Assembly (NCBI RefSeq): GCF_011301715.1
Contig: NZ_CP049870.1
Coordinates: forward strand, 1,488,001-1,552,000
DNA from: Sphingomonas sp. HDW15A
GTDB lineage: Bacteria > Pseudomonadota > Alphaproteobacteria > Sphingomonadales > Sphingomonadaceae
Direction of reading: 5' to 3'
Length of the DNA: 64,000 bases
The notes under the pieces are model-generated. The model did no database searches. It worked only from the letters and a program-made list of their open reading frames with translations, and was not told the DNA's origin. The first letter of the stretch is position 1. Each line of letters opens with the position of its first letter. The translations under genes and the position numbers were made by a program. Positions 1 to 64,000 of the stretch are shown piece after piece.

Positions 1-306
1 CATCACATAAAGCAGCGACCGGTCGTAGGAGCGAGGATCGACCAGCTGCCGCTCCGCGAACAGCCCCTCGCCGCACGCGCGATCGAACGCAGCGCGCAGG
101 TTCGCGGTCAAGTGTGCCTTCTCCTTATCGGTCAGCTCGGATGCGGCGCCGAAATTCAGTTTCGGAAAGTCGCAATTCCTAGGCGTAGGTTTAGCTGCTT
201 CCGATTTTCCCTGCGCTTCAGCCGCCACGGCGTTGCTTTCCGGCGCTGCGCTGCAAGCAGCGGCGGCCGCAAATGCGGCGGTGAGCGTCCATCGCCTGAA
301 CATCAT
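1..306 (-). CDS. Hypothetical secreted lipoprotein, C-terminus cut off by window edge
   Basis: The frame starts at an ATG-ATG pair (306/303) and runs open off the left edge, giving about 100 visible residues. The N-terminus is a short Arg-containing signal sequence followed by an Ala-rich stretch and a possible lipobox (AAACS), then a low-complexity Ala/Glu/Lys linker. I recognise no family in the visible part. It lies 10 bp downstream of the NTF2-like gene on the same strand and is probably the next gene of that operon. The coding call rests on frame and signal peptide only. Confidence 0.55.
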   Translation of the reverse strand, partial: MMFRRWTLTAAFAAAAACSAAPESNAVAAEAQGKSEAAKPTPRNCDFPKLNFGAASELTDKEKAHLTANLRAAFDRACGEGLFAERQLVDPRSYDRSLLYVM

Positions 307-316
307 TCGCGATCCC

Positions 317-778
317 TCATGGTTTCGGTTCGCCCATGCCCGCACAGTTCTCTGGCGGCTCGACGGTCCAAGCATTGTTTGTCAGAATCCATTTTCCGTC
401 GATCCGCATCAGGCTGAAGCTATCCACCCCGCAGTGCGAGCGCTTGCCGTCCACGTCGAAGGAATATGGCGCCCAGAAATGCGCGATGTCGCGGTGAACG
501 AGGATCGTCGGATTCCAGTATCGCTCCGTGTTGCGGCTGGTGGAAGTCTTCATCCGCTCGACGGATTCCTTCGTGGTTCGCCGGCGTAATCCCTCTCGTC
601 CCTTCACATAGCCCTGGATGAAGGCGGCCCCATCGTCATGCGTAAGCCGATCCAGCTCGGGCGCGTCATTGCTGTTGATCGCCGCGATAAACGCGTCGAC
701 CGCAGCCTGGACTTCGGCCTTCTCATCCGTTGGCGCCAATGCCGCGAGGGCGAGGAGGGCAGAAATCAGCAACGTCAC
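317..778 (-). CDS. NTF2-like (SnoaL/DUF4440-type) secreted protein
   Basis: This protein of about 153 residues has a hydrophobic N-terminal signal ([13 protein letters not shown]). It is followed by a cone-shaped NTF2-like fold typical of DUF4440/SnoaL proteins: a helix with [12 protein letters not shown], then alternating strands ending in the W-rich segment [12 protein letters not shown] chose the GTG at 778 because it overlaps the stop of the carboxylase gene (ATGTGA arrangement), which implies translational coupling, and because it begins directly at the signal peptide. Such proteins are either small-molecule binders or enzymes; the substrate cannot be read from the sequence. Confidence 0.75.
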
Positions 779-2375
779 ATCCGGAATACGCCAAACTGCG
801 GCCGTTCGGGGATTGGCGCGTTGAGGCACGCTGCAAAGGCGAGGCCAAGCACATCACGCGTCTGCGCCGGGTCGATGATTCCGTCATCCCACAATCGCGC
901 GGTGGCGTGCCACGGATTGCCCTGCGCCTCGTAATCCTCGCGGATTGGCTGCTTGAAGGCCTCGGCCTCCTCCGGCGTCCATTTTTCGGCGTCGCGGTGA
1001 ACGGTGGCAAGGACACTTGCCGCCTGCTCGCCGCCCATCACGCTGATCCGGCTATTGGGCCAAGTATACAGGAAGCGTGGGCTGTAGGCGCGGCCGCACA
1101 TTCCGTAATTGCCGGCGCCGAAGCTTCCGCCGATGAGGATCGTGACCTTCGGCACTGTCGCGGTCGCGACGGCAGTGACCAGCTTCGCACCGTGCTTGGC
1201 GATTCCTTCCGCCTCATATTTGCCGCCGACCATGAAGCCGGAGATGTTCTGGAGAAACAGCAGCGGGATCCGCCGCTGGCAAGCGAGCTCGATGAAGTGC
1301 GCGCCTTTGACTGCGCTCTCGCTGAAAAGGACGCCGTTGTTGGCGAGAATTGCGACCGGCATTCCCCAGATGTGGGCGAAGCCGCACACGAGGCTGCTTC
1401 CGAACAACGGCTTGAACTCATGAAATTCGGATGCGTCGACGATCCGCGCGATGATCTCGTGCACGTCATAAGGCGCACGCACGTCTTGGGGATGATGGAA
1501 TAGAGTTCTTCCGCATCGAACGCTGGAGGGCGCGCCTCGCGAAGCTCGATGTTGGCGCGAGTCTCACTACCAAGATGCGAAACAATGTCGCGGACGATGG
1601 TCAGCGCATGCTCGTCATTTTCGGCGAGATGATCGACGACGCCGCTCTTGCGCGCATGGAGGTCGCCGCCACCCAAATCCTCTGCGGAAATCTCTTCACC
1701 CGTGGCCGCTTTCACCAACGGCGGACCGGCAAGGAAGATGGTCCCTTGCTCGCGAACGATGACGCTTTCATCGCTCATTGCCGGAACGTAGGCGCCACCA
1801 GCTGTGCAACTGCCCATGACGCAGGCGATTTGCGGGATGCCGTGCGACGACATCTGCGCCTGGTTGAAGAAGATGCGTCCAAAGTGATCGCGGTCGGGGA
1901 AAACCTCGGATTGGTGCGGCAGGTTCGCGCCGCCGCTGTCGACCAGGTATATGCACGGCAGCCGATTCTGCTGGGCGATCTCCTGAGCGCGGAGATGCTT
2001 CTTGACCGTCATCGGATAGTAAGTGCCACCCTTCACCGTCGCGTCGTTGCAGACGATCATCGCCTGTCGCCCCGACACCCGGCCGATCCCGGCAATCATG
2101 CCCGCGCCCGGCACTTCCCCATTGTAGAGATCGAAAGCGGCCAACTGCCCGATTTCAAGGAATGGCGAGCCAGGATCCAGCAGCCGCTCAACACGATCAC
2201 GGGGAAGCAACTTGCCGCGCGACACGTGGCGTTCCCGGCTTTTTTCGTTGCCGCCGAGCGCCGCCTTCGCAACGTCGGCGCGAAGCTTCTCCGCAAGGCC
2301 GCGATTGTGCGCCGCGCGCGCCTTTGCCTCCTCGCTTGTCAGGTCGATCTTGGTGTCCAATCGCGGTGCGCTCAT
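775..2375 (-). CDS. liuB: Methylcrotonyl-CoA carboxylase, carboxyltransferase (beta) subunit, frameshifted
   Basis: This is the carboxyltransferase half of biotin-dependent 3-methylcrotonyl-CoA carboxylase in leucine breakdown. The first reading frame carries the N-terminal half with the acyl-CoA carboxylase signatures ([34 protein letters not shown]). The second frame carries the C-terminal half ([43 protein letters not shown]). The two join at the forward-strand GGGG run at 1488-1491, where one extra base restores the family sequence [15 protein letters not shown] and a protein of about 533 residues, the normal family length. The start at 2375 (MSAPRLDTK) follows isovaleryl-CoA dehydrogenase and a cytochrome in the same direction. 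The break is probably a base-calling error; a genuine frameshift would abolish the enzyme. Confidence 0.9.
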
Positions 2376-2411
2376 GACCGCTGGCCTAGCCGCAGATCGA
2401 CACTTTGCAAA

Positions 2412-3257
2412 CTATTGTGGCGCTCGGGCCCGACCGGCGCGTGCGAGGACGTAGCCGACTATCGCCTGGCGCTCGGATGGCGTCAGCTGCGAGAAGGAAT
2501 ATTTGGCGACCGCGCTCATCAGGCCAAGGTCGGGCTTCGACTTCCCCTTCCCGGTGCGCAGCAACGTCTCGAGCTCGGCCTCGCTGTACGTTCCGGCGAT
2601 GTCGAGATTCGGCGTGAAGCTCTTGTAACCCTGCAATTGGCCGTTGTGACAGCCGCTGCAGACCATCCGGGCCAGTTGGCGACCTCGTTCATGCTGCGGG
2701 CCGACGTCAGGCGGGGGGTTATCGCGATAACGGATCGTCTGCGCCGCCGAATGGCTGATCCCGCCTTCCTTGTTTTCTTCGAGAAAGCCCTTGCCCTTGC
2801 GGATCGGGGGCAGCTGCTGTCCAGCCGGCTTGTGGGAGCGAAGGAAAGCGATGATTGCCGCCATGTCCTGATCGCTTAGAAACTGGAATGATTCTGCCGG
2901 CATGAACCAGAGTTGGCGGCCGTCTTTCGGCGTGCCTTGTCTTAGCAGGCGCTCGAAATCGGCATCGCTGTAATCTGCCAGAAGAAGGGTGATGTTCGGC
3001 GCATTCATGTCGCCAAATTCCGGGTCGTCCGCCGTCACATTTTCGCCCTGAAGATTCTCGCCGTGACAGCCGGTACAGTCGAGGACTCGGGCAAGCCTTT
3101 TGCCATGCGCGATCTTGGCGGCTTCATCCTTGTAATCGGCGCCGTCGAAGGTGACAGCGGCAGAAGCCGGAGGCACAGTCGGTTCGGACTGTTTCGGTTC
3201 CGATTTGCCGCACGCCGCAATCACCGCCGCAGCGAGCAGTATCGATAATTTGCGCAT
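2412..3257 (-). CDS. Di-heme c-type cytochrome lipoprotein
   Basis: This is a 281-residue exported protein with an N-terminal lipoprotein signal (lipobox VIAACG), a Pro/Ser-rich linker and two class I cytochrome c domains. The first heme site is CTGCH near residue 61 with later Met residues as possible axial ligands (FMPAE). The second is CSGCH near residue 200. It is predicted to be a membrane-anchored periplasmic electron carrier. It sits between the isovaleryl-CoA dehydrogenase and carboxylase genes, spaced 37 and 54 bp from them and on the same strand, so it may be co-transcribed. Its redox partner is unknown. Confidence 0.88.
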   Translation of the reverse strand: MRKLSILLAAAVIAACGKSEPKQSEPTVPPASAAVTFDGADYKDEAAKIAHGKRLARVLDCTGCHGENLQGENVTADDPEFGDMNAPNITLLLADYSDADFERLLRQGTPKDGRQLWFMPAESFQFLSDQDMAAIIAFLRSHKPAGQQLPPIRKGKGFLEENKEGGISHSAAQTIRYRDNPPPDVGPQHERGRQLARMVCSGCHNGQLQGYKSFTPNLDIAGTYSEAELETLLRTGKGKSKPDLGLMSAVAKYSFSQLTPSERQAIVGYVLARAGRARAPQ

Positions 3258-3311
3258 TGAAAGCCCCCTTCAAACGCGAAGGTTGGGCTTACTACACATC
3301 AAGGTCGACGA

Positions 3312-4472
3312 CTATGCGCCGATCAGCTCACGGCCAATGAGCATCCGCCGGATTTCGTTGGTGCCGGCGCCAATGTCGAGCAGCTTGGCATCGCGCATGT
3401 AGCGCTCGACCGGCCAGTCCTTGGTGTAGCCGGCACCGCCCAGCGCCTGCACGGCCTCCCCGGCGACCTTGAAAGCGCTCTCTGACGCCAGCAGGATTGC
3501 GCCCGCGGCGTCGAAGCGCGTCGTCTTGCCCGCGTCGCATGCCTTCGCGACCTGATAGACGTAGGCCCGAGCCGAATTGAGCGCGACGTACATGTCAGCG
3601 ACCTTGGCCTGGATAAGCTGGAAGCTGCCAATCGTCTTGCCGAACTGCTTGCGCTCCCGAACGTAGGGAATGACGACATCAAGGCAGGCCTGCATGATAC
3701 CGAGCTGGATTCCGGCGAGCACGGTGCGCTCATAATCGAGACCGCTCATAAGCACAGCGACTCCGCCATTCTCCGGCCCCATGATGTTCTCAGCCGGAAC
3801 GAAACAATCATCGAACACGAGTTCGCAAGTGGGCGAACCGCGCATTCCGCATTTGTCGATCTTCTGGCCGATCGAGAAACCCTCCATTCCCTTTTCGATC
3901 AGGAAAGTCGTAATGCCCTTGCTCCCGGCGTCGGGCGAGGTCTTGGCGTAGACGACGAGCACGTCGGCATAGGCACCGTTGGTAATCCAGAATTTTGTGC
4001 CGTTGAGACGATAGCCGTTGCCCGATTTCTCGGCCTTTAGCTTCATGCTCACTACGTCGCTACCCGCGCCTGCCTCACTCATCGCAAGCGCTCCGACCTG
4101 CTCACCGCTGATCAGGCCTGGCAAATACTTCTTCTTCTGCTCGTCGTTGGCCCAGCGGCGAACCTGGTTGACGCAAAGGTTAGAGTGCGCGCCGTAACTT
4201 AAACCAACCGAAGCCGAAGCCCGCGCAACTTCCTCCTGCGCGACGACATGCTCAAGGTATCCAAGGCCGAGCCCGCCCCACTCTTCCTCCACCGTGATGC
4301 CATGCAGCCCGAGATCGCCCATCTGTGGCCACAGTTCTATCGGAAAGCGGTCCTGCTCATCGATCTCGGCCGCGATCGGCGCAATCTTGTCACGAGCGAA
4401 ACGCTCCGTCGTCTCGCGGATTGTAGCAGCCATCTCGCCAAGGTCGAATTCCAGGCCGGGCATGTCGCTCAT
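3312..4472 (-). CDS. liuA: Isovaleryl-CoA dehydrogenase
   Basis: This 386-residue FAD-dependent acyl-CoA dehydrogenase oxidises isovaleryl-CoA to 3-methylcrotonyl-CoA in leucine catabolism. Family motifs are present throughout: [27 protein letters not shown] (FAD/substrate loop), [10 protein letters not shown], and the C-terminal [19 protein letters not shown]. Glu248 in [11 protein letters not shown] corresponds to the catalytic base position typical of isovaleryl-CoA dehydrogenase; most straight-chain enzymes have the Glu elsewhere. The length is normal and the start MSDMPGLEF is preceded by GGAGAG. The carboxylase that uses its product is two genes downstream. Confidence 0.93.
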
Positions 4473-4524
4473 TCAACGCTCTCCTCGACAGCGCGCCTAG
4501 CACCCCCCGCTCGCGTGAAACAAG

Positions 4525-4998
4525 CTAGCCTTCGTGCCTGTGCTCAACTGGCGGCGGAGTCTCGCCCGGCTTGGGCGCAGCAGTGAGCGGATGCGCGGCA
4601 CCACGGTGACATGTGTAGCAAGTGACCTTCGACTTGCTCCATTCGGTCACCTTGAAGTCCTGCTCGTTGATCCGGCGAACCATGTCGAGCATCGCCCGGG
4701 CAACGAGCTTTTCTTTCATGGCGTCCGACGCGAAGTCCATCGTCTCCCGTGACTGTCCTACATGGCAAAAGGTGCATTTCACGCCGAGCGACGACGACAT
4801 CATCTGCATCACGCCGATCAGGTTCTGCCGTGGAATTCCCATCGGCAAGACCTTGAGGTTCTTGGCACTGGGCTCCGCGGACGAAGCAGGCGCAGCAGTT
4901 GGCGGCGGCGCCGTCGTCTGCTGCGCCGCGACCGCGGCGGCGAGGAATGCGGCGCTTGCCGCGGCGAAGGCCAACCGGCCGAAGACAGTCCCTGTCAT
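4525..4998 (-). CDS. Photosynthetic-reaction-centre-type c cytochrome family protein
   Basis: This exported protein of about 157 residues carries two c-heme motifs, CTFCH (about residue 76) and CYTCH (about residue 126). The layout LPMGIPRQNLIGVMQMMSSSLGVKCTFCH is that of the short cytochromes related to the photosynthetic reaction centre cytochrome subunit. The ATG at 4998 is preferred because it begins directly at the signal peptide (AFAAASAAFLAAAVAAQ). A Pro/Ala-rich linker follows. It is expected in the periplasm. It is divergent from the thiolase gene and precedes isovaleryl-CoA dehydrogenase on the same strand. Confidence 0.82.
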   Translation of the reverse strand: MTGTVFGRLAFAAASAAFLAAAVAAQQTTAPPPTAAPASSAEPSAKNLKVLPMGIPRQNLIGVMQMMSSSLGVKCTFCHVGQSRETMDFASDAMKEKLVARAMLDMVRRINEQDFKVTEWSKSKVTCYTCHRGAAHPLTAAPKPGETPPPVEHRHEG

Positions 4999-5093
4999 TT
5001 CGCCGAGCCTAGGTACGTTGCAGAATTTGAACAAGCGGCTTCGTGGCCCTATGTGCAGTCGCAGCAATTTCACGAATCCCCCGGAGCAAAGCC

Positions 5094-6278
5094 ATGTCCA
5101 GCGATCCTGTCGTCATCCTCTCCTACGCGCGCACCCCAATGGGCGCGATGCAGGGCGCCCTGGCGGATGTGAGCGCGACCGATCTTGGCGCGACTGCTGT
5201 GAAAGCGGCCGTCGAGCGGGCGGGTGTAAATGCCGACGATATCGACCGGATCTACATGGGCTGCGTGCTTCCCGCCGGCCTCGGCCAAGCGCCTGCACGC
5301 CAGGCTGCGATCAAGGCCGGCCTTCCCAAGTCCGTCCAGGCCACCACGGTCAACAAGGTCTGCGGCTCAGGGATGCAGACGATAATCATGGGAGAAGAGG
5401 CTCTGAGGGCCGGCAATGCCGGAATGATCGTTGCCGGCGGAATGGAATCGATGACCAATGCGCCCTACTTGCTCAAGAAGCACCGCAGCGGCGCCCGGAT
5501 CGGCCACGACACTGCTTACGACCACATGTTCCTCGACGGCCTCGAAGACGCTTACGAAGCCGGGCGGGCGATGGGCAGCTTTGCCCAGTGCACCGCCGAC
5601 GATTACCAGCTGACCCGCGAAGCGATGGACAATTATGCCATCGAAAGTCTGAACCGGGCCAAGGCCGCGATCGACAACGGCGGCTTTGGCGACGAAATCG
5701 TTCCGGTGACAGTGAAGAGCCGCGCCGGCGAGACGGTCGTCGACACCGACGAGGCGCCCGGTCGCGGCCGCCCCGACAAGATTCCGCAACTGAAACCCGC
5801 CTTTGCCAAGGACGGAACGATCACCGCGGCGACCAGCTCCTCGATTTCCGACGGAGCGGCAGCTGTCGTGCTGACAACATTGTCGGAAGCGCAGGCTAAA
5901 GGGCTTGCCCCGGTTGCTACGATCGTTGCCTCCGCCGCCCACGCACAAGAACCGGCTCAGTTCACCATCGCTCCCATCGGCGCGATCGAGAAAGTCCTCA
6001 AGAAAGCCGGCTGGTCCGTCGACGACGTCGACCTGTGGGAGGTCAATGAGGCATTCGCCTGTGTTGCGATGTTTGCAATGAAGGACCTCGGCATTCCCCA
6101 CGAGAAGATCAACGTCCACGGCGGAGCGACCGCGCTTGGTCACCCGATCGGGGCGAGCGGCACGCGAATCCTCGTCACTCTCCTGAATGCCCTAAAGCAA
6201 AAGGGACTGAAGCGCGGCGTCGCCTCGCTTTGCATCGGCGGCGGTGAAGCGACGGCCGTTGCGGTCGAGCTGGCCTAA
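5094..6278 (+). CDS. Acetyl-CoA C-acetyltransferase (thiolase)
   Basis: This 394-residue thiolase condenses two acetyl-CoA or cleaves acetoacetyl-CoA. The nucleophile is Cys90 (NKVCGSGMQ), the catalytic His is His350 (GGATALGHPIGASG) and the acid/base Cys is Cys380 (CIGGGEA). GMESMTNAPYLL is characteristic of biosynthetic/acetoacetyl-CoA thiolases. The start ATG at 5094 matches family starts; the frame stays open further upstream but has no conserved sequence there. It is followed by a clear hairpin terminator. The setting beside leucine-catabolic genes fits processing of the acetoacetate end product. It could equally serve polyhydroxyalkanoate synthesis. Confidence 0.9.
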   Translation: MSSDPVVILSYARTPMGAMQGALADVSATDLGATAVKAAVERAGVNADDIDRIYMGCVLPAGLGQAPARQAAIKAGLPKSVQATTVNKVCGSGMQTIIMGEEALRAGNAGMIVAGGMESMTNAPYLLKKHRSGARIGHDTAYDHMFLDGLEDAYEAGRAMGSFAQCTADDYQLTREAMDNYAIESLNRAKAAIDNGGFGDEIVPVTVKSRAGETVVDTDEAPGRGRPDKIPQLKPAFAKDGTITAATSSSISDGAAAVVLTTLSEAQAKGLAPVATIVASAAHAQEPAQFTIAPIGAIEKVLKKAGWSVDDVDLWEVNEAFACVAMFAMKDLGIPHEKINVHGGATALGHPIGASGTRILVTLLNALKQKGLKRGVASLCIGGGEATAVAVELA

Positions 6279-6287
6279 TATCCTAAT

Positions 6288-6312
6288 AAAAGGGGGAAGC
6301 TTGACCCCTTTC
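6288..6312 (+). terminator. Hairpin terminator after thiolase
   Basis: AAAGGGG (6289-6295) pairs with CCCCTTT (6305-6311) around a 9-nt loop, 10 bp after the thiolase stop codon. Confidence 0.55.
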
Positions 6313-6456
6313 CTGACTAAACCTGCGTAACTGCCAGCCATGATTGCCCGGAGCCGCTGCATTGCGCGTACCGGACTGCTTACCCTCCAGATCATGTGCT
6401 TTTGTAGTCGTCGGCTATTTGTCGAAACGCGCCATCGGCTGACCGTTCATAAGGAA

Positions 6457-6482
6457 ACGGCGGCCCCTTTCGGAGCCGCCGT
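6457..6482 (-). terminator. Strong hairpin terminator behind the autotransporter gene
   Basis: On the minus strand an 11-bp stem (ACGGCGGCTCC with its complement, one G-U pair) closes on a GAAA tetraloop and is followed by TTCCTT. It lies 20 bp beyond the stop codon of the surface-protein gene. Being a palindrome it could also stop plus-strand transcripts. Confidence 0.6.
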
Positions 6483-6503
6483 CCCTTTGACTGACGCTAT
6501 CGC

Positions 6504-9500
6504 TTAGCCGCGTTCCGGCTCCGGCGGCGGCGGCGGCGGCGGCGGCGGAGGCGGACATGCTTCCGTTGCCAAGATCACCGAGCCATCCGGGCAGGTCTGC
6601 GTTGCCGGCGGCGGAGGCGGAGGCGGCGGAGGCGGCGGAGGCGGAGGCGGCGGAGGCGCTACCTCACGAGCTCCACCCCACGCAAAGCCGAGCCGCAGGC
6701 CCGCTCCGGTGATGTCGCCAACGTCGACCCAACCGGCCAGCTGCAGGCCGTAGGTTCCGGTTCCGCCGGCGAGACCGCCTTCGAGGCGGCCCCAGGTGGC
6801 CTTACCCGTCGAGCTGATATCGTCGAAGAACAGGCCCTGACGGATCGTCACGTCTGCATCGCCGTCGAATTCGTGCAGCAGGGTGGCGGACAGATACGGG
6901 TTGAAGATTCCACCGAAGTTGCCGCGGATGCCGAGGCGGCCGCGGGTCGAGGTGAAGTCGTCATACTCGTAGTCGAAGCCCCACTGGGAGACGTCGTCGA
7001 GATCGCTCCACACGTGGCTGACGCCAGCGAAGACGTCGAGCGACGGAACGATGCCAATCGGGAAGCGGTAGCCGGCGGCGATATCGAAGCCGGTGCTGCT
7101 GCCGTCGACGTCATTTTCGTCGAACACGCCGTCGAATTCGACGTTGTAGTCGTCATACTTGAACATCGCTTCGGCATGGAAGCCGGTCAGGCCGCCATAG
7201 ACACCGTAGAGACCGATGTTGAAGCCCGAAGCCTCGAAGTTGCCGTCGCCTTCGGCGTCGGCATTTTCGTAACCGCCGGTGATGCCGATGCGGGCCGGGC
7301 CGAAGCCGTAGGCGACGCCGCCCTGGATACCCCAGCGATCGGTTTCGATGTTGTTGTCGGCGTCATAGACCACGCCATTGACCAGCTGCTCGTCGGTCTG
7401 GCCGGACTTGTCCTTGCTGCCGTAGATGTGGGCAAAGAAGGAGATGCCGTCGTTCCAACGCGGAGCCAGCATGTGCGCGGTGACTTCGTCGGCGCTCTGG
7501 TACCACATCTCACGCACCAGGCCGGTCGCGGCGAGCGGAATGAACGCCGTTTCCGGATCCAGAAGCGTGACGAGGAAGTAATCATTGCCGATCTGGTTGA
7601 CGTCGAAGTTGATCAGCGGGTTGCTGTTGAACTCGTCGCCCATGACGAACGCGTTGGTGCTTGCACCAGTCGCGTCGACAACCAGGATACCGTCCGGATC
7701 GAACACGCCGAGGCCGATGACGTTGACATCGATCGCCGTCGCGCCAGCTGCCGTTCCGTTGATCAGCAGCAGGTCCGAAGCGGTACCGTCGACATCTACC
7801 TGGAGACGGCCAGCACCTGAGTAGTTGCTGTTGATCGTCAGCGCGTCATTGCGGACGCCGTCGAGCAGGTCGAGCACGCCGTTGTTCACAAAGCTGGTCT
7901 GACCGGTGATGGTCGTCGCACCTTCGTCGGCAATGATCAGGCCGGTCGTCGAGTTGGTGAACGTACCCGCCGGAACCGTGAAGGTGGCTCCTGCGAGATC
8001 AATCGTGCCATTGTTGGTCATCGACGTGAAGCCGGCGATCGTTGCCGCGCCGGCGGTGTCGATAAAGCCCGTGATCCCGTTCACAAACGGAATCGCCGGA
8101 CCGGTCAGGGTCGTCGCAGCCGAGAAGTTGATGCGGCCGTTCTGAGTGAACGTTTCAAGCCCCGCCAACGTCGAGCTCGCCGTGATGTTGATCACGCCGC
8201 CCGCGTTATTGGCGAAGGTATCGGCGCCCGCACCGAAGTCGATGGTGCCGTCGAGATTAATGACGCCCGTCGAGAAGTTGGTGAGAACATCAGCACCATC
8301 AAGGAAACGCGAGCCAGCGGCGCTGTTCCACGTTCCCCGGTTGTTTACAGTATCAACGAGGTTTGACAGGTCCACGTCGCCATTCAGCGTCGCCCCCGCA
8401 TTGTTGTTGACAGTCGTCGCGTTGTCCCCGGACGTGAAGATCGCGTCACCGCTCGCTCCGGCGGTCAGGGTGCCGTTGTTGTTGACGGTCAAAGTGCCGG
8501 TGCCGCTCGACAGAATGCCGATGTTACCGGACACCGTCCGAGTCGCAGCGATCGTAACGGTCATGTTGCCGCTGGTCGTGCCGATATCGATGGCGTTCCC
8601 AGTGGCAGTTAGGTTGCCGCCGTTGACATTGACGGTGACGTTGCCCGTCGTTGTGTTAGCATCGACACCGATCTGGTCGCTGGTGACGTTGCCACCAAGC
8701 GTGATCGTCTGAGCGCCGGTCGTCGTGGTGGTGTCGATGGCGTCACCACCTACTGCGGTGACTGCACCGGTTGTGACGGTCATCGCGCCCGTGGTGCCGG
8801 TCGCGGTGATGGCGTTACCGGCCGACGTATTGACTGCACCAGTGTAGTTTATCGTGGCCGTGCCCGTACCAGCCTGGATCAGCGAAATGCCAGAGCCGGT
8901 TGCGAAAACGGCACCACTTCCCGTTACGCTAACGTTGCCGGTGGCCAAAGGGTTGACCAGTTCGGCCTCGATGCCGCTGCCGAAGCGCGAGCCAGCAGTA
9001 CCAATCGCGCCATTATTAACGACGGTCACACCGCCAGTGCCATTAGAGAAAGCGTCAATGCCGTCGACACCGCCGCCAGTGATTGTCGCATTATTCGTGA
9101 CATTGACTGTACCAGCGTTCGCCGCATTGAAGATTTCCGCTTCAATCCCGTCTCCGCCCGTAGCGGAGATAGTTTCCCCGGCAGTCGTTACGACAGTGAC
9201 ATTTCCAGCTGTTCCGCTTTGCTCGATGTTGATTGCCGTGCCATTCGCGGCGGTGACGCTGCCACCGACAGTCGCAGTTATGCTGCCGGTTCCGGCCGTA
9301 TCGAGATTCAGGCCGCTTCCGTTGCCGAGGTTCAAAACGTCGCCAGCGCCCAGGTAAATCAGGTCGCTCGCGCCTGTTACAGTAACGTCAAGCGCGCCAT
9401 TGCCGCCAGCCGTTGGGGTGTTGCCGGCATTGACCTGCACCAAGCCATTGTTGGTGATGGTGACGTCCTCGACACCAACGCCGATTTCGGTGGCTGCAAG

Positions 9501-9743
9501 CCCGAAGCCGTTTACCGTTGCGCCTACCGGGATATTAATGCCGATCGGAACTGTGGCCGCCGTAAACGGGCCATTGCGATCCGTGGGGTTCGTGCCCGTT
9601 GTGTCGTTCGTAGTGGTCGTCCCGACCGCACAATCGTATGATGCGGCGTTTGCGACGCAGGCCGCTTGCGCTGGTGAGCCCATTAGAAGCATCGCGCTAC
9701 CAAGCGCGCTGCCCGTAAGAGCGTGACGGATTACCCTATTCAT
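6504..9743 (-). CDS. Autotransporter-like outer-membrane surface protein with polyproline tail
   Basis: This is a 1079-residue exported protein. Residues 1-27 form a signal peptide ending GSPAQAA. Residues about 30-740 are a Gly/Thr/Asn/Val-rich passenger built of imperfect repeats of the form (I/V)T(N)NG(T/A)(I/L), typical of a right-handed beta-helix. Residues about 780-1020 look like an autotransporter beta-barrel, with alternating aromatic/polar strands such as GGYENADAEGDGNF and ending LRLGFAWGG. After the barrel comes an unusual tail: a long run of Pro, then the element CPDGSVILATEACP, then a second Pro run ending EPERG. The start at 9743 (MNRVIRHALTG) is preceded by AAAGGGGAAGACCGAC. 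Function is adhesion or surface exposure by inference; no protease triad is seen. Confidence 0.82.
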   Translation of the reverse strand: MNRVIRHALTGSALGSAMLLMGSPAQAACVANAASYDCAVGTTTTNDTTGTNPTDRNGPFTAATVPIGINIPVGATVNGFGLAATEIGVGVEDVTITNNGLVQVNAGNTPTAGGNGALDVTVTGASDLIYLGAGDVLNLGNGSGLNLDTAGTGSITATVGGSVTAANGTAINIEQSGTAGNVTVVTTAGETISATGGDGIEAEIFNAANAGTVNVTNNATITGGGVDGIDAFSNGTGGVTVVNNGAIGTAGSRFGSGIEAELVNPLATGNVSVTGSGAVFATGSGISLIQAGTGTATINYTGAVNTSAGNAITATGTTGAMTVTTGAVTAVGGDAIDTTTTTGAQTITLGGNVTSDQIGVDANTTTGNVTVNVNGGNLTATGNAIDIGTTSGNMTVTIAATRTVSGNIGILSSGTGTLTVNNNGTLTAGASGDAIFTSGDNATTVNNNAGATLNGDVDLSNLVDTVNNRGTWNSAAGSRFLDGADVLTNFSTGVINLDGTIDFGAGADTFANNAGGVINITASSTLAGLETFTQNGRINFSAATTLTGPAIPFVNGITGFIDTAGAATIAGFTSMTNNGTIDLAGATFTVPAGTFTNSTTGLIIADEGATTITGQTSFVNNGVLDLLDGVRNDALTINSNYSGAGRLQVDVDGTASDLLLINGTAAGATAIDVNVIGLGVFDPDGILVVDATGASTNAFVMGDEFNSNPLINFDVNQIGNDYFLVTLLDPETAFIPLAATGLVREMWYQSADEVTAHMLAPRWNDGISFFAHIYGSKDKSGQTDEQLVNGVVYDADNNIETDRWGIQGGVAYGFGPARIGITGGYENADAEGDGNFEASGFNIGLYGVYGGLTGFHAEAMFKYDDYNVEFDGVFDENDVDGSSTGFDIAAGYRFPIGIVPSLDVFAGVSHVWSDLDDVSQWGFDYEYDDFTSTRGRLGIRGNFGGIFNPYLSATLLHEFDGDADVTIRQGLFFDDISSTGKATWGRLEGGLAGGTGTYGLQLAGWVDVGDITGAGLRLGFAWGGAREVAPPPPPPPPPPPPPPPPPATQTCPDGSVILATEACPPPPPPPPPPPEPERG
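6522..6657 (+). repeat. Two GGN triplet-repeat tracts encoding polyproline
   Basis: Two nearly pure GGC/GGA triplet tracts (about 6522-6554 and 6606-6657) encode the two Pro runs (CCN codons on the minus strand) at the C-terminus of the surface protein. Mixed third positions suggest selection for Pro as well as slippage. Repeat number is likely to vary between strains or assemblies. Confidence 0.8.
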
Positions 9744-9998
9744 GTCGGTCTTCCCCTTTTTAAGCCTGCCACCCGGACGGATGGCGAAGTTGACCCCAAC
9801 CACAGCGCGCCGAACTCACGTGTGGCAATGTCCCATTCACCAATCCCCAATCGGCAGCTTAAGGCAAGCTTAAAATGCAGACATGCAGGATTTTCGTTAC
9901 AAGTGGACTTGCCGCAACACATTGATGCAGGTTAATCGTCCGTCAGTCATGGGCAATAACTATTGTTAAAACCATTGTGTCAGCGAAAGAACTTGCCG

Positions 9999-10475
9999 TC
10001 AGTCCCTCCAGCGCTCGCCCGCGGCTACGCCGAAAACTTCGCCCTGGCGGATCCAACCGCGCCGCTTGCCGATGGCGATTCGGCACCAGTCGCCGTCACA
10101 TTCCTGTAGCTTCCCGACCACGCCCGGCTCGGCCAGGTAGGCGATTCGGCTGTCCGTGGTCTTCTTTTCGTGGATCGGGCGTGGCTCGCCCGGTTTAACG
10201 ACACCGGTGCGCTGGGCGCTCATCAGGCTTACCAGCATCCAGCCCTTCGCACCGTCCGGATCCTCGATCAGCCGCCAGTTTTCGTAGACCTTGAGAACAC
10301 GGACCGGCAGGTCGCGGCGCTTGTATAGCCACAGTCCCGGATACGTTCGTCCGGGGCCGGCGCGGGTCATCGCTTCTCCGCTTGCGATCGACGCCCAATA
10401 TGGCGGCGACTTGTCCTGCGCGACGGAGGACGCCGCCAGGAAAGCCAACATGATGAAAAGCCCCCGCCGGATCAT
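9999..10475 (-). CDS. Exported bacterial SH3-domain protein
   Basis: This 158-residue protein has a signal peptide (MLAFLAASSVAQ) and two SH3-like modules. The first covers residues about 30-90 (GEAMTRAGPGRTYPGLWLYKRRDLPVRVLKVYENWRLIED region) and the second about 105-150 (AYLAEPGVVGKLQECDGDWCRIAIGKRRGWI). This family is widespread in alphaproteobacteria and thought to bind cell-wall material; the exact ligand is unknown. It starts one base after the flavin oxidoreductase stop codon on the same strand, so the pair is probably co-translated. Confidence 0.82.
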   Translation of the reverse strand: MIRRGLFIMLAFLAASSVAQDKSPPYWASIASGEAMTRAGPGRTYPGLWLYKRRDLPVRVLKVYENWRLIEDPDGAKGWMLVSLMSAQRTGVVKPGEPRPIHEKKTTDSRIAYLAEPGVVGKLQECDGDWCRIAIGKRRGWIRQGEVFGVAAGERWRD

Positions 10476-10476
10476 G

Positions 10477-11883
10477 TCAGGCGCCGGTCAGGATCCGGTC
10501 GACGAGTTGCTTCACTGTCGGCACGAACCCGTTGGAGTAGAAGGGATCCTGCTTGAAGCGGAAGGCCGCGTGCCCGGCGAACATCAGATTCTCCTCGACC
10601 GGTCCGCCATGGGCGATGTCCTGCAAGGTTTTCTGAATGCAGAAGCTGCGCGGGTCGGCCAGCCGGCCCGTAGTATTCTTCTCGTTGTCCGCCCAAGAAG
10701 AGAATGCGCACTGGCTCAAACAGCCCATGCAATCGGCTTGGTCCTTTCGGATCACCGCCATTTCTTCCTTTGTGACGAACACCAACGTGTCGTCGGGCGT
10801 CTTCATCGCTTCGGTAAAGCCCGCGGCATGCCACTCGCGCGCGTGCTGAAGGTCGCCCTTGGTGACGTAGAAATTCTTGCGCGTGCCGACACCGACGTCG
10901 AGGGCGAACTGGTGGTCGCCAATCTCTTCCTTGGTAAAGGCGATCTGGCGGTGGCTCCGTGCCTCCAGGTTGCGCAGGAATGGGTTGCGCACGGCCGAAG
11001 AGTAAAAGCCGGTCGGAGAAAAACGGTGAAGCAGGATGTCGCCTTCTTCCAGCGTCATCAGCCGAGACTTCCAATCGGGCGGAATCGGACTTTCCTGTGT
11101 CAGCAGCGGCCGGGTTCCGAACTGGAACGCGATCTGTCCAAGCTCCGGATTGTCGATCCAGTCATTCCACTCGTCGAGCCGCCAAACGCCACCGGCCATG
11201 ATGATCGGCACGTCGTCGGAAATGCCGCCCTCGCGCATGACGTCGCGCAATTCCTTGACGCGAGGGTACGGCGGTTGGGGCGCACGCGGATCTTCGGCGT
11301 TCGAGAGGCCATTATGCCCACCGGCGAGCCACGGATCTTCATAGACGACGGCGCCGAGCAGGTCGGCGACCTTCGAATAGGCGCGTTTCCACAAAGCCCG
11401 GAAGGCGCGGCCGGAGCTGACGATGGGAAGATAGTTGACGCCATACTGCGCGGCGATCTCGCTCAGCTTGTACGGCATTCCGGCGCCGCAAGTGACCCCG
11501 GATACCAGCCCCTTGGTCCGCTCGAGCACGCCGTGGAGGACGCGCTGAGCGCCGCCCATCTCCCAGAGCACATTGATGTTGATCGCGCCGCGGCCCGAGG
11601 CGATTTCATAAGCGCGCTTCACTTGGGCGACCGCGCCGTCGACCGCGTAATTGATCAATTCCTCGTGGCGTCCGCGGCGAGTCATCTCGCGATAGACCTG
11701 CGGTACGATGCGTCCTTCGGGATCGTAGCTGTCGGCGTTGACCGCGCTAACCGTGCCGATCCCGCCGGCAGCCGCCCAGGCGCCGGAGCTCATGTGGTTC
11801 GTCGCCGACACGCCCTTGCCGCCTTCGATCAGCGGCCACACTTCGCGGCCGGCATATTGGATGGGCTTAAGGCCCTTGAACAC
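10477..11883 (-). CDS. NAD(P)H-dependent flavin oxidoreductase (nitronate monooxygenase family) with C-terminal Cys cluster
   Basis: This TIM-barrel FMN enzyme of the 2-nitropropane dioxygenase/nitronate monooxygenase family has about 468 residues. Core motifs include SGVTCGAGMPYKL, YLPIVSSGRAF, GGHNG and the phosphate-binding segment VPIIMAGGVW, followed by FQFGTRPLLTQES. The C-terminal third is longer than in simple nitronate monooxygenases and holds DCMGCLSQC plus a further Cys about 30 residues on, which might bind a metal or Fe-S centre. I prefer the GTG at 11883 because AAGGAG lies at ideal spacing before it; an ATG at 11913 would add 10 residues. The substrate is not assignable. Confidence 0.82.
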   Translation of the reverse strand: MFKGLKPIQYAGREVWPLIEGGKGVSATNHMSSGAWAAAGGIGTVSAVNADSYDPEGRIVPQVYREMTRRGRHEELINYAVDGAVAQVKRAYEIASGRGAININVLWEMGGAQRVLHGVLERTKGLVSGVTCGAGMPYKLSEIAAQYGVNYLPIVSSGRAFRALWKRAYSKVADLLGAVVYEDPWLAGGHNGLSNAEDPRAPQPPYPRVKELRDVMREGGISDDVPIIMAGGVWRLDEWNDWIDNPELGQIAFQFGTRPLLTQESPIPPDWKSRLMTLEEGDILLHRFSPTGFYSSAVRNPFLRNLEARSHRQIAFTKEEIGDHQFALDVGVGTRKNFYVTKGDLQHAREWHAAGFTEAMKTPDDTLVFVTKEEMAVIRKDQADCMGCLSQCAFSSWADNEKNTTGRLADPRSFCIQKTLQDIAHGGPVEENLMFAGHAAFRFKQDPFYSNGFVPTVKQLVDRILTGA

Positions 11884-11955
11884 GCACTCTCTCCTTGAGG
11901 ATTTCGCGGTCATATAGGAGCGAAACGCGCCTGAGGAAATCGAATTGAAAAGCCC

Positions 11956-12846
11956 TCACGCCGGCAACGCTTGAAGCGCGTAATCGAGCCCGATGTCGAC
12001 AGCCGGCGCGGACTGCGTGATCCGCCCGACGGAAATATAGTCGACGCCGGTTTCGGCAATGGCGCGAATGGTATCGAGATTCACCCCGCCCGATGCCTCA
12101 AGCGGGACCCTTCCAGCAACCATCGCAATGGCTTCTCGCAATGTATCCGGCTTCATGTTGTCGAGCAGTAGCCTGTCCGCGCCTGCAGCCAGCGCCGGCT
12201 CGATCTGTGCGATACGATCCACTTCGACCTGCACCTGTAAGCCTGTGTTCGCGGCGACCGCGGCCTTCACCGCCGCCTCGACCGAGCCGGCCACGCCGAC
12301 ATGATTGTCCTTGATCAGCACACCGTCGTCGAGGCGCATGCGGTGGTTTTCCGCACCACCCATGCGTGCGGCATATTTATCTAACAGGCGCAGTCCGGGA
12401 ATGGTCTTGCGCGTGTCGAGAAGGATCGCGCCGGTGCCAGAAATGGCGTCGACATAGCGCCGGGTCAGAGTCGCGATTCCCGACAGGTGCTGCAACGTAT
12501 TGAGGGCGCTACGCTCGGCAGCCAGCAGCGCGCGCGCATTGCCATCCAGGCTCATCAGGATCGTTCCAGCCGCAACCGCGTCGCCGTCGGCGACATGCTT
12601 CCTAATACGGACGTCGCGATCGAGGGCCCGGAAGAAGGCGATGGCGACGTCGAGTCCGGCAATAACGATTGGCTCCCGGCAATTCATTTCCGCGGAGAAT
12701 CGCGCATCGGTGGTAATGGTCGCGTTGCTGGTTACATCGCCGCCGGAGCCAATGTCCTCGGCCAGCACGCGGCGAACGAATTCGCCCAGGTCGAAGTGCG
12801 GAGGCATTTCGCTTGCCCCCGCAATGGAATTTTCAGCGCTAGCCAT
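11956..12846 (-). CDS. nadC: Nicotinate-nucleotide pyrophosphorylase (carboxylating)
   Basis: This 296-residue quinolinate phosphoribosyltransferase makes nicotinate mononucleotide from quinolinate and PRPP in NAD synthesis. Diagnostic motifs are present: AEDIGSGGDVTS, LNTLQHLSGIAT, the Arg/Lys quinolinate site LLDTRKTIPGLRLLDKYA, GGAENHRMRLDDGVLIKDNH, VEVD, DRLLLDNM and LEASGGVN. GGGGAGC precedes the ATG at 12846. Neither nadA nor nadB lies nearby. Confidence 0.95.
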   Translation of the reverse strand: MASAENSIAGASEMPPHFDLGEFVRRVLAEDIGSGGDVTSNATITTDARFSAEMNCREPIVIAGLDVAIAFFRALDRDVRIRKHVADGDAVAAGTILMSLDGNARALLAAERSALNTLQHLSGIATLTRRYVDAISGTGAILLDTRKTIPGLRLLDKYAARMGGAENHRMRLDDGVLIKDNHVGVAGSVEAAVKAAVAANTGLQVQVEVDRIAQIEPALAAGADRLLLDNMKPDTLREAIAMVAGRVPLEASGGVNLDTIRAIAETGVDYISVGRITQSAPAVDIGLDYALQALPA

Positions 12847-12899
12847 CTTTGCTCCCCTCGCTGTCCCACTAGGGACGCTGAATAGCCAAGGGCAAGGGG

Positions 12900-13745
12900 T
12901 CAGGCGGTTTCGACGTCCGCCTCGGCCTCTGCAATCGGCCGCCAGTGGTCGCCGTCGCGGCGATACCCTTGAGTATCACCGGCGACGAAGCCGCTTCCTC
13001 CCCATGTCTGGATCGTAAGAACCACGTCTCTTCCCTCGATATCGATCTGATTGAAGCTCTGCTCTTCATCGCGAAGTCGCGTCGAGGTCGCCGTTCCGGC
13101 CTGGATGACGAGTGCCGGTCCCGCCCGGGTGGCAAGATCCCGGGCACTATGGGTTGATGCCCGGTGGTTGTGGCCAGCGAGCAGGATGTCGACACCGGCT
13201 TCGCCGATTGAATCGAGCGCAAGATCCTGCCGGCCGATCGCCTTGCCTACTTCGAGACCGTCGCTCACCGGCAATGCAAACAGCGGATGGTGGGTTACCA
13301 GGATCCGCGGAACGTCGCCGACCCGCGCGAAGGTCGAGCGGATGAACTCCATCTGCTCCTCGTTGATCCGGCCGTCCTTGAAAGTAAGCGATCGCGCCGT
13401 GTTGATCCCCAGGACAGCAGCGCCCGGGACTTCATGGAAGGGGCACAAGGTCTCGTCGATGTAGCGCTTGTACCGGGTCAGCGGAGAGAGGAAGCGGCGA
13501 AGCACGTCGTAAAGCGGCACATCGTGATTGCCGGGCACTCCCAACACCTCGTGACCGCTGTCGCGCAGTCGGGTCAGGAATGCGCAGGCTTCTTCGAATT
13601 GATCGGTTCGCGCGCGCTGCGTGAAATCACCGCTTATCACGACCAGGTCCGGCCGCCCTGCGTTGATCCGTTCCTCGACCGCTTCGACCAGCCGCTCGTC
13701 GTGAGCGCCGAAATGCAGGTCTGACAAATGGAAGATTCGAGCCAT
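12900..13745 (-). CDS. Calcineurin-like metallophosphoesterase
   Basis: This 281-residue class III cyclic-nucleotide-phosphodiesterase-like enzyme carries the full metal-binding signature: D-x-H (LSDLHFG, residues 7-9), GDFTQR, GNHD (GVPGNHDVPLYD), and a later H (VTHHPLF) and GHNH. ATG 13745 starts immediately at the conserved strand MARIFHLSDLHFG. It is divergently transcribed from the phosphotransferase gene across 59 bp. The substrate (cyclic nucleotide, nucleotide or DNA) cannot be decided; a cyclase gene is found 1.2 kb away. Confidence 0.9.
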   Translation of the reverse strand: MARIFHLSDLHFGAHDERLVEAVEERINAGRPDLVVISGDFTQRARTDQFEEACAFLTRLRDSGHEVLGVPGNHDVPLYDVLRRFLSPLTRYKRYIDETLCPFHEVPGAAVLGINTARSLTFKDGRINEEQMEFIRSTFARVGDVPRILVTHHPLFALPVSDGLEVGKAIGRQDLALDSIGEAGVDILLAGHNHRASTHSARDLATRAGPALVIQAGTATSTRLRDEEQSFNQIDIEGRDVVLTIQTWGGSGFVAGDTQGYRRDGDHWRPIAEAEADVETA

Positions 13746-13804
13746 GGGATTCCAACGCCTGAAGAATTGCATTCGCTCCGTCGCCGCTTCAAGGTTTGCG
13801 CCAT

Positions 13805-14872
13805 ATGGACCGGACAGAAGCCAATAGCGGAACGCGCGCCGTCCCGGAGCGGCTCCAGATTGACGAAGCTGCGCTCGACAAATGGATGCGTGGGCACGTC
13901 AACGGCTATTCCGGCCCGGTCTCGCTCAGCCAGTTCAAGGGCGGTCAGTCCAATCCAACGTACCGCATCGACACGGAGCTCAGGTCCTACGTCCTGCGCA
14001 GGAAGCCGCCGGGAAAGCTTCTTCCGGGCGCCCACGCCGTCGACCGCGAGGCACGGGTGATGGCTGCGCTGGGGACAACCGGATTTCCGGTCCCGGCGAT
14101 CCTCGGCACGTGCGAAGACGAAAGTGTTATCGGCACGCCGTTCTTCGTTATGGAAATGGTCGAAGGGCGGATCGTGTGGGATCCCACGTTCCCGGGCCTG
14201 TCAGCGCAAGCGCGCGCCGATCACTTCGGCGCCATGAACGCGACAATCGCCCGGCTCCACACGATTGACCCGGAGACGATCGGCCTCGGCGACTACGGCC
14301 GGTCGTCAGGCTTCATCGAGCGGCAAGTCGGACGCTGGGGCAAGCAATATGAGAGCGATGTTGAGGCCGGCAGAAGCCCGGCGATGGACCGCGTGCTAGA
14401 TTGGCTTCGCTCGAACATGCCGCCCGACCGCGGCGAAAACCGGATCGTCCATGGCGACTACCGCTGCGACAACATGATTTTCGACGCGACCCAGCCGCAA
14501 GTCCGAGCGGTTCTCGACTGGGAATTGTCGACGCTCGGCGATCCGGTCGCGGACTTCGTCTATCACATGCTGATGTACCGCATGCCGGCCGGCCTCTTCA
14601 CCGGCCTCAAGGGTCTCGATTTCGCGGAGCTCGGCATACCTACCGAGGAAGACTATGTCGCAGCCTATTGTCAGAAGACCGGGCGCGCCAGTCTCCCTGA
14701 CCGGGATTACCTTGTCGTTTTCGTGACATTCCGACTGGCGGCCATCTGCCATGGCATCCGCGGCAGGCTGGCGCGCGGCAACGCGTCTTCTGCGCATGCC
14801 GAGGCCACCGCGGCACTCACCGAGCCTCTCGCCGAAATGGCGCTTGCGGAGATCGAGGCCGCCCGCCTCTGA
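13805..14872 (+). CDS. APH-family phosphotransferase (ACAD10/11-type kinase-like)
   Basis: This protein of about 355 residues has the aminoglycoside phosphotransferase/choline kinase fold, in the subgroup related to the kinase domain of acyl-CoA dehydrogenases 10/11. It shows the nucleotide-binding segment FKGGQSNPTY with VLRRKPPGKLLPGAHAVDRE, the catalytic loop VHGDYRCDNMIFD and the metal-binding AVLDWELSTLGDPVADF. The ATG at 13805 has AAGG ten bases upstream; an in-frame TTG at 13796 is also possible. The family phosphorylates hydroxyacyl-CoA-type or related substrates; antibiotic resistance is not implied. Confidence 0.85.
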   Translation: MDRTEANSGTRAVPERLQIDEAALDKWMRGHVNGYSGPVSLSQFKGGQSNPTYRIDTELRSYVLRRKPPGKLLPGAHAVDREARVMAALGTTGFPVPAILGTCEDESVIGTPFFVMEMVEGRIVWDPTFPGLSAQARADHFGAMNATIARLHTIDPETIGLGDYGRSSGFIERQVGRWGKQYESDVEAGRSPAMDRVLDWLRSNMPPDRGENRIVHGDYRCDNMIFDATQPQVRAVLDWELSTLGDPVADFVYHMLMYRMPAGLFTGLKGLDFAELGIPTEEDYVAAYCQKTGRASLPDRDYLVVFVTFRLAAICHGIRGRLARGNASSAHAEATAALTEPLAEMALAEIEAARL

Positions 14873-14991
14873 CCTGTCGCAAGCCGGGACGCACCCGGCA
14901 GGCGTCATGGATATTTGCACTTCCAGCCATTAATCGTCAGCCTTGTAACGACTCGATAACGACGCATCGTTCGAGGCAGCTGGGAGCAGCA

Positions 14992-17082
14992 GTGGACAAG
15001 CCGTTGAAATGGGGAGCGACCGGGGTCGCCGCGGCCAGCGGATTGCCTTCGCTCGCCTCGGTGCGCGCCGACCTTGCCCGGGTCCCGCTGGCACGCAGGG
15101 TCGCGACGATCGTCTTCATCGTCATCGCCATCCTGATCGCCAGGTTCAGCTGGCAAACACCGATTACGCTGATCAACGCTGAAGGGGTTAAGAGCAACCT
15201 CACGCTGCCCTTGTTTCAGGATGCCGAGCGCGGGCTTTACGACATGCGTGCGGCGGTCGCGACGCTTCTCAAACGAACAGTGCCTCAGGACAAACGCATC
15301 TTGCTGGTCACTTTCACGCCCGACACGCAATTCAAGACAAAGGAGCGATCGCCGCTCGATCGAACGACGCTTGCAAGGGCGCTTACGACGCTCGACTCGA
15401 TGCAGCCCAGGACGATCGGAATCGATATTCTGTTCGACCAGCCGCAGCCCGACGATCAATTGCTCATCGACGCTCTCAACGCGATGCGAACGCCGACCTG
15501 GGTCGGCTATGCGACCGTTCGTCACAATCCCGAAGACATGTCGCCATGGCAGCAGGAATATCTCGACCATTTCCTGTCGCGGATCACCAATCCCAACGTT
15601 CGCAAGGCATCGCTGAAGGTATCCGCCGATGGCGACAATGTAGCTCGAAGCTGGCCGGAACAGCCGGCCGACCTCCCGCCGTTCCTGCCAGTTGCACTGA
15701 GTGGTCGAAAGGCGCCGGTCGATTATCTCGGGAGCATCCAGTTTCAGGCCCCGAAGAACGAAGAGTACGAGATTTTCGAGAATTTGCCGATCGACCTGTT
15801 CGCCGAACCCGGAGCGGCGGCGTTCATGGCCAGCCATGTGCGCGGCCGGATCGTACTGCTGGGCGGCGATCTGCCCGATTCCGACCAGTTCGAAACACCA
15901 CTGACCCGTGCGACCGGCCTGACCTCCGCAGGGCTCAAGGTTCACGCGACGATGCTTACGCAGGTCCTTGATGGCCGCCTTCCGGAAAGGGTCGGCGACT
16001 TCGGTTTATGGACCCTGGCACTGTTTGTCGTCTTGGCTGGTGCTTTCACCTCGATGGTGGATGTCCGCCCGGTCACCTTGAGCGCGCTCATCGTCGGCCA
16101 ATTGCTGTTTTTCGGCGGCGCGCCTTTCCTGTTTGAGCTTCGCGGCATCGACACGCAGGGCATGCCCGCCTTCGGATGGCTTGCGGGCTGGCTCCTCGCC
16201 TACTTGGCGACGGAGGCGACCGTGAAGGCCATGGGCAGCGAAGAGAAGCGTTTCGCCCAATCGGCGCTCGGCCGTTACTTGCCGCCGGATATCGCCGCGA
16301 TGATCCTCCGCGATCCCTCGCGACTATCCCTGAGCGGCGAGCGGCTGCCGATTTTCACGCTGTTCACGGACATCCAGGGCTTTACTAGCCTCAGCCACAC
16401 GATTCCGCCGGAAAAGACGGCGTCGATCCTCAACGCCTATCTCGACGGGATGAGCGACATCGTCCTCAAGCATGGCGGGACCATCGACAAGTTTGTCGGC
16501 GATGCCGTGGTGGCATTCTGGGGCGCTCCAATCGCGCGTGAAGACGACGGCGACCGGGCGCTTGCGGCCGTCGTCGAGATGATGGAATTCACGAACAAGT
16601 TCGGAACGGAATCGCCGGAACGCGCGATGCTCGGCCGTACGCGTATCGGCCTCCATTACGGTGAAGCCATCGTCGGCAATTTCGGCGGAGAGGGCCGAAT
16701 TCAGTACACTGCCCTTGGCGACGCGATGAACTGCGCGGCGCGCCTCGAAGGCGCGAACAAGTATCTCAAGAGCACGGCACTGGTCAGCGACGAGGCGCGC
16801 TCGAGGATCGAGGATCAGTCGCTCTTCCGGCCGATGGGGAGGATTACCCTGTCGGGCCGACCAACACCGATCGTCGTCTGGGAGCCTGCGCCCCATCTGC
16901 CCGAAGACGAACGGATGCGGCTTACCCAGCTATGGCGTCAATTTGAGACAGGCGATCGATCGGCCTTGCAAGATATCGAAGCCATTGCTGTAATCCATGA
17001 TAATGATATAGCGCTATCCGCATTCGCCTGCCGGCTGCGCGAAGCCGGGCCCGGGAAGAGCTTCGAATTAAGGGAGAAGTAG
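14992..17082 (+). CDS. Adenylate/guanylate cyclase with CHASE2 sensor domain
   Basis: This 696-residue membrane protein has a first TM segment near residues 37-55 and a periplasmic CHASE2 domain (about 60-330; PRTIGIDILFDQPQPDDQ, LLGGDLPDSDQFETPL). Three TM helices follow (about 335-410), then a cytoplasmic class III cyclase domain (about 435-620). The metal-binding Asp residues are in FTDIQGFTSL and VGDAVVAFWGAP, and the C-terminal half motif ALGDAMNCAARLEG is intact. The GTG start fits the end of the N-terminal cytoplasmic segment. One base separates it from the following gene, implying an operon. cAMP rather than cGMP is assumed from the family. Confidence 0.92.
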   Translation: MDKPLKWGATGVAAASGLPSLASVRADLARVPLARRVATIVFIVIAILIARFSWQTPITLINAEGVKSNLTLPLFQDAERGLYDMRAAVATLLKRTVPQDKRILLVTFTPDTQFKTKERSPLDRTTLARALTTLDSMQPRTIGIDILFDQPQPDDQLLIDALNAMRTPTWVGYATVRHNPEDMSPWQQEYLDHFLSRITNPNVRKASLKVSADGDNVARSWPEQPADLPPFLPVALSGRKAPVDYLGSIQFQAPKNEEYEIFENLPIDLFAEPGAAAFMASHVRGRIVLLGGDLPDSDQFETPLTRATGLTSAGLKVHATMLTQVLDGRLPERVGDFGLWTLALFVVLAGAFTSMVDVRPVTLSALIVGQLLFFGGAPFLFELRGIDTQGMPAFGWLAGWLLAYLATEATVKAMGSEEKRFAQSALGRYLPPDIAAMILRDPSRLSLSGERLPIFTLFTDIQGFTSLSHTIPPEKTASILNAYLDGMSDIVLKHGGTIDKFVGDAVVAFWGAPIAREDDGDRALAAVVEMMEFTNKFGTESPERAMLGRTRIGLHYGEAIVGNFGGEGRIQYTALGDAMNCAARLEGANKYLKSTALVSDEARSRIEDQSLFRPMGRITLSGRPTPIVVWEPAPHLPEDERMRLTQLWRQFETGDRSALQDIEAIAVIHDNDIALSAFACRLREAGPGKSFELREK

Positions 17083-17083
17083 A

Positions 17084-17800
17084 ATGAATAAGTGGGTTCT
17101 CGCCGCTTGCGGTGCGGCGCTCGCTGTTGGCGCGATAGAAGCCGCAGCCGCAGCCGCAGTCCTGGTCGTTCGTTCTTCCGGACCGTCGGCAAAGGCCTAC
17201 CCGGCCGGCAAGGCGGTTCCGGACAACAGCAAGATCAATCTCAAGGCTAATGACGTGGTCATTCTACTCGATTCGCGGGGAACGAGAACCTTGCGCGGGC
17301 CGGGCACCTTCGATGCTTCGGCGACGAGCGGCAGCTCGACTTCTGCCTTGGCGGCGCTTTCCGGAACGACCGCGACTCGCCGCCGGGTCGGGGCCACTCG
17401 GCAGCCGCCGACCGGCGCTACTGCCGGCCGCAATGTGTGGCAGGCCGATGTGAGCCGCTCCGGCAATTTGTGCGTCGTCAATCCCGCCGACACCGGCCTT
17501 TATCGTCCAACGGCAGATGGCCCTGCCACCGTGACGATCAAGGAAGCCGGCACGGGCAAGACCGCGACCGTGAGCTTTGCTGCGGGACAGCGCAACGCGT
17601 CGTGGCCGGCGGAACTGCCGGTTTCGTCCGGCCAGCGCTACGAGATCAGCGGCGCCGGGTCGAATGTGACCGTGAACGCCAAGTCCATCTCCCCTGTCCC
17701 AGCCGGGATGGAAGGGCTTGCTCAGCGCCTGATAACCAACGATTGCCAGGCGCAACTCGACGTGCTGATCGACACTTTCACGTCGCCGACCGCCAGTTAA
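17084..17800 (+). CDS. Secreted FecR-like hypothetical protein paired with the cyclase
   Basis: This 238-residue exported protein has an Ala-rich signal sequence (residues 1-27). Residues about 40-85 hold a FecR-like motif (KANDVVILLDSRGTRTLRGPGTFDAS), followed by a Ser/Thr/Ala-rich linker and a C-terminal domain with Cys residues at LCVVNP and NDCQAQLD. The ATG is one base after the cyclase stop codon with GGGAGAAG ahead. FecR-type domains transmit or receive periplasmic signals, so it may act with the CHASE2 sensor. That is inference from gene order only. Confidence 0.7.
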   Translation: MNKWVLAACGAALAVGAIEAAAAAAVLVVRSSGPSAKAYPAGKAVPDNSKINLKANDVVILLDSRGTRTLRGPGTFDASATSGSSTSALAALSGTTATRRRVGATRQPPTGATAGRNVWQADVSRSGNLCVVNPADTGLYRPTADGPATVTIKEAGTGKTATVSFAAGQRNASWPAELPVSSGQRYEISGAGSNVTVNAKSISPVPAGMEGLAQRLITNDCQAQLDVLIDTFTSPTAS

Positions 17801-17821
17801 CTCGCCTTTCGCCGAACAAAA

Positions 17822-17848
17822 AAAGGGCCTCCCGGCGGGAGGCCCTTT
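17822..17848. terminator. Bidirectional terminator between converging genes
   Basis: AAAGGGCCTCCC (17822-17833) and its exact complement (17837-17848) flank a 3-nt loop, with A and T tracts on both sides. It serves the FecR-like gene (plus) and the M3 peptidase gene (minus). Confidence 0.85.
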
Positions 17849-17868
17849 CCTTTTGTGCGATACGCCGA

Positions 17869-20001
17869 TCAGTTAGTCGGGAAGCCGCGGCGCTTGAGCA
17901 GCGCCTTGACGTCCGGATCGCGGCCACGGAACTGCCGATAGGCTTCGGCACGATCGGTTTCGTTGCCGGTCGACAGCAGAACCGTGCGGAAGCGATCGGC
18001 GATTGTCCGGTCGAACGGATTACCGGCCTCTTCGAAAGCCGCCCAGGTGTCCGCGTCCATCGTCTCCGACCATAGGTAGCTATAGTAGCCGGCAGAGTAG
18101 GCGTCCGACGAAAACAGGTGACCGAACTGCGGCAGGCGGTGACGCATCACCGTTTCCTTCGGCATACCGATTTCGGCGAGGGCCTTCTTCTCGAACGCAT
18201 CGGGGTCGACAACACCGTCGGCCTTCGTGTGAAGCTTCATGTCGACAAGCGCAGATGAAAGGTACTGGACCGTCTCGTAACCCTGGTTGAACGTATCGGA
18301 AGCCTCAATCTTCTTGAGCAGGCTCTCCGGCATCGGTTCGCCCGTCTTGTAGTGGCGAGCAAAGCGCTCAAGCACCGGTCGGGTCAGCAGCCAATTCTCG
18401 TTCACCTGACTCGGATATTCCACAAAATCTCGCTGCGAGCCGCTCAACGACGGATAATAGACGTCCGTCAACAGGCCGTGAATGGCGTGGCCGAATTCGT
18501 GGAAAAGGGTCGTTGCATCGTCGAGCGTAATCAAGACCGGCTCTCCCGGACCCGGCTTGATGAAGTTGTTGTTATTCGAGACAAGTTTCGGACGGCTTCC
18601 AAGCAATCCTGACGAATCGCGGTATCCGGTCGCCCAGGCACCCGAGCGCTTGCCTTCTCGCGCATAGGTGTCGAGATACCAGAGGCCGATGACCTTGCCG
18701 GTCTTCGCATTCGTCACCTCGAAGGTGCGGACGCTCGGCTCCCAGACTGGGACTTTTCCGGTGTTCTCGGTGAATTTGAGGTCGTACAGCTGCTCGGCAG
18801 ACCAGTGCATGCCCTTCACCAGATTATCGAGCTGGAAGTAGGGTTTGATTTCGTCCTGGCTGAGGTCGTACTTCGCCTTGCGAACCTTCTCCATGTAGAA
18901 GCGATAGTCCCACGGCTCGATTGAAGTGACCCCATCCTTGGCCGCGATTGGCTTCATTTCGGCCACTTCCTCGCCAACACGTTTAACTGCAGCCGGCCAG
19001 ACGCGCATCATCAGGTCCATCGCGCGTTCCGGCGTCTTGGCCATCGTGTCCTGCATGCGAAGTTCGGCGTGGGATTTGAATCCGAGCAAGTGCGCACGGT
19101 CGGCGCGCAACTTCACGATCTTGGCGATGATGGCGTTGGTGTCGTTGGCATTGCCGTTGTCGCCGCGATTGACGAACGCCTGCCAGACCTTCTGTCGGAG
19201 AGCGCGGTTGGTGGCGAAGCTCAGCACCGGATCGGCTGCCGAGCGGGTGTTGCGGATGGCGTACTTCCCCGCACCAAGGTTCTTGTCCTTGGCGAGGGAG
19301 GCGGCGGCCTGTTTCACGTCGTTGGGAATCCCAGCCATCTCGGCTTCGGTAGCAACGATCCAGGTCCCCTCGTCCTTGAGCAGGCGAGAGTTGAATTCGG
19401 AGAATAGCGACGACAATTCCTTGTTCATCGCTTTGAGCTGTTCTTTCTTGGCCGCATCGAGCTTGACGCCACGACGAACCAGCCCGTCATATGTACGGGT
19501 AAGCAGGCGCATCTGCTTGGCATCGAGACCGAGGCTGTCGCGCTTGTTGTAGAGCGTCTCGACGCGGGCGAAATACTTCGGGTCGAGCGAGATTTCGTCG
19601 AACGCGGCCGACAGCAATGGCGACCACTTCTTGTCGAGAGCCTCATAAGCCGGGTTCGACATATTGTCGGTCATCACGCTGAACATGCTCAGCACGTTGC
19701 TGATCCGCTCGCCGGTCTTGTCGCTCGCTTCGATGGTGTTGGCGAACGTCGGCGCTTGCGGGTTGTTGGCGATCACCGCCGCTTCCCGCTTCAATTCGTC
19801 GATCGCGACCTGAATCGCCTGGTCGTACAGTTCAGGCTTTGAATGGTCCCACGGCGGGACGCCCTGATAGGGACCCTTCCAATCCGCAAGCAGTATGTTG
19901 TTCGAGGCAGCGGCAGTCGTTGGCGCCGATTGCGCCATAGCGGCGGTTGCGCCGCCGGTCATTACGAGCGCAGCTGCGCTCGCCATCAGAATTGTCTTCA
20001 T
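17869..20001 (-). CDS. Periplasmic M3 family zinc metallopeptidase (Dcp-like)
   Basis: This 710-residue peptidase has a signal peptide (residues 1-23, ending AMAQ) and the thimet-oligopeptidase fold. The zinc site HEFGHAIHG lies near residue 502, and the rest of the family block follows (FVEYPSQVNENWL). C-terminal motifs are GMPKETVMRHRLPQFGHLFSSDAYSAGYYSYLWSE and the Tyr-rich substrate region. It probably trims dipeptides from peptide C-termini in the periplasm, as Dcp does. The length is normal and the gene appears monocistronic, with a terminator at its end. Confidence 0.92.
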   Translation of the reverse strand: MKTILMASAAALVMTGGATAAMAQSAPTTAAASNNILLADWKGPYQGVPPWDHSKPELYDQAIQVAIDELKREAAVIANNPQAPTFANTIEASDKTGERISNVLSMFSVMTDNMSNPAYEALDKKWSPLLSAAFDEISLDPKYFARVETLYNKRDSLGLDAKQMRLLTRTYDGLVRRGVKLDAAKKEQLKAMNKELSSLFSEFNSRLLKDEGTWIVATEAEMAGIPNDVKQAAASLAKDKNLGAGKYAIRNTRSAADPVLSFATNRALRQKVWQAFVNRGDNGNANDTNAIIAKIVKLRADRAHLLGFKSHAELRMQDTMAKTPERAMDLMMRVWPAAVKRVGEEVAEMKPIAAKDGVTSIEPWDYRFYMEKVRKAKYDLSQDEIKPYFQLDNLVKGMHWSAEQLYDLKFTENTGKVPVWEPSVRTFEVTNAKTGKVIGLWYLDTYAREGKRSGAWATGYRDSSGLLGSRPKLVSNNNNFIKPGPGEPVLITLDDATTLFHEFGHAIHGLLTDVYYPSLSGSQRDFVEYPSQVNENWLLTRPVLERFARHYKTGEPMPESLLKKIEASDTFNQGYETVQYLSSALVDMKLHTKADGVVDPDAFEKKALAEIGMPKETVMRHRLPQFGHLFSSDAYSAGYYSYLWSETMDADTWAAFEEAGNPFDRTIADRFRTVLLSTGNETDRAEAYRQFRGRDPDVKALLKRRGFPTN

Positions 20002-20097
20002 GAAACCCCACTCCCAAATGGAAATTTGCGTGCTTCCTATAGGAGCGGGTCTGAACCTGCCGCAACTTTCCCGTCGATGAACGGCCTCAGTCCTCGA

Positions 20098-20592
20098 CTA
20101 AAGGCTGGAAGCTCCGAGAAGAAGCAACAGCTTGGCGTCGACGGCAAGGCCGCGCTCGCGGCAGGAATCAACGAACTCCGCGACATTTTCCCGCTCCACG
20201 AGGTGGACCGCAATGTCCTCCTCACTTTTGGCGCCTCCGGGAGAAACGCCATGCGCTTTCACCAGGTCGAAGCCTTCCGCTACCATGCCCGGAGATGAAT
20301 GGAACCGGCCAAGCCGCTCGACGCTTGCAGCGACGAAGCCGGTTTCCTCTTCGAGCTCCTTGAGCGCGGTTTCCTCGACGCCATTATCGTCCTCGTCGCC
20401 AACGAGACCGGCTGGCAGTTCGAGGCAGCGGCGGCCGAGCGGAGTGCGGTACTGCTCGACCAGGACGACCTTGCCGTCATGCTCGGCGATGATGACGACC
20501 GCGCTTACGCCGCCGCACCGTTCGACATATTCCCACGGCCCGTCGGTAACAACGCGGATATATTTTCCCTGCCAGCGGACCTGCTTCGACAT
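20098..20592 (-). CDS. NUDIX hydrolase (ADP-ribose pyrophosphatase-like)
   Basis: This 164-residue Nudix protein has a beta-strand block VVIIAEHDGKVVLVEQYRTPLGRRCLELPAG, typical of ADP-sugar pyrophosphatases, followed by a Nudix box with the core KELEEETGF. The loop GDEDDNGVEETAL before the core differs from the strict GX5EX7 spacing, and Lys replaces the usual Arg. FHSSPGMVAEGFDLVKA is the ADPRase-type loop downstream. It starts 3 bp after the second TPM gene, so it closes the lemA-TPM operon. Confidence 0.85.
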   Translation of the reverse strand: MSKQVRWQGKYIRVVTDGPWEYVERCGGVSAVVIIAEHDGKVVLVEQYRTPLGRRCLELPAGLVGDEDDNGVEETALKELEEETGFVAASVERLGRFHSSPGMVAEGFDLVKAHGVSPGGAKSEEDIAVHLVERENVAEFVDSCRERGLAVDAKLLLLLGASSL

Positions 20593-20595
20593 GTC

Positions 20596-21270
20596 TTAGA
20601 GCTCAATGAGCTTGTCGGGGATTTCGTTCCTGTCCGCCGCATCGCGCGGGAAATGATGGGCCAGGACCTCGCCGATCAGCGCGATTGCGGCGACAATTCC
20701 ATCGGCGGGGCGCCCGTCCTTCACATCGGCAATTAGCGCCGCCATTGCCTCGCCCCACGTTTCCGGTGTGGTGACAGCGGTGATCGCTGCGTCACCGACG
20801 ATTTCGGCGCGGTGCTCTCCCATCGACAGGTAGATCAGGACTCCGGTACGTCCTTCGGTCCGGCGTTCGGCCGCCGCCTTGAAGAGCATAATTGCTCGGC
20901 GGCGGACGCGTCGGGTCTTGGTCGCGCCGGGAGTGAGCGCGAGCCTGAGCGGCATCCACTTCATCACGAAGAGGACGAAGAGGAATTTAGCGAGCGCGAC
21001 CCCCAGTAAAAGGGTCAGCATCGCCCGTTCGCTGGGCGGTGCGCTCCAACCCATCAACAGCGCCCAAGTCCAGTCGAGCAAAGGCGGCCAAGCCGCAACG
21101 GTTCCAAGATAGAAAAACAACACCGCAACGGCGTAATGCAGGCCGACGTCGTGGTAGGAATCGCTTGTTTGCGCGGTGATCGCGATGATCTCGCCGGCCG
21201 TTCCGGTTTCCGCAACAGCAATCGCTTCGCTGACCCGCTGATGGTCGGCCTCGGATACGTCGAGTGTCAC
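20596..21270 (-). CDS. TPM-domain (TPM_phosphatase/YgcG-type) membrane protein
   Basis: This protein of about 224 residues starts at GTG 21270, which overlaps the restored stop codon of the preceding TPM gene by 4 bases (GTGA). The N-terminus (VSEADHQRVSEAIAVAETGTAGEI) is the start of a TPM/TLP18.3 domain. Two TM segments follow (HYAVAVLFFYLGTVAAWPPLL; LTLLLGVALAKFLFVLFVM). The C-terminal TPM half (AERRTEGRTGVLIYLSMGEHRAEIVGDAAI) is on the other side of the membrane. The membrane-inserted layout is that of the DUF1269/TPM partner usually found after YgcG-like proteins. Confidence 0.82.
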   Translation of the reverse strand: MTLDVSEADHQRVSEAIAVAETGTAGEIIAITAQTSDSYHDVGLHYAVAVLFFYLGTVAAWPPLLDWTWALLMGWSAPPSERAMLTLLLGVALAKFLFVLFVMKWMPLRLALTPGATKTRRVRRRAIMLFKAAAERRTEGRTGVLIYLSMGEHRAEIVGDAAITAVTTPETWGEAMAALIADVKDGRPADGIVAAIALIGEVLAHHFPRDAADRNEIPDKLIEL

Positions 21271-22090
21271 CAGCTGCCCCTGCCCCGCCACCGCCAAACG
21301 AGCCCCCGCCGAAGCCACCGAAACCACCCCCTCCTCCGCCGAAACCGCCGAAACCTCCGCCGCCGCCCCAGCCGCCGCGTCCGCGCGAAGCATGACTGAG
21401 GGCCTCCAGGCCCCACAAGACGACAACTGGGTCGATGCCTCCACGCCGGCGTCGGCTCTGGTAGCGCCGGCCGCCCCGAGTCATTCCGTTGATACCGCCG
21501 ATAATCATGAAGAAGACGAAGACTATGACGATGACAGGCAGTAAGCCGACATCGTCTTGGCGATCACGTGCGCGGTTTTGCGCCGCCTGCGCGCGCTTAG
21601 CCGCTTCCTCGGGAGGAAGCTCGAGTTGCTGGATAATGGCATCGGCGCCGGCGACGATCCCGCCGCCCATGTCTCCAGCCTTGAACCTCGGCAGGATCGC
21701 CGAGCGGATAATCGTTCCGGCCATCGCATCGGTCAGATAGTCGTCCGCGCCATAACCGGTCGCAATCCAAACCTTTCGCTCGTTTGGTGCGACGAGCAGA
21801 AGCACGCCGGTGTCAGTCTGTTCGTCGCCAATGCCCCATTTGCGGCCAAGGTCGTTGGCGTAAGGCTGGATTTCCTGACCCCCGAGACTTTTGACAGTCA
21901 CCACGACCAGCGCGCGCCCGCTGCGATCGTTGAAGGCGGTGAGCTTGCCAGTGAGGTCGACTTGCTGTGCGGGGGTAAGCAGGTCCGCCTGATCCAGGAT
22001 CGGGCCGGCCGGGCGTTCCGGAAGTTGCGCCGCGGCCGCGCCGGCGGCGAAGAAAACCGCCAGCCAAAGGGCCACAAGCCAGCGGAACAT
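21267..22090 (-). CDS. TPM-domain (YgcG-like) secreted/membrane protein, frameshifted at C-terminus
   Basis: It has a signal peptide (MFRWLVALWLAVFFAAGAAAA), a periplasmic TPM domain (LTGKLTAFNDRSGRALVVVTVKSLGG, KWGIGDEQTDTGVLLLVAPNERKVWIATGYG), one TM helix (VIVIVFVFFMIIGG) and a Gly/Phe-rich tail. The uninterrupted frame runs past the expected end into unrelated residues. One extra base in the CCCC run at 21277-21280 (forward strand) restores the family ending GGGGAGGSW plus stop at 21267-21269, about 274 residues. It starts 1 bp after lemA, and LemA/YgcG pairs are a known conserved association. Confidence 0.85.
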
Positions 22091-22091
22091 G

Positions 22092-22691
22092 TCAGCCCGC
22101 CGTATTGAAGTCGACCTTGGGCGCCGTGTCGGCGCCGGCTGCGGCCTGGAACGGCACCTTCGGCTTGGCGCCGTAGAAGATCTTCGCGCCGATTGCGTCG
22201 GGGAAGGTACGGATCGTGGTGTTATAGCTACGCACCGCTGCATTATAGTCCTGGCGCGAGGTATTGATTCGGTTTTCGCTGCCCTCGATCTGGTCCTGGA
22301 GCGCAAGGAAGTTCGCGTTCGACTTCAGGTCCGGATAGGCCTCGAACGTTGCCAGCAGTCGGCCAAGCGACCCGCCGAGTTGCGCCTGCGCATTGGCATA
22401 TTGCTGCACCTTCGCTGGGTCCGAGAGGTCCTCCGCGTTGATCTGGATGCTCGTTGCCTTGGCACGCGCTTCGGTCACCTCGGTCAATACGGTGCGCTCC
22501 TGCTGGGCATAGCCCTTCACCGTCTCGACAAGGTTGGGAATGAGGTCGGCGCGGCGCTGGTAATCGGCCTGGAGGTTGCCGAACGCTTCGTTGACCCGCT
22601 CTTCGGCTGTCGGAACGGAATTGAGACCGCAGCCCGAAAGGCTGACGGCGGCAATCGGCGCAAGAAGTCCGAAACGGCGAAGTGCGGTCAT
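22092..22691 (-). CDS. lemA: LemA family lipoprotein
   Basis: This 199-residue protein has a signal peptide and lipobox (AAVSLSGCG), followed by the helical LemA domain (NLQADYQRRADLIPNLVETVKGYAQQERTVL, SRQDYNAAVRSYNTTIRTFPDAIGAKIF). AGGGGG lies nine bases before the ATG at 22691; the frame extends further upstream to a TTG without support. It is first in an operon with the two TPM genes and the nudix gene. LemA function is unsettled; the association with TPM proteins is conserved. Confidence 0.93.
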   Translation of the reverse strand: MTALRRFGLLAPIAAVSLSGCGLNSVPTAEERVNEAFGNLQADYQRRADLIPNLVETVKGYAQQERTVLTEVTEARAKATSIQINAEDLSDPAKVQQYANAQAQLGGSLGRLLATFEAYPDLKSNANFLALQDQIEGSENRINTSRQDYNAAVRSYNTTIRTFPDAIGAKIFYGAKPKVPFQAAAGADTAPKVDFNTAG

Positions 22692-22810
22692 GAACTTAAA
22701 CCCCCTCAAATTGTTGCGGACACGAATCTAGGGACGTGTCTTAGGCCTTTCAATCACCCCGCGAGACGTTAGGTTCCGAATATCTTCGACAGGATTCGGA
22801 GCAGGCGCGT

Positions 22811-23236
22811 ATGTTCTCGGAATTCAGGGCCTTCATCGCCCGGGGAAATGTGCTGGATCTGGCCGTCGCGGTGATCATCGGAGCAGCATTTGCGACCATC
22901 ACCGCCAGCCTGACCGACGACATCATCATGCCGGTCGTTGGTGCGGTCTTTGGCGGACTCGACTTTGCCAACCATTTCACCCTTCTCGGCCCAATACCGG
23001 ATGGCTTCAAGGGTGACGTCGGAAGCTATGCCGATCTTAAGAAGGCCGGTGTCGCGGTGCTGGGCTGGGGCCAGTTCGTGACCGTCCTCATAAATTTCCT
23101 GATCCTGGCCTTCGCGATCTTCCTGATCGTTCGCTACGCCAACCGGCTAACCAAGCGCGGCGAAGACGTGCCCGCTGGTCCGACGGAGATCGAACTTCTG
23201 ACAGAGATCAGGGACGAGATTAAGAAGCGAAGTTAA
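22811..23236 (+). CDS. mscL: Large-conductance mechanosensitive channel
   Basis: This 141-residue MscL has an N-terminal amphipathic helix and TM1 (FRAFIARGNVLDLAVAVIIGAAFATI, with the pore-lining VAVIIGAAF), a periplasmic loop, TM2 (FVTVLINFLILAFAIFLIV) and a charged C-terminal helix ending EIRDEIKKRS. It releases solutes from the cytoplasm under hypo-osmotic shock. The length matches the family. It is monocistronic and converges with the amidohydrolase gene, only 9 bp away. Confidence 0.96.
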   Translation: MFSEFRAFIARGNVLDLAVAVIIGAAFATITASLTDDIIMPVVGAVFGGLDFANHFTLLGPIPDGFKGDVGSYADLKKAGVAVLGWGQFVTVLINFLILAFAIFLIVRYANRLTKRGEDVPAGPTEIELLTEIRDEIKKRS

Positions 23237-23245
23237 TCGCAGCGC

Positions 23246-25330
23246 CTATTTCGGACGACCGCCCCATCCCGCCGCCTTGCGTAGGGCCGCGCCGTCCATC
23301 ACCGTTCCGTCGCTGACCACGGTTACGACGCGGCGAAGGGCGCCTAGATCGGTCGTTACATCGCCATCGACCAGCAACAGGTCGGCTTCCTTCCCAACTT
23401 TAATGGAACCAGTGCGGCCAGCAACACCGACCATCTTTGCTGGGACAATCGTCGCGGTTGCAAGCGCGTCGGCGTTGCTGAATCCCGCTTGCTTATAGAG
23501 TTCCAACTCGCGAACGAGTTCTATGCCCCATCCGTCCGTTCCGGCGACAATGGGCACTCCGGCTTTGTGCAATGCTGAAAGCAGGGACACCATTTTGGCG
23601 AAGCTCTTGCGATAATCATCACGCGTCAGATTCTCGATCAGGGGATGCCCTCCGGCCTTGAACCAGCGATCGGCGACAGGCGAGATAATTCCCGCGTAAG
23701 GTGCATAAGCCGGCGAGAAAGTACCGCCGTCCATCGTCAGAGCGCCCTCGAAGATCACCAGCGTGGGATCGATTATCGTCCTGCGCTTCGCTAACTCGGC
23801 AATGAATCCCCGCATTTCCGGCGAATTGAGGTCGACGTCCTTGGCATATTTGGCCGGACCCTCGATCCGCGCCGCGGTGTTTGCCTTGTCGACGACCGAC
23901 TTCGGCATCGCCTGCATCATGACGAAGTTCAGGTGCGTGATTTCATCGTAGCCCGCACGGACCGCCTCGAGCGGGCGCATGGTCGCGGGTACATGACCGT
24001 GAACATGAAGGCCGAGCTTGTGCGCCTCGGCCGCGGCCGGGGCGATCCACGCGGGATTCATCGACGTGTAGAACTTGGCGCCCCAAAGACCCGCCTCCTT
24101 GATCTTGCGGACGGCGGCAATCGCTTCTGCCTCACTCGAAACGGTAAGCGCGCCTTGCGCGGCCAGTGGATCCTTGCGGTCAATGATCGCAGAAATGAAG
24201 GGCTCGCCCATCAGCAAGTCGCCGCTATTGCGGCGTGCGACGACATCGCCGGCGCGATCGATCATCGTGCCGGGGCTTCGGAAGCTCGTGTAGCCGCTCG
24301 CCAAATTGGCGAGGACATCCCAATCGTCGCCGATATGGAGGTGGCTGTCCCAAAGTCCCGGAACCAGGGTCTTGCCTTTTCCGTCGATCGTGCGAACGCC
24401 TGCTGGCATAGCCATCTCAGCGAGCGACCCAATCGCGGCAATTTTGCCGTCGGCGACATAGACGGACTGGTTCGGTACGAAACGACGGTTGTCAGCGTCA
24501 AAAATCGTGACATCGGTGAACAACACCGGCGCCTTTGCCGCATCGGTCAGGAATTGGTGGGCAACGGTCTTGACGGCTTTTGCCGTATAGGCGTCCTGCT
24601 TGTCCCGAAGAACCTTGGCATGCGCTTCGTATCCTGCCGGGACGACCGATATCCAGCCGATGTCGGCAAACCACTTCCCGTCCTCGATCCAGGTGGTCAC
24701 CGGTGTCGAAGAAATGCCACGAATCAGCGCGAGCTCAACGATTTTCGGCCCACCCGGGCCGGTCAGTTCGGCCGTGATCCCCGTTCGTTCCAGGCTTGCG
24801 CGGCCAGAAGGTAGCAAGGCGATTCCGCTGGGCCCGGCCTTGACCATGGCCTCGACCATCGCCGCGCTGACCACTCCCGGGGCGTTAGCGGGCAGATAAT
24901 AACCCTGTGTCCCTGCCTCCCCGGTCCCGTCGGTGAGGTTCGACCAGTGTGCCTTGCCGCCCGTGTAAGAGAAGGATTCGTCGGCATTGCCGCCGGGAGT
25001 GATTCCCCGGACCTTTAGTCCTGTCAGGCGGCCCTGGTCGTCACTGCGGTAGAGGGCGTCAGTCTCCGTGATCCAGCCGCGAAGCGACTGGGAATAGCGC
25101 GCCGCGCGGCTCCCGTCCGGCTTGGACCAAAGCCAAATCTGGCCATGCTGGCCGGCATCGGAAACCACCACGTAGCGCTCGGCAGAAGCGGGCGGAATCA
25201 GCAGCTGCTCTTTTGCAACAGGCTTGCTTGCGGCTGAAACGTCAGCGGCAGGCGCAGTCTCGTGAGCGGTCAGCGTCGCCGGAATGCAGGCAGTACAAAG
25301 CGCAGCGGCAATCAGCATGTTCCGAGCCAT
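23246..25330 (-). CDS. Secreted amidohydrolase (metal-dependent, imidazolonepropionase-like)
   Basis: This 694-residue exported protein begins MARNMLIAAALCTACIPATLTAHE. Residues 1-260 form an N-terminal domain of unknown role (VVSDAGQHGQIWLWSKPDGSRAARYS). An amidohydrolase follows, with the strand and metal site GKTLVPGLWDSHLHIGDDWD (H-x-H), the metal-ligand Lys region GLWGAKFYTS, HVHGHVPA, EITHLNF and GTDGWGIELV. The C-terminal composite domain (KVGKEADLLLVDGD) closes the fold. It probably cleaves an amide or cyclic amide in the periplasm. The substrate is unknown. Confidence 0.88.
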   Translation of the reverse strand: MARNMLIAAALCTACIPATLTAHETAPAADVSAASKPVAKEQLLIPPASAERYVVVSDAGQHGQIWLWSKPDGSRAARYSQSLRGWITETDALYRSDDQGRLTGLKVRGITPGGNADESFSYTGGKAHWSNLTDGTGEAGTQGYYLPANAPGVVSAAMVEAMVKAGPSGIALLPSGRASLERTGITAELTGPGGPKIVELALIRGISSTPVTTWIEDGKWFADIGWISVVPAGYEAHAKVLRDKQDAYTAKAVKTVAHQFLTDAAKAPVLFTDVTIFDADNRRFVPNQSVYVADGKIAAIGSLAEMAMPAGVRTIDGKGKTLVPGLWDSHLHIGDDWDVLANLASGYTSFRSPGTMIDRAGDVVARRNSGDLLMGEPFISAIIDRKDPLAAQGALTVSSEAEAIAAVRKIKEAGLWGAKFYTSMNPAWIAPAAAEAHKLGLHVHGHVPATMRPLEAVRAGYDEITHLNFVMMQAMPKSVVDKANTAARIEGPAKYAKDVDLNSPEMRGFIAELAKRRTIIDPTLVIFEGALTMDGGTFSPAYAPYAGIISPVADRWFKAGGHPLIENLTRDDYRKSFAKMVSLLSALHKAGVPIVAGTDGWGIELVRELELYKQAGFSNADALATATIVPAKMVGVAGRTGSIKVGKEADLLLVDGDVTTDLGALRRVVTVVSDGTVMDGAALRKAAGWGGRPK

Positions 25331-25391
25331 TGGATTTCCCCTTCTGGAATACCCGGCAAGCTGCCCGCTAAGCACCCCTCATGCAACCCGC

Positions 25392-26273
25392 CTAGAGCTT
25401 GATAAGCGCCTCGGGCAGTTTGTCCGAGGCCGGTGTCACGTCCCAGTGCACCTCGCGTCCTGTTGCGTGCGCAGCCGGTCCGTCTTCGCTGTTATTGGTC
25501 AGGAACTCGCCGTCGGTGACGATCGCGAACCTTCCCTGTGCAAGGGACTTCGGGCCGTCCCCGCCCTTGTCGGGTAAGCCCATCATTCGCGCGCGAGCGC
25601 TCAGCGGGCCGGACCCTCCGGTGAAGGCCGGGGCGGTCACTTGCACTGCGCCATCGGCGCGCGGCCGGATCGTGACGAAGGGGATGAGCATGTCGGAGTC
25701 GGGCATCAGCGGGAAGGCATAGTCCTGCCTTGCACTTCCCTCGAAGCGGTAGACGACGTCGAACAGGCCTTTGCCTTTGTAGCTCACGGACTTCCACCCC
25801 GCCTGCTTCATCAGCTTGGCGGCAAAAGCACGGTTAGATTCTTCGTCCGTCCCCGGCATTCCGAACAGCTTCGCCATCTCCGAATTTTCCTGGGCCTTCT
25901 TCGACAGCCGCTCAGCCTCCTGCTTGTCGTGCTTGGCCTTTTGGGATGCAATCTCAACCGGGCTGCAGGTCCGCGTTTCCGCGCTCACCGGGTCAACGCC
26001 CTGTTCGCTAACGTTGTCGCCGGCCATCGTGATCTCAACGACGCCGGATTCGACCCTGCCATCCTTGTAACAGCGGACCATCGAGCCATTGAAAGGCGCT
26101 GGCTGGCCTGAATCGTTGGGCATCTGCAGGAAAATTTCGCCGCGGTAGTCCATGACGAACGTGCCATTCTTTCGAAGGGTCAACTCCGACTGGAACTTGC
26201 CAGGTGTCCACAGACAACCCGTAAGAAGCAGCGGTGCGGCCGCGACAAACGCCAGTTTGGACCAAATGCGCAT
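25392..26273 (-). CDS. Hypothetical lipoprotein
   Basis: This 293-residue protein has a clear lipoprotein signal (lipobox LLTGC). The mature part begins with a beta-rich segment (GKFQSELTLRKNGTFVMDYRGEIFLQM) and has a Lys/Glu-rich helical middle (about residues 105-145). A C-terminal beta domain contains RADGAVQVTAPAF and FAIVTDGEFLTNN. It looks like a sphingomonad-type conserved protein of unknown function. Its start lies just downstream of the tandem hairpins that follow the tmRNA, so it may have little intergenic promoter space of its own. Confidence 0.8.
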   Translation of the reverse strand: MRIWSKLAFVAAAPLLLTGCLWTPGKFQSELTLRKNGTFVMDYRGEIFLQMPNDSGQPAPFNGSMVRCYKDGRVESGVVEITMAGDNVSEQGVDPVSAETRTCSPVEIASQKAKHDKQEAERLSKKAQENSEMAKLFGMPGTDEESNRAFAAKLMKQAGWKSVSYKGKGLFDVVYRFEGSARQDYAFPLMPDSDMLIPFVTIRPRADGAVQVTAPAFTGGSGPLSARARMMGLPDKGGDGPKSLAQGRFAIVTDGEFLTNNSEDGPAAHATGREVHWDVTPASDKLPEALIKL

Positions 26274-26338
26274 ATTGAATCCCCCCGGATATCCGCATTA
26301 ACCATAGTCGCCTGCGAAGCGGGGCAAAAGGGGAAGGT

Positions 26339-26401
26339 GGGAGGCTTCTGTTGCCCGGCGCCTCCCCTGCCGCTGGAATCCCCTTCTGTTGCCCGGTGGG
26401 G
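26339..26401 (-). terminator. Tandem hairpins with identical loops after the tmRNA
   Basis: Reading the minus strand, two stem-loops follow the tmRNA. The first pairs CCCC (26398-26401) with GGGG (26380-26383). The second pairs GGGAGGC (26360-26366) with GCCTCCC (26339-26345). Both enclose the same 14-base sequence CCGGGCAACAGAAG. The second is followed by ACCTTCCCCTTTT, which suits a terminator. The duplicated loop is unexplained. Confidence 0.5.
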
Positions 26402-26692
26402 TCCGACCGCGCTTTTGTCATTGTAACTTCAGACCGTTAGGCCGTCAGTTACGCAGCAATTGCGAGCGCCTCGTTATCGTTGGCACTTGTGAAATGAGCC
26501 GTTGCGGTGGTCTCATACCGATCGGCAACCGGGCCTTTACCGCACTCGTCGATCCTGTTTCGCCCCATCAGCAACGGCGGAACCCCGCTCGCGTCCCGCC
26601 GCTGCTGGTGGAGGCGCCGGGGTACTGCCCCCGGGTCCGAAATGCTTATTCCACCCGATCGTCTACCGACGTAGCCGGTTGCCCGGCTCCGC
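26402..26692 (-). ncRNA. ssrA: tmRNA, circularly permuted two-piece alphaproteobacterial type
   Basis: The permuted order is visible on the minus strand. First comes an acceptor piece with an AGCCGG-GCAA-CCGGCT hairpin and a tRNA-like end GGCGCCTCCACCA (CCA ending at 26606). Next is a linker whose CAGCAGCGGCGG folds back on its complement and is cut out on maturation. The coding piece then begins GGGGCGAAACAGGATCGACG. The tag frame starts at a GCC resume codon (26482-26484), encodes ANDNEALAIAA and stops at 26449-26451. Tags of this ANDN...AA form are alphaproteobacterial. tmRNA with SmpB rescues stalled ribosomes and marks products for proteolysis. The outer ends are approximate. The acceptor-stem 5' strand appears one G short. 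Confidence 0.92.
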
Positions 26693-26693
26693 C

Positions 26694-26722
26694 AATCTAG
26701 TCCTTTCAAGGGTCATCTTCAA
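26694..26722 (-). promoter_or_regulatory. Candidate promoter of the tmRNA
   Basis: On the minus strand TTGAAG (26717-26722) and TAGATT (26694-26699) are separated by 17 bases, placing the transcript start just before the first acceptor-piece hairpin. Identified by eye from consensus similarity and position. Confidence 0.45.
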
Positions 26723-26836
26723 GAAGTTGACAAAATCGTCTCGGGCGCGGAACCGTTGCGGCGGCGATGGGTTGGAACGGGTCTAAACCACCCAATTTGG
26801 CGGCTCATCGCCGTCGACAACAAGGGGATGAATGCA

Positions 26837-27109
26837 ATGAAGAAGGTTTCTTTCGCTTTGGTCGGTGCCGCTGCGCTCGCGCTGTCGGCTTGCGGTGGCC
26901 AGGGTGACGATACGCTCGGCGACAACGTTGCCGACAACTATGACGCCGCCGCCGACAATCTCGACGCAATGGCCGACAACACGGCCAGCGAGGCGGAATC
27001 GGACGCTCTGGAAAATCAGGCTGACGCCCTCCGCGAGGAAGGCGAGAACAAGGAAGAGGCGATCGACGAAGCTGACGTCAATTCGGCCAACGCCGTCAAC
27101 GCCATGTAA
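26837..27109 (+). CDS. Small acidic lipoprotein, Asp/Asn/Ala-rich
   Basis: This 90-residue protein starts MKKVSFALVGAAALALSACGG, a textbook lipoprotein signal with lipobox LSAC. The mature part is a short acidic helix built of repeats like DNVADNYD and DNLDAMADN, then Glu/Lys-rich heptads. AAGGGG lies nine bases ahead of the ATG at 26837; an ATG at 26828 is too close to it. The composition resembles small coiled-coil lipoproteins of sphingomonads; function unknown. A strong terminator follows. Confidence 0.8.
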   Translation: MKKVSFALVGAAALALSACGGQGDDTLGDNVADNYDAAADNLDAMADNTASEAESDALENQADALREEGENKEEAIDEADVNSANAVNAM

Positions 27110-27143
27110 TATGTTCACCGTCCCGCACGCGGACGATGGCAAG

Positions 27144-27178
27144 AAGGCCGGTGCTCCCTTGGGGCGCCGGCCTTTTTC
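27144..27178 (+). terminator. Rho-independent terminator after the small lipoprotein gene
   Basis: AAGGCCGG (27144-27151) pairs with CCGGCCTT (27167-27174), with further inner pairing, and is followed directly by a T tract. Confidence 0.85.
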
Positions 27179-27208
27179 TTTCCTCCTGGCGCTCCTAAGT
27201 CAGCCCCG

Positions 27209-27955
27209 ATGACCGATACGGCGATACCTGCAGCGACCATCGTCGTAATGCGTGATGGACGTGGTGAACGCCCTCAAGTGCTGGCCGTGACACGCGGCCG
27301 CGACATGGCCTTTGCAGGCGGTGCGCTGGCCTTCCCGGGCGGACGTATCGACGAGGCCGACCGAGAGCTTGCGAAAACTTTCAGCGACCCTCACGCGGCC
27401 TGGAAGCTGGCGGCTATTCGAGAACTGATCGAAGAAACCGGAGTTGCCGTCGCGCTCGATCCACTGCCGTCCGAAGCTTTGGTCGCGGAAGCGCAGCGTA
27501 GACTTCATCAGGGCGAAGAGTTCGCCGAATTGCTCCGCCAATTTGCCCTATCGCCCATTCTCGATGCTTTGATCCCTTTCACGCGTTGGAAGCCGGCCTT
27601 CACTCAGGCTCGGATTTTCGACACCATTTTTTTCCTCGCCGAGGCCGCCGAAGGGGATTGGCATCCGCGCCCGCAGCCTGGCGAATGCGAGTCCGCCGAG
27701 TGGGTCAGCGCAGCGGAACTGCTTGAGCGCATCGATGGCGGCACAGCCCATGCCATCTTCCCGACCAAGCGCAATCTTGAGCGGCTCGCGCGCTTCGGCT
27801 CGATCGGTGAGGCCCGGGCCGACGCGGCCGCCTTCCCGCTCGAAACCATCACCCCACAAGTCGAAACGATCGATGGGAAGCAACACGTCACGATTCCTGG
27901 CGGCCTCGGTTATCCAGTGACTTCGGAACCGCTGGCCACCGCTTTTCGCGCGTAA
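27209..27955 (+). CDS. NUDIX hydrolase (NUDT19/CoA-diphosphatase-like)
   Basis: This 248-residue Nudix protein has the long insertion typical of NUDT19/RP2-like enzymes. The N-terminal strand block is AATIVVMRDGRGERPQVLAVTRG and the Nudix box begins FPGGRIDEADRELA. After an insertion it ends AIRELIEETGV. It probably hydrolyses a CoA derivative or another nucleotide diphosphate; the substrate cannot be settled from sequence. The start ATG at 27209 lies 30 bp beyond the terminator of the preceding gene. Confidence 0.85.
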   Translation: MTDTAIPAATIVVMRDGRGERPQVLAVTRGRDMAFAGGALAFPGGRIDEADRELAKTFSDPHAAWKLAAIRELIEETGVAVALDPLPSEALVAEAQRRLHQGEEFAELLRQFALSPILDALIPFTRWKPAFTQARIFDTIFFLAEAAEGDWHPRPQPGECESAEWVSAAELLERIDGGTAHAIFPTKRNLERLARFGSIGEARADAAAFPLETITPQVETIDGKQHVTIPGGLGYPVTSEPLATAFRA

Positions 27956-27974
27956 TTTTCGGGCACATGCGAAA

Positions 27975-28002
27975 AGGGCCCGCGCATCGCTGCGCAGGCC
28001 CT
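27975..28002. terminator. Bidirectional terminator between nudix and SWIB genes
   Basis: AGGGCC-C-GCGCA pairs with TGCGC-A-GGCCCT (27975-27986 with 27991-28002) around a short loop, between two converging genes. Confidence 0.7.
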
Positions 28003-28032
28003 CTCTCCTTCACCGCTGGCGCGGCGAAAAAC

Positions 28033-28299
28033 CTACTTGAGGTGGTTCGACAGATGCTTGTTCATCTCGAACATCGTGCAGCGGTCCTTGCCAAAGACTT
28101 TCTTCAGCTTGTCGTCGGCCAGGATTTCGCGCTTGTTCTGCGGGTTCTGCAGGTTGTTCTTGCGAATGTGATCCCAGACCTTTGAAACCACTTCGCTGCG
28201 CGGAAGCGGACTGGAACCGACGATCGCCGCGAGATCCGACGACGGGGTCACCGGACGAGCCAGACCACCCCCTGCTTTACGACCCGTAGATTTTGCCAT
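28033..28299 (-). CDS. SWIB/MDM2 domain protein
   Basis: This 88-residue protein is almost entirely one SWIB (BAF60b) domain: SPLPRSEVVSKVWDHIRKNNLQNPQNKREILADDKLKKVFGKD, then MFEMNKHLSNHLK. The N-terminal 15 residues are Lys/Arg/Gly-rich. Stand-alone SWIB proteins are common in alphaproteobacteria, chlamydiae and others and are presumed chromatin-associated. The ATG at 28299 is preceded by AGGAGGG. Confidence 0.92.
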   Translation of the reverse strand: MAKSTGRKAGGGLARPVTPSSDLAAIVGSSPLPRSEVVSKVWDHIRKNNLQNPQNKREILADDKLKKVFGKDRCTMFEMNKHLSNHLK

Positions 28300-28388
28300 G
28301 AGGCCCTCCTGTTGAATTCAGGAATTCGTAGAGCGCGATTCGCCTCGCAATGCAATGGCTCTGTAGAGGGAAATTGGTGAGCGCCAAT

Positions 28389-29189
28389 TTAGGAAAATGG
28401 CACGATCTTGTTGGCCGAATCGTGCCCGATGTCGGCCCGTCCGCCATATGCAATTCCCGAACGCTCACACCAGTCGACTATGACGCGCTCCTCGTCGCTC
28501 CCAAAATCCGGTTCATTTTCAATCACGTCGCTGACACGGCCGAGACGCAATCTGCGCACCTTGCGAACGTCGGCGTTGCTGGTGATGTGGAACATCGAGC
28601 GGTCCGTACGGTAAAGATGTTCCCCAACATCCTCGACGATGAGTTCGCGTCCCGCAAAGTCCGGCTGCAATTCTGTCCCCAGAAAATTTGAAAGCACGGT
28701 CAAGTTGAAGGCAAATGCCGGTCCGTCGAGCCCCGCTTCTAGTCCTGAGTCGCTGCGCTGCAGCAACCAGTCCAGTGCGCGGTCGATCGCCTGCTCGCCG
28801 CCGTTTCGCAGGACATCTTGGGGCATCGGCCCGTGCGCGACCTTGAGCCCAGATTTATGAAAAGCGGCAAGCAGGAAGCCCGCATCGCTGTAGCCGAGAT
28901 AGGTCTTGTGTCGTGCTTCGTCCGGCAGGTCGGCCACCGCCGCAAGTGCAATCCGGTTCGAGCCATAACCGCCGCGCGCGAACCAGACTGCGTCGATGCT
29001 GGGATCCGCCATCACTTCGCGGAGCGCTGAGAGCCGCGCTGCATCCGGCCCGGCGAAATGCCCTTCGCTGAGGAAGCATTGCGGGTGGACGAGAATCTCG
29101 CAGCCGTCGCGCAGTGCAGCACAAGCTTGTACCTGCTCTGCAGCCTCGCGCTTCAACGTGCAGCTCGGCGCGACGATCGCAATCTTCAT
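28389..29189 (-). CDS. ldcA: Murein tetrapeptide L,D-carboxypeptidase (S66 family)
   Basis: This protein of about 266 residues is a member of the MEROPS S66 family. LdcA removes the terminal D-Ala from the murein tetrapeptide in the cytoplasm during cell-wall recycling. Seen are the N-terminal strand MKIAIVAPSCTL, WFARGGYGSNRI, the nucleophile segment YLGYSDAGFLL (Ser), a Glu in LIVEDVGEHLYRTDR, and the C-terminal His in ADIGHD. The ATG at 29189 coincides with the conserved N-terminus; upstream in-frame ATGs at 29201 and 29216 are possible. It is divergent from the Mur-ligase gene across 47 bp. Confidence 0.9.
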   Translation of the reverse strand: MKIAIVAPSCTLKREAAEQVQACAALRDGCEILVHPQCFLSEGHFAGPDAARLSALREVMADPSIDAVWFARGGYGSNRIALAAVADLPDEARHKTYLGYSDAGFLLAAFHKSGLKVAHGPMPQDVLRNGGEQAIDRALDWLLQRSDSGLEAGLDGPAFAFNLTVLSNFLGTELQPDFAGRELIVEDVGEHLYRTDRSMFHITSNADVRKVRRLRLGRVSDVIENEPDFGSDEERVIVDWCERSGIAYGGRADIGHDSANKIVPFS

Positions 29190-29236
29190 GCCACTCCCCA
29201 TTTGCAAGCCGCGCATTTCCCCATAGGGCAGCGGCC

Positions 29237-30624
29237 ATGACGACTTCCACTACCTTCTTTTGCGGTATCGGCGGCAGCGGCATGTTGCCCCTTGCGACCA
29301 TTGTCCGGGCGCGCGGTGAAAAGGTCGCCGGCTCCGACCGTTCTCTGGACGCAGGCCGGCTCGCCTCGAAATTCGATTACCTTCGTTCGCTCGGAATCCC
29401 GCTTTTCCCCCAGGACGGAAGCGGCCTGACGAAAGGCATGCGCCTTATCACCTCGGCCGCGATCGAGGAAAGCGTGCCCGACGTCGTCCGCGCCTCCGAA
29501 CTCGGGCTGGAACGCCTGACCCGTCCGCAATTGCTGGCCCAGCTCGTCAATGATGCGCAGACAAGCGTCGCCGTCGGCGGCACAAGCGGCAAATCGACCG
29601 TCACCGGCATGATCGGCTGGATCCTTCATGCCTGCCACCGCCAGCCAACGGTCATGAACGGCGCGGTGATGAAGAATTTCGTCAGCCCGTCCGCACCGTT
29701 CGCCTCGGCACTTGTCGGCGACCCGGAGTTGTTCGTCAGCGAGGTCGACGAGAGTGACGGCTCAATCGCCCTGTACCGCTCAACCGTGGCAGTGCTGACG
29801 AACGTCAGCCTGGACCACCACGGTCTGGATGAGTTGCGAAGCCTGTTCGGCGCCTTCCTCGCGCGGGCCCGGACGGCGGTCGTCAATCTCGATGATCCCG
29901 AAACGCGGGCGATGGCCGAGATCCTGCGCGATTCTGTCGGTTACGGTTTCGACAGTCCTGGCGCGGCCGTCATCGGACACAATCTTCAGCTCGGCGAAAA
30001 TGGCACGAGCTTCACCGTCCGTTCGGGCGAGAGTTCTGCCCCTGTCAAACTGCCAGTTCCCGGACGCCACAATGCCTCCAACGCACTTGCAGCGATCGGC
30101 GCCGTGCTTGCCCTTGGGGTGCCGCTGGAAGACGCCGCTTCCGCTCTTTCCCGGTTCGAAGGTCTCAAGCGCCGGCTCGAAACTATAGGAAGTGCGGCAG
30201 GGGTCACGGTCATCGACGACTTCGCACATAACCCGGACAAGATTGCCGCGACACTGGCGACACTTGCGGCGCATCCCGGACGGATCCTCCTGATGTTCCA
30301 ACCGCACGGCTACGGACCGCTCGCCAAGATGGGCGACGAACTTGCGGAGACGTTCGCGTCGGGCATGCGACCAGGCGATCGGCTTTATCTTCCTGACCCG
30401 GTCTATCAGGGGGGACGGTCGATCGCGCCCGCGGCTCGGAGTGGCTGGCGGAAGCGATCCGCGCTCACGGCGGCGATGCCATCCATGTCCCATCTCGCGA
30501 CGAGCTCGGAGGAGTGCTCGCTTCAGAGGCCGCAAGCGGCGACCGGATCGTGGTCATGGGCGCGCGCGACGACACGCTTAGCGAGTTCGCCGCCGATCTC
30601 GTCGCCAAGATCGCGTTACGCTGA
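29237..30624 (+). CDS. mpl: Mur ligase, probably UDP-MurNAc:tripeptide ligase (Mpl) type, frameshifted
   Basis: This MurC/Mpl-family ATP-dependent ligase has FCGIGGSGMLPLA at the start, the P-loop GGTSGKSTVTGMIG, SEVDESDGSI, VNLDDPETR, GRHNASNALAAIG and IDDFAHNPDKIAATL. After residue about 392 the frame degenerates. Adding one G to the G run at 30409-30414 restores YQGGTVDRARGSEWLAEAI and ends KIALR plus stop at 30622-30624, about 462 residues. MurC and Mpl are hard to separate by sequence. Divergence from ldcA, whose tripeptide product Mpl uses, favours Mpl. A murC role cannot be excluded. Confidence 0.82.
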
Positions 30625-30657
30625 CGAACTTTTTGCTACACCATGCATTCAGCGTGA

Positions 30658-31032
30658 GTGGGCGCAAACGGATCCGTGATCGGCTGGAAACTCGACAGGG
30701 AGCAGCGTCGGGCGCTTCTTGATGAATTTGATATGCGCTACGACGAACCGGTCGCCGATCACGTGACGCTGGAAGTGAAGGCTCACGCAAAGCCCCTCCC
30801 TCCCGATGTGAAATCCGCGATCGTCGGCTGGTCCGATGATGGGCGGGGCGTGCAAGCGATGGTAGTAAGCATCGACGGAATAACTAACCGGCCCGACGGC
30901 TCGACCTATCACATCACCTGGTCGCTCGCGCCGGGTCGAAAGGCGAAGGAAAGCAACGACGTGATCCGCGAGAAGGGCTGGACGCCAATCGATCCGCCAA
31001 TCCCGCTGAAGCTGAGGCCGGCCAGGTTCTGA
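30658..31032 (+). CDS. 2H-phosphoesterase-like hypothetical protein
   Basis: This 124-residue protein has an unusual pair of H-x-T motifs, DHVTLEV (near residue 40) and YHITWSL (near residue 83), each at the end of a predicted strand. That is the arrangement of the 2H phosphoesterase superfamily, which acts on 2',3'-cyclic phosphate RNA ends. The assignment is by motif only. It overlaps the following HAD gene by one base (TGATG), so the two are translated together. GTG 30658 is used; GTG 30676 is an alternative start. Confidence 0.6.
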   Translation: MGANGSVIGWKLDREQRRALLDEFDMRYDEPVADHVTLEVKAHAKPLPPDVKSAIVGWSDDGRGVQAMVVSIDGITNRPDGSTYHITWSLAPGRKAKESNDVIREKGWTPIDPPIPLKLRPARF

Positions 31033-31517
31033 TGGCGCCGCGGCTTTTCCTCGACCTTGATGGCGTGCTCGCGGACTTCGACCGCGGTGTTCACGACTTG
31101 CTCGGAATGTCCTCTGCACAATTCGAGAAACGCTTCGGTATCAGGGAATTCTGGAAACGGTTGGCGAAGGCGCCCGATTTCTACGCCCGGCTGCCGTTGA
31201 TGGCGGACGCGCGAGAACTGTTCGATGCCGTCGCGCATCTGACCCCGACCATCCTCACTGGACTGCCGCTTGGAAAATGGGCGGCTCCGCAAAAGGTGGC
31301 GTGGTGCGAACAGCATTTCCCCCGCGTCCCGGTGATCACGTGCATGGCACGGGACAAGCATCGCTTCATGGATCCAGGCGACGTCCTGGTGGACGATCGC
31401 GATCGCCACCGCGCCGCCTATGAGGCGCATGGCGTCGTCTTCATTCATCACAAAAACACGCGGCAGAGCCTCGGGGATTTGAGTTCGATCTACAGGAGCA
31501 TTGCCTTGCCGATTTAA
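31032..31517 (+). CDS. HAD-family phosphatase (5'(3')-deoxyribonucleotidase-like)
   Basis: This 161-residue HAD enzyme shows motif I DLDGVLADFD (nucleophile Asp8 and Asp10), motif II ILTGLP, the Lys motif AAPQKVAWCEQHF with a basic region, and motif IV DVLVDDRDRHR. DLDGVLADF is the signature of the NT5C group of nucleotidases. It starts inside the stop codon of the 2H-like gene, giving a coupled pair, and its end overlaps the converging gene by three bases. Substrate could be a nucleotide or a 3'/5' end phosphate. Confidence 0.85.
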   Translation: MAPRLFLDLDGVLADFDRGVHDLLGMSSAQFEKRFGIREFWKRLAKAPDFYARLPLMADARELFDAVAHLTPTILTGLPLGKWAAPQKVAWCEQHFPRVPVITCMARDKHRFMDPGDVLVDDRDRHRAAYEAHGVVFIHHKNTRQSLGDLSSIYRSIALPI

Positions 31518-32065
31518 GCGGCTGCGGCGATGTCGACCTTCTCTACCCACTCCGGCCAGAAGACCGGATCGCGGTTCGACCAGCCAGGCGCGGTCGCTGC
31601 GCTTTCGCTGATGGACTGGAGAAGCACGCGCCGCCGGTCGGGGTGGAGGTGCGGCAAGGCCGCAGCAGAGCAGAAAGCTGCCGGAAGCCACGGCCGGACG
31701 CCCGCACCGAGCAGACGCTCGTAGAGGAAGCGAAATGCCGCGAAGCTCGGCAGCCTGTCCTGGCCAAGGTCGAATGCAGCCAACGTCACGATCATGCCCA
31801 TGAACGGCTCGATCATGTCGAGACCGCTGTCGTCGGGAACCTGAAGGCGCAGATGGTCGAGCTGCTTGTAGAAGCGCGACTGGGCTCGGATCGAGGCGGA
31901 CTCGCCTTCGTCGCGGGCCCAGGTCTCAACGGCATCAGTGCGATGGAATGCCACGTCCAGCGAACGGCGAATATACCGCTGCGTCGCCTTCGGAAAACCG
32001 GCGAATTCCTTCATCTCCGCAAGCAGCAGGGCCCCTCCGGCCGGCTGACTGGTGCGCGTCGACAT
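31514..32065 (-). CDS. Hypothetical protein
   Basis: This 183-residue soluble, largely helical protein is rich in Ala, Asp and Phe (KEFAGFPKATQRYIRRSLDVAFH, DQLGQDRLPSFAAFRFLYERL-like helices). There is no signal peptide. I recognise no family. GGAG lies about eight bases before the ATG at 32065; upstream residues in the open frame lack support. Its stop overlaps the converging HAD gene stop. It may be a regulator or partner protein; nothing in its motifs decides. Confidence 0.72.
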   Translation of the reverse strand: MSTRTSQPAGGALLLAEMKEFAGFPKATQRYIRRSLDVAFHRTDAVETWARDEGESASIRAQSRFYKQLDHLRLQVPDDSGLDMIEPFMGMIVTLAAFDLGQDRLPSFAAFRFLYERLLGAGVRPWLPAAFCSAAALPHLHPDRRRVLLQSISESAATAPGWSNRDPVFWPEWVEKVDIAAAA

Positions 32066-32265
32066 CGATCCCACTCCTTCTTCCTGGTGGGGATCATGCG
32101 CCGCAATCGGTTGCGAAACGCTTAACCATAGTCCCACCCCCCATTCATATTGAATCAAAGGGTTAGGTCTTCGGCAAGTCGGAAATCTTAACCGTGCGCA
32201 GCAAGGCGGCGGCACTGTCTCATTTCTGCAACTGAGTTGTATCGGACCGGTTGTCTTGAATCGCC

Positions 32266-32496
32266 TTATTCGGGGAATCCGGAGCTCGGCGCCGGCTCAT
32301 TGCCGCCGGGCTGCGTAGCGGAGCTGGGATCGGACGCATCCATGGACTCGTCGGAACCGACATCCGCCTTCAAATCAGGATCTTGTGGGTCCTTCTTCAG
32401 CTTCAACTCGAGTTCCCGATCGGGATCGGCCGACAGCGTGGGATCCGCAGCCTTGTCCCGAATGTCATCATCGTTGGCAGGCCCTTGTTCGTTCAT
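32266..32496 (-). CDS. Small acidic, Pro/Asp-rich disordered protein
   Basis: This is a 76-residue protein starting MNEQGPANDDDIRDK, with a Glu/Lys/Asp-rich middle and a Pro/Ser-rich tail (SSATQPGGNEPAPSSGF). It has no hydrophobic segment and appears wholly disordered. AGGA lies at suitable distance from the ATG. Similar tails (PSSATQPGG...PAPSSG) occur in small sphingomonad proteins as I remember them, so it is probably a real conserved gene of unknown role, perhaps stress related. Confidence 0.6.
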   Translation of the reverse strand: MNEQGPANDDDIRDKAADPTLSADPDRELELKLKKDPQDPDLKADVGSDESMDASDPSSATQPGGNEPAPSSGFPE

Positions 32497-32646
32497 CGCG
32501 CTTGGTCCTCGTATGTTCGTGTCAAGCCAAACGAAGTGTCGCGAAGGGCGTTCCTCCATTTTTCTGTGGATTGTTCGACCGGAGGGCCCAACCTTTCTGC
32601 CAAGAGCGGCTAGGCCGATTGCCTTCTCTCGAGTGAGGGCGATATC

Positions 32647-33857
32647 GTGACGGCGATGGTAGAAGCTGCCGCAACACGTCCGCACCGTTTCGAAGACTGG
32701 CGCCTGGCGCTGCGATCGATCATCGGCTTTTGGGCCCTGTACATGGCGACGGTAGTGGTCCGGGCTCTGCTCGGTCACGATCCGGGCACGGTCCTGCTCA
32801 ACAAGTCGACGACGATCGGCGTAGGCCTCCTCCTCACCGTTCTCATCTATATCGCGATGAACCTGTTCGCGTTCCGCGGCACCTGGCGCCGCCGGGCGAT
32901 CATTGCGGTATCCGCATCCTTCCTGGCGGCCTGTGCCTTGTCCGGAATTCTCATCGCGCTCGACCGCTATCAGGAGAAACCGACCGACGAGATCCATTAC
33001 GTTACGGCCGACGGCTACGAGGTGACGGAATTCGGCGACCGCATGCGGATCGACCGGCCCGGAGAAGATCCCCTCGTCCTCAACTGGCCGAAAATCGACA
33101 AGCTGGAGCCTTGGGTCCAGTTCCGCTTCGCCGCCGACAATGCCGTCATCTGGTTCTTCTTCTTCGCGGCCTGGTCCGCTTTCTATCTCGCATTGGTCGC
33201 CCAGGCGCGGACTCATCAGTTGAGGCAGCGTGCGGCAATTGCGGAAGCCGCCGCGCAGCAGGCGCAGATCCGCGCGCTCCGCTATCAGGTTAATCCGCAT
33301 TTCCTGTTCAACACGCTCAACAGCCTCTCGTCGCTGATCATGTCCAAGCGGAACGAGCGCGCCGAAGAGATGCTGATGGCGATTTCGACGTTCTTCCGCA
33401 CCAGCCTGTCGCTCGATCCCAATGCGGAGGTGACGCTGGCTGAGGAAATTGAGCTTCAGCGACTCTATCTCGACATTGAGAAGGTGCGGTTTCCGACCCG
33501 GCTGAACGTCGAGATCGACGTCCCGGATTCGCTCCAGAAGGCCAAGCTTCCGGCACTCATCCTCCAGCCACTGGTCGAGAACGCGATCAAGTACGGCGTC
33601 TCCCGGTCAAAGGAGACCGTCACAGTCAGAATCCTCGCCGAGCGTACTTCGGAGGGGAGCTTTCGCTCACTGTAACAAATACCGGCAAGGTCGACGAAGT
33701 GCCGAGTTCCGATCACGGAACGGGGGTAGGACTCAAGAATGTCGAACAGCGGCTAAGTGCCCGCTACGGTTCCGCGGCAAGATCGCGCTTTGGTCCTCGG
33801 GCCGAAGGCGGTTATGAGGTCCATCTGGTCCTGCCGTTGGAAATCGAGAATGGGTGA
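32647..33857 (+). CDS. LytS-type membrane sensor histidine kinase, frameshifted
   Basis: The N-terminus (residues 20-190) holds four TM segments and a periplasmic loop. The His_kinase domain follows with His218 in NPHFLFNTLN and the N box LQPLVENAIKYGV. The frame then breaks at the GGGG run at 33654-33657. One added G restores GELSLTVTNTGK, DHGTGVGLKNVEQRL (G box) and an end at 33855-33857, about 403 residues. It overlaps the LytTR regulator start by 8 bases, so they form one two-component operon. GTG 32647 is preferred over ATG 32656 because AGGG sits 7 bases ahead. Confidence 0.88.
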
Positions 33858-34602
33858 ATCGACGCTCAAGGTTTTAATTGCAGACGACGAACCGCTGGCA
33901 GCTGAAAGGCTCCAGCTTTTGCTCGCCCGCATTGGTGGAATCGACCTGGTCGGAACGGCCAGCGATGGCGAGGCGGCCGTCCGAATGGCGTCGGCGCTGA
34001 CGCCCGATCTCGTCCTGCTGGATATCGCAATGCCGGGCCTAGACGGTATCGAGGTGGCGCGCGCGCTTGCCACGACCCAGCCTTCGCCAGTCGTGATTTT
34101 TGTAACAGCCTTCGATCAGTTCGCGGTCGCGGCGTTCGACGTCGCAGCGGTCGATTACCTGATGAAGCCGATCGAGCCTACGAGGCTCGCCGAGGCGCTG
34201 GAACGGGCGCGGATACATCTTCGTCATCGAACGGCCGAGGGCGGGGGAGAGCGGCCTTCCGAGCCATCGGCGCATCTTGAGGAATTCTGGGCTTCGGATC
34301 GCACTGGGCTGGTGAGGATCGCTGCCAGCGATGTCGACCGTATTTCGGCGGAACGCGACTACATGCGCCTGCACGTCGGCCCGCGGAGTTGGCTGATTCA
34401 TCATTCCATGGCCTCGCTTGAGGACCAGCTCGATCCGAACCTGTTCGTCCGGCTTCACCGCTCAGCCATTGTCCGGCGCGATTTCATCAGGGGATTTTCG
34501 CGAAACCCGTCGGGGCGCTGGGTCGCACTTCTCGCCGACCAGAGCGAGCAGGCGGTCGGCCGCTTGTATAGCGACAGGGTGAAAGCAATTGCCGGCCGCT
34601 AG
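33850..34602 (+). CDS. LytTR-family response regulator
   Basis: This 250-residue protein has a receiver domain with phospho-acceptor Asp58 (DLVLLDIAMPGLDG), the acidic pocket ADDEP and the conserved Lys in DYLMKPIEP. A LytTR DNA-binding domain begins around residue 145 (VRIAASDVDRISAERDYMRLHVG, FVRLHRSAIVRRDFI). ATG 33850 lies inside the kinase gene. LytTR regulators bind 9-bp imperfect repeats; the nearby direct repeats at 34.89-34.97 kb are one speculative target. The cognate partner is the LytS-like kinase. Confidence 0.93.
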   Translation: MGESTLKVLIADDEPLAAERLQLLLARIGGIDLVGTASDGEAAVRMASALTPDLVLLDIAMPGLDGIEVARALATTQPSPVVIFVTAFDQFAVAAFDVAAVDYLMKPIEPTRLAEALERARIHLRHRTAEGGGERPSEPSAHLEEFWASDRTGLVRIAASDVDRISAERDYMRLHVGPRSWLIHHSMASLEDQLDPNLFVRLHRSAIVRRDFIRGFSRNPSGRWVALLADQSEQAVGRLYSDRVKAIAGR

Positions 34603-34635
34603 TCTGGGGGAAGATCTAACGGCCGGCTTGCCGGT

Positions 34636-34767
34636 TCATGCGCGATTGAGATCGCCAGCGCCGGCATATGCGACGGTAACCTCGGGGATCGGCTGAGCCC
34701 CGCTTACAGTCGGTACAGTCAGGGCCGCCGAGGTCAGGACGGCGGCCAGTGCGATGATCAGTTTCAT
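34636..34767 (-). CDS. Very small secreted protein
   Basis: This 43-residue protein begins MKLIIALAAVLTSAALTVPTVSGAQ, a good signal peptide with cleavage after GAQ. The mature peptide is only about 18 residues (PIPEVTVAYAGAGDLNRA). AGGAG lies seven bases ahead of the ATG at 34767. It resembles the first half of UrcA-type secreted proteins, which share EVTVAYA-like segments, but stops before the rest. It may be a truncated UrcA or a small independent peptide. Confidence 0.5.
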   Translation of the reverse strand: MKLIIALAAVLTSAALTVPTVSGAQPIPEVTVAYAGAGDLNRA

Positions 34768-34985
34768 CATCCGTCTCCTGGACTAAGTGCCGACGTCCGG
34801 GGCCTCCCATTCGGGAGCGTGGGGTGGGCTTGGAAGGCCCTCGCGTCGCCTTTTCGATCTAGGCGCGATGGTGAACCGCATTCATCGGCCATCGACGAAC
34901 GGCAGGCCGGCATCGGCGATCATTACGGACATGCGACGAACGTCGGTCGAGGAGCCACGAATCGACGAACGGTGGTCAGCCGTGG

Positions 34986-36272
34986 TTAATCGGGAGACGG
35001 CGTTTTTCGGGCGACCGCGCCGGTAACGGCAACATCCATGGTAACGTTTCCAAGCGTCCGGACGATGTCCGGGAAGGTTTCCACCGCGATCAGGATCGCC
35101 AGCGGCTCGACCGGCAAACCCATCGCCAGCGCGATCGGGGCGATGGAGGTGACGAAACTAAGCTGGCCAGGCAGGCTGACCGCCCAGTAGCTGGCGATGG
35201 ACGCCATCGCTATGCCTGCAAAAAGCTGCCACGGGGCAAGTTCAATCCCCAGCCAATAGGACACGTAAACCGCCACTGCGACGTTCATCGCCGGTCCCGT
35301 GGCACGGAACAAAGCGACGGCCAATGGCAAGGTGACATCGCTATTCTCTTCGCGAACGCCAAGGCCGCGCGCGGCGCCGACCATCGCCGGAAGCGACGCG
35401 AGGCTTGACTGGGTGGAGATCGCCACCGCCTGCGGAGGGATCATAGCCCGGGCGAAGTCCCGCAGGCTCCAGCGGGCAAAGAACAGCGCGATCAGGTAGC
35501 CTGCGGCGGTCACGCCGAGGCCAACCAGCATGACGAGCAGCACATAGTGGATCACGGCTCCGAAGGCCGAGGCGCCCGCCCCCGCTCCTAGCGCGAATGC
35601 GAGGCCGAACACGCCGACCGGTGCGATCCAGAGAACCCAGCCGATCATCACCAGCATCGTCTGCTCGACGGCCTGGAAGAAATCGACGAGATTTGCCCGG
35701 CGCGGAATATCGATCTTGGTTATCGCGAGTGCGAACGCGGCGGTGAATAACGTAAGCGGCAGGATCTGGTCGTTCACCGCTGCCGCGAAGATGTTCGAAG
35801 GCACGACCGATCGGACGAAGTCGATCGGTGTCGGTACCGAGGAAGCAGCGGCAGCCTTGTCGACCCCGGCAAGGCCCGCGCGCAACGCTTCGGCCGCTTG
35901 CTCGGGCAAGGGGAACAGCCCGAGCAGCAAGGGCATCATCAATCCGCCGAACGCGGCCGACCCCGTGAGCACGACGACGAACCACAGGATCGAGTTTCCC
36001 GCGACGCGGCTCCCCGCGGCCGCCTTTGCTCCGCCGACGATCCCGCTGATCAGCAATGCAACGATGAGCGGAATGACCGTCACTTTCAGGGCATCGAGCC
36101 AGATGCCGCCAAGCGCGCTGGCCCAACGGATCGCGGGATCGCGCCAGCCGTCGCCAAGCGCGGATGCACCGACGCCGGCCGCAATGCCGAGCGCCAATGC
36201 CGTGAGAATCAACCAGCCGTTACTCGACGCCATCCCGCTCGGACGGCCTGCCTTGCTTGCATGTTCGCTCAT
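34986..36272 (-). CDS. Dicarboxylate/amino-acid:cation symporter (DAACS family)
   Basis: This 428-residue membrane protein has eight or more TM helices and the family hairpins. Diagnostic segments are the serine-rich re-entrant loop PQAVAISTQSSLASLPAM, TGPAMNVAVAVYVSYW (TM7) and the C-terminal loop LPGQLSFVTSIAPIALAMGLP. Homologues take up glutamate, aspartate or C4-dicarboxylates with H+ or Na+. The substrate is not resolvable here. Its start codon is 59 bp from the divergent cupredoxin gene. Confidence 0.9.
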   Translation of the reverse strand: MSEHASKAGRPSGMASSNGWLILTALALGIAAGVGASALGDGWRDPAIRWASALGGIWLDALKVTVIPLIVALLISGIVGGAKAAAGSRVAGNSILWFVVVLTGSAAFGGLMMPLLLGLFPLPEQAAEALRAGLAGVDKAAAASSVPTPIDFVRSVVPSNIFAAAVNDQILPLTLFTAAFALAITKIDIPRRANLVDFFQAVEQTMLVMIGWVLWIAPVGVFGLAFALGAGAGASAFGAVIHYVLLVMLVGLGVTAAGYLIALFFARWSLRDFARAMIPPQAVAISTQSSLASLPAMVGAARGLGVREENSDVTLPLAVALFRATGPAMNVAVAVYVSYWLGIELAPWQLFAGIAMASIASYWAVSLPGQLSFVTSIAPIALAMGLPVEPLAILIAVETFPDIVRTLGNVTMDVAVTGAVARKTPSPD

Positions 36273-36331
36273 TGGGCGAGGCTAGCTTCCCGCGCTTGCA
36301 ACCGCCAGCCTGCGCTTTACGTTGTGCTCTC

Positions 36332-36727
36332 GTGACATTCGCGACCATCAGATTGGGTAGTTTGGCCGTTGCGTCAGCGGCTCTTTTCCTGGCTGCTGGC
36401 CCTGCGGTTCCGGCCACATCGGCCACGCGCGTGTCAGTTATCCTGACCAGTCACCGCTTCACCCCATCGCCAATTCATCTTTCGGGCGGCGTTCCCGTCC
36501 GGCTGACCATCGCCAACCAGTCCGGCGAGACGCACGATTTTTACGCTCCGGAATTCTTCTACTGGTCGAAAGTCCAGCGCGGCAAGGTGCCGGGCGGCAA
36601 GCTTCGCTTGCGATCTGGCGAGCGGGCAATCGTCACCCTGACTCCGCGCCGCGGAAGCTACAAGCTGAAGTGCACGCGCTTTGGCCATGCCTTTCTCGGC
36701 ATGTCGACGATGATCATCGTGCACTAA
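36332..36727 (+). CDS. Cupredoxin-like periplasmic copper protein
   Basis: This 131-residue exported protein starts at GTG 36332 with a hydrophobic signal (VASAALFLAAGPAVPATSA). The mature domain is a small cupredoxin: HRFTPSPIHLSGGVPVRLTIANQSGETHDF supplies a His, and KLKCTRFGHAFLGM gives the Cys-x4-His-x4-Met typical of type 1 copper sites. It is a plausible electron carrier or copper-binding protein. Upstream is the divergent symporter gene. Confidence 0.8.
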   Translation: MTFATIRLGSLAVASAALFLAAGPAVPATSATRVSVILTSHRFTPSPIHLSGGVPVRLTIANQSGETHDFYAPEFFYWSKVQRGKVPGGKLRLRSGERAIVTLTPRRGSYKLKCTRFGHAFLGMSTMIIVH

Positions 36728-36847
36728 GCCCAGTTCCGCCGGAACTCACTGAGTCGCGCCCGCATGGCGGAACTGGTCCCACGCCCCGATGTTTCAGACC
36801 TTGCCGCGTGACGTCTTGTCGCGCCTGTAAACAGGAGAAGATGGGCC

Positions 36848-37273
36848 ATGAGTTTCTGGGACAAGATTCGCGACAAGATTCTGCCGCCGAGCAGCGACAA
36901 GAACGAGACCACGATCGACGACCTTCGCGACAAGGGAATGCTCGATGGCCCGAACACCCGGACCGGCACGGCAACCACCCCGCAAATGCAGGCTCAGCCG
37001 CAGTCAAACGCCACGGTGGACGTTGAGCAGGTGCTCGAGGCGAAGCTTTCCAAGAAGGGCAACCCGGACCTCAATTGGCGGACGTCGATCGTCGATTTGA
37101 TGAAGCTGCTCGACATCGATTTCAATCTCGACAATCGCAACGAGCTCGCGGAAGAGCTTGGTTACACCGGTGCACGCGACGGAAGTGCGGAAATGAACAT
37201 TTGGCTCCATAAGGAAGTTATGCGCCGCCTTGCCGCGAACGGCGGGACCGTCCCCGCCAATCTCACCGACTGA
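36848..37273 (+). CDS. DUF3597 domain protein
   Basis: This 141-residue soluble protein has a Lys/Asp-rich N-terminus (FWDKIRDKILPP), a Thr/Gln-rich disordered linker (residues 40-60) and the DUF3597 domain. That domain has ILDLMKLLDIDFNLDNRNELAEELGYTG, SAEMNIWLHKEVMRRLAANGG. The family is widespread in alphaproteobacteria and is thought to bind peptidoglycan-like or other ligands; function unproven. AGGAG lies before the ATG at 36848. Confidence 0.88.
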   Translation: MSFWDKIRDKILPPSSDKNETTIDDLRDKGMLDGPNTRTGTATTPQMQAQPQSNATVDVEQVLEAKLSKKGNPDLNWRTSIVDLMKLLDIDFNLDNRNELAEELGYTGARDGSAEMNIWLHKEVMRRLAANGGTVPANLTD

Positions 37274-37292
37274 GAATTGGGCGCATACAGTA

Positions 37293-37320
37293 AGAGGGCC
37301 GGCGTTTCCGCCAGCCCTCT
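37293..37320 (+). terminator. Hairpin terminator after DUF3597 gene
   Basis: AGAGGGC (37293-37299) pairs with GCCCTCT (37314-37320), with an inner GGCG/CGCC pair around a small loop. Confidence 0.6.
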
Positions 37321-38025
37321 CCTGCGCCGAGACATGGATTTGCCGGTGTTCGTCAGCTTGGCGACCCGAAGGTTTCCTGCTCCTCGATCCTTGCGCACCA
37401 GCTCAGGTTCGCTTCCCCCCAAGGTGGCTCCCGAAGGTGCCTCGCTCGCCTTCCACTTTCTCGTCCCGAAGGACGTGTCCGCTTCCGGTCCACTTCGCTT
37501 CTCAGCCCGAAGGCTTCGACGCGCCCTGGTGTTCTGCGGCCTTCTTGGGTCAATCCCCTCCTGCGCGGCCTGATTCCCTGGGGGGAAACCGCCCTCGCAA
37601 AAGCCGGGACCAACTCTTCCGGCGCCTCTGACCGGCTGGTCCGGAGCGACCCTTTGATGGTCCGCCGCGTCATCGCTCCGAAGAGCAGTTCAGCTTCGAA
37701 CCGGGGCCTTCCATCGCCTGCCGGCGGAGATCGGTCCTTCTGTCCTCTCCTCACCTTCCTGCCGTTGCCGGCCATCCGGGGAGGCGGGGACTTCCGTCCC
37801 GATCACGAATTGAACCTGACTCGCTTTTCCGAGTCGCGCAAAGCCAAAAATGCAGCGCCGAGCCTGTGGATAACGGGGATATGGAGAATAACTGACGATT
37901 TGCGGGGCGGGAGTCCCCCATCACAGCCGAGTCGCGGGCCCAAATAAAGATTTTGTTGCGGCGCACAAGGCACCTTCCGGACGATCCACGCGTTGAGCGG
38001 ACATCCACCATAAGGAGTAACCTTC
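37321..38025. other. Gene-poor 0.7 kb interval with CCCGAAGG repeats and a DnaA box
   Basis: No convincing protein gene was found here on either strand; open frames overlap without signals or family motifs. The element CCCGAAGG recurs four times (37365, 37430, 37465, 37506). A perfect DnaA-box sequence TTATCCACA lies on the minus strand at 37865-37873, and GACTCG pairs with CGAGTC near 37825-37840. An unannotated structured RNA is possible, but I could not match RNase P, 6S or SRP RNA. Confidence 0.4.
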
Positions 38026-38478
38026 ATGATCGGTCAATCGGACGATCTCGCTACGCTCAAGACCCTCACCTCGACGCTGAACGACAGCGTCAATGGCTAT
38101 CGCGAGGCCGCGAAAGACGTTCACTCGAACGAATTCCGCGAGATGTTCACGCAATTTGCCGACGACCGCTCGCGTTGCTCCGCCGATCTCCAGGCCGAGG
38201 TCCGCCGCCTGGGCGGGGAGCCGGATAATGACGGGTCGACGTTGGGCGGACTTCACCAGACTTGGCTGGATCTCAAGGCCGCGGTTACTGGCCGCGATGA
38301 CAAGGCGATCCTCAATGAGGTCGAGCGCGGCGAAGACTATCTCAAGGAGAAGTTCGAGACCGCGCTGAACGGCGACCATCTTACCGGTGAAAGCCGGACG
38401 GCTGTCGAACGCGCCTACCAATCGGTTCGCGCGGGCCACGACCGCATGAGCGCACTCAAGCACGGCCTCGAAGCCTAA
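38026..38478 (+). CDS. DUF2383 (PA2169 family) four-helix-bundle protein
   Basis: This 150-residue helical protein belongs to the DUF2383 family: LKTLTSTLNDSVNGYREAAKDVH, a central segment ending SRCSADLQAEVRRLGG, HQTWLDLKAAVTGRDD and ERGEDYLKEKFETAL with repeating acidic positions. Related proteins resemble ferritin-like bundles and bind no obvious metal here. AAGGAG lies upstream of the ATG at 38026. Predicted to be a stress or envelope-related protein. Confidence 0.88.
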   Translation: MIGQSDDLATLKTLTSTLNDSVNGYREAAKDVHSNEFREMFTQFADDRSRCSADLQAEVRRLGGEPDNDGSTLGGLHQTWLDLKAAVTGRDDKAILNEVERGEDYLKEKFETALNGDHLTGESRTAVERAYQSVRAGHDRMSALKHGLEA

Positions 38479-38486
38479 ACAGCGAT

Positions 38487-38526
38487 CGGGCCGGCCGATT
38501 ACTGCACAGGTCGCCGGTCGGCCCGC
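38487..38526 (+). terminator. Probable terminator after DUF2383 gene
   Basis: GGGCCG (from about 38489) pairs with CGGCCC near 38519-38524 with further inner complementarity, just beyond the stop codon. Confidence 0.45.
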
Positions 38527-38564
38527 CATTGCTGTTCTTGGGCACGTTCCCTAGATGTTCGCCT

Positions 38565-40853
38565 GTGCCCGAATCCCCTGCCCTAGAACCTGAACCCGCC
38601 TACCTGCAGGGCCTTAACCCCCCTCAGCGCGAAGCAGTGTTAATGACTGACGGCCCGGTTCTGATGCTGGCCGGCGCCGGTACCGGCAAGACCGCGGCGC
38701 TGACCGCGCGCCTCGCCCATCTCATCGCCACGCGGCTCGCCTGGCCCAGCCAGATCCTCGCCGTCACGTTCACCAACAAGGCCGCCCGCGAAATGAAGGA
38801 GCGCGTCTCCGCGATCAGCGGCGGCGCCATCGAGGGCATGCCCTGGCTAGGCACCTTCCATTCCGTAGCCGCGCGGATGCTCCGCACTCATGCCGAGCTC
38901 GTCGGCCTGCAGTCCAATTTCACCATTCTCGACACGGACGACCAGCTTCGTCTTCTCAAACAGCTGATCGTCGTCGCCAACCTCGACGAGAAGCGCTGGC
39001 CGGCGCGCCAGCTCGCCGGAGTGATCGACCGGTGGAAGAATCGCGGCTGGACTCCGAAGCAGATTGACGCGGCAGAGTCGGAAAGTTTCGCCAACGGCCG
39101 CGGCGCCGAGCTCTATGCTGCCTATCAGGAGCGCTTGCGGACGCTCAACGCCTGCGACTTTGGCGACCTGCTGCTGCACATGCTGACGATCTTCAAGGCG
39201 CATCCTGATGTGCTGGAGCAGTATCGGGACCGCTTCCGCTACATCCTCGTCGACGAATATCAGGACACGAACGCCAGCCAGTATGAGTGGCTTCGCCTGC
39301 TAGCCGAGCCGCGCCGCAATATCTGCGTTGTCGGCGACGACGACCAGTCGATCTATTCGTGGCGCGGGGCAGAGGTCGCCAACATCCTGCGCTTCGAAAA
39401 GGACTTCCCGGGTGCCAAGGTGATCCGTCTCGAGCAGAATTACCGTTCGACCCCGCACATCCTCGGTGCGGCCGGCGGGCTTATCGCCAACAACACTGGC
39501 CGGCTCGGCAAGACTCTCTGGACCGATGTGGACGCGGGCGAAAAGGTCAAGGTCATCGGCGTGTGGGACGGACCTGAGGAGGCGCGCCGCGTCGGCGAAG
39601 AAATCGAAGCCCACGTCCGCCGGGGCGGGCGGCTCAGCGACTGCGCGATCCTCGTCCGCGCCCAGTTCCAGACCCGCGAGTTCGAAGAGCGTTTCATCGC
39701 CATCGGCCTCGCCTACCAGATCGTCGGTGGATTTCGCTTCTACGAGCGCGCGGAAATTCGCGACGCCCTAGCCTATCTTCGCCTGATCGCGCAGCCGGCT
39801 GACGACCTCGCCTTCGACAGGATCGTCAACCAACCCAAGCGCGGGCTCGGCGACAAGGCGCTGGCGACGATTCACGATTTTGCGCGGCGCACCGGCCAGT
39901 CGTTGCTGCTCGCCGCTGCGCAGATGCTTGACAGCGACGAGTTGCAGTCGCGGGCCCGCAACAGCCTTGCCCGCTTCGTTGCCGATTTCGCGCGGTGGCG
40001 GCAAATGGCGGCCGAGCTACCTCACCCGGAGCTTGCCCGCATCATGCTGGATGAGAGCGGTTATACGGCGATGCTTCAGGCCGAGCGCAGCGCGGAATCA
40101 GCGGGCCGCCTTGAGAACCTGTCCGAGCTTGCTCGAGCGATGGAGGAATATGATTCGCTGGGCGCCTTCCTCGAACACGTCTCGCTGGTCATGGACAATG
40201 ACTCGCAGAAGGGCGGCGACAAGGTCACGATCATGACCATCCACGCCGCGAAAGGTCTCGAGTTTCCGCTGGTCTTCCTCGCCGGCTGGGAGGAAGGCGT
40301 CTTCCCGTCACAGCGCGCGCTCGATGAGGGCGGACTTGCCAGCCTCGAAGAGGAACGGCGCTTGGCCTATGTCGCCATCACCCGAGCCCGCAGCCTGGCG
40401 ACAATCCTACATGCCGCCAACCGCCGGATTTACGGCCAATGGACCAGTTCCATTCCCTCGCGGTTCGTCGGCGAGCTTCCCGACGAACATATCGAGTGCG
40501 AGACGACCATGACCGGCGGGGAGAGCCTGTGGCGCGCGCAGTGGAGCGAGCAGGGCGATCCATTTGCGCACCTCGCCGCTGCACGATCGGATCGCGCTAG
40601 CACGCGCGGCGCTGGCTGGCAGCGCGCGCAGGGACGGTTCACCACCCAGCCCCAGCGCGTTATCGAAGCACGCGCATCGGCGGTCTCGCTCGGCAACAAG
40701 GGACGCGACGACCTGAGCGTCGGCATGCGCGTGTTCCATGGCAAGTTCGGCTACGGCACGATCGAGGAGATCGAGGGCAACAAGCTCGAAATCGCCTTCG
40801 AAAAGGCTGGACGAAAGCGCGTTCTCGACAGTTTCGTAAGCCTCGAAGGCTAA
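38565..40853 (+). CDS. uvrD: UvrD/PcrA-family DNA helicase
   Basis: This SF1 helicase has about 762 residues from GTG 38565. Motifs in order are the Q-motif GLNPPQREAV, Walker A AGAGTGKT, TFTNKAAREMKER, FRYILVDEYQDTN (Walker B), VVGDDDQSIYSWRGAE, RLEQNYRST, VTIMTIHAAKGLEFPLVFLAGW and EERRLAYVAITRAR. The C-terminus includes the DxxVGMRVFHGKFGYGTI segment seen in PcrA/UvrD tails that bind RNA polymerase. It unwinds DNA in repair and replication restart. The upstream TTG at 38529 is less likely, as conservation begins after the GTG. Confidence 0.93.
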   Translation: MPESPALEPEPAYLQGLNPPQREAVLMTDGPVLMLAGAGTGKTAALTARLAHLIATRLAWPSQILAVTFTNKAAREMKERVSAISGGAIEGMPWLGTFHSVAARMLRTHAELVGLQSNFTILDTDDQLRLLKQLIVVANLDEKRWPARQLAGVIDRWKNRGWTPKQIDAAESESFANGRGAELYAAYQERLRTLNACDFGDLLLHMLTIFKAHPDVLEQYRDRFRYILVDEYQDTNASQYEWLRLLAEPRRNICVVGDDDQSIYSWRGAEVANILRFEKDFPGAKVIRLEQNYRSTPHILGAAGGLIANNTGRLGKTLWTDVDAGEKVKVIGVWDGPEEARRVGEEIEAHVRRGGRLSDCAILVRAQFQTREFEERFIAIGLAYQIVGGFRFYERAEIRDALAYLRLIAQPADDLAFDRIVNQPKRGLGDKALATIHDFARRTGQSLLLAAAQMLDSDELQSRARNSLARFVADFARWRQMAAELPHPELARIMLDESGYTAMLQAERSAESAGRLENLSELARAMEEYDSLGAFLEHVSLVMDNDSQKGGDKVTIMTIHAAKGLEFPLVFLAGWEEGVFPSQRALDEGGLASLEEERRLAYVAITRARSLATILHAANRRIYGQWTSSIPSRFVGELPDEHIECETTMTGGESLWRAQWSEQGDPFAHLAAARSDRASTRGAGWQRAQGRFTTQPQRVIEARASAVSLGNKGRDDLSVGMRVFHGKFGYGTIEEIEGNKLEIAFEKAGRKRVLDSFVSLEG

Positions 40854-40903
40854 GTCGCGATTGCGGACGTGAAACGAGTTGGAAGCTCCTGCATTTGCAA
40901 TTC

Positions 40904-41125
40904 ATGGACCTCAAATTTCTCGGCTATTTCATATCGACGATTAGCGTCCTTCTGCTCGCGGTTGTCGCCTGGCCCGAGTCAAATGACCCGCATTGGCACG
41001 CGTGGGTCATCGCACTCGGCTCGCTGACCTCTATTCTCGGAATGGGTGTCCGATGGACCTCCCACCGCCAAAGCAAGAAGGACATCGAACGCGCGTCGAA
41101 AGATGTGCCGCCGAAGCACGCCTAG
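40904..41125 (+). CDS. Small inner-membrane protein
   Basis: A 73-residue protein with two predicted TM segments (FLGYFISTISVLLLAVVAW and WVIALGSLTSILGMGV) and a basic tail (HRQSKKDIERASKD). It follows the helicase gene by 50 bp on the same strand. I recognise no family. A TTG 9 bases upstream is an alternative start with GGAAG ahead. Confidence 0.6.
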   Translation: MDLKFLGYFISTISVLLLAVVAWPESNDPHWHAWVIALGSLTSILGMGVRWTSHRQSKKDIERASKDVPPKHA

Positions 41126-41131
41126 TCGCAT

Positions 41132-41767
41132 CTAGTCGTCGATGCGGCCAAGCTCCTTGCAGGTGATCTCGTCGCCGCCGGCACGCACAAGCAGCGCCTC
41201 TTTGCCCTTGCTCCAGAAGGACCAGGGCTGGCCATCGATTCTTCCTTCATATTTGGCGCCGGAAGCCGAAGACACGTGCGGCAAGGTTAGGCGTTGCTCA
41301 GCCATCTTCAAATGCACCGCGCCGGGGTCGCTTCGAATAAACAGAGCGGACACGTCTTCCGTCCCGCAACTTAATGTGACGGGTCCCCAGACGATGCCGC
41401 CTTGTTTCATTCCCTTCGCTGCAAGATCGGCGATCCGGCCAACATAGTAGTCGAGCAGGCACTGGCGCAGGTCGTCCGACCGGCTGCACTCGTTTCGGCT
41501 CGCTACCCACTCCGGGTCTGCCACATACCCCGGCATCTCGCTCATCGCCCGGTCGATCGCGATGAGCTCCCTGTCCGTACAGACGGCCTGCTCCGCCTGA
41601 CCGGAAGCGCGCTCGCAGTCGATCGTAGTCGGCCCTTCGGGCGCCGCCGCAGCCGCGGTCTCCGCGTTCATCGAGCCGTTGCCGTCGGCATCTGCGGCCG
41701 CATCGTGTTCGGCATCGGAACAGGCTGCGATCACCAAGCAGGCAACCAGCGAAACCAACATGCGCAT
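41132..41767 (-). CDS. Lipoprotein fusing LprI-like and MliC lysozyme-inhibitor domains
   Basis: This 211-residue lipoprotein (lipobox VIAACS) has an Ala/Asp/Glu linker. An LprI-type N-terminal domain spans about residues 55-115, with paired Cys (DCERASGQAEQAVCTDRELIAIDRAM, NECSRSDDLRQCLLDYY). The C-terminal MliC domain (about 125-205) has GPVTLSCGTEDVSALFIRSD, SSASGAKYEGRIDGQPWSFWSKGKEALL and a final Cys. Both domains are known lysozyme inhibitors, so it should protect the wall from host or competitor lysozyme in the periplasm. GGGAGG precedes the ATG. Confidence 0.85.
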   Translation of the reverse strand: MRMLVSLVACLVIAACSDAEHDAAADADGNGSMNAETAAAAAPEGPTTIDCERASGQAEQAVCTDRELIAIDRAMSEMPGYVADPEWVASRNECSRSDDLRQCLLDYYVGRIADLAAKGMKQGGIVWGPVTLSCGTEDVSALFIRSDPGAVHLKMAEQRLTLPHVSSASGAKYEGRIDGQPWSFWSKGKEALLVRAGGDEITCKELGRIDD

Positions 41768-41820
41768 CGGAAACCCTCCCGCAGGGAAAGCGCCTTTATT
41801 TGCCGAAAACGGGGAAGCGT

Positions 41821-42675
41821 CTAGCCGTTGACAATAATTCCGCCATTCGGGTGCAGCACTTGTCCACTCATGTAGCTGGAGTCCTCGCAGGCCAGGAACA
41901 GGAAGCAAGGCGCGACCTCGTTCGGCTGACCAGGCCGTCCCATTGGCGTGTCCTTGCCGAACTCGGGTATGTCTTCCTTGGGCTTACCGCCGAACGGATT
42001 GAGCGGAGTCCAGATGGGACCGGGGGCAACGGCATTGACCCGGATTCCGTCCTTGATGAGGTTTTCCGACAGCGAGCGCGTGAAGGCCGTGATCGCTCCC
42101 TTCGTCGCGCTGTAGTCGAGCAGATCCTTGGAGCCTTTATACATCGTAACCGAGGTGCAGTTGATGATCGCACTGCCCTTCTTCAGATGTGGCCGGACTG
42201 CCTGGGTGAGGTAGAACATCGAGTAGATATTCGACTGGAACGTGCGTTTGAGCTGCTCTTCCGTAATGTCGACGATATCTTCGTCCGGGTGCTGCTCGCC
42301 GGCGTTATTGACCAGAACGTCGACCCCGCCCAACTCGTCGACGATTTTCTGAACAGCCTGCTCGCAAAAGTCCTTCTCCCCCAGATCGCCGGCGATGGCG
42401 AGGGCCCGCGCGCCTTCTTTCTCGCATGCCTCGCGTGTTTTCGCCGCGTCGTCATGCTCGCACAGGTAAAGGATAGCGACATTGGCGCCTTCGCGCGCGA
42501 ACAGGACGGCGGTCGCCCGGCCGATTCCGCTGTCCGCTCCAGTGATGATCGCTGTCTTGCCTTTCAGACGTCCGCTGCCGCGATAGCGGGGTTCCCAGTC
42601 CGGTTTCGGTTTGAGCTTGCTTTCGTGACCGGGAAGCCGGTCTTCGTGAATCATCGGTTCGGCAGTTCCGGCCAT
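41821..42675 (-). CDS. SDR-family oxidoreductase
   Basis: This 284-residue short-chain dehydrogenase has the nucleotide-binding TGADSGIGRATA, VDVLVNNAGEQHPD, the catalytic triad in INCTSVTMYKGSKDLLDYSATKGA (Ser, Tyr, Lys), and VNAVAPGPIWTPL. The N-terminal 45 residues (DWEPRYRGSGRLKGKTAIITG) match the general-stress SDR group related to YhdF/YhxC/glucose-1-dehydrogenase. The start MAGTAEP at 42675 follows AAGGAG. Physiological substrate unknown. Confidence 0.92.
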   Translation of the reverse strand: MAGTAEPMIHEDRLPGHESKLKPKPDWEPRYRGSGRLKGKTAIITGADSGIGRATAVLFAREGANVAILYLCEHDDAAKTREACEKEGARALAIAGDLGEKDFCEQAVQKIVDELGGVDVLVNNAGEQHPDEDIVDITEEQLKRTFQSNIYSMFYLTQAVRPHLKKGSAIINCTSVTMYKGSKDLLDYSATKGAITAFTRSLSENLIKDGIRVNAVAPGPIWTPLNPFGGKPKEDIPEFGKDTPMGRPGQPNEVAPCFLFLACEDSSYMSGQVLHPNGGIIVNG

Positions 42676-42725
42676 CGGGAAATCTCCTTTCCCCGGCCAA
42701 CGCATGCCAAGCGAGAGCGTTGCGA

Positions 42726-44024
42726 TCAGCCGCGCGTATCGCCGCCGCTATTCACTTCTTCCACGGAGGCGATAGTCCCGACCGGGGCCACGCCGCCCTG
42801 GTCGAGCTCCATCCAGTCACGGAAGGGCAGGCCGTACAGCATGTCCATCACCTCGAATTCGAGGCCGCCCGGTTGCGACGTATTGCTGTTCCACAGTGCG
42901 ACGACACCGCTCCTCAATTGCGGATCGAACAGGATCAATGAGCGGTAGCCGTTAACGCCGCCGCGATGGCCGATGATCCGGTGACCGGCGTAAACATAGC
43001 TACGCCAGCCATAGCCATAGTAAGGCTGGTCGAGCCGCTCGCGGAATTTGCGCAGCCGGCCAAGCTCGTTCGGAGTCGCGACCAGCGGCGCATGAATCTG
43101 GTCGAGCACCTTCTTGTCGAGCACTTCGGGCATTCCGCCCATCTGGGCGATCATCCACAGCGCCATATCCTTGATGTTGCTGTTGACACCGCCCGCTGCC
43201 GGGACGCGATAATAGGCATCGCTGAGCTCGAGCGGCCGGCGCCCGACGGTATGCGGCCTCGCCCAGCTTGGCGAACGTTCCAGGCCCTCGCGCGTGACAG
43301 AGGCCGATGTCATCCCCAGCGGACGGAAGAGGCGATTGGCGACGACCTGCTGATACGGCTTTCCGGCGACCCGAGCGATCGCCTCGCTCGACGAATCGAA
43401 GGCGATGTTTTGGTAGCTCCAGCATGTGCCGGGCGCGCATAACGAGGCCAGCGAAGCGTACATCTGGCGAATGAGTGACGGACTTTCGCCCGCCTCCAGC
43501 TTGTCGTCGTAGGCGTTGCGGTAAAGACCGAGCCTATGGCTGAGTACGTCACCGAGCGTTGCGCGCTGTTCATTGCCTCCGGGCAGTTTCAGCGTCGGGG
43601 CATAGCGCGCAATCGGCGCACCAAAGTCGAGCTTGCCTTCTTCGGCCAGCTTAGCGGCCATCGTCCCCGCGACGCCTTTCGAAACCGATGCCCAGCGGAA
43701 GACCGTCTGCGGAGTCACTTTTTCGCCCGAATCGGCAAGCGTCTCGCCGTAGCCATTCAGGAACGTGATTCGTCCGCCTTCGACGATTCCGACGGCCAGC
43801 CCGACCATCGTCGGCTTCTCCGCCATTCGCCGCAGTCGCTCATCGAGCGCACGATAATCGATCGAGTGGCGATTCGTCGTCGATATGGAAGCGAGTTTGA
43901 CAAGATCGGGCCTGGCCTGACCCGCAGCCTGCTCGGGAGCGGCTCGCGGTCGCTGTCCGGCCAAAGCGACTGCGGCGACGACCAGCGCGAAGCCGGCGAC
44001 GCCGATCTGAAACTGACGTTCCAA
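42726..44024 (-). CDS. Serine hydrolase, beta-lactamase (class C/EstB) family
   Basis: This 432-residue exported protein has a signal anchor at residues 7-23. The motif set is S-x-x-K in WASVSKGVA, Y-x-N in WSYQNIAFD and H-x-G in IIGHRGGVNG. The segment GNEQRATLGDVLSHRLGL is the family's typical start of the active domain. It starts at TTG 44024 with GGAGG nine bases before. Homologues are esterases, D-aminopeptidases or penicillin-binding proteins rather than true beta-lactamases, and the sequence does not discriminate. Confidence 0.85.
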   Translation of the reverse strand: MERQFQIGVAGFALVVAAVALAGQRPRAAPEQAAGQARPDLVKLASISTTNRHSIDYRALDERLRRMAEKPTMVGLAVGIVEGGRITFLNGYGETLADSGEKVTPQTVFRWASVSKGVAGTMAAKLAEEGKLDFGAPIARYAPTLKLPGGNEQRATLGDVLSHRLGLYRNAYDDKLEAGESPSLIRQMYASLASLCAPGTCWSYQNIAFDSSSEAIARVAGKPYQQVVANRLFRPLGMTSASVTREGLERSPSWARPHTVGRRPLELSDAYYRVPAAGGVNSNIKDMALWMIAQMGGMPEVLDKKVLDQIHAPLVATPNELGRLRKFRERLDQPYYGYGWRSYVYAGHRIIGHRGGVNGYRSLILFDPQLRSGVVALWNSNTSQPGGLEFEVMDMLYGLPFRDWMELDQGGVAPVGTIASVEEVNSGGDTRG

Positions 44025-44176
44025 AAACCTAATCCTCCCCGTGACTTCGGTCTGTCGTTCAATGGGCTGGAACGCACAAGCAACGTCTTGGGCCGCGTGC
44101 GATGAAGCGAGTCAAGGCCACGACGAGTTGCGGCGCGCTGGAATTCGCTTTGCCGTCGCCCTAAGGATGTTCGCCA

Positions 44177-44470
44177 ATGAACTTCCTAAAGACCTTGCTC
44201 TGGATTCTCATTGCCGCCGGCCTGGCGATTTTCGCAACCGCCAACTGGACGGATGCGACACTCAGCCTTTGGGGCGGCTTGCTTCTTACGATCAAGCTTC
44301 CGTTCCTGCTATTCCTCGCCTTTCTCGCCGGCTGGCTGCCGACATGGCTGATCATGCGCGGGAAGCTGTGGCGCCTGAAAAGGCAGGGCGCGGACGGTCA
44401 TTCCGGCCGACCCGTACCGCCACCGCCGCCGGCCTCGCCCGTCGAGCAGCAGCGTGAGGATGGAATGTGA
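44177..44470 (+). CDS. lapA: LapA-domain (DUF1049) membrane protein
   Basis: This 97-residue protein has two TM helices (LWILIAAGLAIFATANW; TIKLPFLLFLAFLAGWLP), the W-x-L-x-x-R-x-x-R cytoplasmic motif, and a Pro-rich tail. Homologues recruit LapB for regulating lipopolysaccharide or are associated with assembly. AAGGA lies upstream. Its stop overlaps the pyrF start (GTG within ATGTGA), so it begins the lapA-pyrF-accD-folC block. Confidence 0.88.
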   Translation: MNFLKTLLWILIAAGLAIFATANWTDATLSLWGGLLLTIKLPFLLFLAFLAGWLPTWLIMRGKLWRLKRQGADGHSGRPVPPPPPASPVEQQREDGM

Positions 44471-45162
44471 AGAACCCGGTCTTCGTGGCGATCGACACAA
44501 CCGATGCCGATCGCGCTCGAACCATCGTCGAACTCGTCGGGCCAAGCGTAGGCGGCATCAAGCTTGGGCTCGAATTTTTCGCGGCGAACGGGCCTGCGGG
44601 CGTTGCAGAAGTCGCGGATCTGGGACTGCCGCTTTTTCTGGACCTCAAGCTTCATGACATTCCGAATACCGTCGCCAAGGCGGTGGCTGCGCTGGCGCCG
44701 CTCGCACCCGCGGTGCTGACAGTCCATGCCGCTGGCGGTCAGGAAATGCTGAAGGCCGCCAAGGCTGCGGCACCTGAAGGCGCGAAGATCGTCGCTGTGA
44801 CGGTTCTCACAAGCCTCGACCGCGGCGACCTGGTCGACATCGGCGTCCCGTCATCGCCTGAGAATCAGGTCGTTCGACTGACCGAACTGGCCCGCCGTTC
44901 CGGGCTGGATGGGATCGTATGTTCGGGCGCTGAGGTCGCCGCCGCGAAAGACGCTTGGCCAGGCGGTTTCTTTGTCGTGCCCGGGGTTCGGCCCGCCGGA
45001 TCTGCCGACGCCGACCAGAAGCGGGTGATGACACCACGTGATGCGCTGGGGGCCGGCGCATCGATCCTCGTTGTCGGTCGGCCGATCACTGCGAGCAATG
45101 ACCCGGCCCGCGCTGCCGCCGACATTGCAGGCACTCTGCAACTGGACAGTGCGGCGCATTAG
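44467..45162 (+). CDS. pyrF: Orotidine 5'-phosphate decarboxylase
   Basis: This 231-residue TIM-barrel enzyme makes UMP from OMP. It has [23 protein letters not shown], the catalytic [13 protein letters not shown] (Asp-Lys-x-Asp), VTVHAAGG and the phosphate-binding loop VPGVRP and VGRPITAS. It starts at GTG 44467, overlapping the lapA stop. The gap to accD is 38 bp. In many alphaproteobacteria trpF-trpB-trpA are in this interval; here they are absent. Confidence 0.95.
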
Positions 45163-45200
45163 GCGCTAGTCGCGCGCCGGTTCCTCAGAAAGATCCGTCA

Positions 45201-46067
45201 ATGAGCTGGCTAAGCCGCGTCCGCAACGGCATCCCTTTTCTTCCAAAGCGCCAGACGGCCGATAACCTCTGGCATAAGTGCAAGAAGTGCGAGGCGATGG
45301 TCTTCACCAAGGAGTGGGAAGACAATCTGTTCTGCTGCCCGCGCTGCGAACATCATGACCGGATCGGTTCGAAGGCCCGTTTCGAGCAGATGTTCGACAA
45401 TGGCCGTTACGAGGTCTTGCCCTCACCCGAGGTGCGCGAGGACCCGCTCAAGTTCCGCGATACGAAGCGCTACACGGACCGGATCAAGACGGCACGGACC
45501 ACGACCGGCGCCCGCGACGCGCTGACCAATGCCAAGGGTCTCATCAATCGCCGCAAGGCCGTGGTCGGGGTCCAGGATTTTGCCTTCATGGGCGGCTCGA
45601 TGGGAATCGCCGTGGGCGCCGCATTCGTGGCCGGCGTTCGTGTCGCCATTGCCAACAAGTGCCCTTACGTCCTGTTTACCGCCGCGGGCGGCGCGCGAAT
45701 GCAGGAAGGCATATTGTCGCTGATGCAGATGCCCAAGGCGACCGTTGCCCTTGCCGAGCTTCGCGAAGCCGGCCTTCCCTATATCGTGGTTCTGACCGAC
45801 CCGACGACCGGCGGGGTGACCGCGTCATACGCCATGCTTGGCGACGTCCAGATCGCCGAGCCGGACGCCTTGATCGGTTTTGCCGGCCAGCGGGTCATCG
45901 AGCAGACCATTCGCGAAAAGCTTCCCGAAGGGTTCCAGCGCGCCGAATATTTGCTCGAGCACGGGATGATCGACATGGTCGTGCGCCGTCACGACCTGAA
46001 GGACACGGTCGGCAAGCTGATCGAATATCTCACGCCGGCGAAGGGGCGGGGCAAGAAGGCGGCCTGA
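45201..46067 (+). CDS. accD: Acetyl-CoA carboxylase carboxyltransferase beta subunit
   Basis: This 288-residue subunit has an N-terminal zinc ribbon (CKKCEAMVF...CCPRCEHHD, Cys4) and the carboxyltransferase core: [64 protein letters not shown]. With AccA it transfers carboxyl from biotin to acetyl-CoA for fatty-acid synthesis. The ATG at 45201 fits the family start ([11 protein letters not shown]). It overlaps folC by one base (TGATG). Confidence 0.96.
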
Positions 46068-47287
46068 TGGCCGATTTCGCCCGCTCGGCCGATCCCGCCG
46101 TCCAGTCGGAACTCGACCGGCTTCATAAACTGTCACCGGGCGCTGACGTGCTCGGGCTCGAACGTATCAGCCGCTTGCTCGATGCTCTCGGCCGTCCGCA
46201 GGACCGGTTCCCGCCAGCCTTCCATGTCGCCGGAACTAACGGCAAAGGCTCGACCTGCGCTTTTCTGCGCTCAGGGCTCGAAGCTGCAGGCTACCGGGTT
46301 CACGTCTTCACCAGTCCGCATCTCGTTCGCTTCAACGAGCGCATTCGCATTGCCGGCAAGCTCATAAGCGATGACGCCCTCGCTGAGCTTCTCCGCGAAG
46401 TGCGCGAGGCCAGTGGCGAAATCGGACCAAGCTTTTTCGAGGCAACTACTGCCACCGCTTTCCTCGCTTTCTCGCGCAATGCCGCCGACGCCTGCATTAT
46501 CGAAGTCGGATTGGGCGGACGCCTCGACGCCACAAACGTCATTGAAAATCCCTTGGTCTGCGGAATTGCCAGTGTCGGCCGCGATCACGAACAATTTCTT
46601 GGAACCGACCTTGCGGGCATCGCGGCGGAGAAAGCAGGCATCGCCAGGCTAGGCGCTCCGCTCGTGTCGCTCGCCCAAGCCGAAGCTGCCGAAGCGGCCA
46701 TCGTCAATGTCGCGGCTGAAGTTGGCGCCACGCTGCTGCTTGAAGGACGCGATTGGCACTCCGATCCGTCCCTTGTCCCGGCACTTCCCGGCTCATGGCA
46801 AGTCAGGAACGCCAACCTCGCCTGGCAGATGCTTCAAGCGCAGCATATGCTTCCCGTCAGTGCCGAACATTTTCGCTCGGGGCTGGCGGCAGCGGCCTGG
46901 GCGGCGCGGTTCCAGCGCTTGGCCGATGGCCCGCTGACGAAGGGAATCGAAACCTGGATCGACGGCGCGCATAATCCCGATGCGGCGGAGGCGCTTGCCA
47001 GCCTGCTCGCCTGCCGGTCGCCAATGCACCTCGTGCTTGGCATCCTCGCCAACAAGGATGCGAACCGGATCGTCGAGATCCTGGCTCCCGTCGCCGCATC
47101 GCTCACTTTCGTTCCTGTGCCCGATCACCCGCATCACGACCCAAAGGCTTTGGAAGCGCGGTTCGGTGGAAGGTTGGCGGCCTCTCTGGAAGATGCGTTG
47201 GCCGGTCTTCCCGCCCCGCGCCTCATCGTCGGTTCGCTTTATCTCGCGGGTGAGGCGCTCGCGCGAAATGGCGAGCAGCCCGTCTAG
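46067..47287 (+). CDS. folC: Folylpolyglutamate/dihydrofolate synthase
   Basis: This 406-residue Mur-like ligase joins glutamate to dihydropteroate or folates. It has the P-loop VAGTNGKGSTCAFL, FTSPHLVRFNERIRI, EVGLGGRLDATNV, DHEQFLGTDLAGIAAEKAGI, the H-x-N region WIDGAHNPDAAEAL and LGILANKDA. Its ATG overlaps the accD stop codon (TGATG), so it is the last gene of this operon. Its stop overlaps that of the converging ampG gene. Confidence 0.95.
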   Translation: MADFARSADPAVQSELDRLHKLSPGADVLGLERISRLLDALGRPQDRFPPAFHVAGTNGKGSTCAFLRSGLEAAGYRVHVFTSPHLVRFNERIRIAGKLISDDALAELLREVREASGEIGPSFFEATTATAFLAFSRNAADACIIEVGLGGRLDATNVIENPLVCGIASVGRDHEQFLGTDLAGIAAEKAGIARLGAPLVSLAQAEAAEAAIVNVAAEVGATLLLEGRDWHSDPSLVPALPGSWQVRNANLAWQMLQAQHMLPVSAEHFRSGLAAAAWAARFQRLADGPLTKGIETWIDGAHNPDAAEALASLLACRSPMHLVLGILANKDANRIVEILAPVAASLTFVPVPDHPHHDPKALEARFGGRLAASLEDALAGLPAPRLIVGSLYLAGEALARNGEQPV

Positions 47288-49022
47288 GCAGTATCGCCCT
47301 GTTCAGCGCGGACTTGGTCGGCAGCCAGCACATCGCCTCCGGTCTTGCCGTTCCGGTCCCTCATCGCCGTACGGATCCATTCCAGCATGACGAATCCTAC
47401 GGCGACGAGCCCGATCATGGCTGTCATCCGAAACACCGGCGCATAGCCGATCTGCTCGATCGCCTCACCGATCGCGGCGCGACCAAGTGAACCGACTAGG
47501 AAGGTCAGCGACGACAAGAGCGCATATTGCACCGCGCTGAACTCCCGCGAGGTGATCGACGATAGATAAGCGACGAATGCCGCGCCTGCGAGGCCGCCGG
47601 CGATATTCTCGCCGGAGATGGCGATCAGCAATCGGACCATCCTGAGGTCATGTCCAAATGCCTCGAGACCGAAGGTGCGCGCGAAAGAGTCAATATAGAC
47701 GGCGCCCGAGGCAAGATCGGCATAGAGCAGGTTGCTGGCCGCAGCGACGATCGCACCGATTAGTAAGGTCGGCATCCGACCGAGCGTCGCGAACAGGAGG
47801 CCGCCGATGGCGATCCCCCCATCGTCATGAACACGCCGAAAATCTTCGACGCGAACGCGACCTCGTCACCACTGTACTTCAGCTCCTCGAGGTAGAAGGG
47901 AAAGGCGAAGCTGCCCCAGATATTGTCGGTGATGCGGTAGGAAAGAATTAGCCCCAGGACGATGATCACGCCCCAGCCGATCCGCCGCACCAGCTCGCCC
48001 AAGGGAAGGATCAATGCCGAATAGGCGTGATCGGCTGTACGCTCCCCGGCTGATACTGCGGGATCGGCGGATTTGAGCACGTGCTCGCCACGAACCTGCA
48101 TCCAGTTCAACACGGCGGCCACGATTGCGGGAAGGATTACCGTCGCGGCGACGATCCACGGCCCGTACAGCTTGGTGAAATCCCCTGCCGACGGCGGTTT
48201 GCCCGTTGCCGGATCAATATCGCCGCCCAGCATCGTGACCATGAAGCTGGCAATCATCCAGATGGCCCACGCCCAGCCGATGCCGACGATGGCGAGCCCA
48301 GCGAGCCGGTATTTCGGTTCCAGCGCTCCGGCGCTTCGAAGCGCGGTCTCTTCAGTCTCCGCGGCCGTCCGCGGCGTGTCGGGCGCGAACATTGTCGCGA
48401 ACACGGTCAGAGCCATGAAGCCGCCCATGATCCCGTAAACCAACGGCCAGCTGACGCGCTCGGAAAGCACCAGCGCCAGCGCGCCGCCGATGAGAGCCGC
48501 GATGCGGTAGCCGAACTGATAAATGGATGAGAGGATTTCGACCGGTGCGCGTTCGTCCGCAACGTCAATCCGCCAGGCGTCGATGACAACGTCCTGAGTC
48601 GCCGAGGCGAAGGCGCCAATCACTGCGACCAGTGCGAACCAGCCCAGTTGCAGGCGGGGATCGGACATCGCGAGCGCGAAGAACGTCAGGGTCAGCAGGA
48701 TCTGGCAAACGAGCAGCCAGCTACGCCTCCTGCCGAGTCCTTCCAGTCCCGGCAGGCGAACCCGGTCGACCAGTGGCGACCACAGAAACTTGAATGCATA
48801 TGCGAGGCCGATCCACGATAGGACACCGATCGTGGCCAAGTCGATTTTCCACTCGCCGAGCCAGGCGTTCAGCGTGCCGATCAGCAACGTGTAAGGAAGG
48901 CCGGCAGCAAAACCGAACACGAGCATGATGCCGGTCTTGCGGTTGCTTAGCGACGCGCGGAGAAGCCCTAGGCCTTTCGGAGGTACTGGCGGCACTCCCT
49001 TTGCCGCTGCCGTCGACGCCAT
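47284..49022 (-). CDS. ampG: AmpG-like muropeptide permease (MFS), frameshifted
   Basis: This major-facilitator protein of the AmpG family is likely 14-TM and would import anhydro-muropeptides into the cytoplasm. Visible segments include GFAAGLPYTLLIGTLNAWLGEWKIDLATIGVLSW, RRRSWLLVCQILLT, ATQDVVIDAWRIDVADERAP and SIYQFGYR. The frame breaks near residue 402. Adding one C to the forward-strand CCCCCC run at 47815-47820 restores FMTMGGIAIGGLLFATLGRMPTLL, and a C-terminal part with GENIAGGLAGAAFVAYLS follows to the stop at 47284. About 579 residues in total. Partners ldcA and mpl lie 17 kb away. Confidence 0.88.
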
Positions 49023-49122
49023 AATCCGCTCCCCGATGTTCGATTTCGCTTATGCTTAGCAGCCCTTTCGCGGCTGAACAGGGCCTTGCCACGCCGCGGC
49101 CCGAAGCGCAGACTTGAACATC

Positions 49123-50265
49123 ATGGATGCCCCGGTCGCCCGTCACCCTACCCCTGGGCAGATTGCGCTTGCCGAAGCGATCGCGCGGGGTGAGCAATCC
49201 CTGGGAACTCGCGTCGAAACGATCAGCGCGGAGGTGTATCTCGACCCTCGCCAGTTCGATGCCGAGATGGTCAGGCTGTTCGCGTCCGTACCGCTTGTTC
49301 TCGCTCCGTCAGCGCTTCTCGATCGTACGGAAACGGCGGTCGCCCATGATGGCTATGGCTTTCCCTTGATTCTCAGCCGCGACCGCGACGGGACGACGCA
49401 CATTCTCGCCAATGTCTGCCGCCATCGCGGAACGCGCCTCATCAGTCCGGAAGATGACGAACCGATTGCGGCTCGCCGGATCGTTTGCCCCTATCACGCA
49501 TGGACCTATCGATCCGACGGGGGCCTAGTCGGAATTCCGCGCGCAGAATGTTTTCCCGGCATCGAGTCCGGCGACATAAGCCTCTCGCGCTTCGCCTCGC
49601 GGGAAAGCGGCGGCCTAATCTGGTACGCAAAATCCGCCGAGGCTGATTTCTCCGACGCCGAAGCCGTCGCTGCGGATTTCGACGCCTTTGATTTTGCGGG
49701 CCACCATCTTTACAGACGCAAGACCCACGCTGTCGCTGCCAACTGGAAACAGGTGATCGACGCCTTTCTAGAGGCCTATCATGTGCAGCGCCTGCACGCC
49801 TCGACCATCGCCGCCTTTTTTGCTGACGGAATCACCGCGGCGGACCGCATCGGCCAGCACCAGCGCGCGGTCGTCGGACGCGCCGACTATCTCGCCTCGG
49901 TCGACCGCTCGGACTGGGCCGCGCTCCGCCGTGCGGTCACCTTTACCTACCACCTTTTCCCGAACACGATTGTCGTGATCAGCCCCGACTACATCAACAT
50001 CCTCGTCGTGATGCCGCAATCCGTCGGGCAATGCCTAGTCGAGGATTTCATGCTGATTCCCGACAAACCCGAGACCAACGAGGCCGAAGCTCACTGGCGG
50101 CGGAGCTGGGACCTGCTCGACGGTGCGGCCTTCGCGGGAGAGGATTTCAAGGCCGCCGAACTATGCCAGCGCGGTATGGAAAGCGGCCTCGCCGGTGACG
50201 TCCTGCTCGGCACGCTGGAAACCGGAATTGCCGATTTCCACAAGCGCGTCGAAGCCTATCTTTGA
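49123..50265 (+). CDS. Rieske non-heme iron oxygenase alpha subunit-like protein
   Basis: This 380-residue protein has a Rieske 2Fe-2S domain (CRHRG near residue 94 and CPYHAWTY near 118). Next is a catalytic domain with the mononuclear iron motif in QVIDAFLEAYHVQRLHA (Asp/Glu-x2-His-x4-His). Homologues hydroxylate aromatics or act as demethylases with a separate reductase. No reductase or beta-subunit gene is nearby. ATG 49123 is the first sound start. A promoterless TTG 9 bases upstream also fits the frame. Confidence 0.88.
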   Translation: MDAPVARHPTPGQIALAEAIARGEQSLGTRVETISAEVYLDPRQFDAEMVRLFASVPLVLAPSALLDRTETAVAHDGYGFPLILSRDRDGTTHILANVCRHRGTRLISPEDDEPIAARRIVCPYHAWTYRSDGGLVGIPRAECFPGIESGDISLSRFASRESGGLIWYAKSAEADFSDAEAVAADFDAFDFAGHHLYRRKTHAVAANWKQVIDAFLEAYHVQRLHASTIAAFFADGITAADRIGQHQRAVVGRADYLASVDRSDWAALRRAVTFTYHLFPNTIVVISPDYINILVVMPQSVGQCLVEDFMLIPDKPETNEAEAHWRRSWDLLDGAAFAGEDFKAAELCQRGMESGLAGDVLLGTLETGIADFHKRVEAYL

Positions 50266-50268
50266 GCC

Positions 50269-50703
50269 TCAGCCCGGGCTTTTGATCGGGTAAAGCTGAA
50301 GACCTTTGGGCGGCTTGCAGGCCTTGCCGCTAATGTGCAGGTCGACCGCGTCCAACGCTGCGCGCAGCGTCTTCTCGGAGTACGGCTTCACCAGGCAGCC
50401 AATGGCCAGCTCCTCGGCATTGTCAGGCGGATGCCCGGTCACGAAGAGCACGGGAATACGACGTCGGACAGCTTCGCTTGCAACCTCGAGGCCCGTCTTG
50501 TCGCCGCGCAAGCGGACATCGCTCAGGACCAGATCGATCTTCCCGCGGTCCATGACTGCGATGGCTTCTTCGAAATCGTCGTGGGTGGCGACAACCTCGT
50601 AGCCGGCGTCTTTCAGCATGACCTCATTGTCGAACGCGGTCAGCGGCTCATCTTCAATGATGAGCACGCGCTTGACGCGGCGCTTTCGCTTCCCGAACAG
50701 CAT
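50269..50703 (-). CDS. Single-domain response regulator (receiver)
   Basis: A 144-residue CheY-like receiver: basic N-terminus (LFGKRKRRVKRVLIIEDEP), phospho-acceptor Asp in DLVLSDVRLRGD, VLFVTGHPP and the conserved Lys in CLVKPYSEKTL. There is no output domain; the C-terminus is short and Lys/Pro-rich. It is divergent from the pseudouridine synthase gene across 24 bp. Its kinase is not in the window; it may serve a phosphorelay such as the general stress response. Confidence 0.9.
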   Translation of the reverse strand: MLFGKRKRRVKRVLIIEDEPLTAFDNEVMLKDAGYEVVATHDDFEEAIAVMDRGKIDLVLSDVRLRGDKTGLEVASEAVRRRIPVLFVTGHPPDNAEELAIGCLVKPYSEKTLRAALDAVDLHISGKACKPPKGLQLYPIKSPG

Positions 50704-50727
50704 CACCACCCCGTAGGACAATTCTCA

Positions 50728-51519
50728 GTGAAACCGCAACGTACGAAGCGCCATCCAGTGCCACAGACTCGATCCGCCGCCCGGCCAGAGGTCCGCGAAG
50801 ACGGGAAGCAGCGCATTGCCAAGCTGCTCGCCCGTGCCGGGATCGCCTCGCGGCGCGAAGTCGAGAGGATGATCGCGGAAGGACGGGTCGCACTTGAAGG
50901 TAAAGCCCTGGAAACGCCGGCCACCCTTCTCGACGACCTGAAAGGCGTGACCGTCGACGGCAAGCCCGTGAACCCGCCGGCGGCCGCTCGGCTTTACCGG
51001 TTCTACAAGCCGGCCGGCGTGCTCACCGCAGCAAACGATCCGAAAGGCCGGCCGACCATCTACGATCGCCTGCCGCCGGGCCTGCCCCGGTTGATGCCGG
51101 TTGGTCGCCTCGACTTTAATACCGAGGGGCTGCTGCTGATGACCAACGACGGGGGCCTGAAGCGCCAGCTTGAACTGCCGTCCAGCGGAATTCGCCGGAT
51201 TTACCGCGCACGCGCGTTCGGCGACGTCACCCAGGACCAGCTCGAGCAGTTGGCGGAAGGGGTGACCATCGAGGGCGTCCGCTACGGTTCGATCGATGCA
51301 AACCTCGAGCGGCGGACCGGACGTAACTGCTGGATCGAGCTTACGCTGACTGAGGGCAAGAATCGCGAAGTGCGGCGCGTCCTCGAGTATCTGGGGATGC
51401 AGGTCAGCCGCCTTATTCGCACGGCCTACGGACCGTTCTCGGTTGAGGATCTGGCGCCCGGAAGGATTGCCGAAGTCGGGCGCGAGGATCTCTTCCGCTT
51501 CCGCCAGACCCTGAAATGA
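50728..51519 (+). CDS. RluB/RsuA-family rRNA pseudouridine synthase
   Basis: This protein of about 263 residues has an S4 RNA-binding domain (QRIAKLLARAGIASRREVERMIAEGRVALEG) and a pseudouridine synthase domain with the catalytic Asp in PVGRLDFNTEGLLLMTNDG, plus LTEGKNREVRRVLEYLG. It would modify a ribosomal RNA uridine. Starts at GTG 50728 with AGGA at good spacing. It overlaps rsmD by four bases (ATGA), so both rRNA-modification genes are co-transcribed. RluB versus RsuA cannot be decided. Confidence 0.9.
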   Translation: MKPQRTKRHPVPQTRSAARPEVREDGKQRIAKLLARAGIASRREVERMIAEGRVALEGKALETPATLLDDLKGVTVDGKPVNPPAAARLYRFYKPAGVLTAANDPKGRPTIYDRLPPGLPRLMPVGRLDFNTEGLLLMTNDGGLKRQLELPSSGIRRIYRARAFGDVTQDQLEQLAEGVTIEGVRYGSIDANLERRTGRNCWIELTLTEGKNREVRRVLEYLGMQVSRLIRTAYGPFSVEDLAPGRIAEVGREDLFRFRQTLK

Positions 51520-52055
51520 GGATTATCGCCGGGGAGTGGCGGGGCCGGCCGTTGGTTGCGCCGGCAGGCCAGGCAACCCGGCCTACGGCTGACCGCGTTC
51601 GCGAAAGCCTGTTCTCCATGCTCGCGAGCCGGCTCGGCTCGTTTGACGGTCTCACCGTCGCCGATCTCTACGCAGGGAGCGGAGCCCTTGGAATCGAGGC
51701 GCTCTCCAGGGGCGCTGCACATTGTACCTTTGTGGACAGCGAGCGCGCGGCCGTGGAAGCTCTGCGACGTAATCTGCAGGCCTTGAAGGTGGGCGGGCGC
51801 GCCGAAGTTGTAAATTCCAAGGCCGGAAGCTTTGTGGCACAGCAACCATTTCATCTGATTTTTGCGGATCCCCCCTACGCTTGCGGCTCGGGAACAGCGG
51901 TATTCGAAACGGCAATCGCCAAAGGTTGGCTTCGACCCGGCGGGTGGATGGCGATAGAAACCGCGCGCGGCGATGCGGTCGATCCCGGGGGCTATGCACT
52001 TGAGGTCGAGCGCGACATCGGCCGCGCCCGAATCTCCATCCTGAGAAGTCTCTAG
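51516..52055 (+). CDS. rsmD: 16S rRNA (guanine(966)-N2)-methyltransferase
   Basis: This 179-residue class I SAM methyltransferase opens MRIIAGEWRGRPL and has RPTADRVRESLFSML, the SAM loop VADLYAGSGALGIEALSRGA, and the catalytic IFADPPYA (D/NPPY). These are the RsmD signature segments. It overlaps the upstream pseudouridine synthase gene by four bases and the next gene, on the other strand, by four bases. Modifies G966 in the 30S decoding region by family knowledge. Confidence 0.95.
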   Translation: MRIIAGEWRGRPLVAPAGQATRPTADRVRESLFSMLASRLGSFDGLTVADLYAGSGALGIEALSRGAAHCTFVDSERAAVEALRRNLQALKVGGRAEVVNSKAGSFVAQQPFHLIFADPPYACGSGTAVFETAIAKGWLRPGGWMAIETARGDAVDPGGYALEVERDIGRARISILRSL

Positions 52056-52423
52056 GCTTTCTTCGCCTTGTCCTCGGCCGATTTTTTCACGGCCTTGAAT
52101 TCCTCGACAAGTCTTGCACCGATCGCGGCCGCAGCGGCCTTGCCCGCGTCCTTGACCGCGCGCGTGTTGCCCCGGCCGCTCCTGTCCGTGGTGCCCTTCG
52201 CGATGGCAGCAACCGCGGCCGTCGCTCCAACCGCGATGAGTTCCGCGACTATCGGATGCTCGGCCAGCTTGAAAATGACGTCGGCTGCGCCCGTTGAACT
52301 GGAGGCCTTGGACTTCTTTTCTTTCTTTCCGGCCTTCGAAGCCGAACCAGACTTTGCCTGCTTGGCCGGTTTTGCCTTCTTGGCTTTGGGTTTTTCGCCA
52401 CCAGCCATCGCTTTCTTCGCCAT
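52052..52423 (-). CDS. Lys/Ala-rich basic protein
   Basis: This 123-residue protein has a strongly basic N-terminal half of Lys-Ala-Lys-Pro repeats (PKAKKAKPAKQAKSG). Its C-terminal half is helical and Ala-rich (ADVIFKLAEHPIVAELIAVGATAAVAAIAKG) with a Lys-rich end. It resembles histone-H1-like or granule-binding proteins in composition only. Its stop overlaps the rsmD stop. I cannot assign a function. Confidence 0.7.
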   Translation of the reverse strand: MAKKAMAGGEKPKAKKAKPAKQAKSGSASKAGKKEKKSKASSSTGAADVIFKLAEHPIVAELIAVGATAAVAAIAKGTTDRSGRGNTRAVKDAGKAAAAAIGARLVEEFKAVKKSAEDKAKKA

Positions 52424-52438
52424 TGCCGAACCTCCTAT

Positions 52439-53038
52439 TTAGTCGATTAAACGCATGTCGGCGTCGGCGAAGGGAATGGCAAGGGCGCAAGCGTCCTCGC
52501 GACCTCCGTCGAGCCATTGCGCTGCCTGTGTGGGTCGAAGAATGACCGGCATCGCCTTGGGGTGGATTGCGCCGACTATGCCATTCGCTTCACATGTCAG
52601 GAAAGCCATGAACGGCCCGTCCGCAGCGTCTTTGGCGCCCGGACGCCACAGGCCCGCGAAGGCAAACAGGGGATCGTGCGCCTCGGTCATTCCGAACCAC
52701 ACCTTGCGCTTCTTCCCGACTTCGCCGGTCCACTCGCAAAAGCGCGACACTGGCACGATGCATCGCCGATCCGGCCGCTCGAGCGCGGATCTCCAGAACG
52801 GACTGCTGAGATTGCGCACATTGGTGACGGGGCGACCTTTGGCGGCGACCGGCCCGGGAAAGCCCCACGTAGCCATTTCCAGCGCCAGGCCGCCGCCCTC
52901 TCGCCGGCGAAAGATTGGCGCCTGCTTGCCGGGATAGATTTCGTCGAACGGGGGCAGGTTGTCGCGGTCGCCTTCGAAGGGACCGAACAGCCTTTTCAGT
53001 TCGTTGACAGTCGCGGTCATGGAATAGAGGTTGCACAT
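52439..53038 (-). CDS. SRAP-family DNA-crosslink/abasic site peptidase (YedK/HMCES-like)
   Basis: This 199-residue SRAP protein starts MCNLYSMTATVNELKRLF; removal of Met exposes the reactive Cys2. It has MATWGFPGP, an Asn in NVRNLSSPFW, Glu in RFCEWTG, and the His in GAIHPKAMPVIL. These are the family's abasic-DNA crosslinking residues. The frame extends 13 residues upstream to a start that is not used. It protects single-stranded DNA with abasic sites. Length and motif set are complete. Confidence 0.93.
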   Translation of the reverse strand: MCNLYSMTATVNELKRLFGPFEGDRDNLPPFDEIYPGKQAPIFRRREGGGLALEMATWGFPGPVAAKGRPVTNVRNLSSPFWRSALERPDRRCIVPVSRFCEWTGEVGKKRKVWFGMTEAHDPLFAFAGLWRPGAKDAADGPFMAFLTCEANGIVGAIHPKAMPVILRPTQAAQWLDGGREDACALAIPFADADMRLID

Positions 53039-53172
53039 CCGCTGTTTTCTCCGACCGGCCAGAACCTTTCGCTCCACTCATCGTTAACGCAGCCGGGTAA
53101 CGTTAACCAACCCTCGCCACGGCCGGCCTCTTCGGCCAGCCTTCGCCTCAACAAAAGGAGCTCGCGTAAAAC

Positions 53173-53472
53173 ATGCGTTCGATAACGATGGCAGTTGCCG
53201 CTTTTTCCATGGCCGTCCCGGCGCTTCCGTCGGCAGCAGCCGCGCACGGCGACGGTTATTACCACGGCAAGACCTGGCGGGATTCGCAAGGCCGACTGCG
53301 CTGCAAGCGCCCCAATGGCACGACCGGACTCATCGTCGGCGCCGCGGGCGGAGCCCTTGTCGGCCGGGCGATCGACACGAAGGGCGAACGCGCCACGGGA
53401 ACCATTATCGGCGCCGCGGCGGGCGCTCTCCTTGGTCGTGAAATCGATCGGAGCCGCTATCGCTGCCGCTGA
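53173..53472 (+). CDS. Glycine-zipper 2TM domain protein (17 kDa surface antigen type)
   Basis: This 99-residue exported protein has a signal peptide (residues 1-24, ending AAAAHG) and a Tyr/Arg-rich segment (GKTWRDSQGRLRCKRPNGTTG). Two glycine-zipper stretches (IVGAAGGALVGRAID and IIGAAAGALLGREID) follow. This is the Rickettsia 17-kDa antigen-type repeat found in outer-membrane-associated proteins. AAAAGGAGC lies ahead of the ATG. Function unknown. Confidence 0.85.
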   Translation: MRSITMAVAAFSMAVPALPSAAAAHGDGYYHGKTWRDSQGRLRCKRPNGTTGLIVGAAGGALVGRAIDTKGERATGTIIGAAAGALLGREIDRSRYRCR

Positions 53473-53560
53473 TCTGACCAGTTCGGCCGGCGCCCGTCGC
53501 CTTAAGGCGAGCCACCCTCCTTCACCCCCCGGGCGTCGGCCAACATCCCATCCATTGCAC

Positions 53561-53593
53561 TGTATTGACACACCAATACACCTCCTGTAGGTT
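53561..53593 (+). promoter_or_regulatory. Candidate promoter and operator before DUF2157 gene
   Basis: TGTATTG (53561-53567) and CAATACA (53574-53580) form a perfect inverted repeat with a 6-base spacer. The -35 candidate TTGACA (53565-53570) lies inside it, and TAGGTT (53588-53593) 17 bases later is a possible -10. Overlap of a palindrome with a -35 box is typical of repressor control. The gene starts 22 bp further on. Confidence 0.55.
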
Positions 53594-53614
53594 CGGCTGA
53601 CAGGGAGGAATGGA

Positions 53615-54718
53615 ATGTACACCCAGCAAGATCTTGACGAGGCCGTCGCCTCCGGTGCGCTTAGCGCCGAGTCCGCCGTTGCCTTTCGCTCATTCGTCGA
53701 AGGGCAGCGGGCTTTGCCCGCCATCGATGAAGAGCATTTCCGGCTCATCACCGGGTTCAACGATATTTTCGTTTCGATCGCCGCTGCGATCCTGCTGTTC
53801 GCAGTGGGCTGGATCGGTCAGTCGATCGGACAATCCATGGGCTTCGTCGTCGACCACAATGGCCCCAGCCCTCTCGCACCGGCCGGAGTGGCCGCTGTCG
53901 CCTGGGCACTAGCGCTCTTCTTCACCGCAAAGCGGCGCATGGCGCTGCCGTCCATCCTTCTTCTTCTGGCCTTTGTCGGGGGCGTGTTCCTGACCGTCGG
54001 CTTCACCGGTGCAGCGGTCGTCGGCGATCGGCCAAACGATCAGGAAGCCATCTATGCCGGCGCCATCGCCAGCATCTCGGGCCTCATCGCCGCGCTTAGC
54101 GCATGGGCGCACTGGCGTCGTTTCAAGGTTCCGATCACTATCGCTGCCGGCGCTGCGGCCGCCGCGGCGATCGTGATCGGCATCGTCATCGCCATCCTCG
54201 GCGATATCGAGACGGCTCCGAATGTCCTGTGGGCAACCATGCTGCTTCTCGGCGTCGGCGTGTTCCTGTTCGCTATGCGCTGGGACTCGTCGGATCCTGC
54301 GCGGCAAACCCGCCGCAGCGACGTCGCCTTCTGGCTTCACCTGCTTGCCGCGCCGATGATCGTCCATCCAGTCTTCACGCTGCTGGGGCTGAACGACGGC
54401 TCCGCGACCATCAGCGAAGGCCTGGTCGTGATCCTGCTTTACGTGGCGCTTGGATTCACCGCTCTGGCAATCGATCGCCGCGCGCTTCTCGTCTCGGCAC
54501 TCGCCTATGTGCTCTACGCGCTCCAGGCCTTGTTCCGGGAGTTCGGGGCAGTGGAACTCAACATCGCCCTTACCGCACTGGTAATCGGCTCGGCGCTGCT
54601 CTTGCTGTCCGCCTTCTGGCATCAGGCCCGTGCAGCGATCGTCAGGCCCCTTCCGGAAGGTCTGCGTGCCAAGCTGCCCAACCTCGACCGGCCGGCTACG
54701 CCTTTACCAGCCGCATGA
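53615..54718 (+). CDS. DUF2157-type multipass membrane protein
   Basis: This 367-residue protein has a short soluble N-terminus (DEAVASGALSAESAVAFRSFVEGQ) and about nine to ten TM helices (for example FVSIAAAILLFAVGWIG, PSILLLLAFVGGVFLTVGF, GLVVILLYVALGFTAL). This is the layout of DUF2157 membrane proteins. GGGAGGA lies six bases before the ATG at 53615. A palindromic operator sits in its promoter, so expression is probably inducible. The C-terminus overlaps the converging DUF2794 gene by 23 bp. Confidence 0.82.
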   Translation: MYTQQDLDEAVASGALSAESAVAFRSFVEGQRALPAIDEEHFRLITGFNDIFVSIAAAILLFAVGWIGQSIGQSMGFVVDHNGPSPLAPAGVAAVAWALALFFTAKRRMALPSILLLLAFVGGVFLTVGFTGAAVVGDRPNDQEAIYAGAIASISGLIAALSAWAHWRRFKVPITIAAGAAAAAAIVIGIVIAILGDIETAPNVLWATMLLLGVGVFLFAMRWDSSDPARQTRRSDVAFWLHLLAAPMIVHPVFTLLGLNDGSATISEGLVVILLYVALGFTALAIDRRALLVSALAYVLYALQALFREFGAVELNIALTALVIGSALLLLSAFWHQARAAIVRPLPEGLRAKLPNLDRPATPLPAA

Positions 54719-55037
54719 GCCGGCGCTCGAGCGGGGCAAGCACACCATTGAGGTCGTGACCCCGCTTGAGCACCGCGCCATGTTCCGAAATCAATGCGAA
54801 CGCCCCTTGCTTCAACCGAAGCGAGGGGCGTTTCTCTATGCGAACTTCCGGCCTCTCGCAGTGCCGTCGAAATGCGCAGAACACCGCGAGGTCGACGTCA
54901 AAATCCATCGCATAGTCACGCCAGTGGCCTGCCGCGACCATCCGTCCGTAGAGGTCCAGGATTCGGTGCAGTTCCTCACGGTCAAAAGCAGTGATTGCGT
55001 ATCGATTTCCCCGCTCTGGGAAATGCGCGACGTTCAA
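54696..55037 (-). CDS. DUF2794 domain protein
   Basis: This 113-residue soluble protein matches the DUF2794 pattern: [59 protein letters not shown] region, with repeated His and Arg. Found next to cysE, it starts inside the stop codon region of that gene (ATGA overlap). Role unknown; the family is confined largely to alphaproteobacteria. Confidence 0.88.
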
Positions 55038-55702
55038 GCGCTCTTCGCTTTCGGCTGGGCGCCACGCCGCTCGGCGCGCAAGCGCTCGATCTCGCGCTCC
55101 AGTTCACAAAGTCTGGCCAGGACGGGATCGGCAATCTCGCTGCACGGCGTGCCGTAGGGCAGGAAGCCGGGAGCGGCATCCGTCGCGTCGACCAGGACAG
55201 CCTTGGCCGGAATGCCCACCATCGTCGCCCCTTCGGCCACATCTTTTGTGACGACCGAATTGGCGCCGATCTTGGCGCCCTTGCCGACAGTGATTGGGCC
55301 CAGCACCTGCGCGCCGGAGCCAATGACCACATCGTCGCCGATCGTCGGGTGCCGTTTTCCTGGGACGCCATCACTCGGGTTCGTCCCGCCCAGAGTGACA
55401 TTCTGGTAGATCGTCACATTGTCGCCGATCTCGGCGGTTTCGCCGATGACCGTGAAGCCGTGATCGATGAAGAAATTTTGGCCGATCTTCGCCCCCGGAT
55501 GGATGTCTATCGCGGTGATCAACCGCGCGAAATGATTGACGAAGCGCGCCAGGAAATAGAGTTCGCCTTCGAACAGCCAATGGGCCGCGCGATGCATCGC
55601 CAGCGCCCACACCCCCGGATACAAAAGGATTTCCCAACGCGACCGCGCCGCAGGGTCGCGCCGCTTCACAGAATCCAGGTAGTCGATCAACGCACCGGTC
55701 AA
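55034..55702 (-). CDS. cysE: Serine O-acetyltransferase
   Basis: This 222-residue hexapeptide-repeat enzyme makes O-acetylserine for cysteine synthesis. It has [51 protein letters not shown] (catalytic His-Asp in FIDHG), [22 protein letters not shown] and KAVL. Starts at TTG 55702 with AGGAG eight bases before. It is shorter than enteric CysE (lacks part of the N-terminal helix bundle), consistent with the EpsC/CysE-short type. Divergent from the TauE gene. Confidence 0.93.
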
Positions 55703-55749
55703 ACACCCGCTCCTAAGGTTCGTATGTAATCTAAGCGTTCACAGTCGCA

Positions 55750-56628
55750 GTGAAAAGGCGGCACATCGCAAGTCAGGGTATCGCCGCTTGCGATGAACCG
55801 GTCATTCCGTCATTGCAGCGCCTCCCACAGGGGAGGACTCGCATTCTCGAGAATCTGCTGGCGGATCCCGCCGTCCTTCTCCCTTTCATCCTCATTGGCT
55901 TCGCCGCGCAGCTCGTCGATGGGGCGCTTGGAATGGCGTTCGGCCAGATTTCCAGCACATTGCTGATTGCGATGGGGGTGCCACCGGCTGCGGCTTCCGC
56001 CGGCGTCCACAGCGTCGAAACATTCACGACCGGCGTGTCCGGCATCAGCCACATCGCCCACAAGAATGTCGACTGGCGGCTCTTCTTTCGAATCGCGATC
56101 CCGGGAACGATTGGCGGGGTCCTAGGTGCCTATGTCCTCACCCAGATTTCCGCGGACGTCGCAAGGCCGTTCGTACTCACTTATCTGACGGCGCTTGGTA
56201 TCTATCTCTTCTACCGCGGAGTCATGCACCGCCATACCGAGCGTGCGCCGAAGATCGTCGAGCCGCTCGGACTCGCCGGCGGCTTTCTCGACGCCGCGGG
56301 CGGTGGCGGGTGGGGTGCGATCGTCACATCCAACCTACTGGTTCAGGGCAGCAACCCCAGGAAGACGATCGGGACGGTCAACACCGCGGAATTCGTACTC
56401 ACGGTAACGATCTCGGCGACGTTTCTCGCCACCTTGAGCTTCCTTGGCACCGACGATGAGAAGCATTTGCTACTGAAAGCGACAGTCGGATTGCTGATCG
56501 GCGGAGTCGCCGCGGCGCCGTTCGGCGCGTGGATTGCGAAGCGCGTAAATCCGGACCGGCTGCTGACATTCGTCGGTCTCGTCGTGACCCTCAGCAGCGG
56601 CTACGCGCTCTACCGGCTTCTGGCTTAG
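55750..56628 (+). CDS. TauE/SafE-family sulfite/anion exporter
   Basis: This membrane protein of about 292 residues or somewhat less has two TauE halves: FILIGFAAQLVDGALGMAFG and PLGLAGGFLDAAGGGGWGAIVTSNLLVQG (Gly-rich hairpin), followed by repeated TM segments. The family exports sulfite, sulfoacetate or other small anions. The start is uncertain: GTG 55750 lacks a clear ribosome-binding site, and GGGGAGG lies later, near 55835. Divergence from cysE suggests sulfur metabolism, but this is only contextual. Confidence 0.78.
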   Translation: MKRRHIASQGIAACDEPVIPSLQRLPQGRTRILENLLADPAVLLPFILIGFAAQLVDGALGMAFGQISSTLLIAMGVPPAAASAGVHSVETFTTGVSGISHIAHKNVDWRLFFRIAIPGTIGGVLGAYVLTQISADVARPFVLTYLTALGIYLFYRGVMHRHTERAPKIVEPLGLAGGFLDAAGGGGWGAIVTSNLLVQGSNPRKTIGTVNTAEFVLTVTISATFLATLSFLGTDDEKHLLLKATVGLLIGGVAAAPFGAWIAKRVNPDRLLTFVGLVVTLSSGYALYRLLA

Positions 56629-56634
56629 GACTGG

Positions 56635-56691
56635 CGCTCATCGCCTCACCCGATTAAGGGGTCGGCGTTTAATCGGGAAAGGCGATGAGCG
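56635..56691 (+). promoter_or_regulatory. Long hairpin sequestering the oxyR ribosome-binding site and start
   Basis: The arm at 56635-56657 (CGCTCATCGCCT, two mismatched bases, CCCGATTAA) pairs with 56669-56691 through 21 of 23 positions around an 11-base loop. The right arm includes GGGAAAGG and the oxyR ATG (56685-56687), so folding would hide both. It could regulate translation or terminate the tauE transcript. Pairing was counted by eye. Confidence 0.6.
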
Positions 56692-57602
56692 TCCACCTTC
56701 CGACCATAAAGCAGCTGCAATATCTCATTGCCTTGCGCCAGCACGGCCACTTCGGGCGCGCGGCGGAAAGCTGCTTCGTCACCCAGTCAACGCTGTCGGC
56801 TGGAATCCGGGAATTAGAATCCCTTATTGGCGTGACGCTTGTAGAGCGTACGCGACGGGTCGTCCGCTTTACGCCGCTGGGAACGCGGATCGCCGACAAG
56901 GCGCTACGAGTCCTTCGTGAGACGGAAGAGCTTGCGGATATGGCCCGGGCCGAAGGACAACCGCTTACCGGCGAGCTCAGGATGGGCGTCATTCCCACCA
57001 TTGCGCCCTTCCTTCTCCCGGCGCTTCTGCCGCAACTCAGAACGGCTTGGCCGCGCCTCAAGCTTTTCCTTCGCGAGGAGCCAAGCCAGGCCGCCTGCGA
57101 TGCGCTTCACCGCGGGCAACTCGACTGCGTCCTGCTGGCCATGCCGTTCGCTTGCGGCGAAGTGGAAAGTGCCAGCCTATTCGACGACAGGCTTCTGATC
57201 GCTTTCCCCGCCGGCGACGCGCCCAGGGACAAGGCCGTCGACGCTTCGGACATCGACCCTGGCCGCCTGTTGCTGCTCGAAGACGGGCACTGCCTGAAGG
57301 AGCATGCCCTTGCGGCCTGTAACCGCCCCGATCTGCGCGCGGGCGCAACGATGATGGGAACATCGCTTCACACCCTGGTGCAGATGGTCGATAACGGCCT
57401 TGGCGTCACGTTCGTGCCGGCAATGGCCATCGAGTCCGGAATTCTCGAGCATACTCGGATCGTTACCCGCGAACTGAGTTCGAAGAATGCCAGCCGCAGG
57501 ATTGCGCTGGTATGGCGGCGATCAAGTCCGCGGGAAGAGGAGTTCCGGCTTCTCGCAGCCAGCCTCGCCGAAATCGCCGGGGCGCGCGAAAAGGCTGCCT
57601 GA
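56685..57602 (+). CDS. oxyR: Hydrogen peroxide-inducible transcriptional activator
   Basis: This 305-residue LysR-type regulator has the N-terminal wHTH (LQYLIALRQHGHFGRAAESCFVTQSTLSAGIRELESLIGVTLVER) and a redox-sensing domain with Cys203 and Cys212 in DGHCLKEHALAACNRPD. The Cys pair is nine residues apart, as in OxyR of Escherichia coli (199/208). It activates peroxide defence genes when these form a disulfide. No katG or ahpC is in the window. The start lies in a stable hairpin, suggesting post-transcriptional control. Confidence 0.93.
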   Translation: MSVHLPTIKQLQYLIALRQHGHFGRAAESCFVTQSTLSAGIRELESLIGVTLVERTRRVVRFTPLGTRIADKALRVLRETEELADMARAEGQPLTGELRMGVIPTIAPFLLPALLPQLRTAWPRLKLFLREEPSQAACDALHRGQLDCVLLAMPFACGEVESASLFDDRLLIAFPAGDAPRDKAVDASDIDPGRLLLLEDGHCLKEHALAACNRPDLRAGATMMGTSLHTLVQMVDNGLGVTFVPAMAIESGILEHTRIVTRELSSKNASRRIALVWRRSSPREEEFRLLAASLAEIAGAREKAA

Positions 57603-57608
57603 GCGGCC

Positions 57609-58175
57609 TTAATCCATGTGTTTCAGGCCGACCCTGAGATAGTCGTAGCCGGTTATGAGCGTCAGCGCCGCAGCAGCCCAGAGGCAGACGAGGCCGGTCG
57701 TATGGACCCACTCATCATTGGGAAATGCACCGGAGAGGATCAGCGCGCCAAGCGCCACCAACTGAAACGTCGTCTTCCATTTCGCCAGCGCGCTAACCGG
57801 GACGGACACGTTCGATGGCGCAAGAAATTCGCGAAGCCCCGAAACGATGATTTCGCGCAGCAGGATGATCAGCGCGGCGATGATGTGAAGCCCGTCGATC
57901 TCCGGAATCGGATTGGCCTTGCGGCTTGAAATGAGCATTATCAGCACGGCCGCGACCATGATCTTGTCGGCGATCGGATCGAGGAACTGGCCGAGGCGGC
58001 TGATCTTCCCCTGGGCCCGCGCCAGGTACCCATCGAAGTAATCGGTTATCCCGACCAGGCAGTACAGGACGAACGTCACCAGGTAATCGATTGGCGTCGG
58101 CCGCCATAGCAGGAATACCAGCAGCGGCACCGCGAAGATGCGTGACAAGGTGAGCAGGTTGGGCAGGCTCAGCAT
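57609..58175 (-). CDS. pgsA: CDP-diacylglycerol-glycerol-3-phosphate 3-phosphatidyltransferase
   Basis: This 188-residue inner-membrane enzyme makes phosphatidylglycerophosphate, precursor of phosphatidylglycerol and cardiolipin. The CDP-alcohol phosphotransferase motif is complete: D-Y-F-D-G-Y-L-A-R, then G...D...D in SRLGQFLDPIADK. About five TM helices follow the family pattern. ATG 58175 (LSLPNLLTLSRIF) is the family start. The next gene, divergent, is a lysophospholipid-transporter-like protein. Confidence 0.94.
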   Translation of the reverse strand: MLSLPNLLTLSRIFAVPLLVFLLWRPTPIDYLVTFVLYCLVGITDYFDGYLARAQGKISRLGQFLDPIADKIMVAAVLIMLISSRKANPIPEIDGLHIIAALIILLREIIVSGLREFLAPSNVSVPVSALAKWKTTFQLVALGALILSGAFPNDEWVHTTGLVCLWAAAALTLITGYDYLRVGLKHMD

Positions 58176-58286
58176 GGCGCCACTGCTTAATCACTTGCCG
58201 TTCAATGGCAATCTTGCCCCGACCGAGCGATCCTTTATTGCAACGGCCGTGGAATGCCCCAAAGCACTGGGCCTTGAGGAGCGTTC

Positions 58287-59585
58287 ATGCAGAATACGGT
58301 CCATCTGCTTCGAACGCGGCGGTTCCTGCCGATATTTCTCACCCAGTTCCTCGGTGCATTCAACGACAACCTGTTTCGCACGTCGATGGTCATGCTGGTG
58401 ATCTACGGCATCTACCGGGATCCGCAGCAGGAAGCGACGTTCAGCGCGATTGCAGGCGGGCTGTTCATCCTGCCCTTCTTCCTGCTCTCCGCGTTAGCCG
58501 GCCAGCTTGCGGACGAGCGCGACAAGGCCGTCATCGTGCGCATCGTAAAAACGGCTGAAATCCTGATCATGATCGTTGGCGCCGCCGGCCTGCTCCTGCA
58601 CAACGTCCCACTGCTGCTGGCCGCCCTTTGCGCAATGGGCATCCACTCGACATTCTTCGGGCCGATCAAATACGCTATCCTGCCGCAGCACCTGGAGGGC
58701 GATGAAGTACTAGGCGGCACGGGGCTTGTGGAGGCCGGGACCTACATCGGCATCCTTGCCGGCACCCTGCTTGGCGGAGTTCTGGTCCTGCAAAACCCGG
58801 ATGGCAGCTTTCACGCGGAATGGGGAGCGCTTGCCGTGATTCTCGTCGCTGTCGTGGGCCGTGTGACAGGACACTTTGTCCCTCCTGCCCCGCCGGATCC
58901 CGAAGCCCCGTCGTTTCATTTCGACTGGCACATTGTCCGCGCCTCTATCCGGTTGGTCAGCGCGACCTTGCATATTCCCCGACTGTTCCTGGCGATCATC
59001 GCGATCAGCTTCTTCTGGGCCATGGGTGCGGTCCTCGCCGCCCAGTTCCCGCCGCTAGTCAAGAACGCCATCGGCGCCGACCAGACTGTCGCCACGCTCT
59101 TTCTCGGCACCTTCTCGATCGGCGTGGCAGCCGGCTCCATCGCCGTGAACCGGCTGCTTGGCGGACAGGTCTCGGCAAAATTCTCGCCGGCGTCGGCGCT
59201 ATTGATGGGTCTCTTCGTGCTCGATCTCTACCGCCGGGTGAAATACTGGCCGGCTGATCCCGACGCGCTTCGCGATCTGAGCGCATTCTTGGCGATGGAC
59301 GGCAGCTGGATGATCGTCCTTGATTTGCTTGGCGTTGCGGTGGCGGGCGGAATGTTCGTCGTGCCGCTCTATGCCTTCCTGACTACCACCGTACCCAAGG
59401 CAGAAACCGCGCGGACGATCGCCGCCAACAACATCGTCAATTCAGGTCTGATGGTGGCGGCAACCCTGATCCTGACAGTGGCAGTCCAGCTTGGCGTAAC
59501 CGTAGCAGACAGCCTGCTAATCGTCGCCGCCGCCAGCACCATTGCCGCATGGCTTGGCTGGAAACTTCATCTGGCTTGCGATTGA
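58287..59585 (+). CDS. MFS transporter, LplT-like (lysophospholipid transporter)
   Basis: This 432-residue major-facilitator protein starts MQNTVHLLRTRRFLPIFLTQFLGAFNDNLFRTSM, the hallmark N-terminus of LplT and LplT-Aas fusions. FFGPIKYAILPQHL and GTGLVEAGTYIGILAGTLLGG follow in TM4-5. LplT flips lysophospholipids inwards for re-acylation. Here it is free-standing, without the acyltransferase (Aas) domains, which are not in the window. About 12 TM helices. It lies beside pgsA, another phospholipid gene. Confidence 0.85.
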   Translation: MQNTVHLLRTRRFLPIFLTQFLGAFNDNLFRTSMVMLVIYGIYRDPQQEATFSAIAGGLFILPFFLLSALAGQLADERDKAVIVRIVKTAEILIMIVGAAGLLLHNVPLLLAALCAMGIHSTFFGPIKYAILPQHLEGDEVLGGTGLVEAGTYIGILAGTLLGGVLVLQNPDGSFHAEWGALAVILVAVVGRVTGHFVPPAPPDPEAPSFHFDWHIVRASIRLVSATLHIPRLFLAIIAISFFWAMGAVLAAQFPPLVKNAIGADQTVATLFLGTFSIGVAAGSIAVNRLLGGQVSAKFSPASALLMGLFVLDLYRRVKYWPADPDALRDLSAFLAMDGSWMIVLDLLGVAVAGGMFVVPLYAFLTTTVPKAETARTIAANNIVNSGLMVAATLILTVAVQLGVTVADSLLIVAAASTIAAWLGWKLHLACD

Positions 59586-59755
59586 GCAACACAGCCGAGC
59601 GTTAGGGAAGCTTCGCACAGCAAAGGTGAACTAACGTCGAAGAGACTGCGAATGCCGGCCAGCCTTGAGAAGCGAAGACTGACGGCGCGGATTCACTCAG
59701 CGCCGGCAACCCTGCAGGCCAAGTATGTCATCGGAGCCGAACGTTTCCGAGACGG

Positions 59756-59929
59756 TTAGGCCAAGTAGACTGACATAAAAGTCAGCCCACCAAGGAAGAA
59801 CATTGCGAACAGCTTTGCGTCCTCTAAAAGACTACTCGGCGTCTCAGCAACACCCTGACCATCTACGTATGGCGTCCTTCGCCCGAAAGCGAATGGATGC
59901 CTGCGCTGCCATGACCTCACGGTAACCAT
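59756..59929 (-). CDS. Short membrane-anchored hypothetical protein
   Basis: This 57-residue protein has a basic N-terminus (VTVRSWQRRHPFAFGRRTPYVDG) and one C-terminal TM segment (LFAMFFLGGLTFMSVYLA). AAGG is five bases before the ATG at 59929. Similar short C-terminal-TM proteins are familiar in sphingomonads, but I cannot name a family. Weak coding evidence. Confidence 0.5.
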   Translation of the reverse strand: MVTVRSWQRRHPFAFGRRTPYVDGQGVAETPSSLLEDAKLFAMFFLGGLTFMSVYLA

Positions 59930-60038
59930 AAAAACCTTAATGCCGTTTTTACCATGTCTTTCAACCAGGCATGACGGCACACGGTTCCTGCCGTCCCTAA
60001 GCGGGACGCGGCGACAATCTCCTTATCAGTAAGCTGTT

Positions 60039-61643
60039 TTAGTTCGCGCGGCGGGCACGGTCGGGTAAGGCGGCCGGGGCCTCGCGTTCGATCAGCTGTT
60101 CCGCCTGGCTGGCGGTCATCGGCTTGCCGAAATACCAGCCTTGGCCGAGCGCGCAGCCGTAGCCAAGGACCGTCGTATGGGTCGGTGCATCCTCGATCCC
60201 CTCGACGATGACCGGTACCTTAATGGCATGGGCAAGGTCGGTCACGGCGCGGACGATCGCGGCGCATTCGGCGTTCGTCGTCACGGATGAGGTGAAGCTA
60301 CGATCGATCTTGATCACGTCGAACGGCAGCGAACGCAGGTGCGCGAGCGAAGAGAAGCCGGTACCGAAATCGTCAAGCGCCAGCCGAATTCCCTGGTTCT
60401 TAAGGCTCGCAGTGATCGAACGCGCAAGCTCGAGGTCGGCGAACAGCGAGCTCTCGGTAATCTCGACGATTAGCCGCTCGGCCGGGAAACCGGATTCGGC
60501 GAGAAGCCGCATCAACCGCTGCGCCAGCCACGGGTCGGCGAGCTGCGACGGGGAAATATTAACCGATATGCTGAGGTTCGAATCCCACTTGCTTGCCGAT
60601 TGCAGGGCAACGGCGATGACCTGCTCGGACAGGCGGCTGATCAGCCCATGCTCCTCGGCCACCGGAATGAAGACTTCGGGCAGGATGATGCCGCTTAGCG
60701 GATGATTCCACCGCGCGAGAACCTCGAAGCCGATGATGTTACCGGTCGCAAGGTCAACCTGCGGCTCAAAGAACGGCAGGAATTGCTGATGCTCGAGAGC
60801 GTAGCGGATGCCCTGCTCGATCTCGACATGCGCAAGCAGCGCCCGTTCCATGCCCTGGTCAAAGGAAACTGGGCGTGCCGACCGGCCGCTCCGTGCACGG
60901 TCAAGCGCGATGTCCGCCCGGCGGAGCAGATCGGGCAATGGCGATTCCTTCGGGTCGCCGACGGCGATACCCGCATAGGCGCCAACCTGAAGCATCTTGC
61001 CATTGATATCGAACGGTGATGTGACCCGCCGAAGCAAGTCGGTCGCCATTTGCTCCGCCGTGCCCGAATCGCCCGCTTTGATTCCGAAAGCGACCGCGAA
61101 CTCGTCTCCGTTGAGGCGAGCGGCAATTGCATCTTTCGGAGCGATTTCGGTGATCGCGGCGGCGATCCGGCGGAGCATGCCGTCACCGGTTTCGTAGCCG
61201 TGGCGGTCGTTGATCGCCTTGAATCGGTGGAGCTGGATGGAGATCACGGCCATCCAACGCTCGGCCTCGTCGAGTTCCTGGCGCAGTTCCAGGCCCCGGT
61301 CGGCAAGGCCCTTGCGATTGGCGAGGCGCGTCACGACGTCGCTCGAGGCAAGCTCGGCCGCCCGACGTTCCGCCTCGACCCGCCGTTCGTTGTCGTGCTG
61401 GATGTCGGCGAGGCGCCTGAGGCCGGCAATGATGAGCGCGACATTGAGCATCACCATGATGAGGTTCAGCTTGGCACTCTCACCCGCCCAGCGCTCGGCG
61501 CTTGCCAGGAAATTGGTGCCATTGAGGATCAGCAGGAGCGTGGCGCCGATTAAAATCACCGACACCAGCAGCTCCAGCTGCGACCGGCCTCCCTGGACCG
61601 GCGGCGATCCGAAGACCCCGCTTCTACGCAATTTCAATCCCAC
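60039..61643 (-). CDS. GGDEF/EAL cyclic-di-GMP signalling protein
   Basis: This 534-residue protein has two N-terminal TM helices (LLVSVILIGATLLLILNGTNF; LIMVMLNVALIIAGLRRL), a coiled linker, a GGDEF domain (about 100-260) and an EAL domain (about 275-520). The signature is degenerate in GGDEF (LNGDEF, so N-G-D-E-F). In EAL it reads EVL (FEVLARW), but the other catalytic positions remain: NISPSQL, EITESSLF, LDDFGTGFSS, KIDRSF, VEGIED, GQGWYFGKP. It therefore probably hydrolyses c-di-GMP and uses GGDEF for regulation. Starts at GTG 61643. Confidence 0.88.
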   Translation of the reverse strand: MGLKLRRSGVFGSPPVQGGRSQLELLVSVILIGATLLLILNGTNFLASAERWAGESAKLNLIMVMLNVALIIAGLRRLADIQHDNERRVEAERRAAELASSDVVTRLANRKGLADRGLELRQELDEAERWMAVISIQLHRFKAINDRHGYETGDGMLRRIAAAITEIAPKDAIAARLNGDEFAVAFGIKAGDSGTAEQMATDLLRRVTSPFDINGKMLQVGAYAGIAVGDPKESPLPDLLRRADIALDRARSGRSARPVSFDQGMERALLAHVEIEQGIRYALEHQQFLPFFEPQVDLATGNIIGFEVLARWNHPLSGIILPEVFIPVAEEHGLISRLSEQVIAVALQSASKWDSNLSISVNISPSQLADPWLAQRLMRLLAESGFPAERLIVEITESSLFADLELARSITASLKNQGIRLALDDFGTGFSSLAHLRSLPFDVIKIDRSFTSSVTTNAECAAIVRAVTDLAHAIKVPVIVEGIEDAPTHTTVLGYGCALGQGWYFGKPMTASQAEQLIEREAPAALPDRARRAN

Positions 61644-61697
61644 GAGGGACGAATTACCAGACAGGCTTTAACAAATTCTGTTGTTCTGAAGTAATCG

Positions 61698-61781
61698 TGC
61701 GGACGGCGGGACTCGAACCCGCACGCCCTTACGGGCAGAAGATTTTAAGTCTCCAGCGTCTACCGGTTCCGCCACGTCCGC
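61698..61781 (-). tRNA. tRNA-Leu (anticodon UAA)
   Basis: The minus strand folds into a class II tRNA. The acceptor stem is GCGGACG/CGTCCGC. The D-arm is TGGCGGAACCGGTAGACGC-like. The anticodon loop CTTAAAA has anticodon TAA, with a long variable arm (GCCCG-TAAGGGCG), and the T-arm is GCGGGTTCGAGTCCCGC. The discriminator is A at 61698. CCA is not encoded and must be added. The anticodon decodes UUA/UUG Leu codons. Confidence 0.96.
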
Positions 61782-61866
61782 ACGAGCTGGATTCCAACCG
61801 TCATTTCCGACCGGCGGTCAAGTCCTTTGCTAGGGCAGCTCGCGGTTGGGGGCGCCCGCTGCGCGG

Positions 61867-62163
61867 TTATTCCGCGGTGACCTCACCAAGGTTCAGCCGC
61901 TCGCGCATTTCCTTGCCAGGCTTGAAATAGGGAACGCGCTTGGCCTTGACGTCCACCGCTTCGCCGGTGCGCGGATTGCGGCCGACGCGGGCATCGCGCT
62001 GGCGGGTCGAGAAGGCGCCGAAGCCGCGAAGCTCGACACGGCCGCCATCGGCCAGTTGCTCGGTAATACTGTCGAACAAAGCGGTGACGACCAGCTCTAT
62101 CTCGCGCTGCGTCAAATCCGGAAAGTCCCCGCACAGTTTCTGGACGAGTTCGGACCTGATCAT
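61867..62163 (-). CDS. ihfB: Integration host factor beta subunit
   Basis: This 98-residue HU/IHF protein: [33 protein letters not shown], the strand [31 protein letters not shown] and the DNA-intercalating arm with the Pro in RNPRTG. The C-terminal [12 protein letters not shown] is typical. It follows rpsA, its usual neighbour in Proteobacteria. It bends DNA in transcription and replication. Confidence 0.95.
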
Positions 62164-62293
62164 ATTAATTGCTCCCCCCCGGGATCTGAGTCGTGCCGGG
62201 CCCTTCCCCGCATTTGGCCCAGCGGTTTCCGATGCTTGCTGTCAGCAAAATCGCCGTGGTGCAAGCACTTCCCTGTTACCGTTCAACGAAAAA

Positions 62294-62322
62294 GGGCGCG
62301 ACTGGCAAGGCCGGCCGCGCCC
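62294..62322 (-). terminator. Terminator between rpsA and ihfB
   Basis: GGGCGCG (62294-62300) pairs with CGCGCCC (62316-62322); on the minus strand it is followed by CCTTTTTCG. It separates rpsA from ihfB. Confidence 0.75.
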
Positions 62323-62346
62323 CATTTCGTGACACTTCGATTAGGC

Positions 62347-64000
62347 TCAGGCCTCCGAAGCCGGCTCTTCTGCCACGACTTCTTCCGCCGGCACTTCAGC
62401 CTCGGCCTCGGCCTCGGCCTTCTTGGACTTTTTCGCAGGCTTGGCTTCAGCTTCCTCGGCGTCAGCCTTCTTTGCCTTGGCCGGCTTGGCCTCGGCGTCG
62501 TCGGCCTTCTTCGCCTTGCCGGCCGGCTTGGTGCCGGCTTCCTTCAAGGCTGCGCCAAGGATGTCGCCAAGCGACGCGCCGCTGTCGGACGAGCCGTACT
62601 GCGCAACCGCCTGCTTCTCCTCGGCGATCTGAAGTGCCTTGATCGAGAAGTTCGGCTTCTTCGACCGGTCGAAACCGGTGACGAGCGCGTCGAACTTCTG
62701 GCCAACCTGGAAGCGCTCCGGACGTTGCTCGTCGCGGTCGCGGCCAAGGTCCGTGCGCTTGATGAAGCCGCTTGCTCCATCGTCGCCAATCTGGACTTCC
62801 AGCCCGCCATCGCGAACCTCGAGGACGGTGACCGTGACCGTGTCGCCCTTGTTCGCGCCAGCGCCGGCGCCAGTGCCGCCCTTGGCGACACCGCCCCGCT
62901 CAAGCTGCTTCATGCCAAGGCTGATCCGCTCACGCTCGACGTCCACTTCCAGAACGACTGCCTTCACCATCTCGCCCTTGCGGTGGAGGTGAAGAGCGTC
63001 CTCGCCGGAGATGCCCCATGCGATGTCCGACATGTGCACCATGCCGTCGACGTCGCCCGGAAGACCGATGAACAGGCCGAACTCGGTCGAGTTCTTGACC
63101 TCGCCCTCGACCTCGGTTCCGACCGGATACTTCTCTGCGAAGTCCGCCCACGGATTCGCCTGGGCCTGCTTGAGGCCAAGCGAAATCCGGCGCTTTTCCT
63201 GATCGACTTCCAGCACCTTCACTTCGACTTCCTGGCTGGTCGAGACGATCTTGCCCGGATGGACGTTCTTCTTGGTCCAGCTCATTTCGGAAACGTGGAC
63301 CAGGCCTTCGATGCCTGGCTCCAGTTCCACGAAAGCGCCATACTCGGTGATGTTGGTCACGCGGCCGGTGAAAGTACCGTCGATCGGGTACTTGGCGGCG
63401 GCGCCTTCCCACGGGTCGGCTTCCAGCTGCTTCATGCCAAGGCTGATTCGCTGGGTATCGCGGTTGATGCGGATGATCTGCACCTTCACCGTATCGCCGA
63501 TGTTGATGATCTCGCCCGGGTGGTTGACGCGCTTGTAGCTGATGTCGGTGACGTGCAGCAGGCCGTCGATCCCGCCGAGGTCGACGAACGCACCGTAATC
63601 GGTGATGTTCTTGACGACGCCCTCGATCACCTGGCCCTCGGCCAGACTCTGGATGAGGCCGCTGCGCTGTTCGGCGCGGGTCTCTTCTAGGATGGCGCGG
63701 CGCGACACGACGATGTTGCCGCGGCGGCGGTCCATCTTCAGGATCTGGAACGGCTGGGCGATGTCCATCAGCGGGGCGACGTCGCGCACCGGACGAATGT
63801 CGACCTGGCTACCCGGAAGGAACGCCACGGCGCCGCCGAGGTCGACGGTGAAGCCGCCCTTGACGCGGCCGAAGATCGTGCCGTCGACGCGGTTGCCGGC
63901 TTCATATTCCTTCTCGAGCTTGTCCCACGCGGCTTCGCGGCGAGCGCGGTCGCGGCTCAGCATCGCTTCGCCCTGAGCGTTCTCGACGCGGTCGACATAG
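62347..64000 (-). CDS. rpsA: 30S ribosomal protein S1, N-terminus cut by window edge
   Basis: About 551 residues are visible, with the start beyond the right edge. Six S1-type OB-fold repeats can be followed, including GTIFGRVKGGFTVDLGGAVAFLPGSQVD, VIEGVVKNITDYGAFVDLGGIDGLLHVTDIS, GRVTNITEYGAFVELEPGIEGLVHVSEMSW and GEVKNSTEFGLFIGLPGDVDGMVHMSDIAWG. The C-terminal about 90 residues are a Lys/Ala/Glu-rich low-complexity tail (KAKKADDAEAKPAKAK). It binds mRNA on the ribosome. A terminator follows the stop. Confidence 0.95.
   Translation of the reverse strand, partial: YVDRVENAQGEAMLSRDRARREAAWDKLEKEYEAGNRVDGTIFGRVKGGFTVDLGGAVAFLPGSQVDIRPVRDVAPLMDIAQPFQILKMDRRRGNIVVSRRAILEETRAEQRSGLIQSLAEGQVIEGVVKNITDYGAFVDLGGIDGLLHVTDISYKRVNHPGEIINIGDTVKVQIIRINRDTQRISLGMKQLEADPWEGAAAKYPIDGTFTGRVTNITEYGAFVELEPGIEGLVHVSEMSWTKKNVHPGKIVSTSQEVEVKVLEVDQEKRRISLGLKQAQANPWADFAEKYPVGTEVEGEVKNSTEFGLFIGLPGDVDGMVHMSDIAWGISGEDALHLHRKGEMVKAVVLEVDVERERISLGMKQLERGGVAKGGTGAGAGANKGDTVTVTVLEVRDGGLEVQIGDDGASGFIKRTDLGRDRDEQRPERFQVGQKFDALVTGFDRSKKPNFSIKALQIAEEKQAVAQYGSSDSGASLGDILGAALKEAGTKPAGKAKKADDAEAKPAKAKKADAEEAEAKPAKKSKKAEAEAEAEVPAEEVVAEEPASEA

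Follow-up and report, generated by a model that had tools for sequence, protein, structure and literature searches.

Frame losses at short G/C runs in five genes of a 64-kb window very probably reflect homopolymer consensus errors rather than pseudogenes or phase variation

In a stretch of 64,000 nucleotides (G000:C1:1488001-1552000, hereafter the window), a liuB-like gene, the first of two TPM-domain genes, an mpl-like gene, a LytS-like kinase gene and an ampG-like gene each lose their reading frame at or beside a short run of G or C bases. The locus thus raises the question of whether these five genes are pseudogenes, phase-variable genes, or genes that are intact in the organism and appear broken in the assembled sequence. 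The original prediction, made from the window alone, favoured base-calling error and regarded phase variation as a less likely alternative. Here, the five breaks were compared with related genomes, and breaks of the same kind were counted in a larger sample of the contig.

Methods

The genome studied (G000) consists of one contig of 2,340,126 bases, has a completeness of 99.05 and a contamination of 1.08, and groups with Sphingomonas and Sphingomicrobium genomes. Stretches syntenic to the window were taken from five congeneric genomes, and these share approximately 71-73% DNA identity with the window where aligned. Breaks were detected by aligning intact proteins of relatives to the DNA, with each frame scored separately. 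Reference ORFs were limited to those that are non-overlapping and supported, because an unfiltered ORF set produced numerous spurious breaks through shadow ORFs. The scan of G000 covered 864 kb out of 2.34 Mb, and the tested gene sequence within it amounted to 504 kb.

A first stretch of 464 kb, the window included, yielded 32 clusters, two of which (window 31027-31036 and 44058-44109, both net +1) were dropped by judgement in a way that favours the -1 count, leaving 30 breaks. The former was rejected because it falls in ORFs of the minus strand, across from the meeting point of two ORFs on the plus strand, and the latter because it lies upstream of a PF00144 domain that is whole in one frame. 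The gene that carries this domain is a serine hydrolase gene at window 42726-44024; in G014 the ORF at this place is longer, and its N-terminal part aligns to a different frame of the window, upstream of PF00144. A further 400 kb yielded 19 breaks, four of which are weak or N-terminal. The break called in fmt proved spurious, since the gene keeps its frame and the call came from a false N-terminal extension of the reference ORF; in both stretches, the other single-reference breaks stand as called.

Results

Each of the five genes in the window was found to lose its frame by a net -1 at or adjacent to a G/C homopolymer 4-6 bases long, as originally predicted, and the relatives' genes are intact (Table 1). 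Comparison with related genomes, which the original prediction had proposed, gave the break for liuB in 5/5, for mpl in 5/5, for the kinase in 4/4 (the fifth reference, G002, gave no two-frame match), for ampG in 1/1 and 16/16, and for the first TPM gene in 16/17. The first frame of liuB, residues 1-298, matches same-genus relatives at 83-90%, after which the match goes on in the other frame; PF01039 spans the whole length of an intact liuB relative, and conservation on the two sides of the break is 88% and 91%. In an intact relative of mpl, three Mur_ligase domains are present.

Table 1. Positions of the affected genes, of the adjoining TPM gene and of the frame losses (window coordinates).
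Feature	Position	Strand	Evidence
liuB-like methylcrotonyl-CoA carboxylase beta subunit (Carboxyl_trans), in two frames	775..2375	-	Match to relatives
Frame-loss interval in liuB, containing G4 1488-1491, net -1	1486..1493	-	5/5 reference genomes
Second TPM-domain gene, adjoining the first	20596..21270	-	PF04536, E 2.8e-6; relatives
First TPM-domain gene (TPM_phosphatase, membrane helix, glycine-rich tail)	21268..22090	-	PF04536, E 6.3e-40; comparison of start and tail across 17 relative loci
Frame-loss interval in the TPM tail, G4 runs 21277-21280 and 21283-21286, net -1	21277..21292	-	17 relative loci
mpl-like Mur ligase ORF as sequenced, C-terminus conserved in another frame	29114..30679	+	Five references, two-frame match
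Frame-loss interval in mpl, G6 30409-30414, net -1	30407..30417	+	5/5 reference genomes
LytS-like histidine kinase ORF as sequenced (His_kinase; HATPase part conserved in another frame)	32647..33675	+	Four references in two frames; domains of an intact relative
Frame-loss interval in the kinase, G4 33654-33657, net -1	33646..33665	+	4/4 genomes with a two-frame match
ampG-like PAT/MFS muropeptide permease, two ORFs (47760-49022 and 47284-47775)	47284..49022	-	Domains; relatives
Frame loss in ampG at a C6 run (G6 on the coding strand), net -1	47815..47820	-	G002 and 16/16 relatives, all at 47818-47819

The first ampG ORF contains MFS_1, and no such domain was found in the second; in the twelve best-matching relatives, a single ORF of 570-655 residues encodes AmpG. 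Among the five syntenic references, G002 was the only one to give the ampG break. The further relatives that gave it were the 16 processed out of 29 loci (L208-L236), the other 13 having been left out by a strand filter. An independent intact AmpG protein of 579 residues, belonging to a cluster of 19 sequences, is 95% identical over 96% of the query.

The frame of the first TPM gene is lost in the last codons of its glycine-rich tail. In 16 of the 17 relative loci, which take in one genome twice (G009 is L054), the protein terminates with a conserved GGGGASG(S/G)W tail, whereas the window frame runs on, and the end of the relatives' tail falls -6 to +1 nt from where the second TPM gene is projected to start. 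A net -1 offset was listed for 16/17 loci, in two of which +1 scored equally; the break was placed at 21279-21280 in 14/17 loci and 12 bases upstream in two. The seventeenth locus, L059 (Sphingomonas daechungensis KACC 18115, NZ_CP060780.1), is itself broken and leaves the frame in the glycine-rich tail. The second TPM gene shows 53-74% identity to relatives in 17/17 loci with both genes. Because the tail is of low complexity and holds two G4 runs close together, the TPM break is the weakest and least sharply placed of the five.

The tested gene sequence of G000 (504 kb) gave 49 breaks, 47 of them net -1 and two net +1 or -2; without fmt the figures are 48 and 46, and the null placement, per-run comparison, run-length rates and break density below still include it. 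One +1 case, in a TamB-like gene, sits where two C runs lie three bases apart and two losses are possible. A G/C run of at least four bases is touched by 33 of the 49 breaks, compared with 3.1 on average, and never more than 9, in 2000 trials of random placement (for the second stretch, positions were drawn from the entire 400 kb rather than from genes alone), and an A/T run of at least four bases is touched by one break, with a null mean of 1.8. Expressed per run of this length, 33 of 2080 G/C runs and one of 1153 A/T runs are broken (Fisher p 6.9e-6). The break rate also rises with the length of the G/C run: 11/10061 (0.11%) for three bases, 17/1741 (0.98%) for four, 12/307 (3.91%) for five and 4/31 (12.90%) for six. 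Breaks occur in unrelated genes at a density of approximately one per 10 kb of tested gene sequence; this density predicts 5.5 breaks in the window, taking a round figure of approximately 57 kb coding sequence, and five were observed. Extrapolated to the whole genome, with 90% taken as coding, it corresponds to approximately 205 breaks.

The broken genes for which the intact relative scores above the NCBIfam cut-off are dnaX (two breaks), gyrA, eno, trmFO, rseP, yidC, plsY, gcvPB, pth (peptidyl-tRNA hydrolase), dnaK, typA, pdhC, pstB, and the genes for aspartate kinase and glutamate-cysteine ligase. The breaks in gyrA and dnaK are supported by one reference each, and those in yidC, eno, pth and plsY, as well as one of the two in dnaX, by two. 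Outside the sampled stretches, mutS (L200, near G000:C1 2066325-2066888) has two net -1 breaks, beside a G4 and a G5 run, and is in one frame in G018 and G014. Several of the broken genes are normally essential, and the loss of a gene set with gyrA, dnaX, dnaK, yidC and eno would be expected to be lethal. The five genes had been presented in the original prediction as a set, and this part of it does not hold, because the same lesion is found genome-wide in the sample, essential genes included, and twice in mutS. Separately, a 627-residue ORF was observed at G000:C1:1355781-1357661, the first 242 residues of which match G018 and G007 in another frame than the rest; this ORF may represent two genes fused through the loss of a base.

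The run lengths and the identity of the genes bear directly on phase variation, in which slippage in the runs would switch the five genes on and off. Such a mechanism would suit breaks that lie in homopolymers, and slippage could yield a net -1; however, the runs are only 3-6 bases long, and known contingency tracts are longer. Moreover, housekeeping genes are affected along the whole sample rather than surface or regulatory genes only, and the break rate tracks run length in general. The combination expected of contingency genes, namely long tracts restricted to surface or regulatory genes, was not found in the G000 sample. These data agree with the low rank that phase variation had been given, and leave it with a vanishingly small probability.

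No fixed codon phase or motif was found at the 17 runs of at least four bases in the first stretch, which fall into the three phases 3, 4 and 10 times (G-run background 42, 22 and 36%), nor was a coding-strand preference for G over C runs found beyond background (23 to 9, p 0.15). Absence of a fixed phase or motif argues against the possibility that the DNA is as written and that ribosomal or transcriptional slippage at the G/C runs restores the frame. Slippage of this type is reported for long runs in insect symbionts (PMC5009743, PMC3017870), and it would be in keeping with the conservation of both gene halves and the presence of essential genes among those broken. Nevertheless, the runs in G000 are short, and the same genes are in one frame in relatives, so that rescue by slippage is considered exceedingly improbable.

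As a control, G000, G018 and G007 were compared for breaks on which two or more references agree, and these numbered 17 (all net -1), one and eight, respectively. At the one such break in G018, both references are themselves broken, and thus none has two sound references; in its second stretch, G018 gave three clusters supported by one reference each, and all three are net +1 relative to ORFs of G000. The eight breaks of G007 (stretches L173-L192 and L037-L040) are net -1, seven purely and one mostly. G007, which belongs to the same genus, therefore probably carries the same kind of error less densely. In-frame stops flanked by conserved sequence were present at 2 positions among 499 best matches in G000, 3/461 in G018 and 2/389 in G007, and no excess of such stops in G000 over these two relatives was found. 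No LSU or SSU rRNA match was found in single-contig G000, and SSU was found in 0/6 genomes. A full-length match to alpha_tmRNA (RF01849) lies on the minus strand at window 26374-26726.

Ordinary gene decay, with the five genes as pseudogenes under relaxed selection, would be in line with a genome of 2.34 Mb, which is small for its order. Against decay, conservation is equal before and beyond the break, as in liuB, in-frame stops are not above the level of the relatives, and core genes are broken at a similar rate. The mixed lesions, in-frame stops and relaxed conservation by which decay would be recognised were not found in G000, and this explanation is regarded as having hardly any chance of being correct.

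Discussion

Taken together, these data indicate that the contig very probably carries uncorrected homopolymer consensus errors, and that the five genes would be the window's share of a genome-wide error rather than pseudogenes or phase-variable genes. Single bases would be missing from short G/C homopolymers in the consensus, the more often the longer the run, and such an error inside a gene would end the frame early and give the gene the appearance of a pseudogene. Enrichment at runs, a rate that depends on run length, a single direction of indel, and genes affected regardless of dispensability, all of which are expected of homopolymer errors, were observed in G000. The preference of the original prediction for base-calling error is likewise supported by the genome-wide rate, the length dependence, the G/C specificity and the broken essential genes. 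In the organism the five genes are most likely intact, as judged from the sequence. We infer from the pattern of breaks that the missing bases were lost during sequencing or consensus calling and are present in the DNA itself. The pattern is compatible with long-read data.

This reading has several parallels in the literature. Nanopore sequencing reads C/G homopolymers worse than A/T homopolymers, with deletions that increase with length (PMC8486125); assemblies have been rated high quality despite many frameshift errors (PMC9262707); and uncorrected errors produced 151-5298 false pseudogenes in R9.4 genomes (PMC8011154). G000 resembles such unpolished or long-read assemblies in its single-base homopolymer deletions, in a rate that rises with length, in many presumably false pseudogenes and in the involvement of all gene classes (PMC8486125, PMC9262707, PMC8011154, PMC12007338). 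However, in the long-read assembly of PMC12007338, bases were lost most in A/T runs and approximately half as often in G/C runs, whereas the breaks in G000 are nearly confined to G/C runs and appear already at lengths of 3-6 bases.

The two mutS breaks, at G4 and G5 runs, raise the possibility of a mutator lineage deficient in mismatch repair, in which mutS is broken, the bases are truly lost and the five genes are true recent pseudogenes. Mutants of yeast behave in a comparable way: msh2-null yeast is dominated by deletions, with an approximately fourfold growth in rate per added base, much as in G000, and in mismatch-repair-deficient yeast deletions make up 93% of events at A/T runs and 74% at C/G runs (PMC3755907). 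The original prediction had argued that because all five breaks are deletions the genes are not pseudogenes; the deletions themselves were confirmed, but the argument is weak on its own, given that mutators lacking mismatch repair likewise lose bases from runs more often than they gain them. G000 shares with such a mutator both the deletion bias and the approximately fourfold length dependence (PMC3755907), and differs from it in three respects. Approximately 200 breaks per genome (extrapolated), with gyrA, dnaX, dnaK, yidC and eno among the genes hit, would not be viable; A/T runs are not enriched; and insertions are nearly absent, with 2/49 breaks that are not net -1 compared with 26% insertions at C/G runs in the yeast data (47/49, p 6.4e-5, fmt included; PMC3755907). 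On account of the broken core genes, the unaffected A/T runs and the near-absence of insertions, the mutator is held to be very improbable, and the two mutS breaks are better read as two further instances of the same error. A further variant holds that the bases are truly absent and that the lineage, perhaps after loss of mismatch repair, lives with approximately 200 genes split at short G/C runs, the frame of each being restored by routine slippage of ribosomes or polymerase; this too is exceedingly improbable. More generally, error and real loss are told apart here by the essential genes that are broken, the lack of A/T-run enrichment, the few insertions and the lack of an excess of in-frame stops.

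If the contig carries homopolymer consensus errors, as is very probable, approximately 200 genes of G000 (an extrapolation) may have been miscalled as pseudogenes or truncated proteins, despite the high completeness of the assembly. Claims of gene loss, pathway content or phase variation drawn from this contig or from G007 need to be checked against reads first. For the five genes of the window, the annotation should read probably intact and carry a note on sequencing error.
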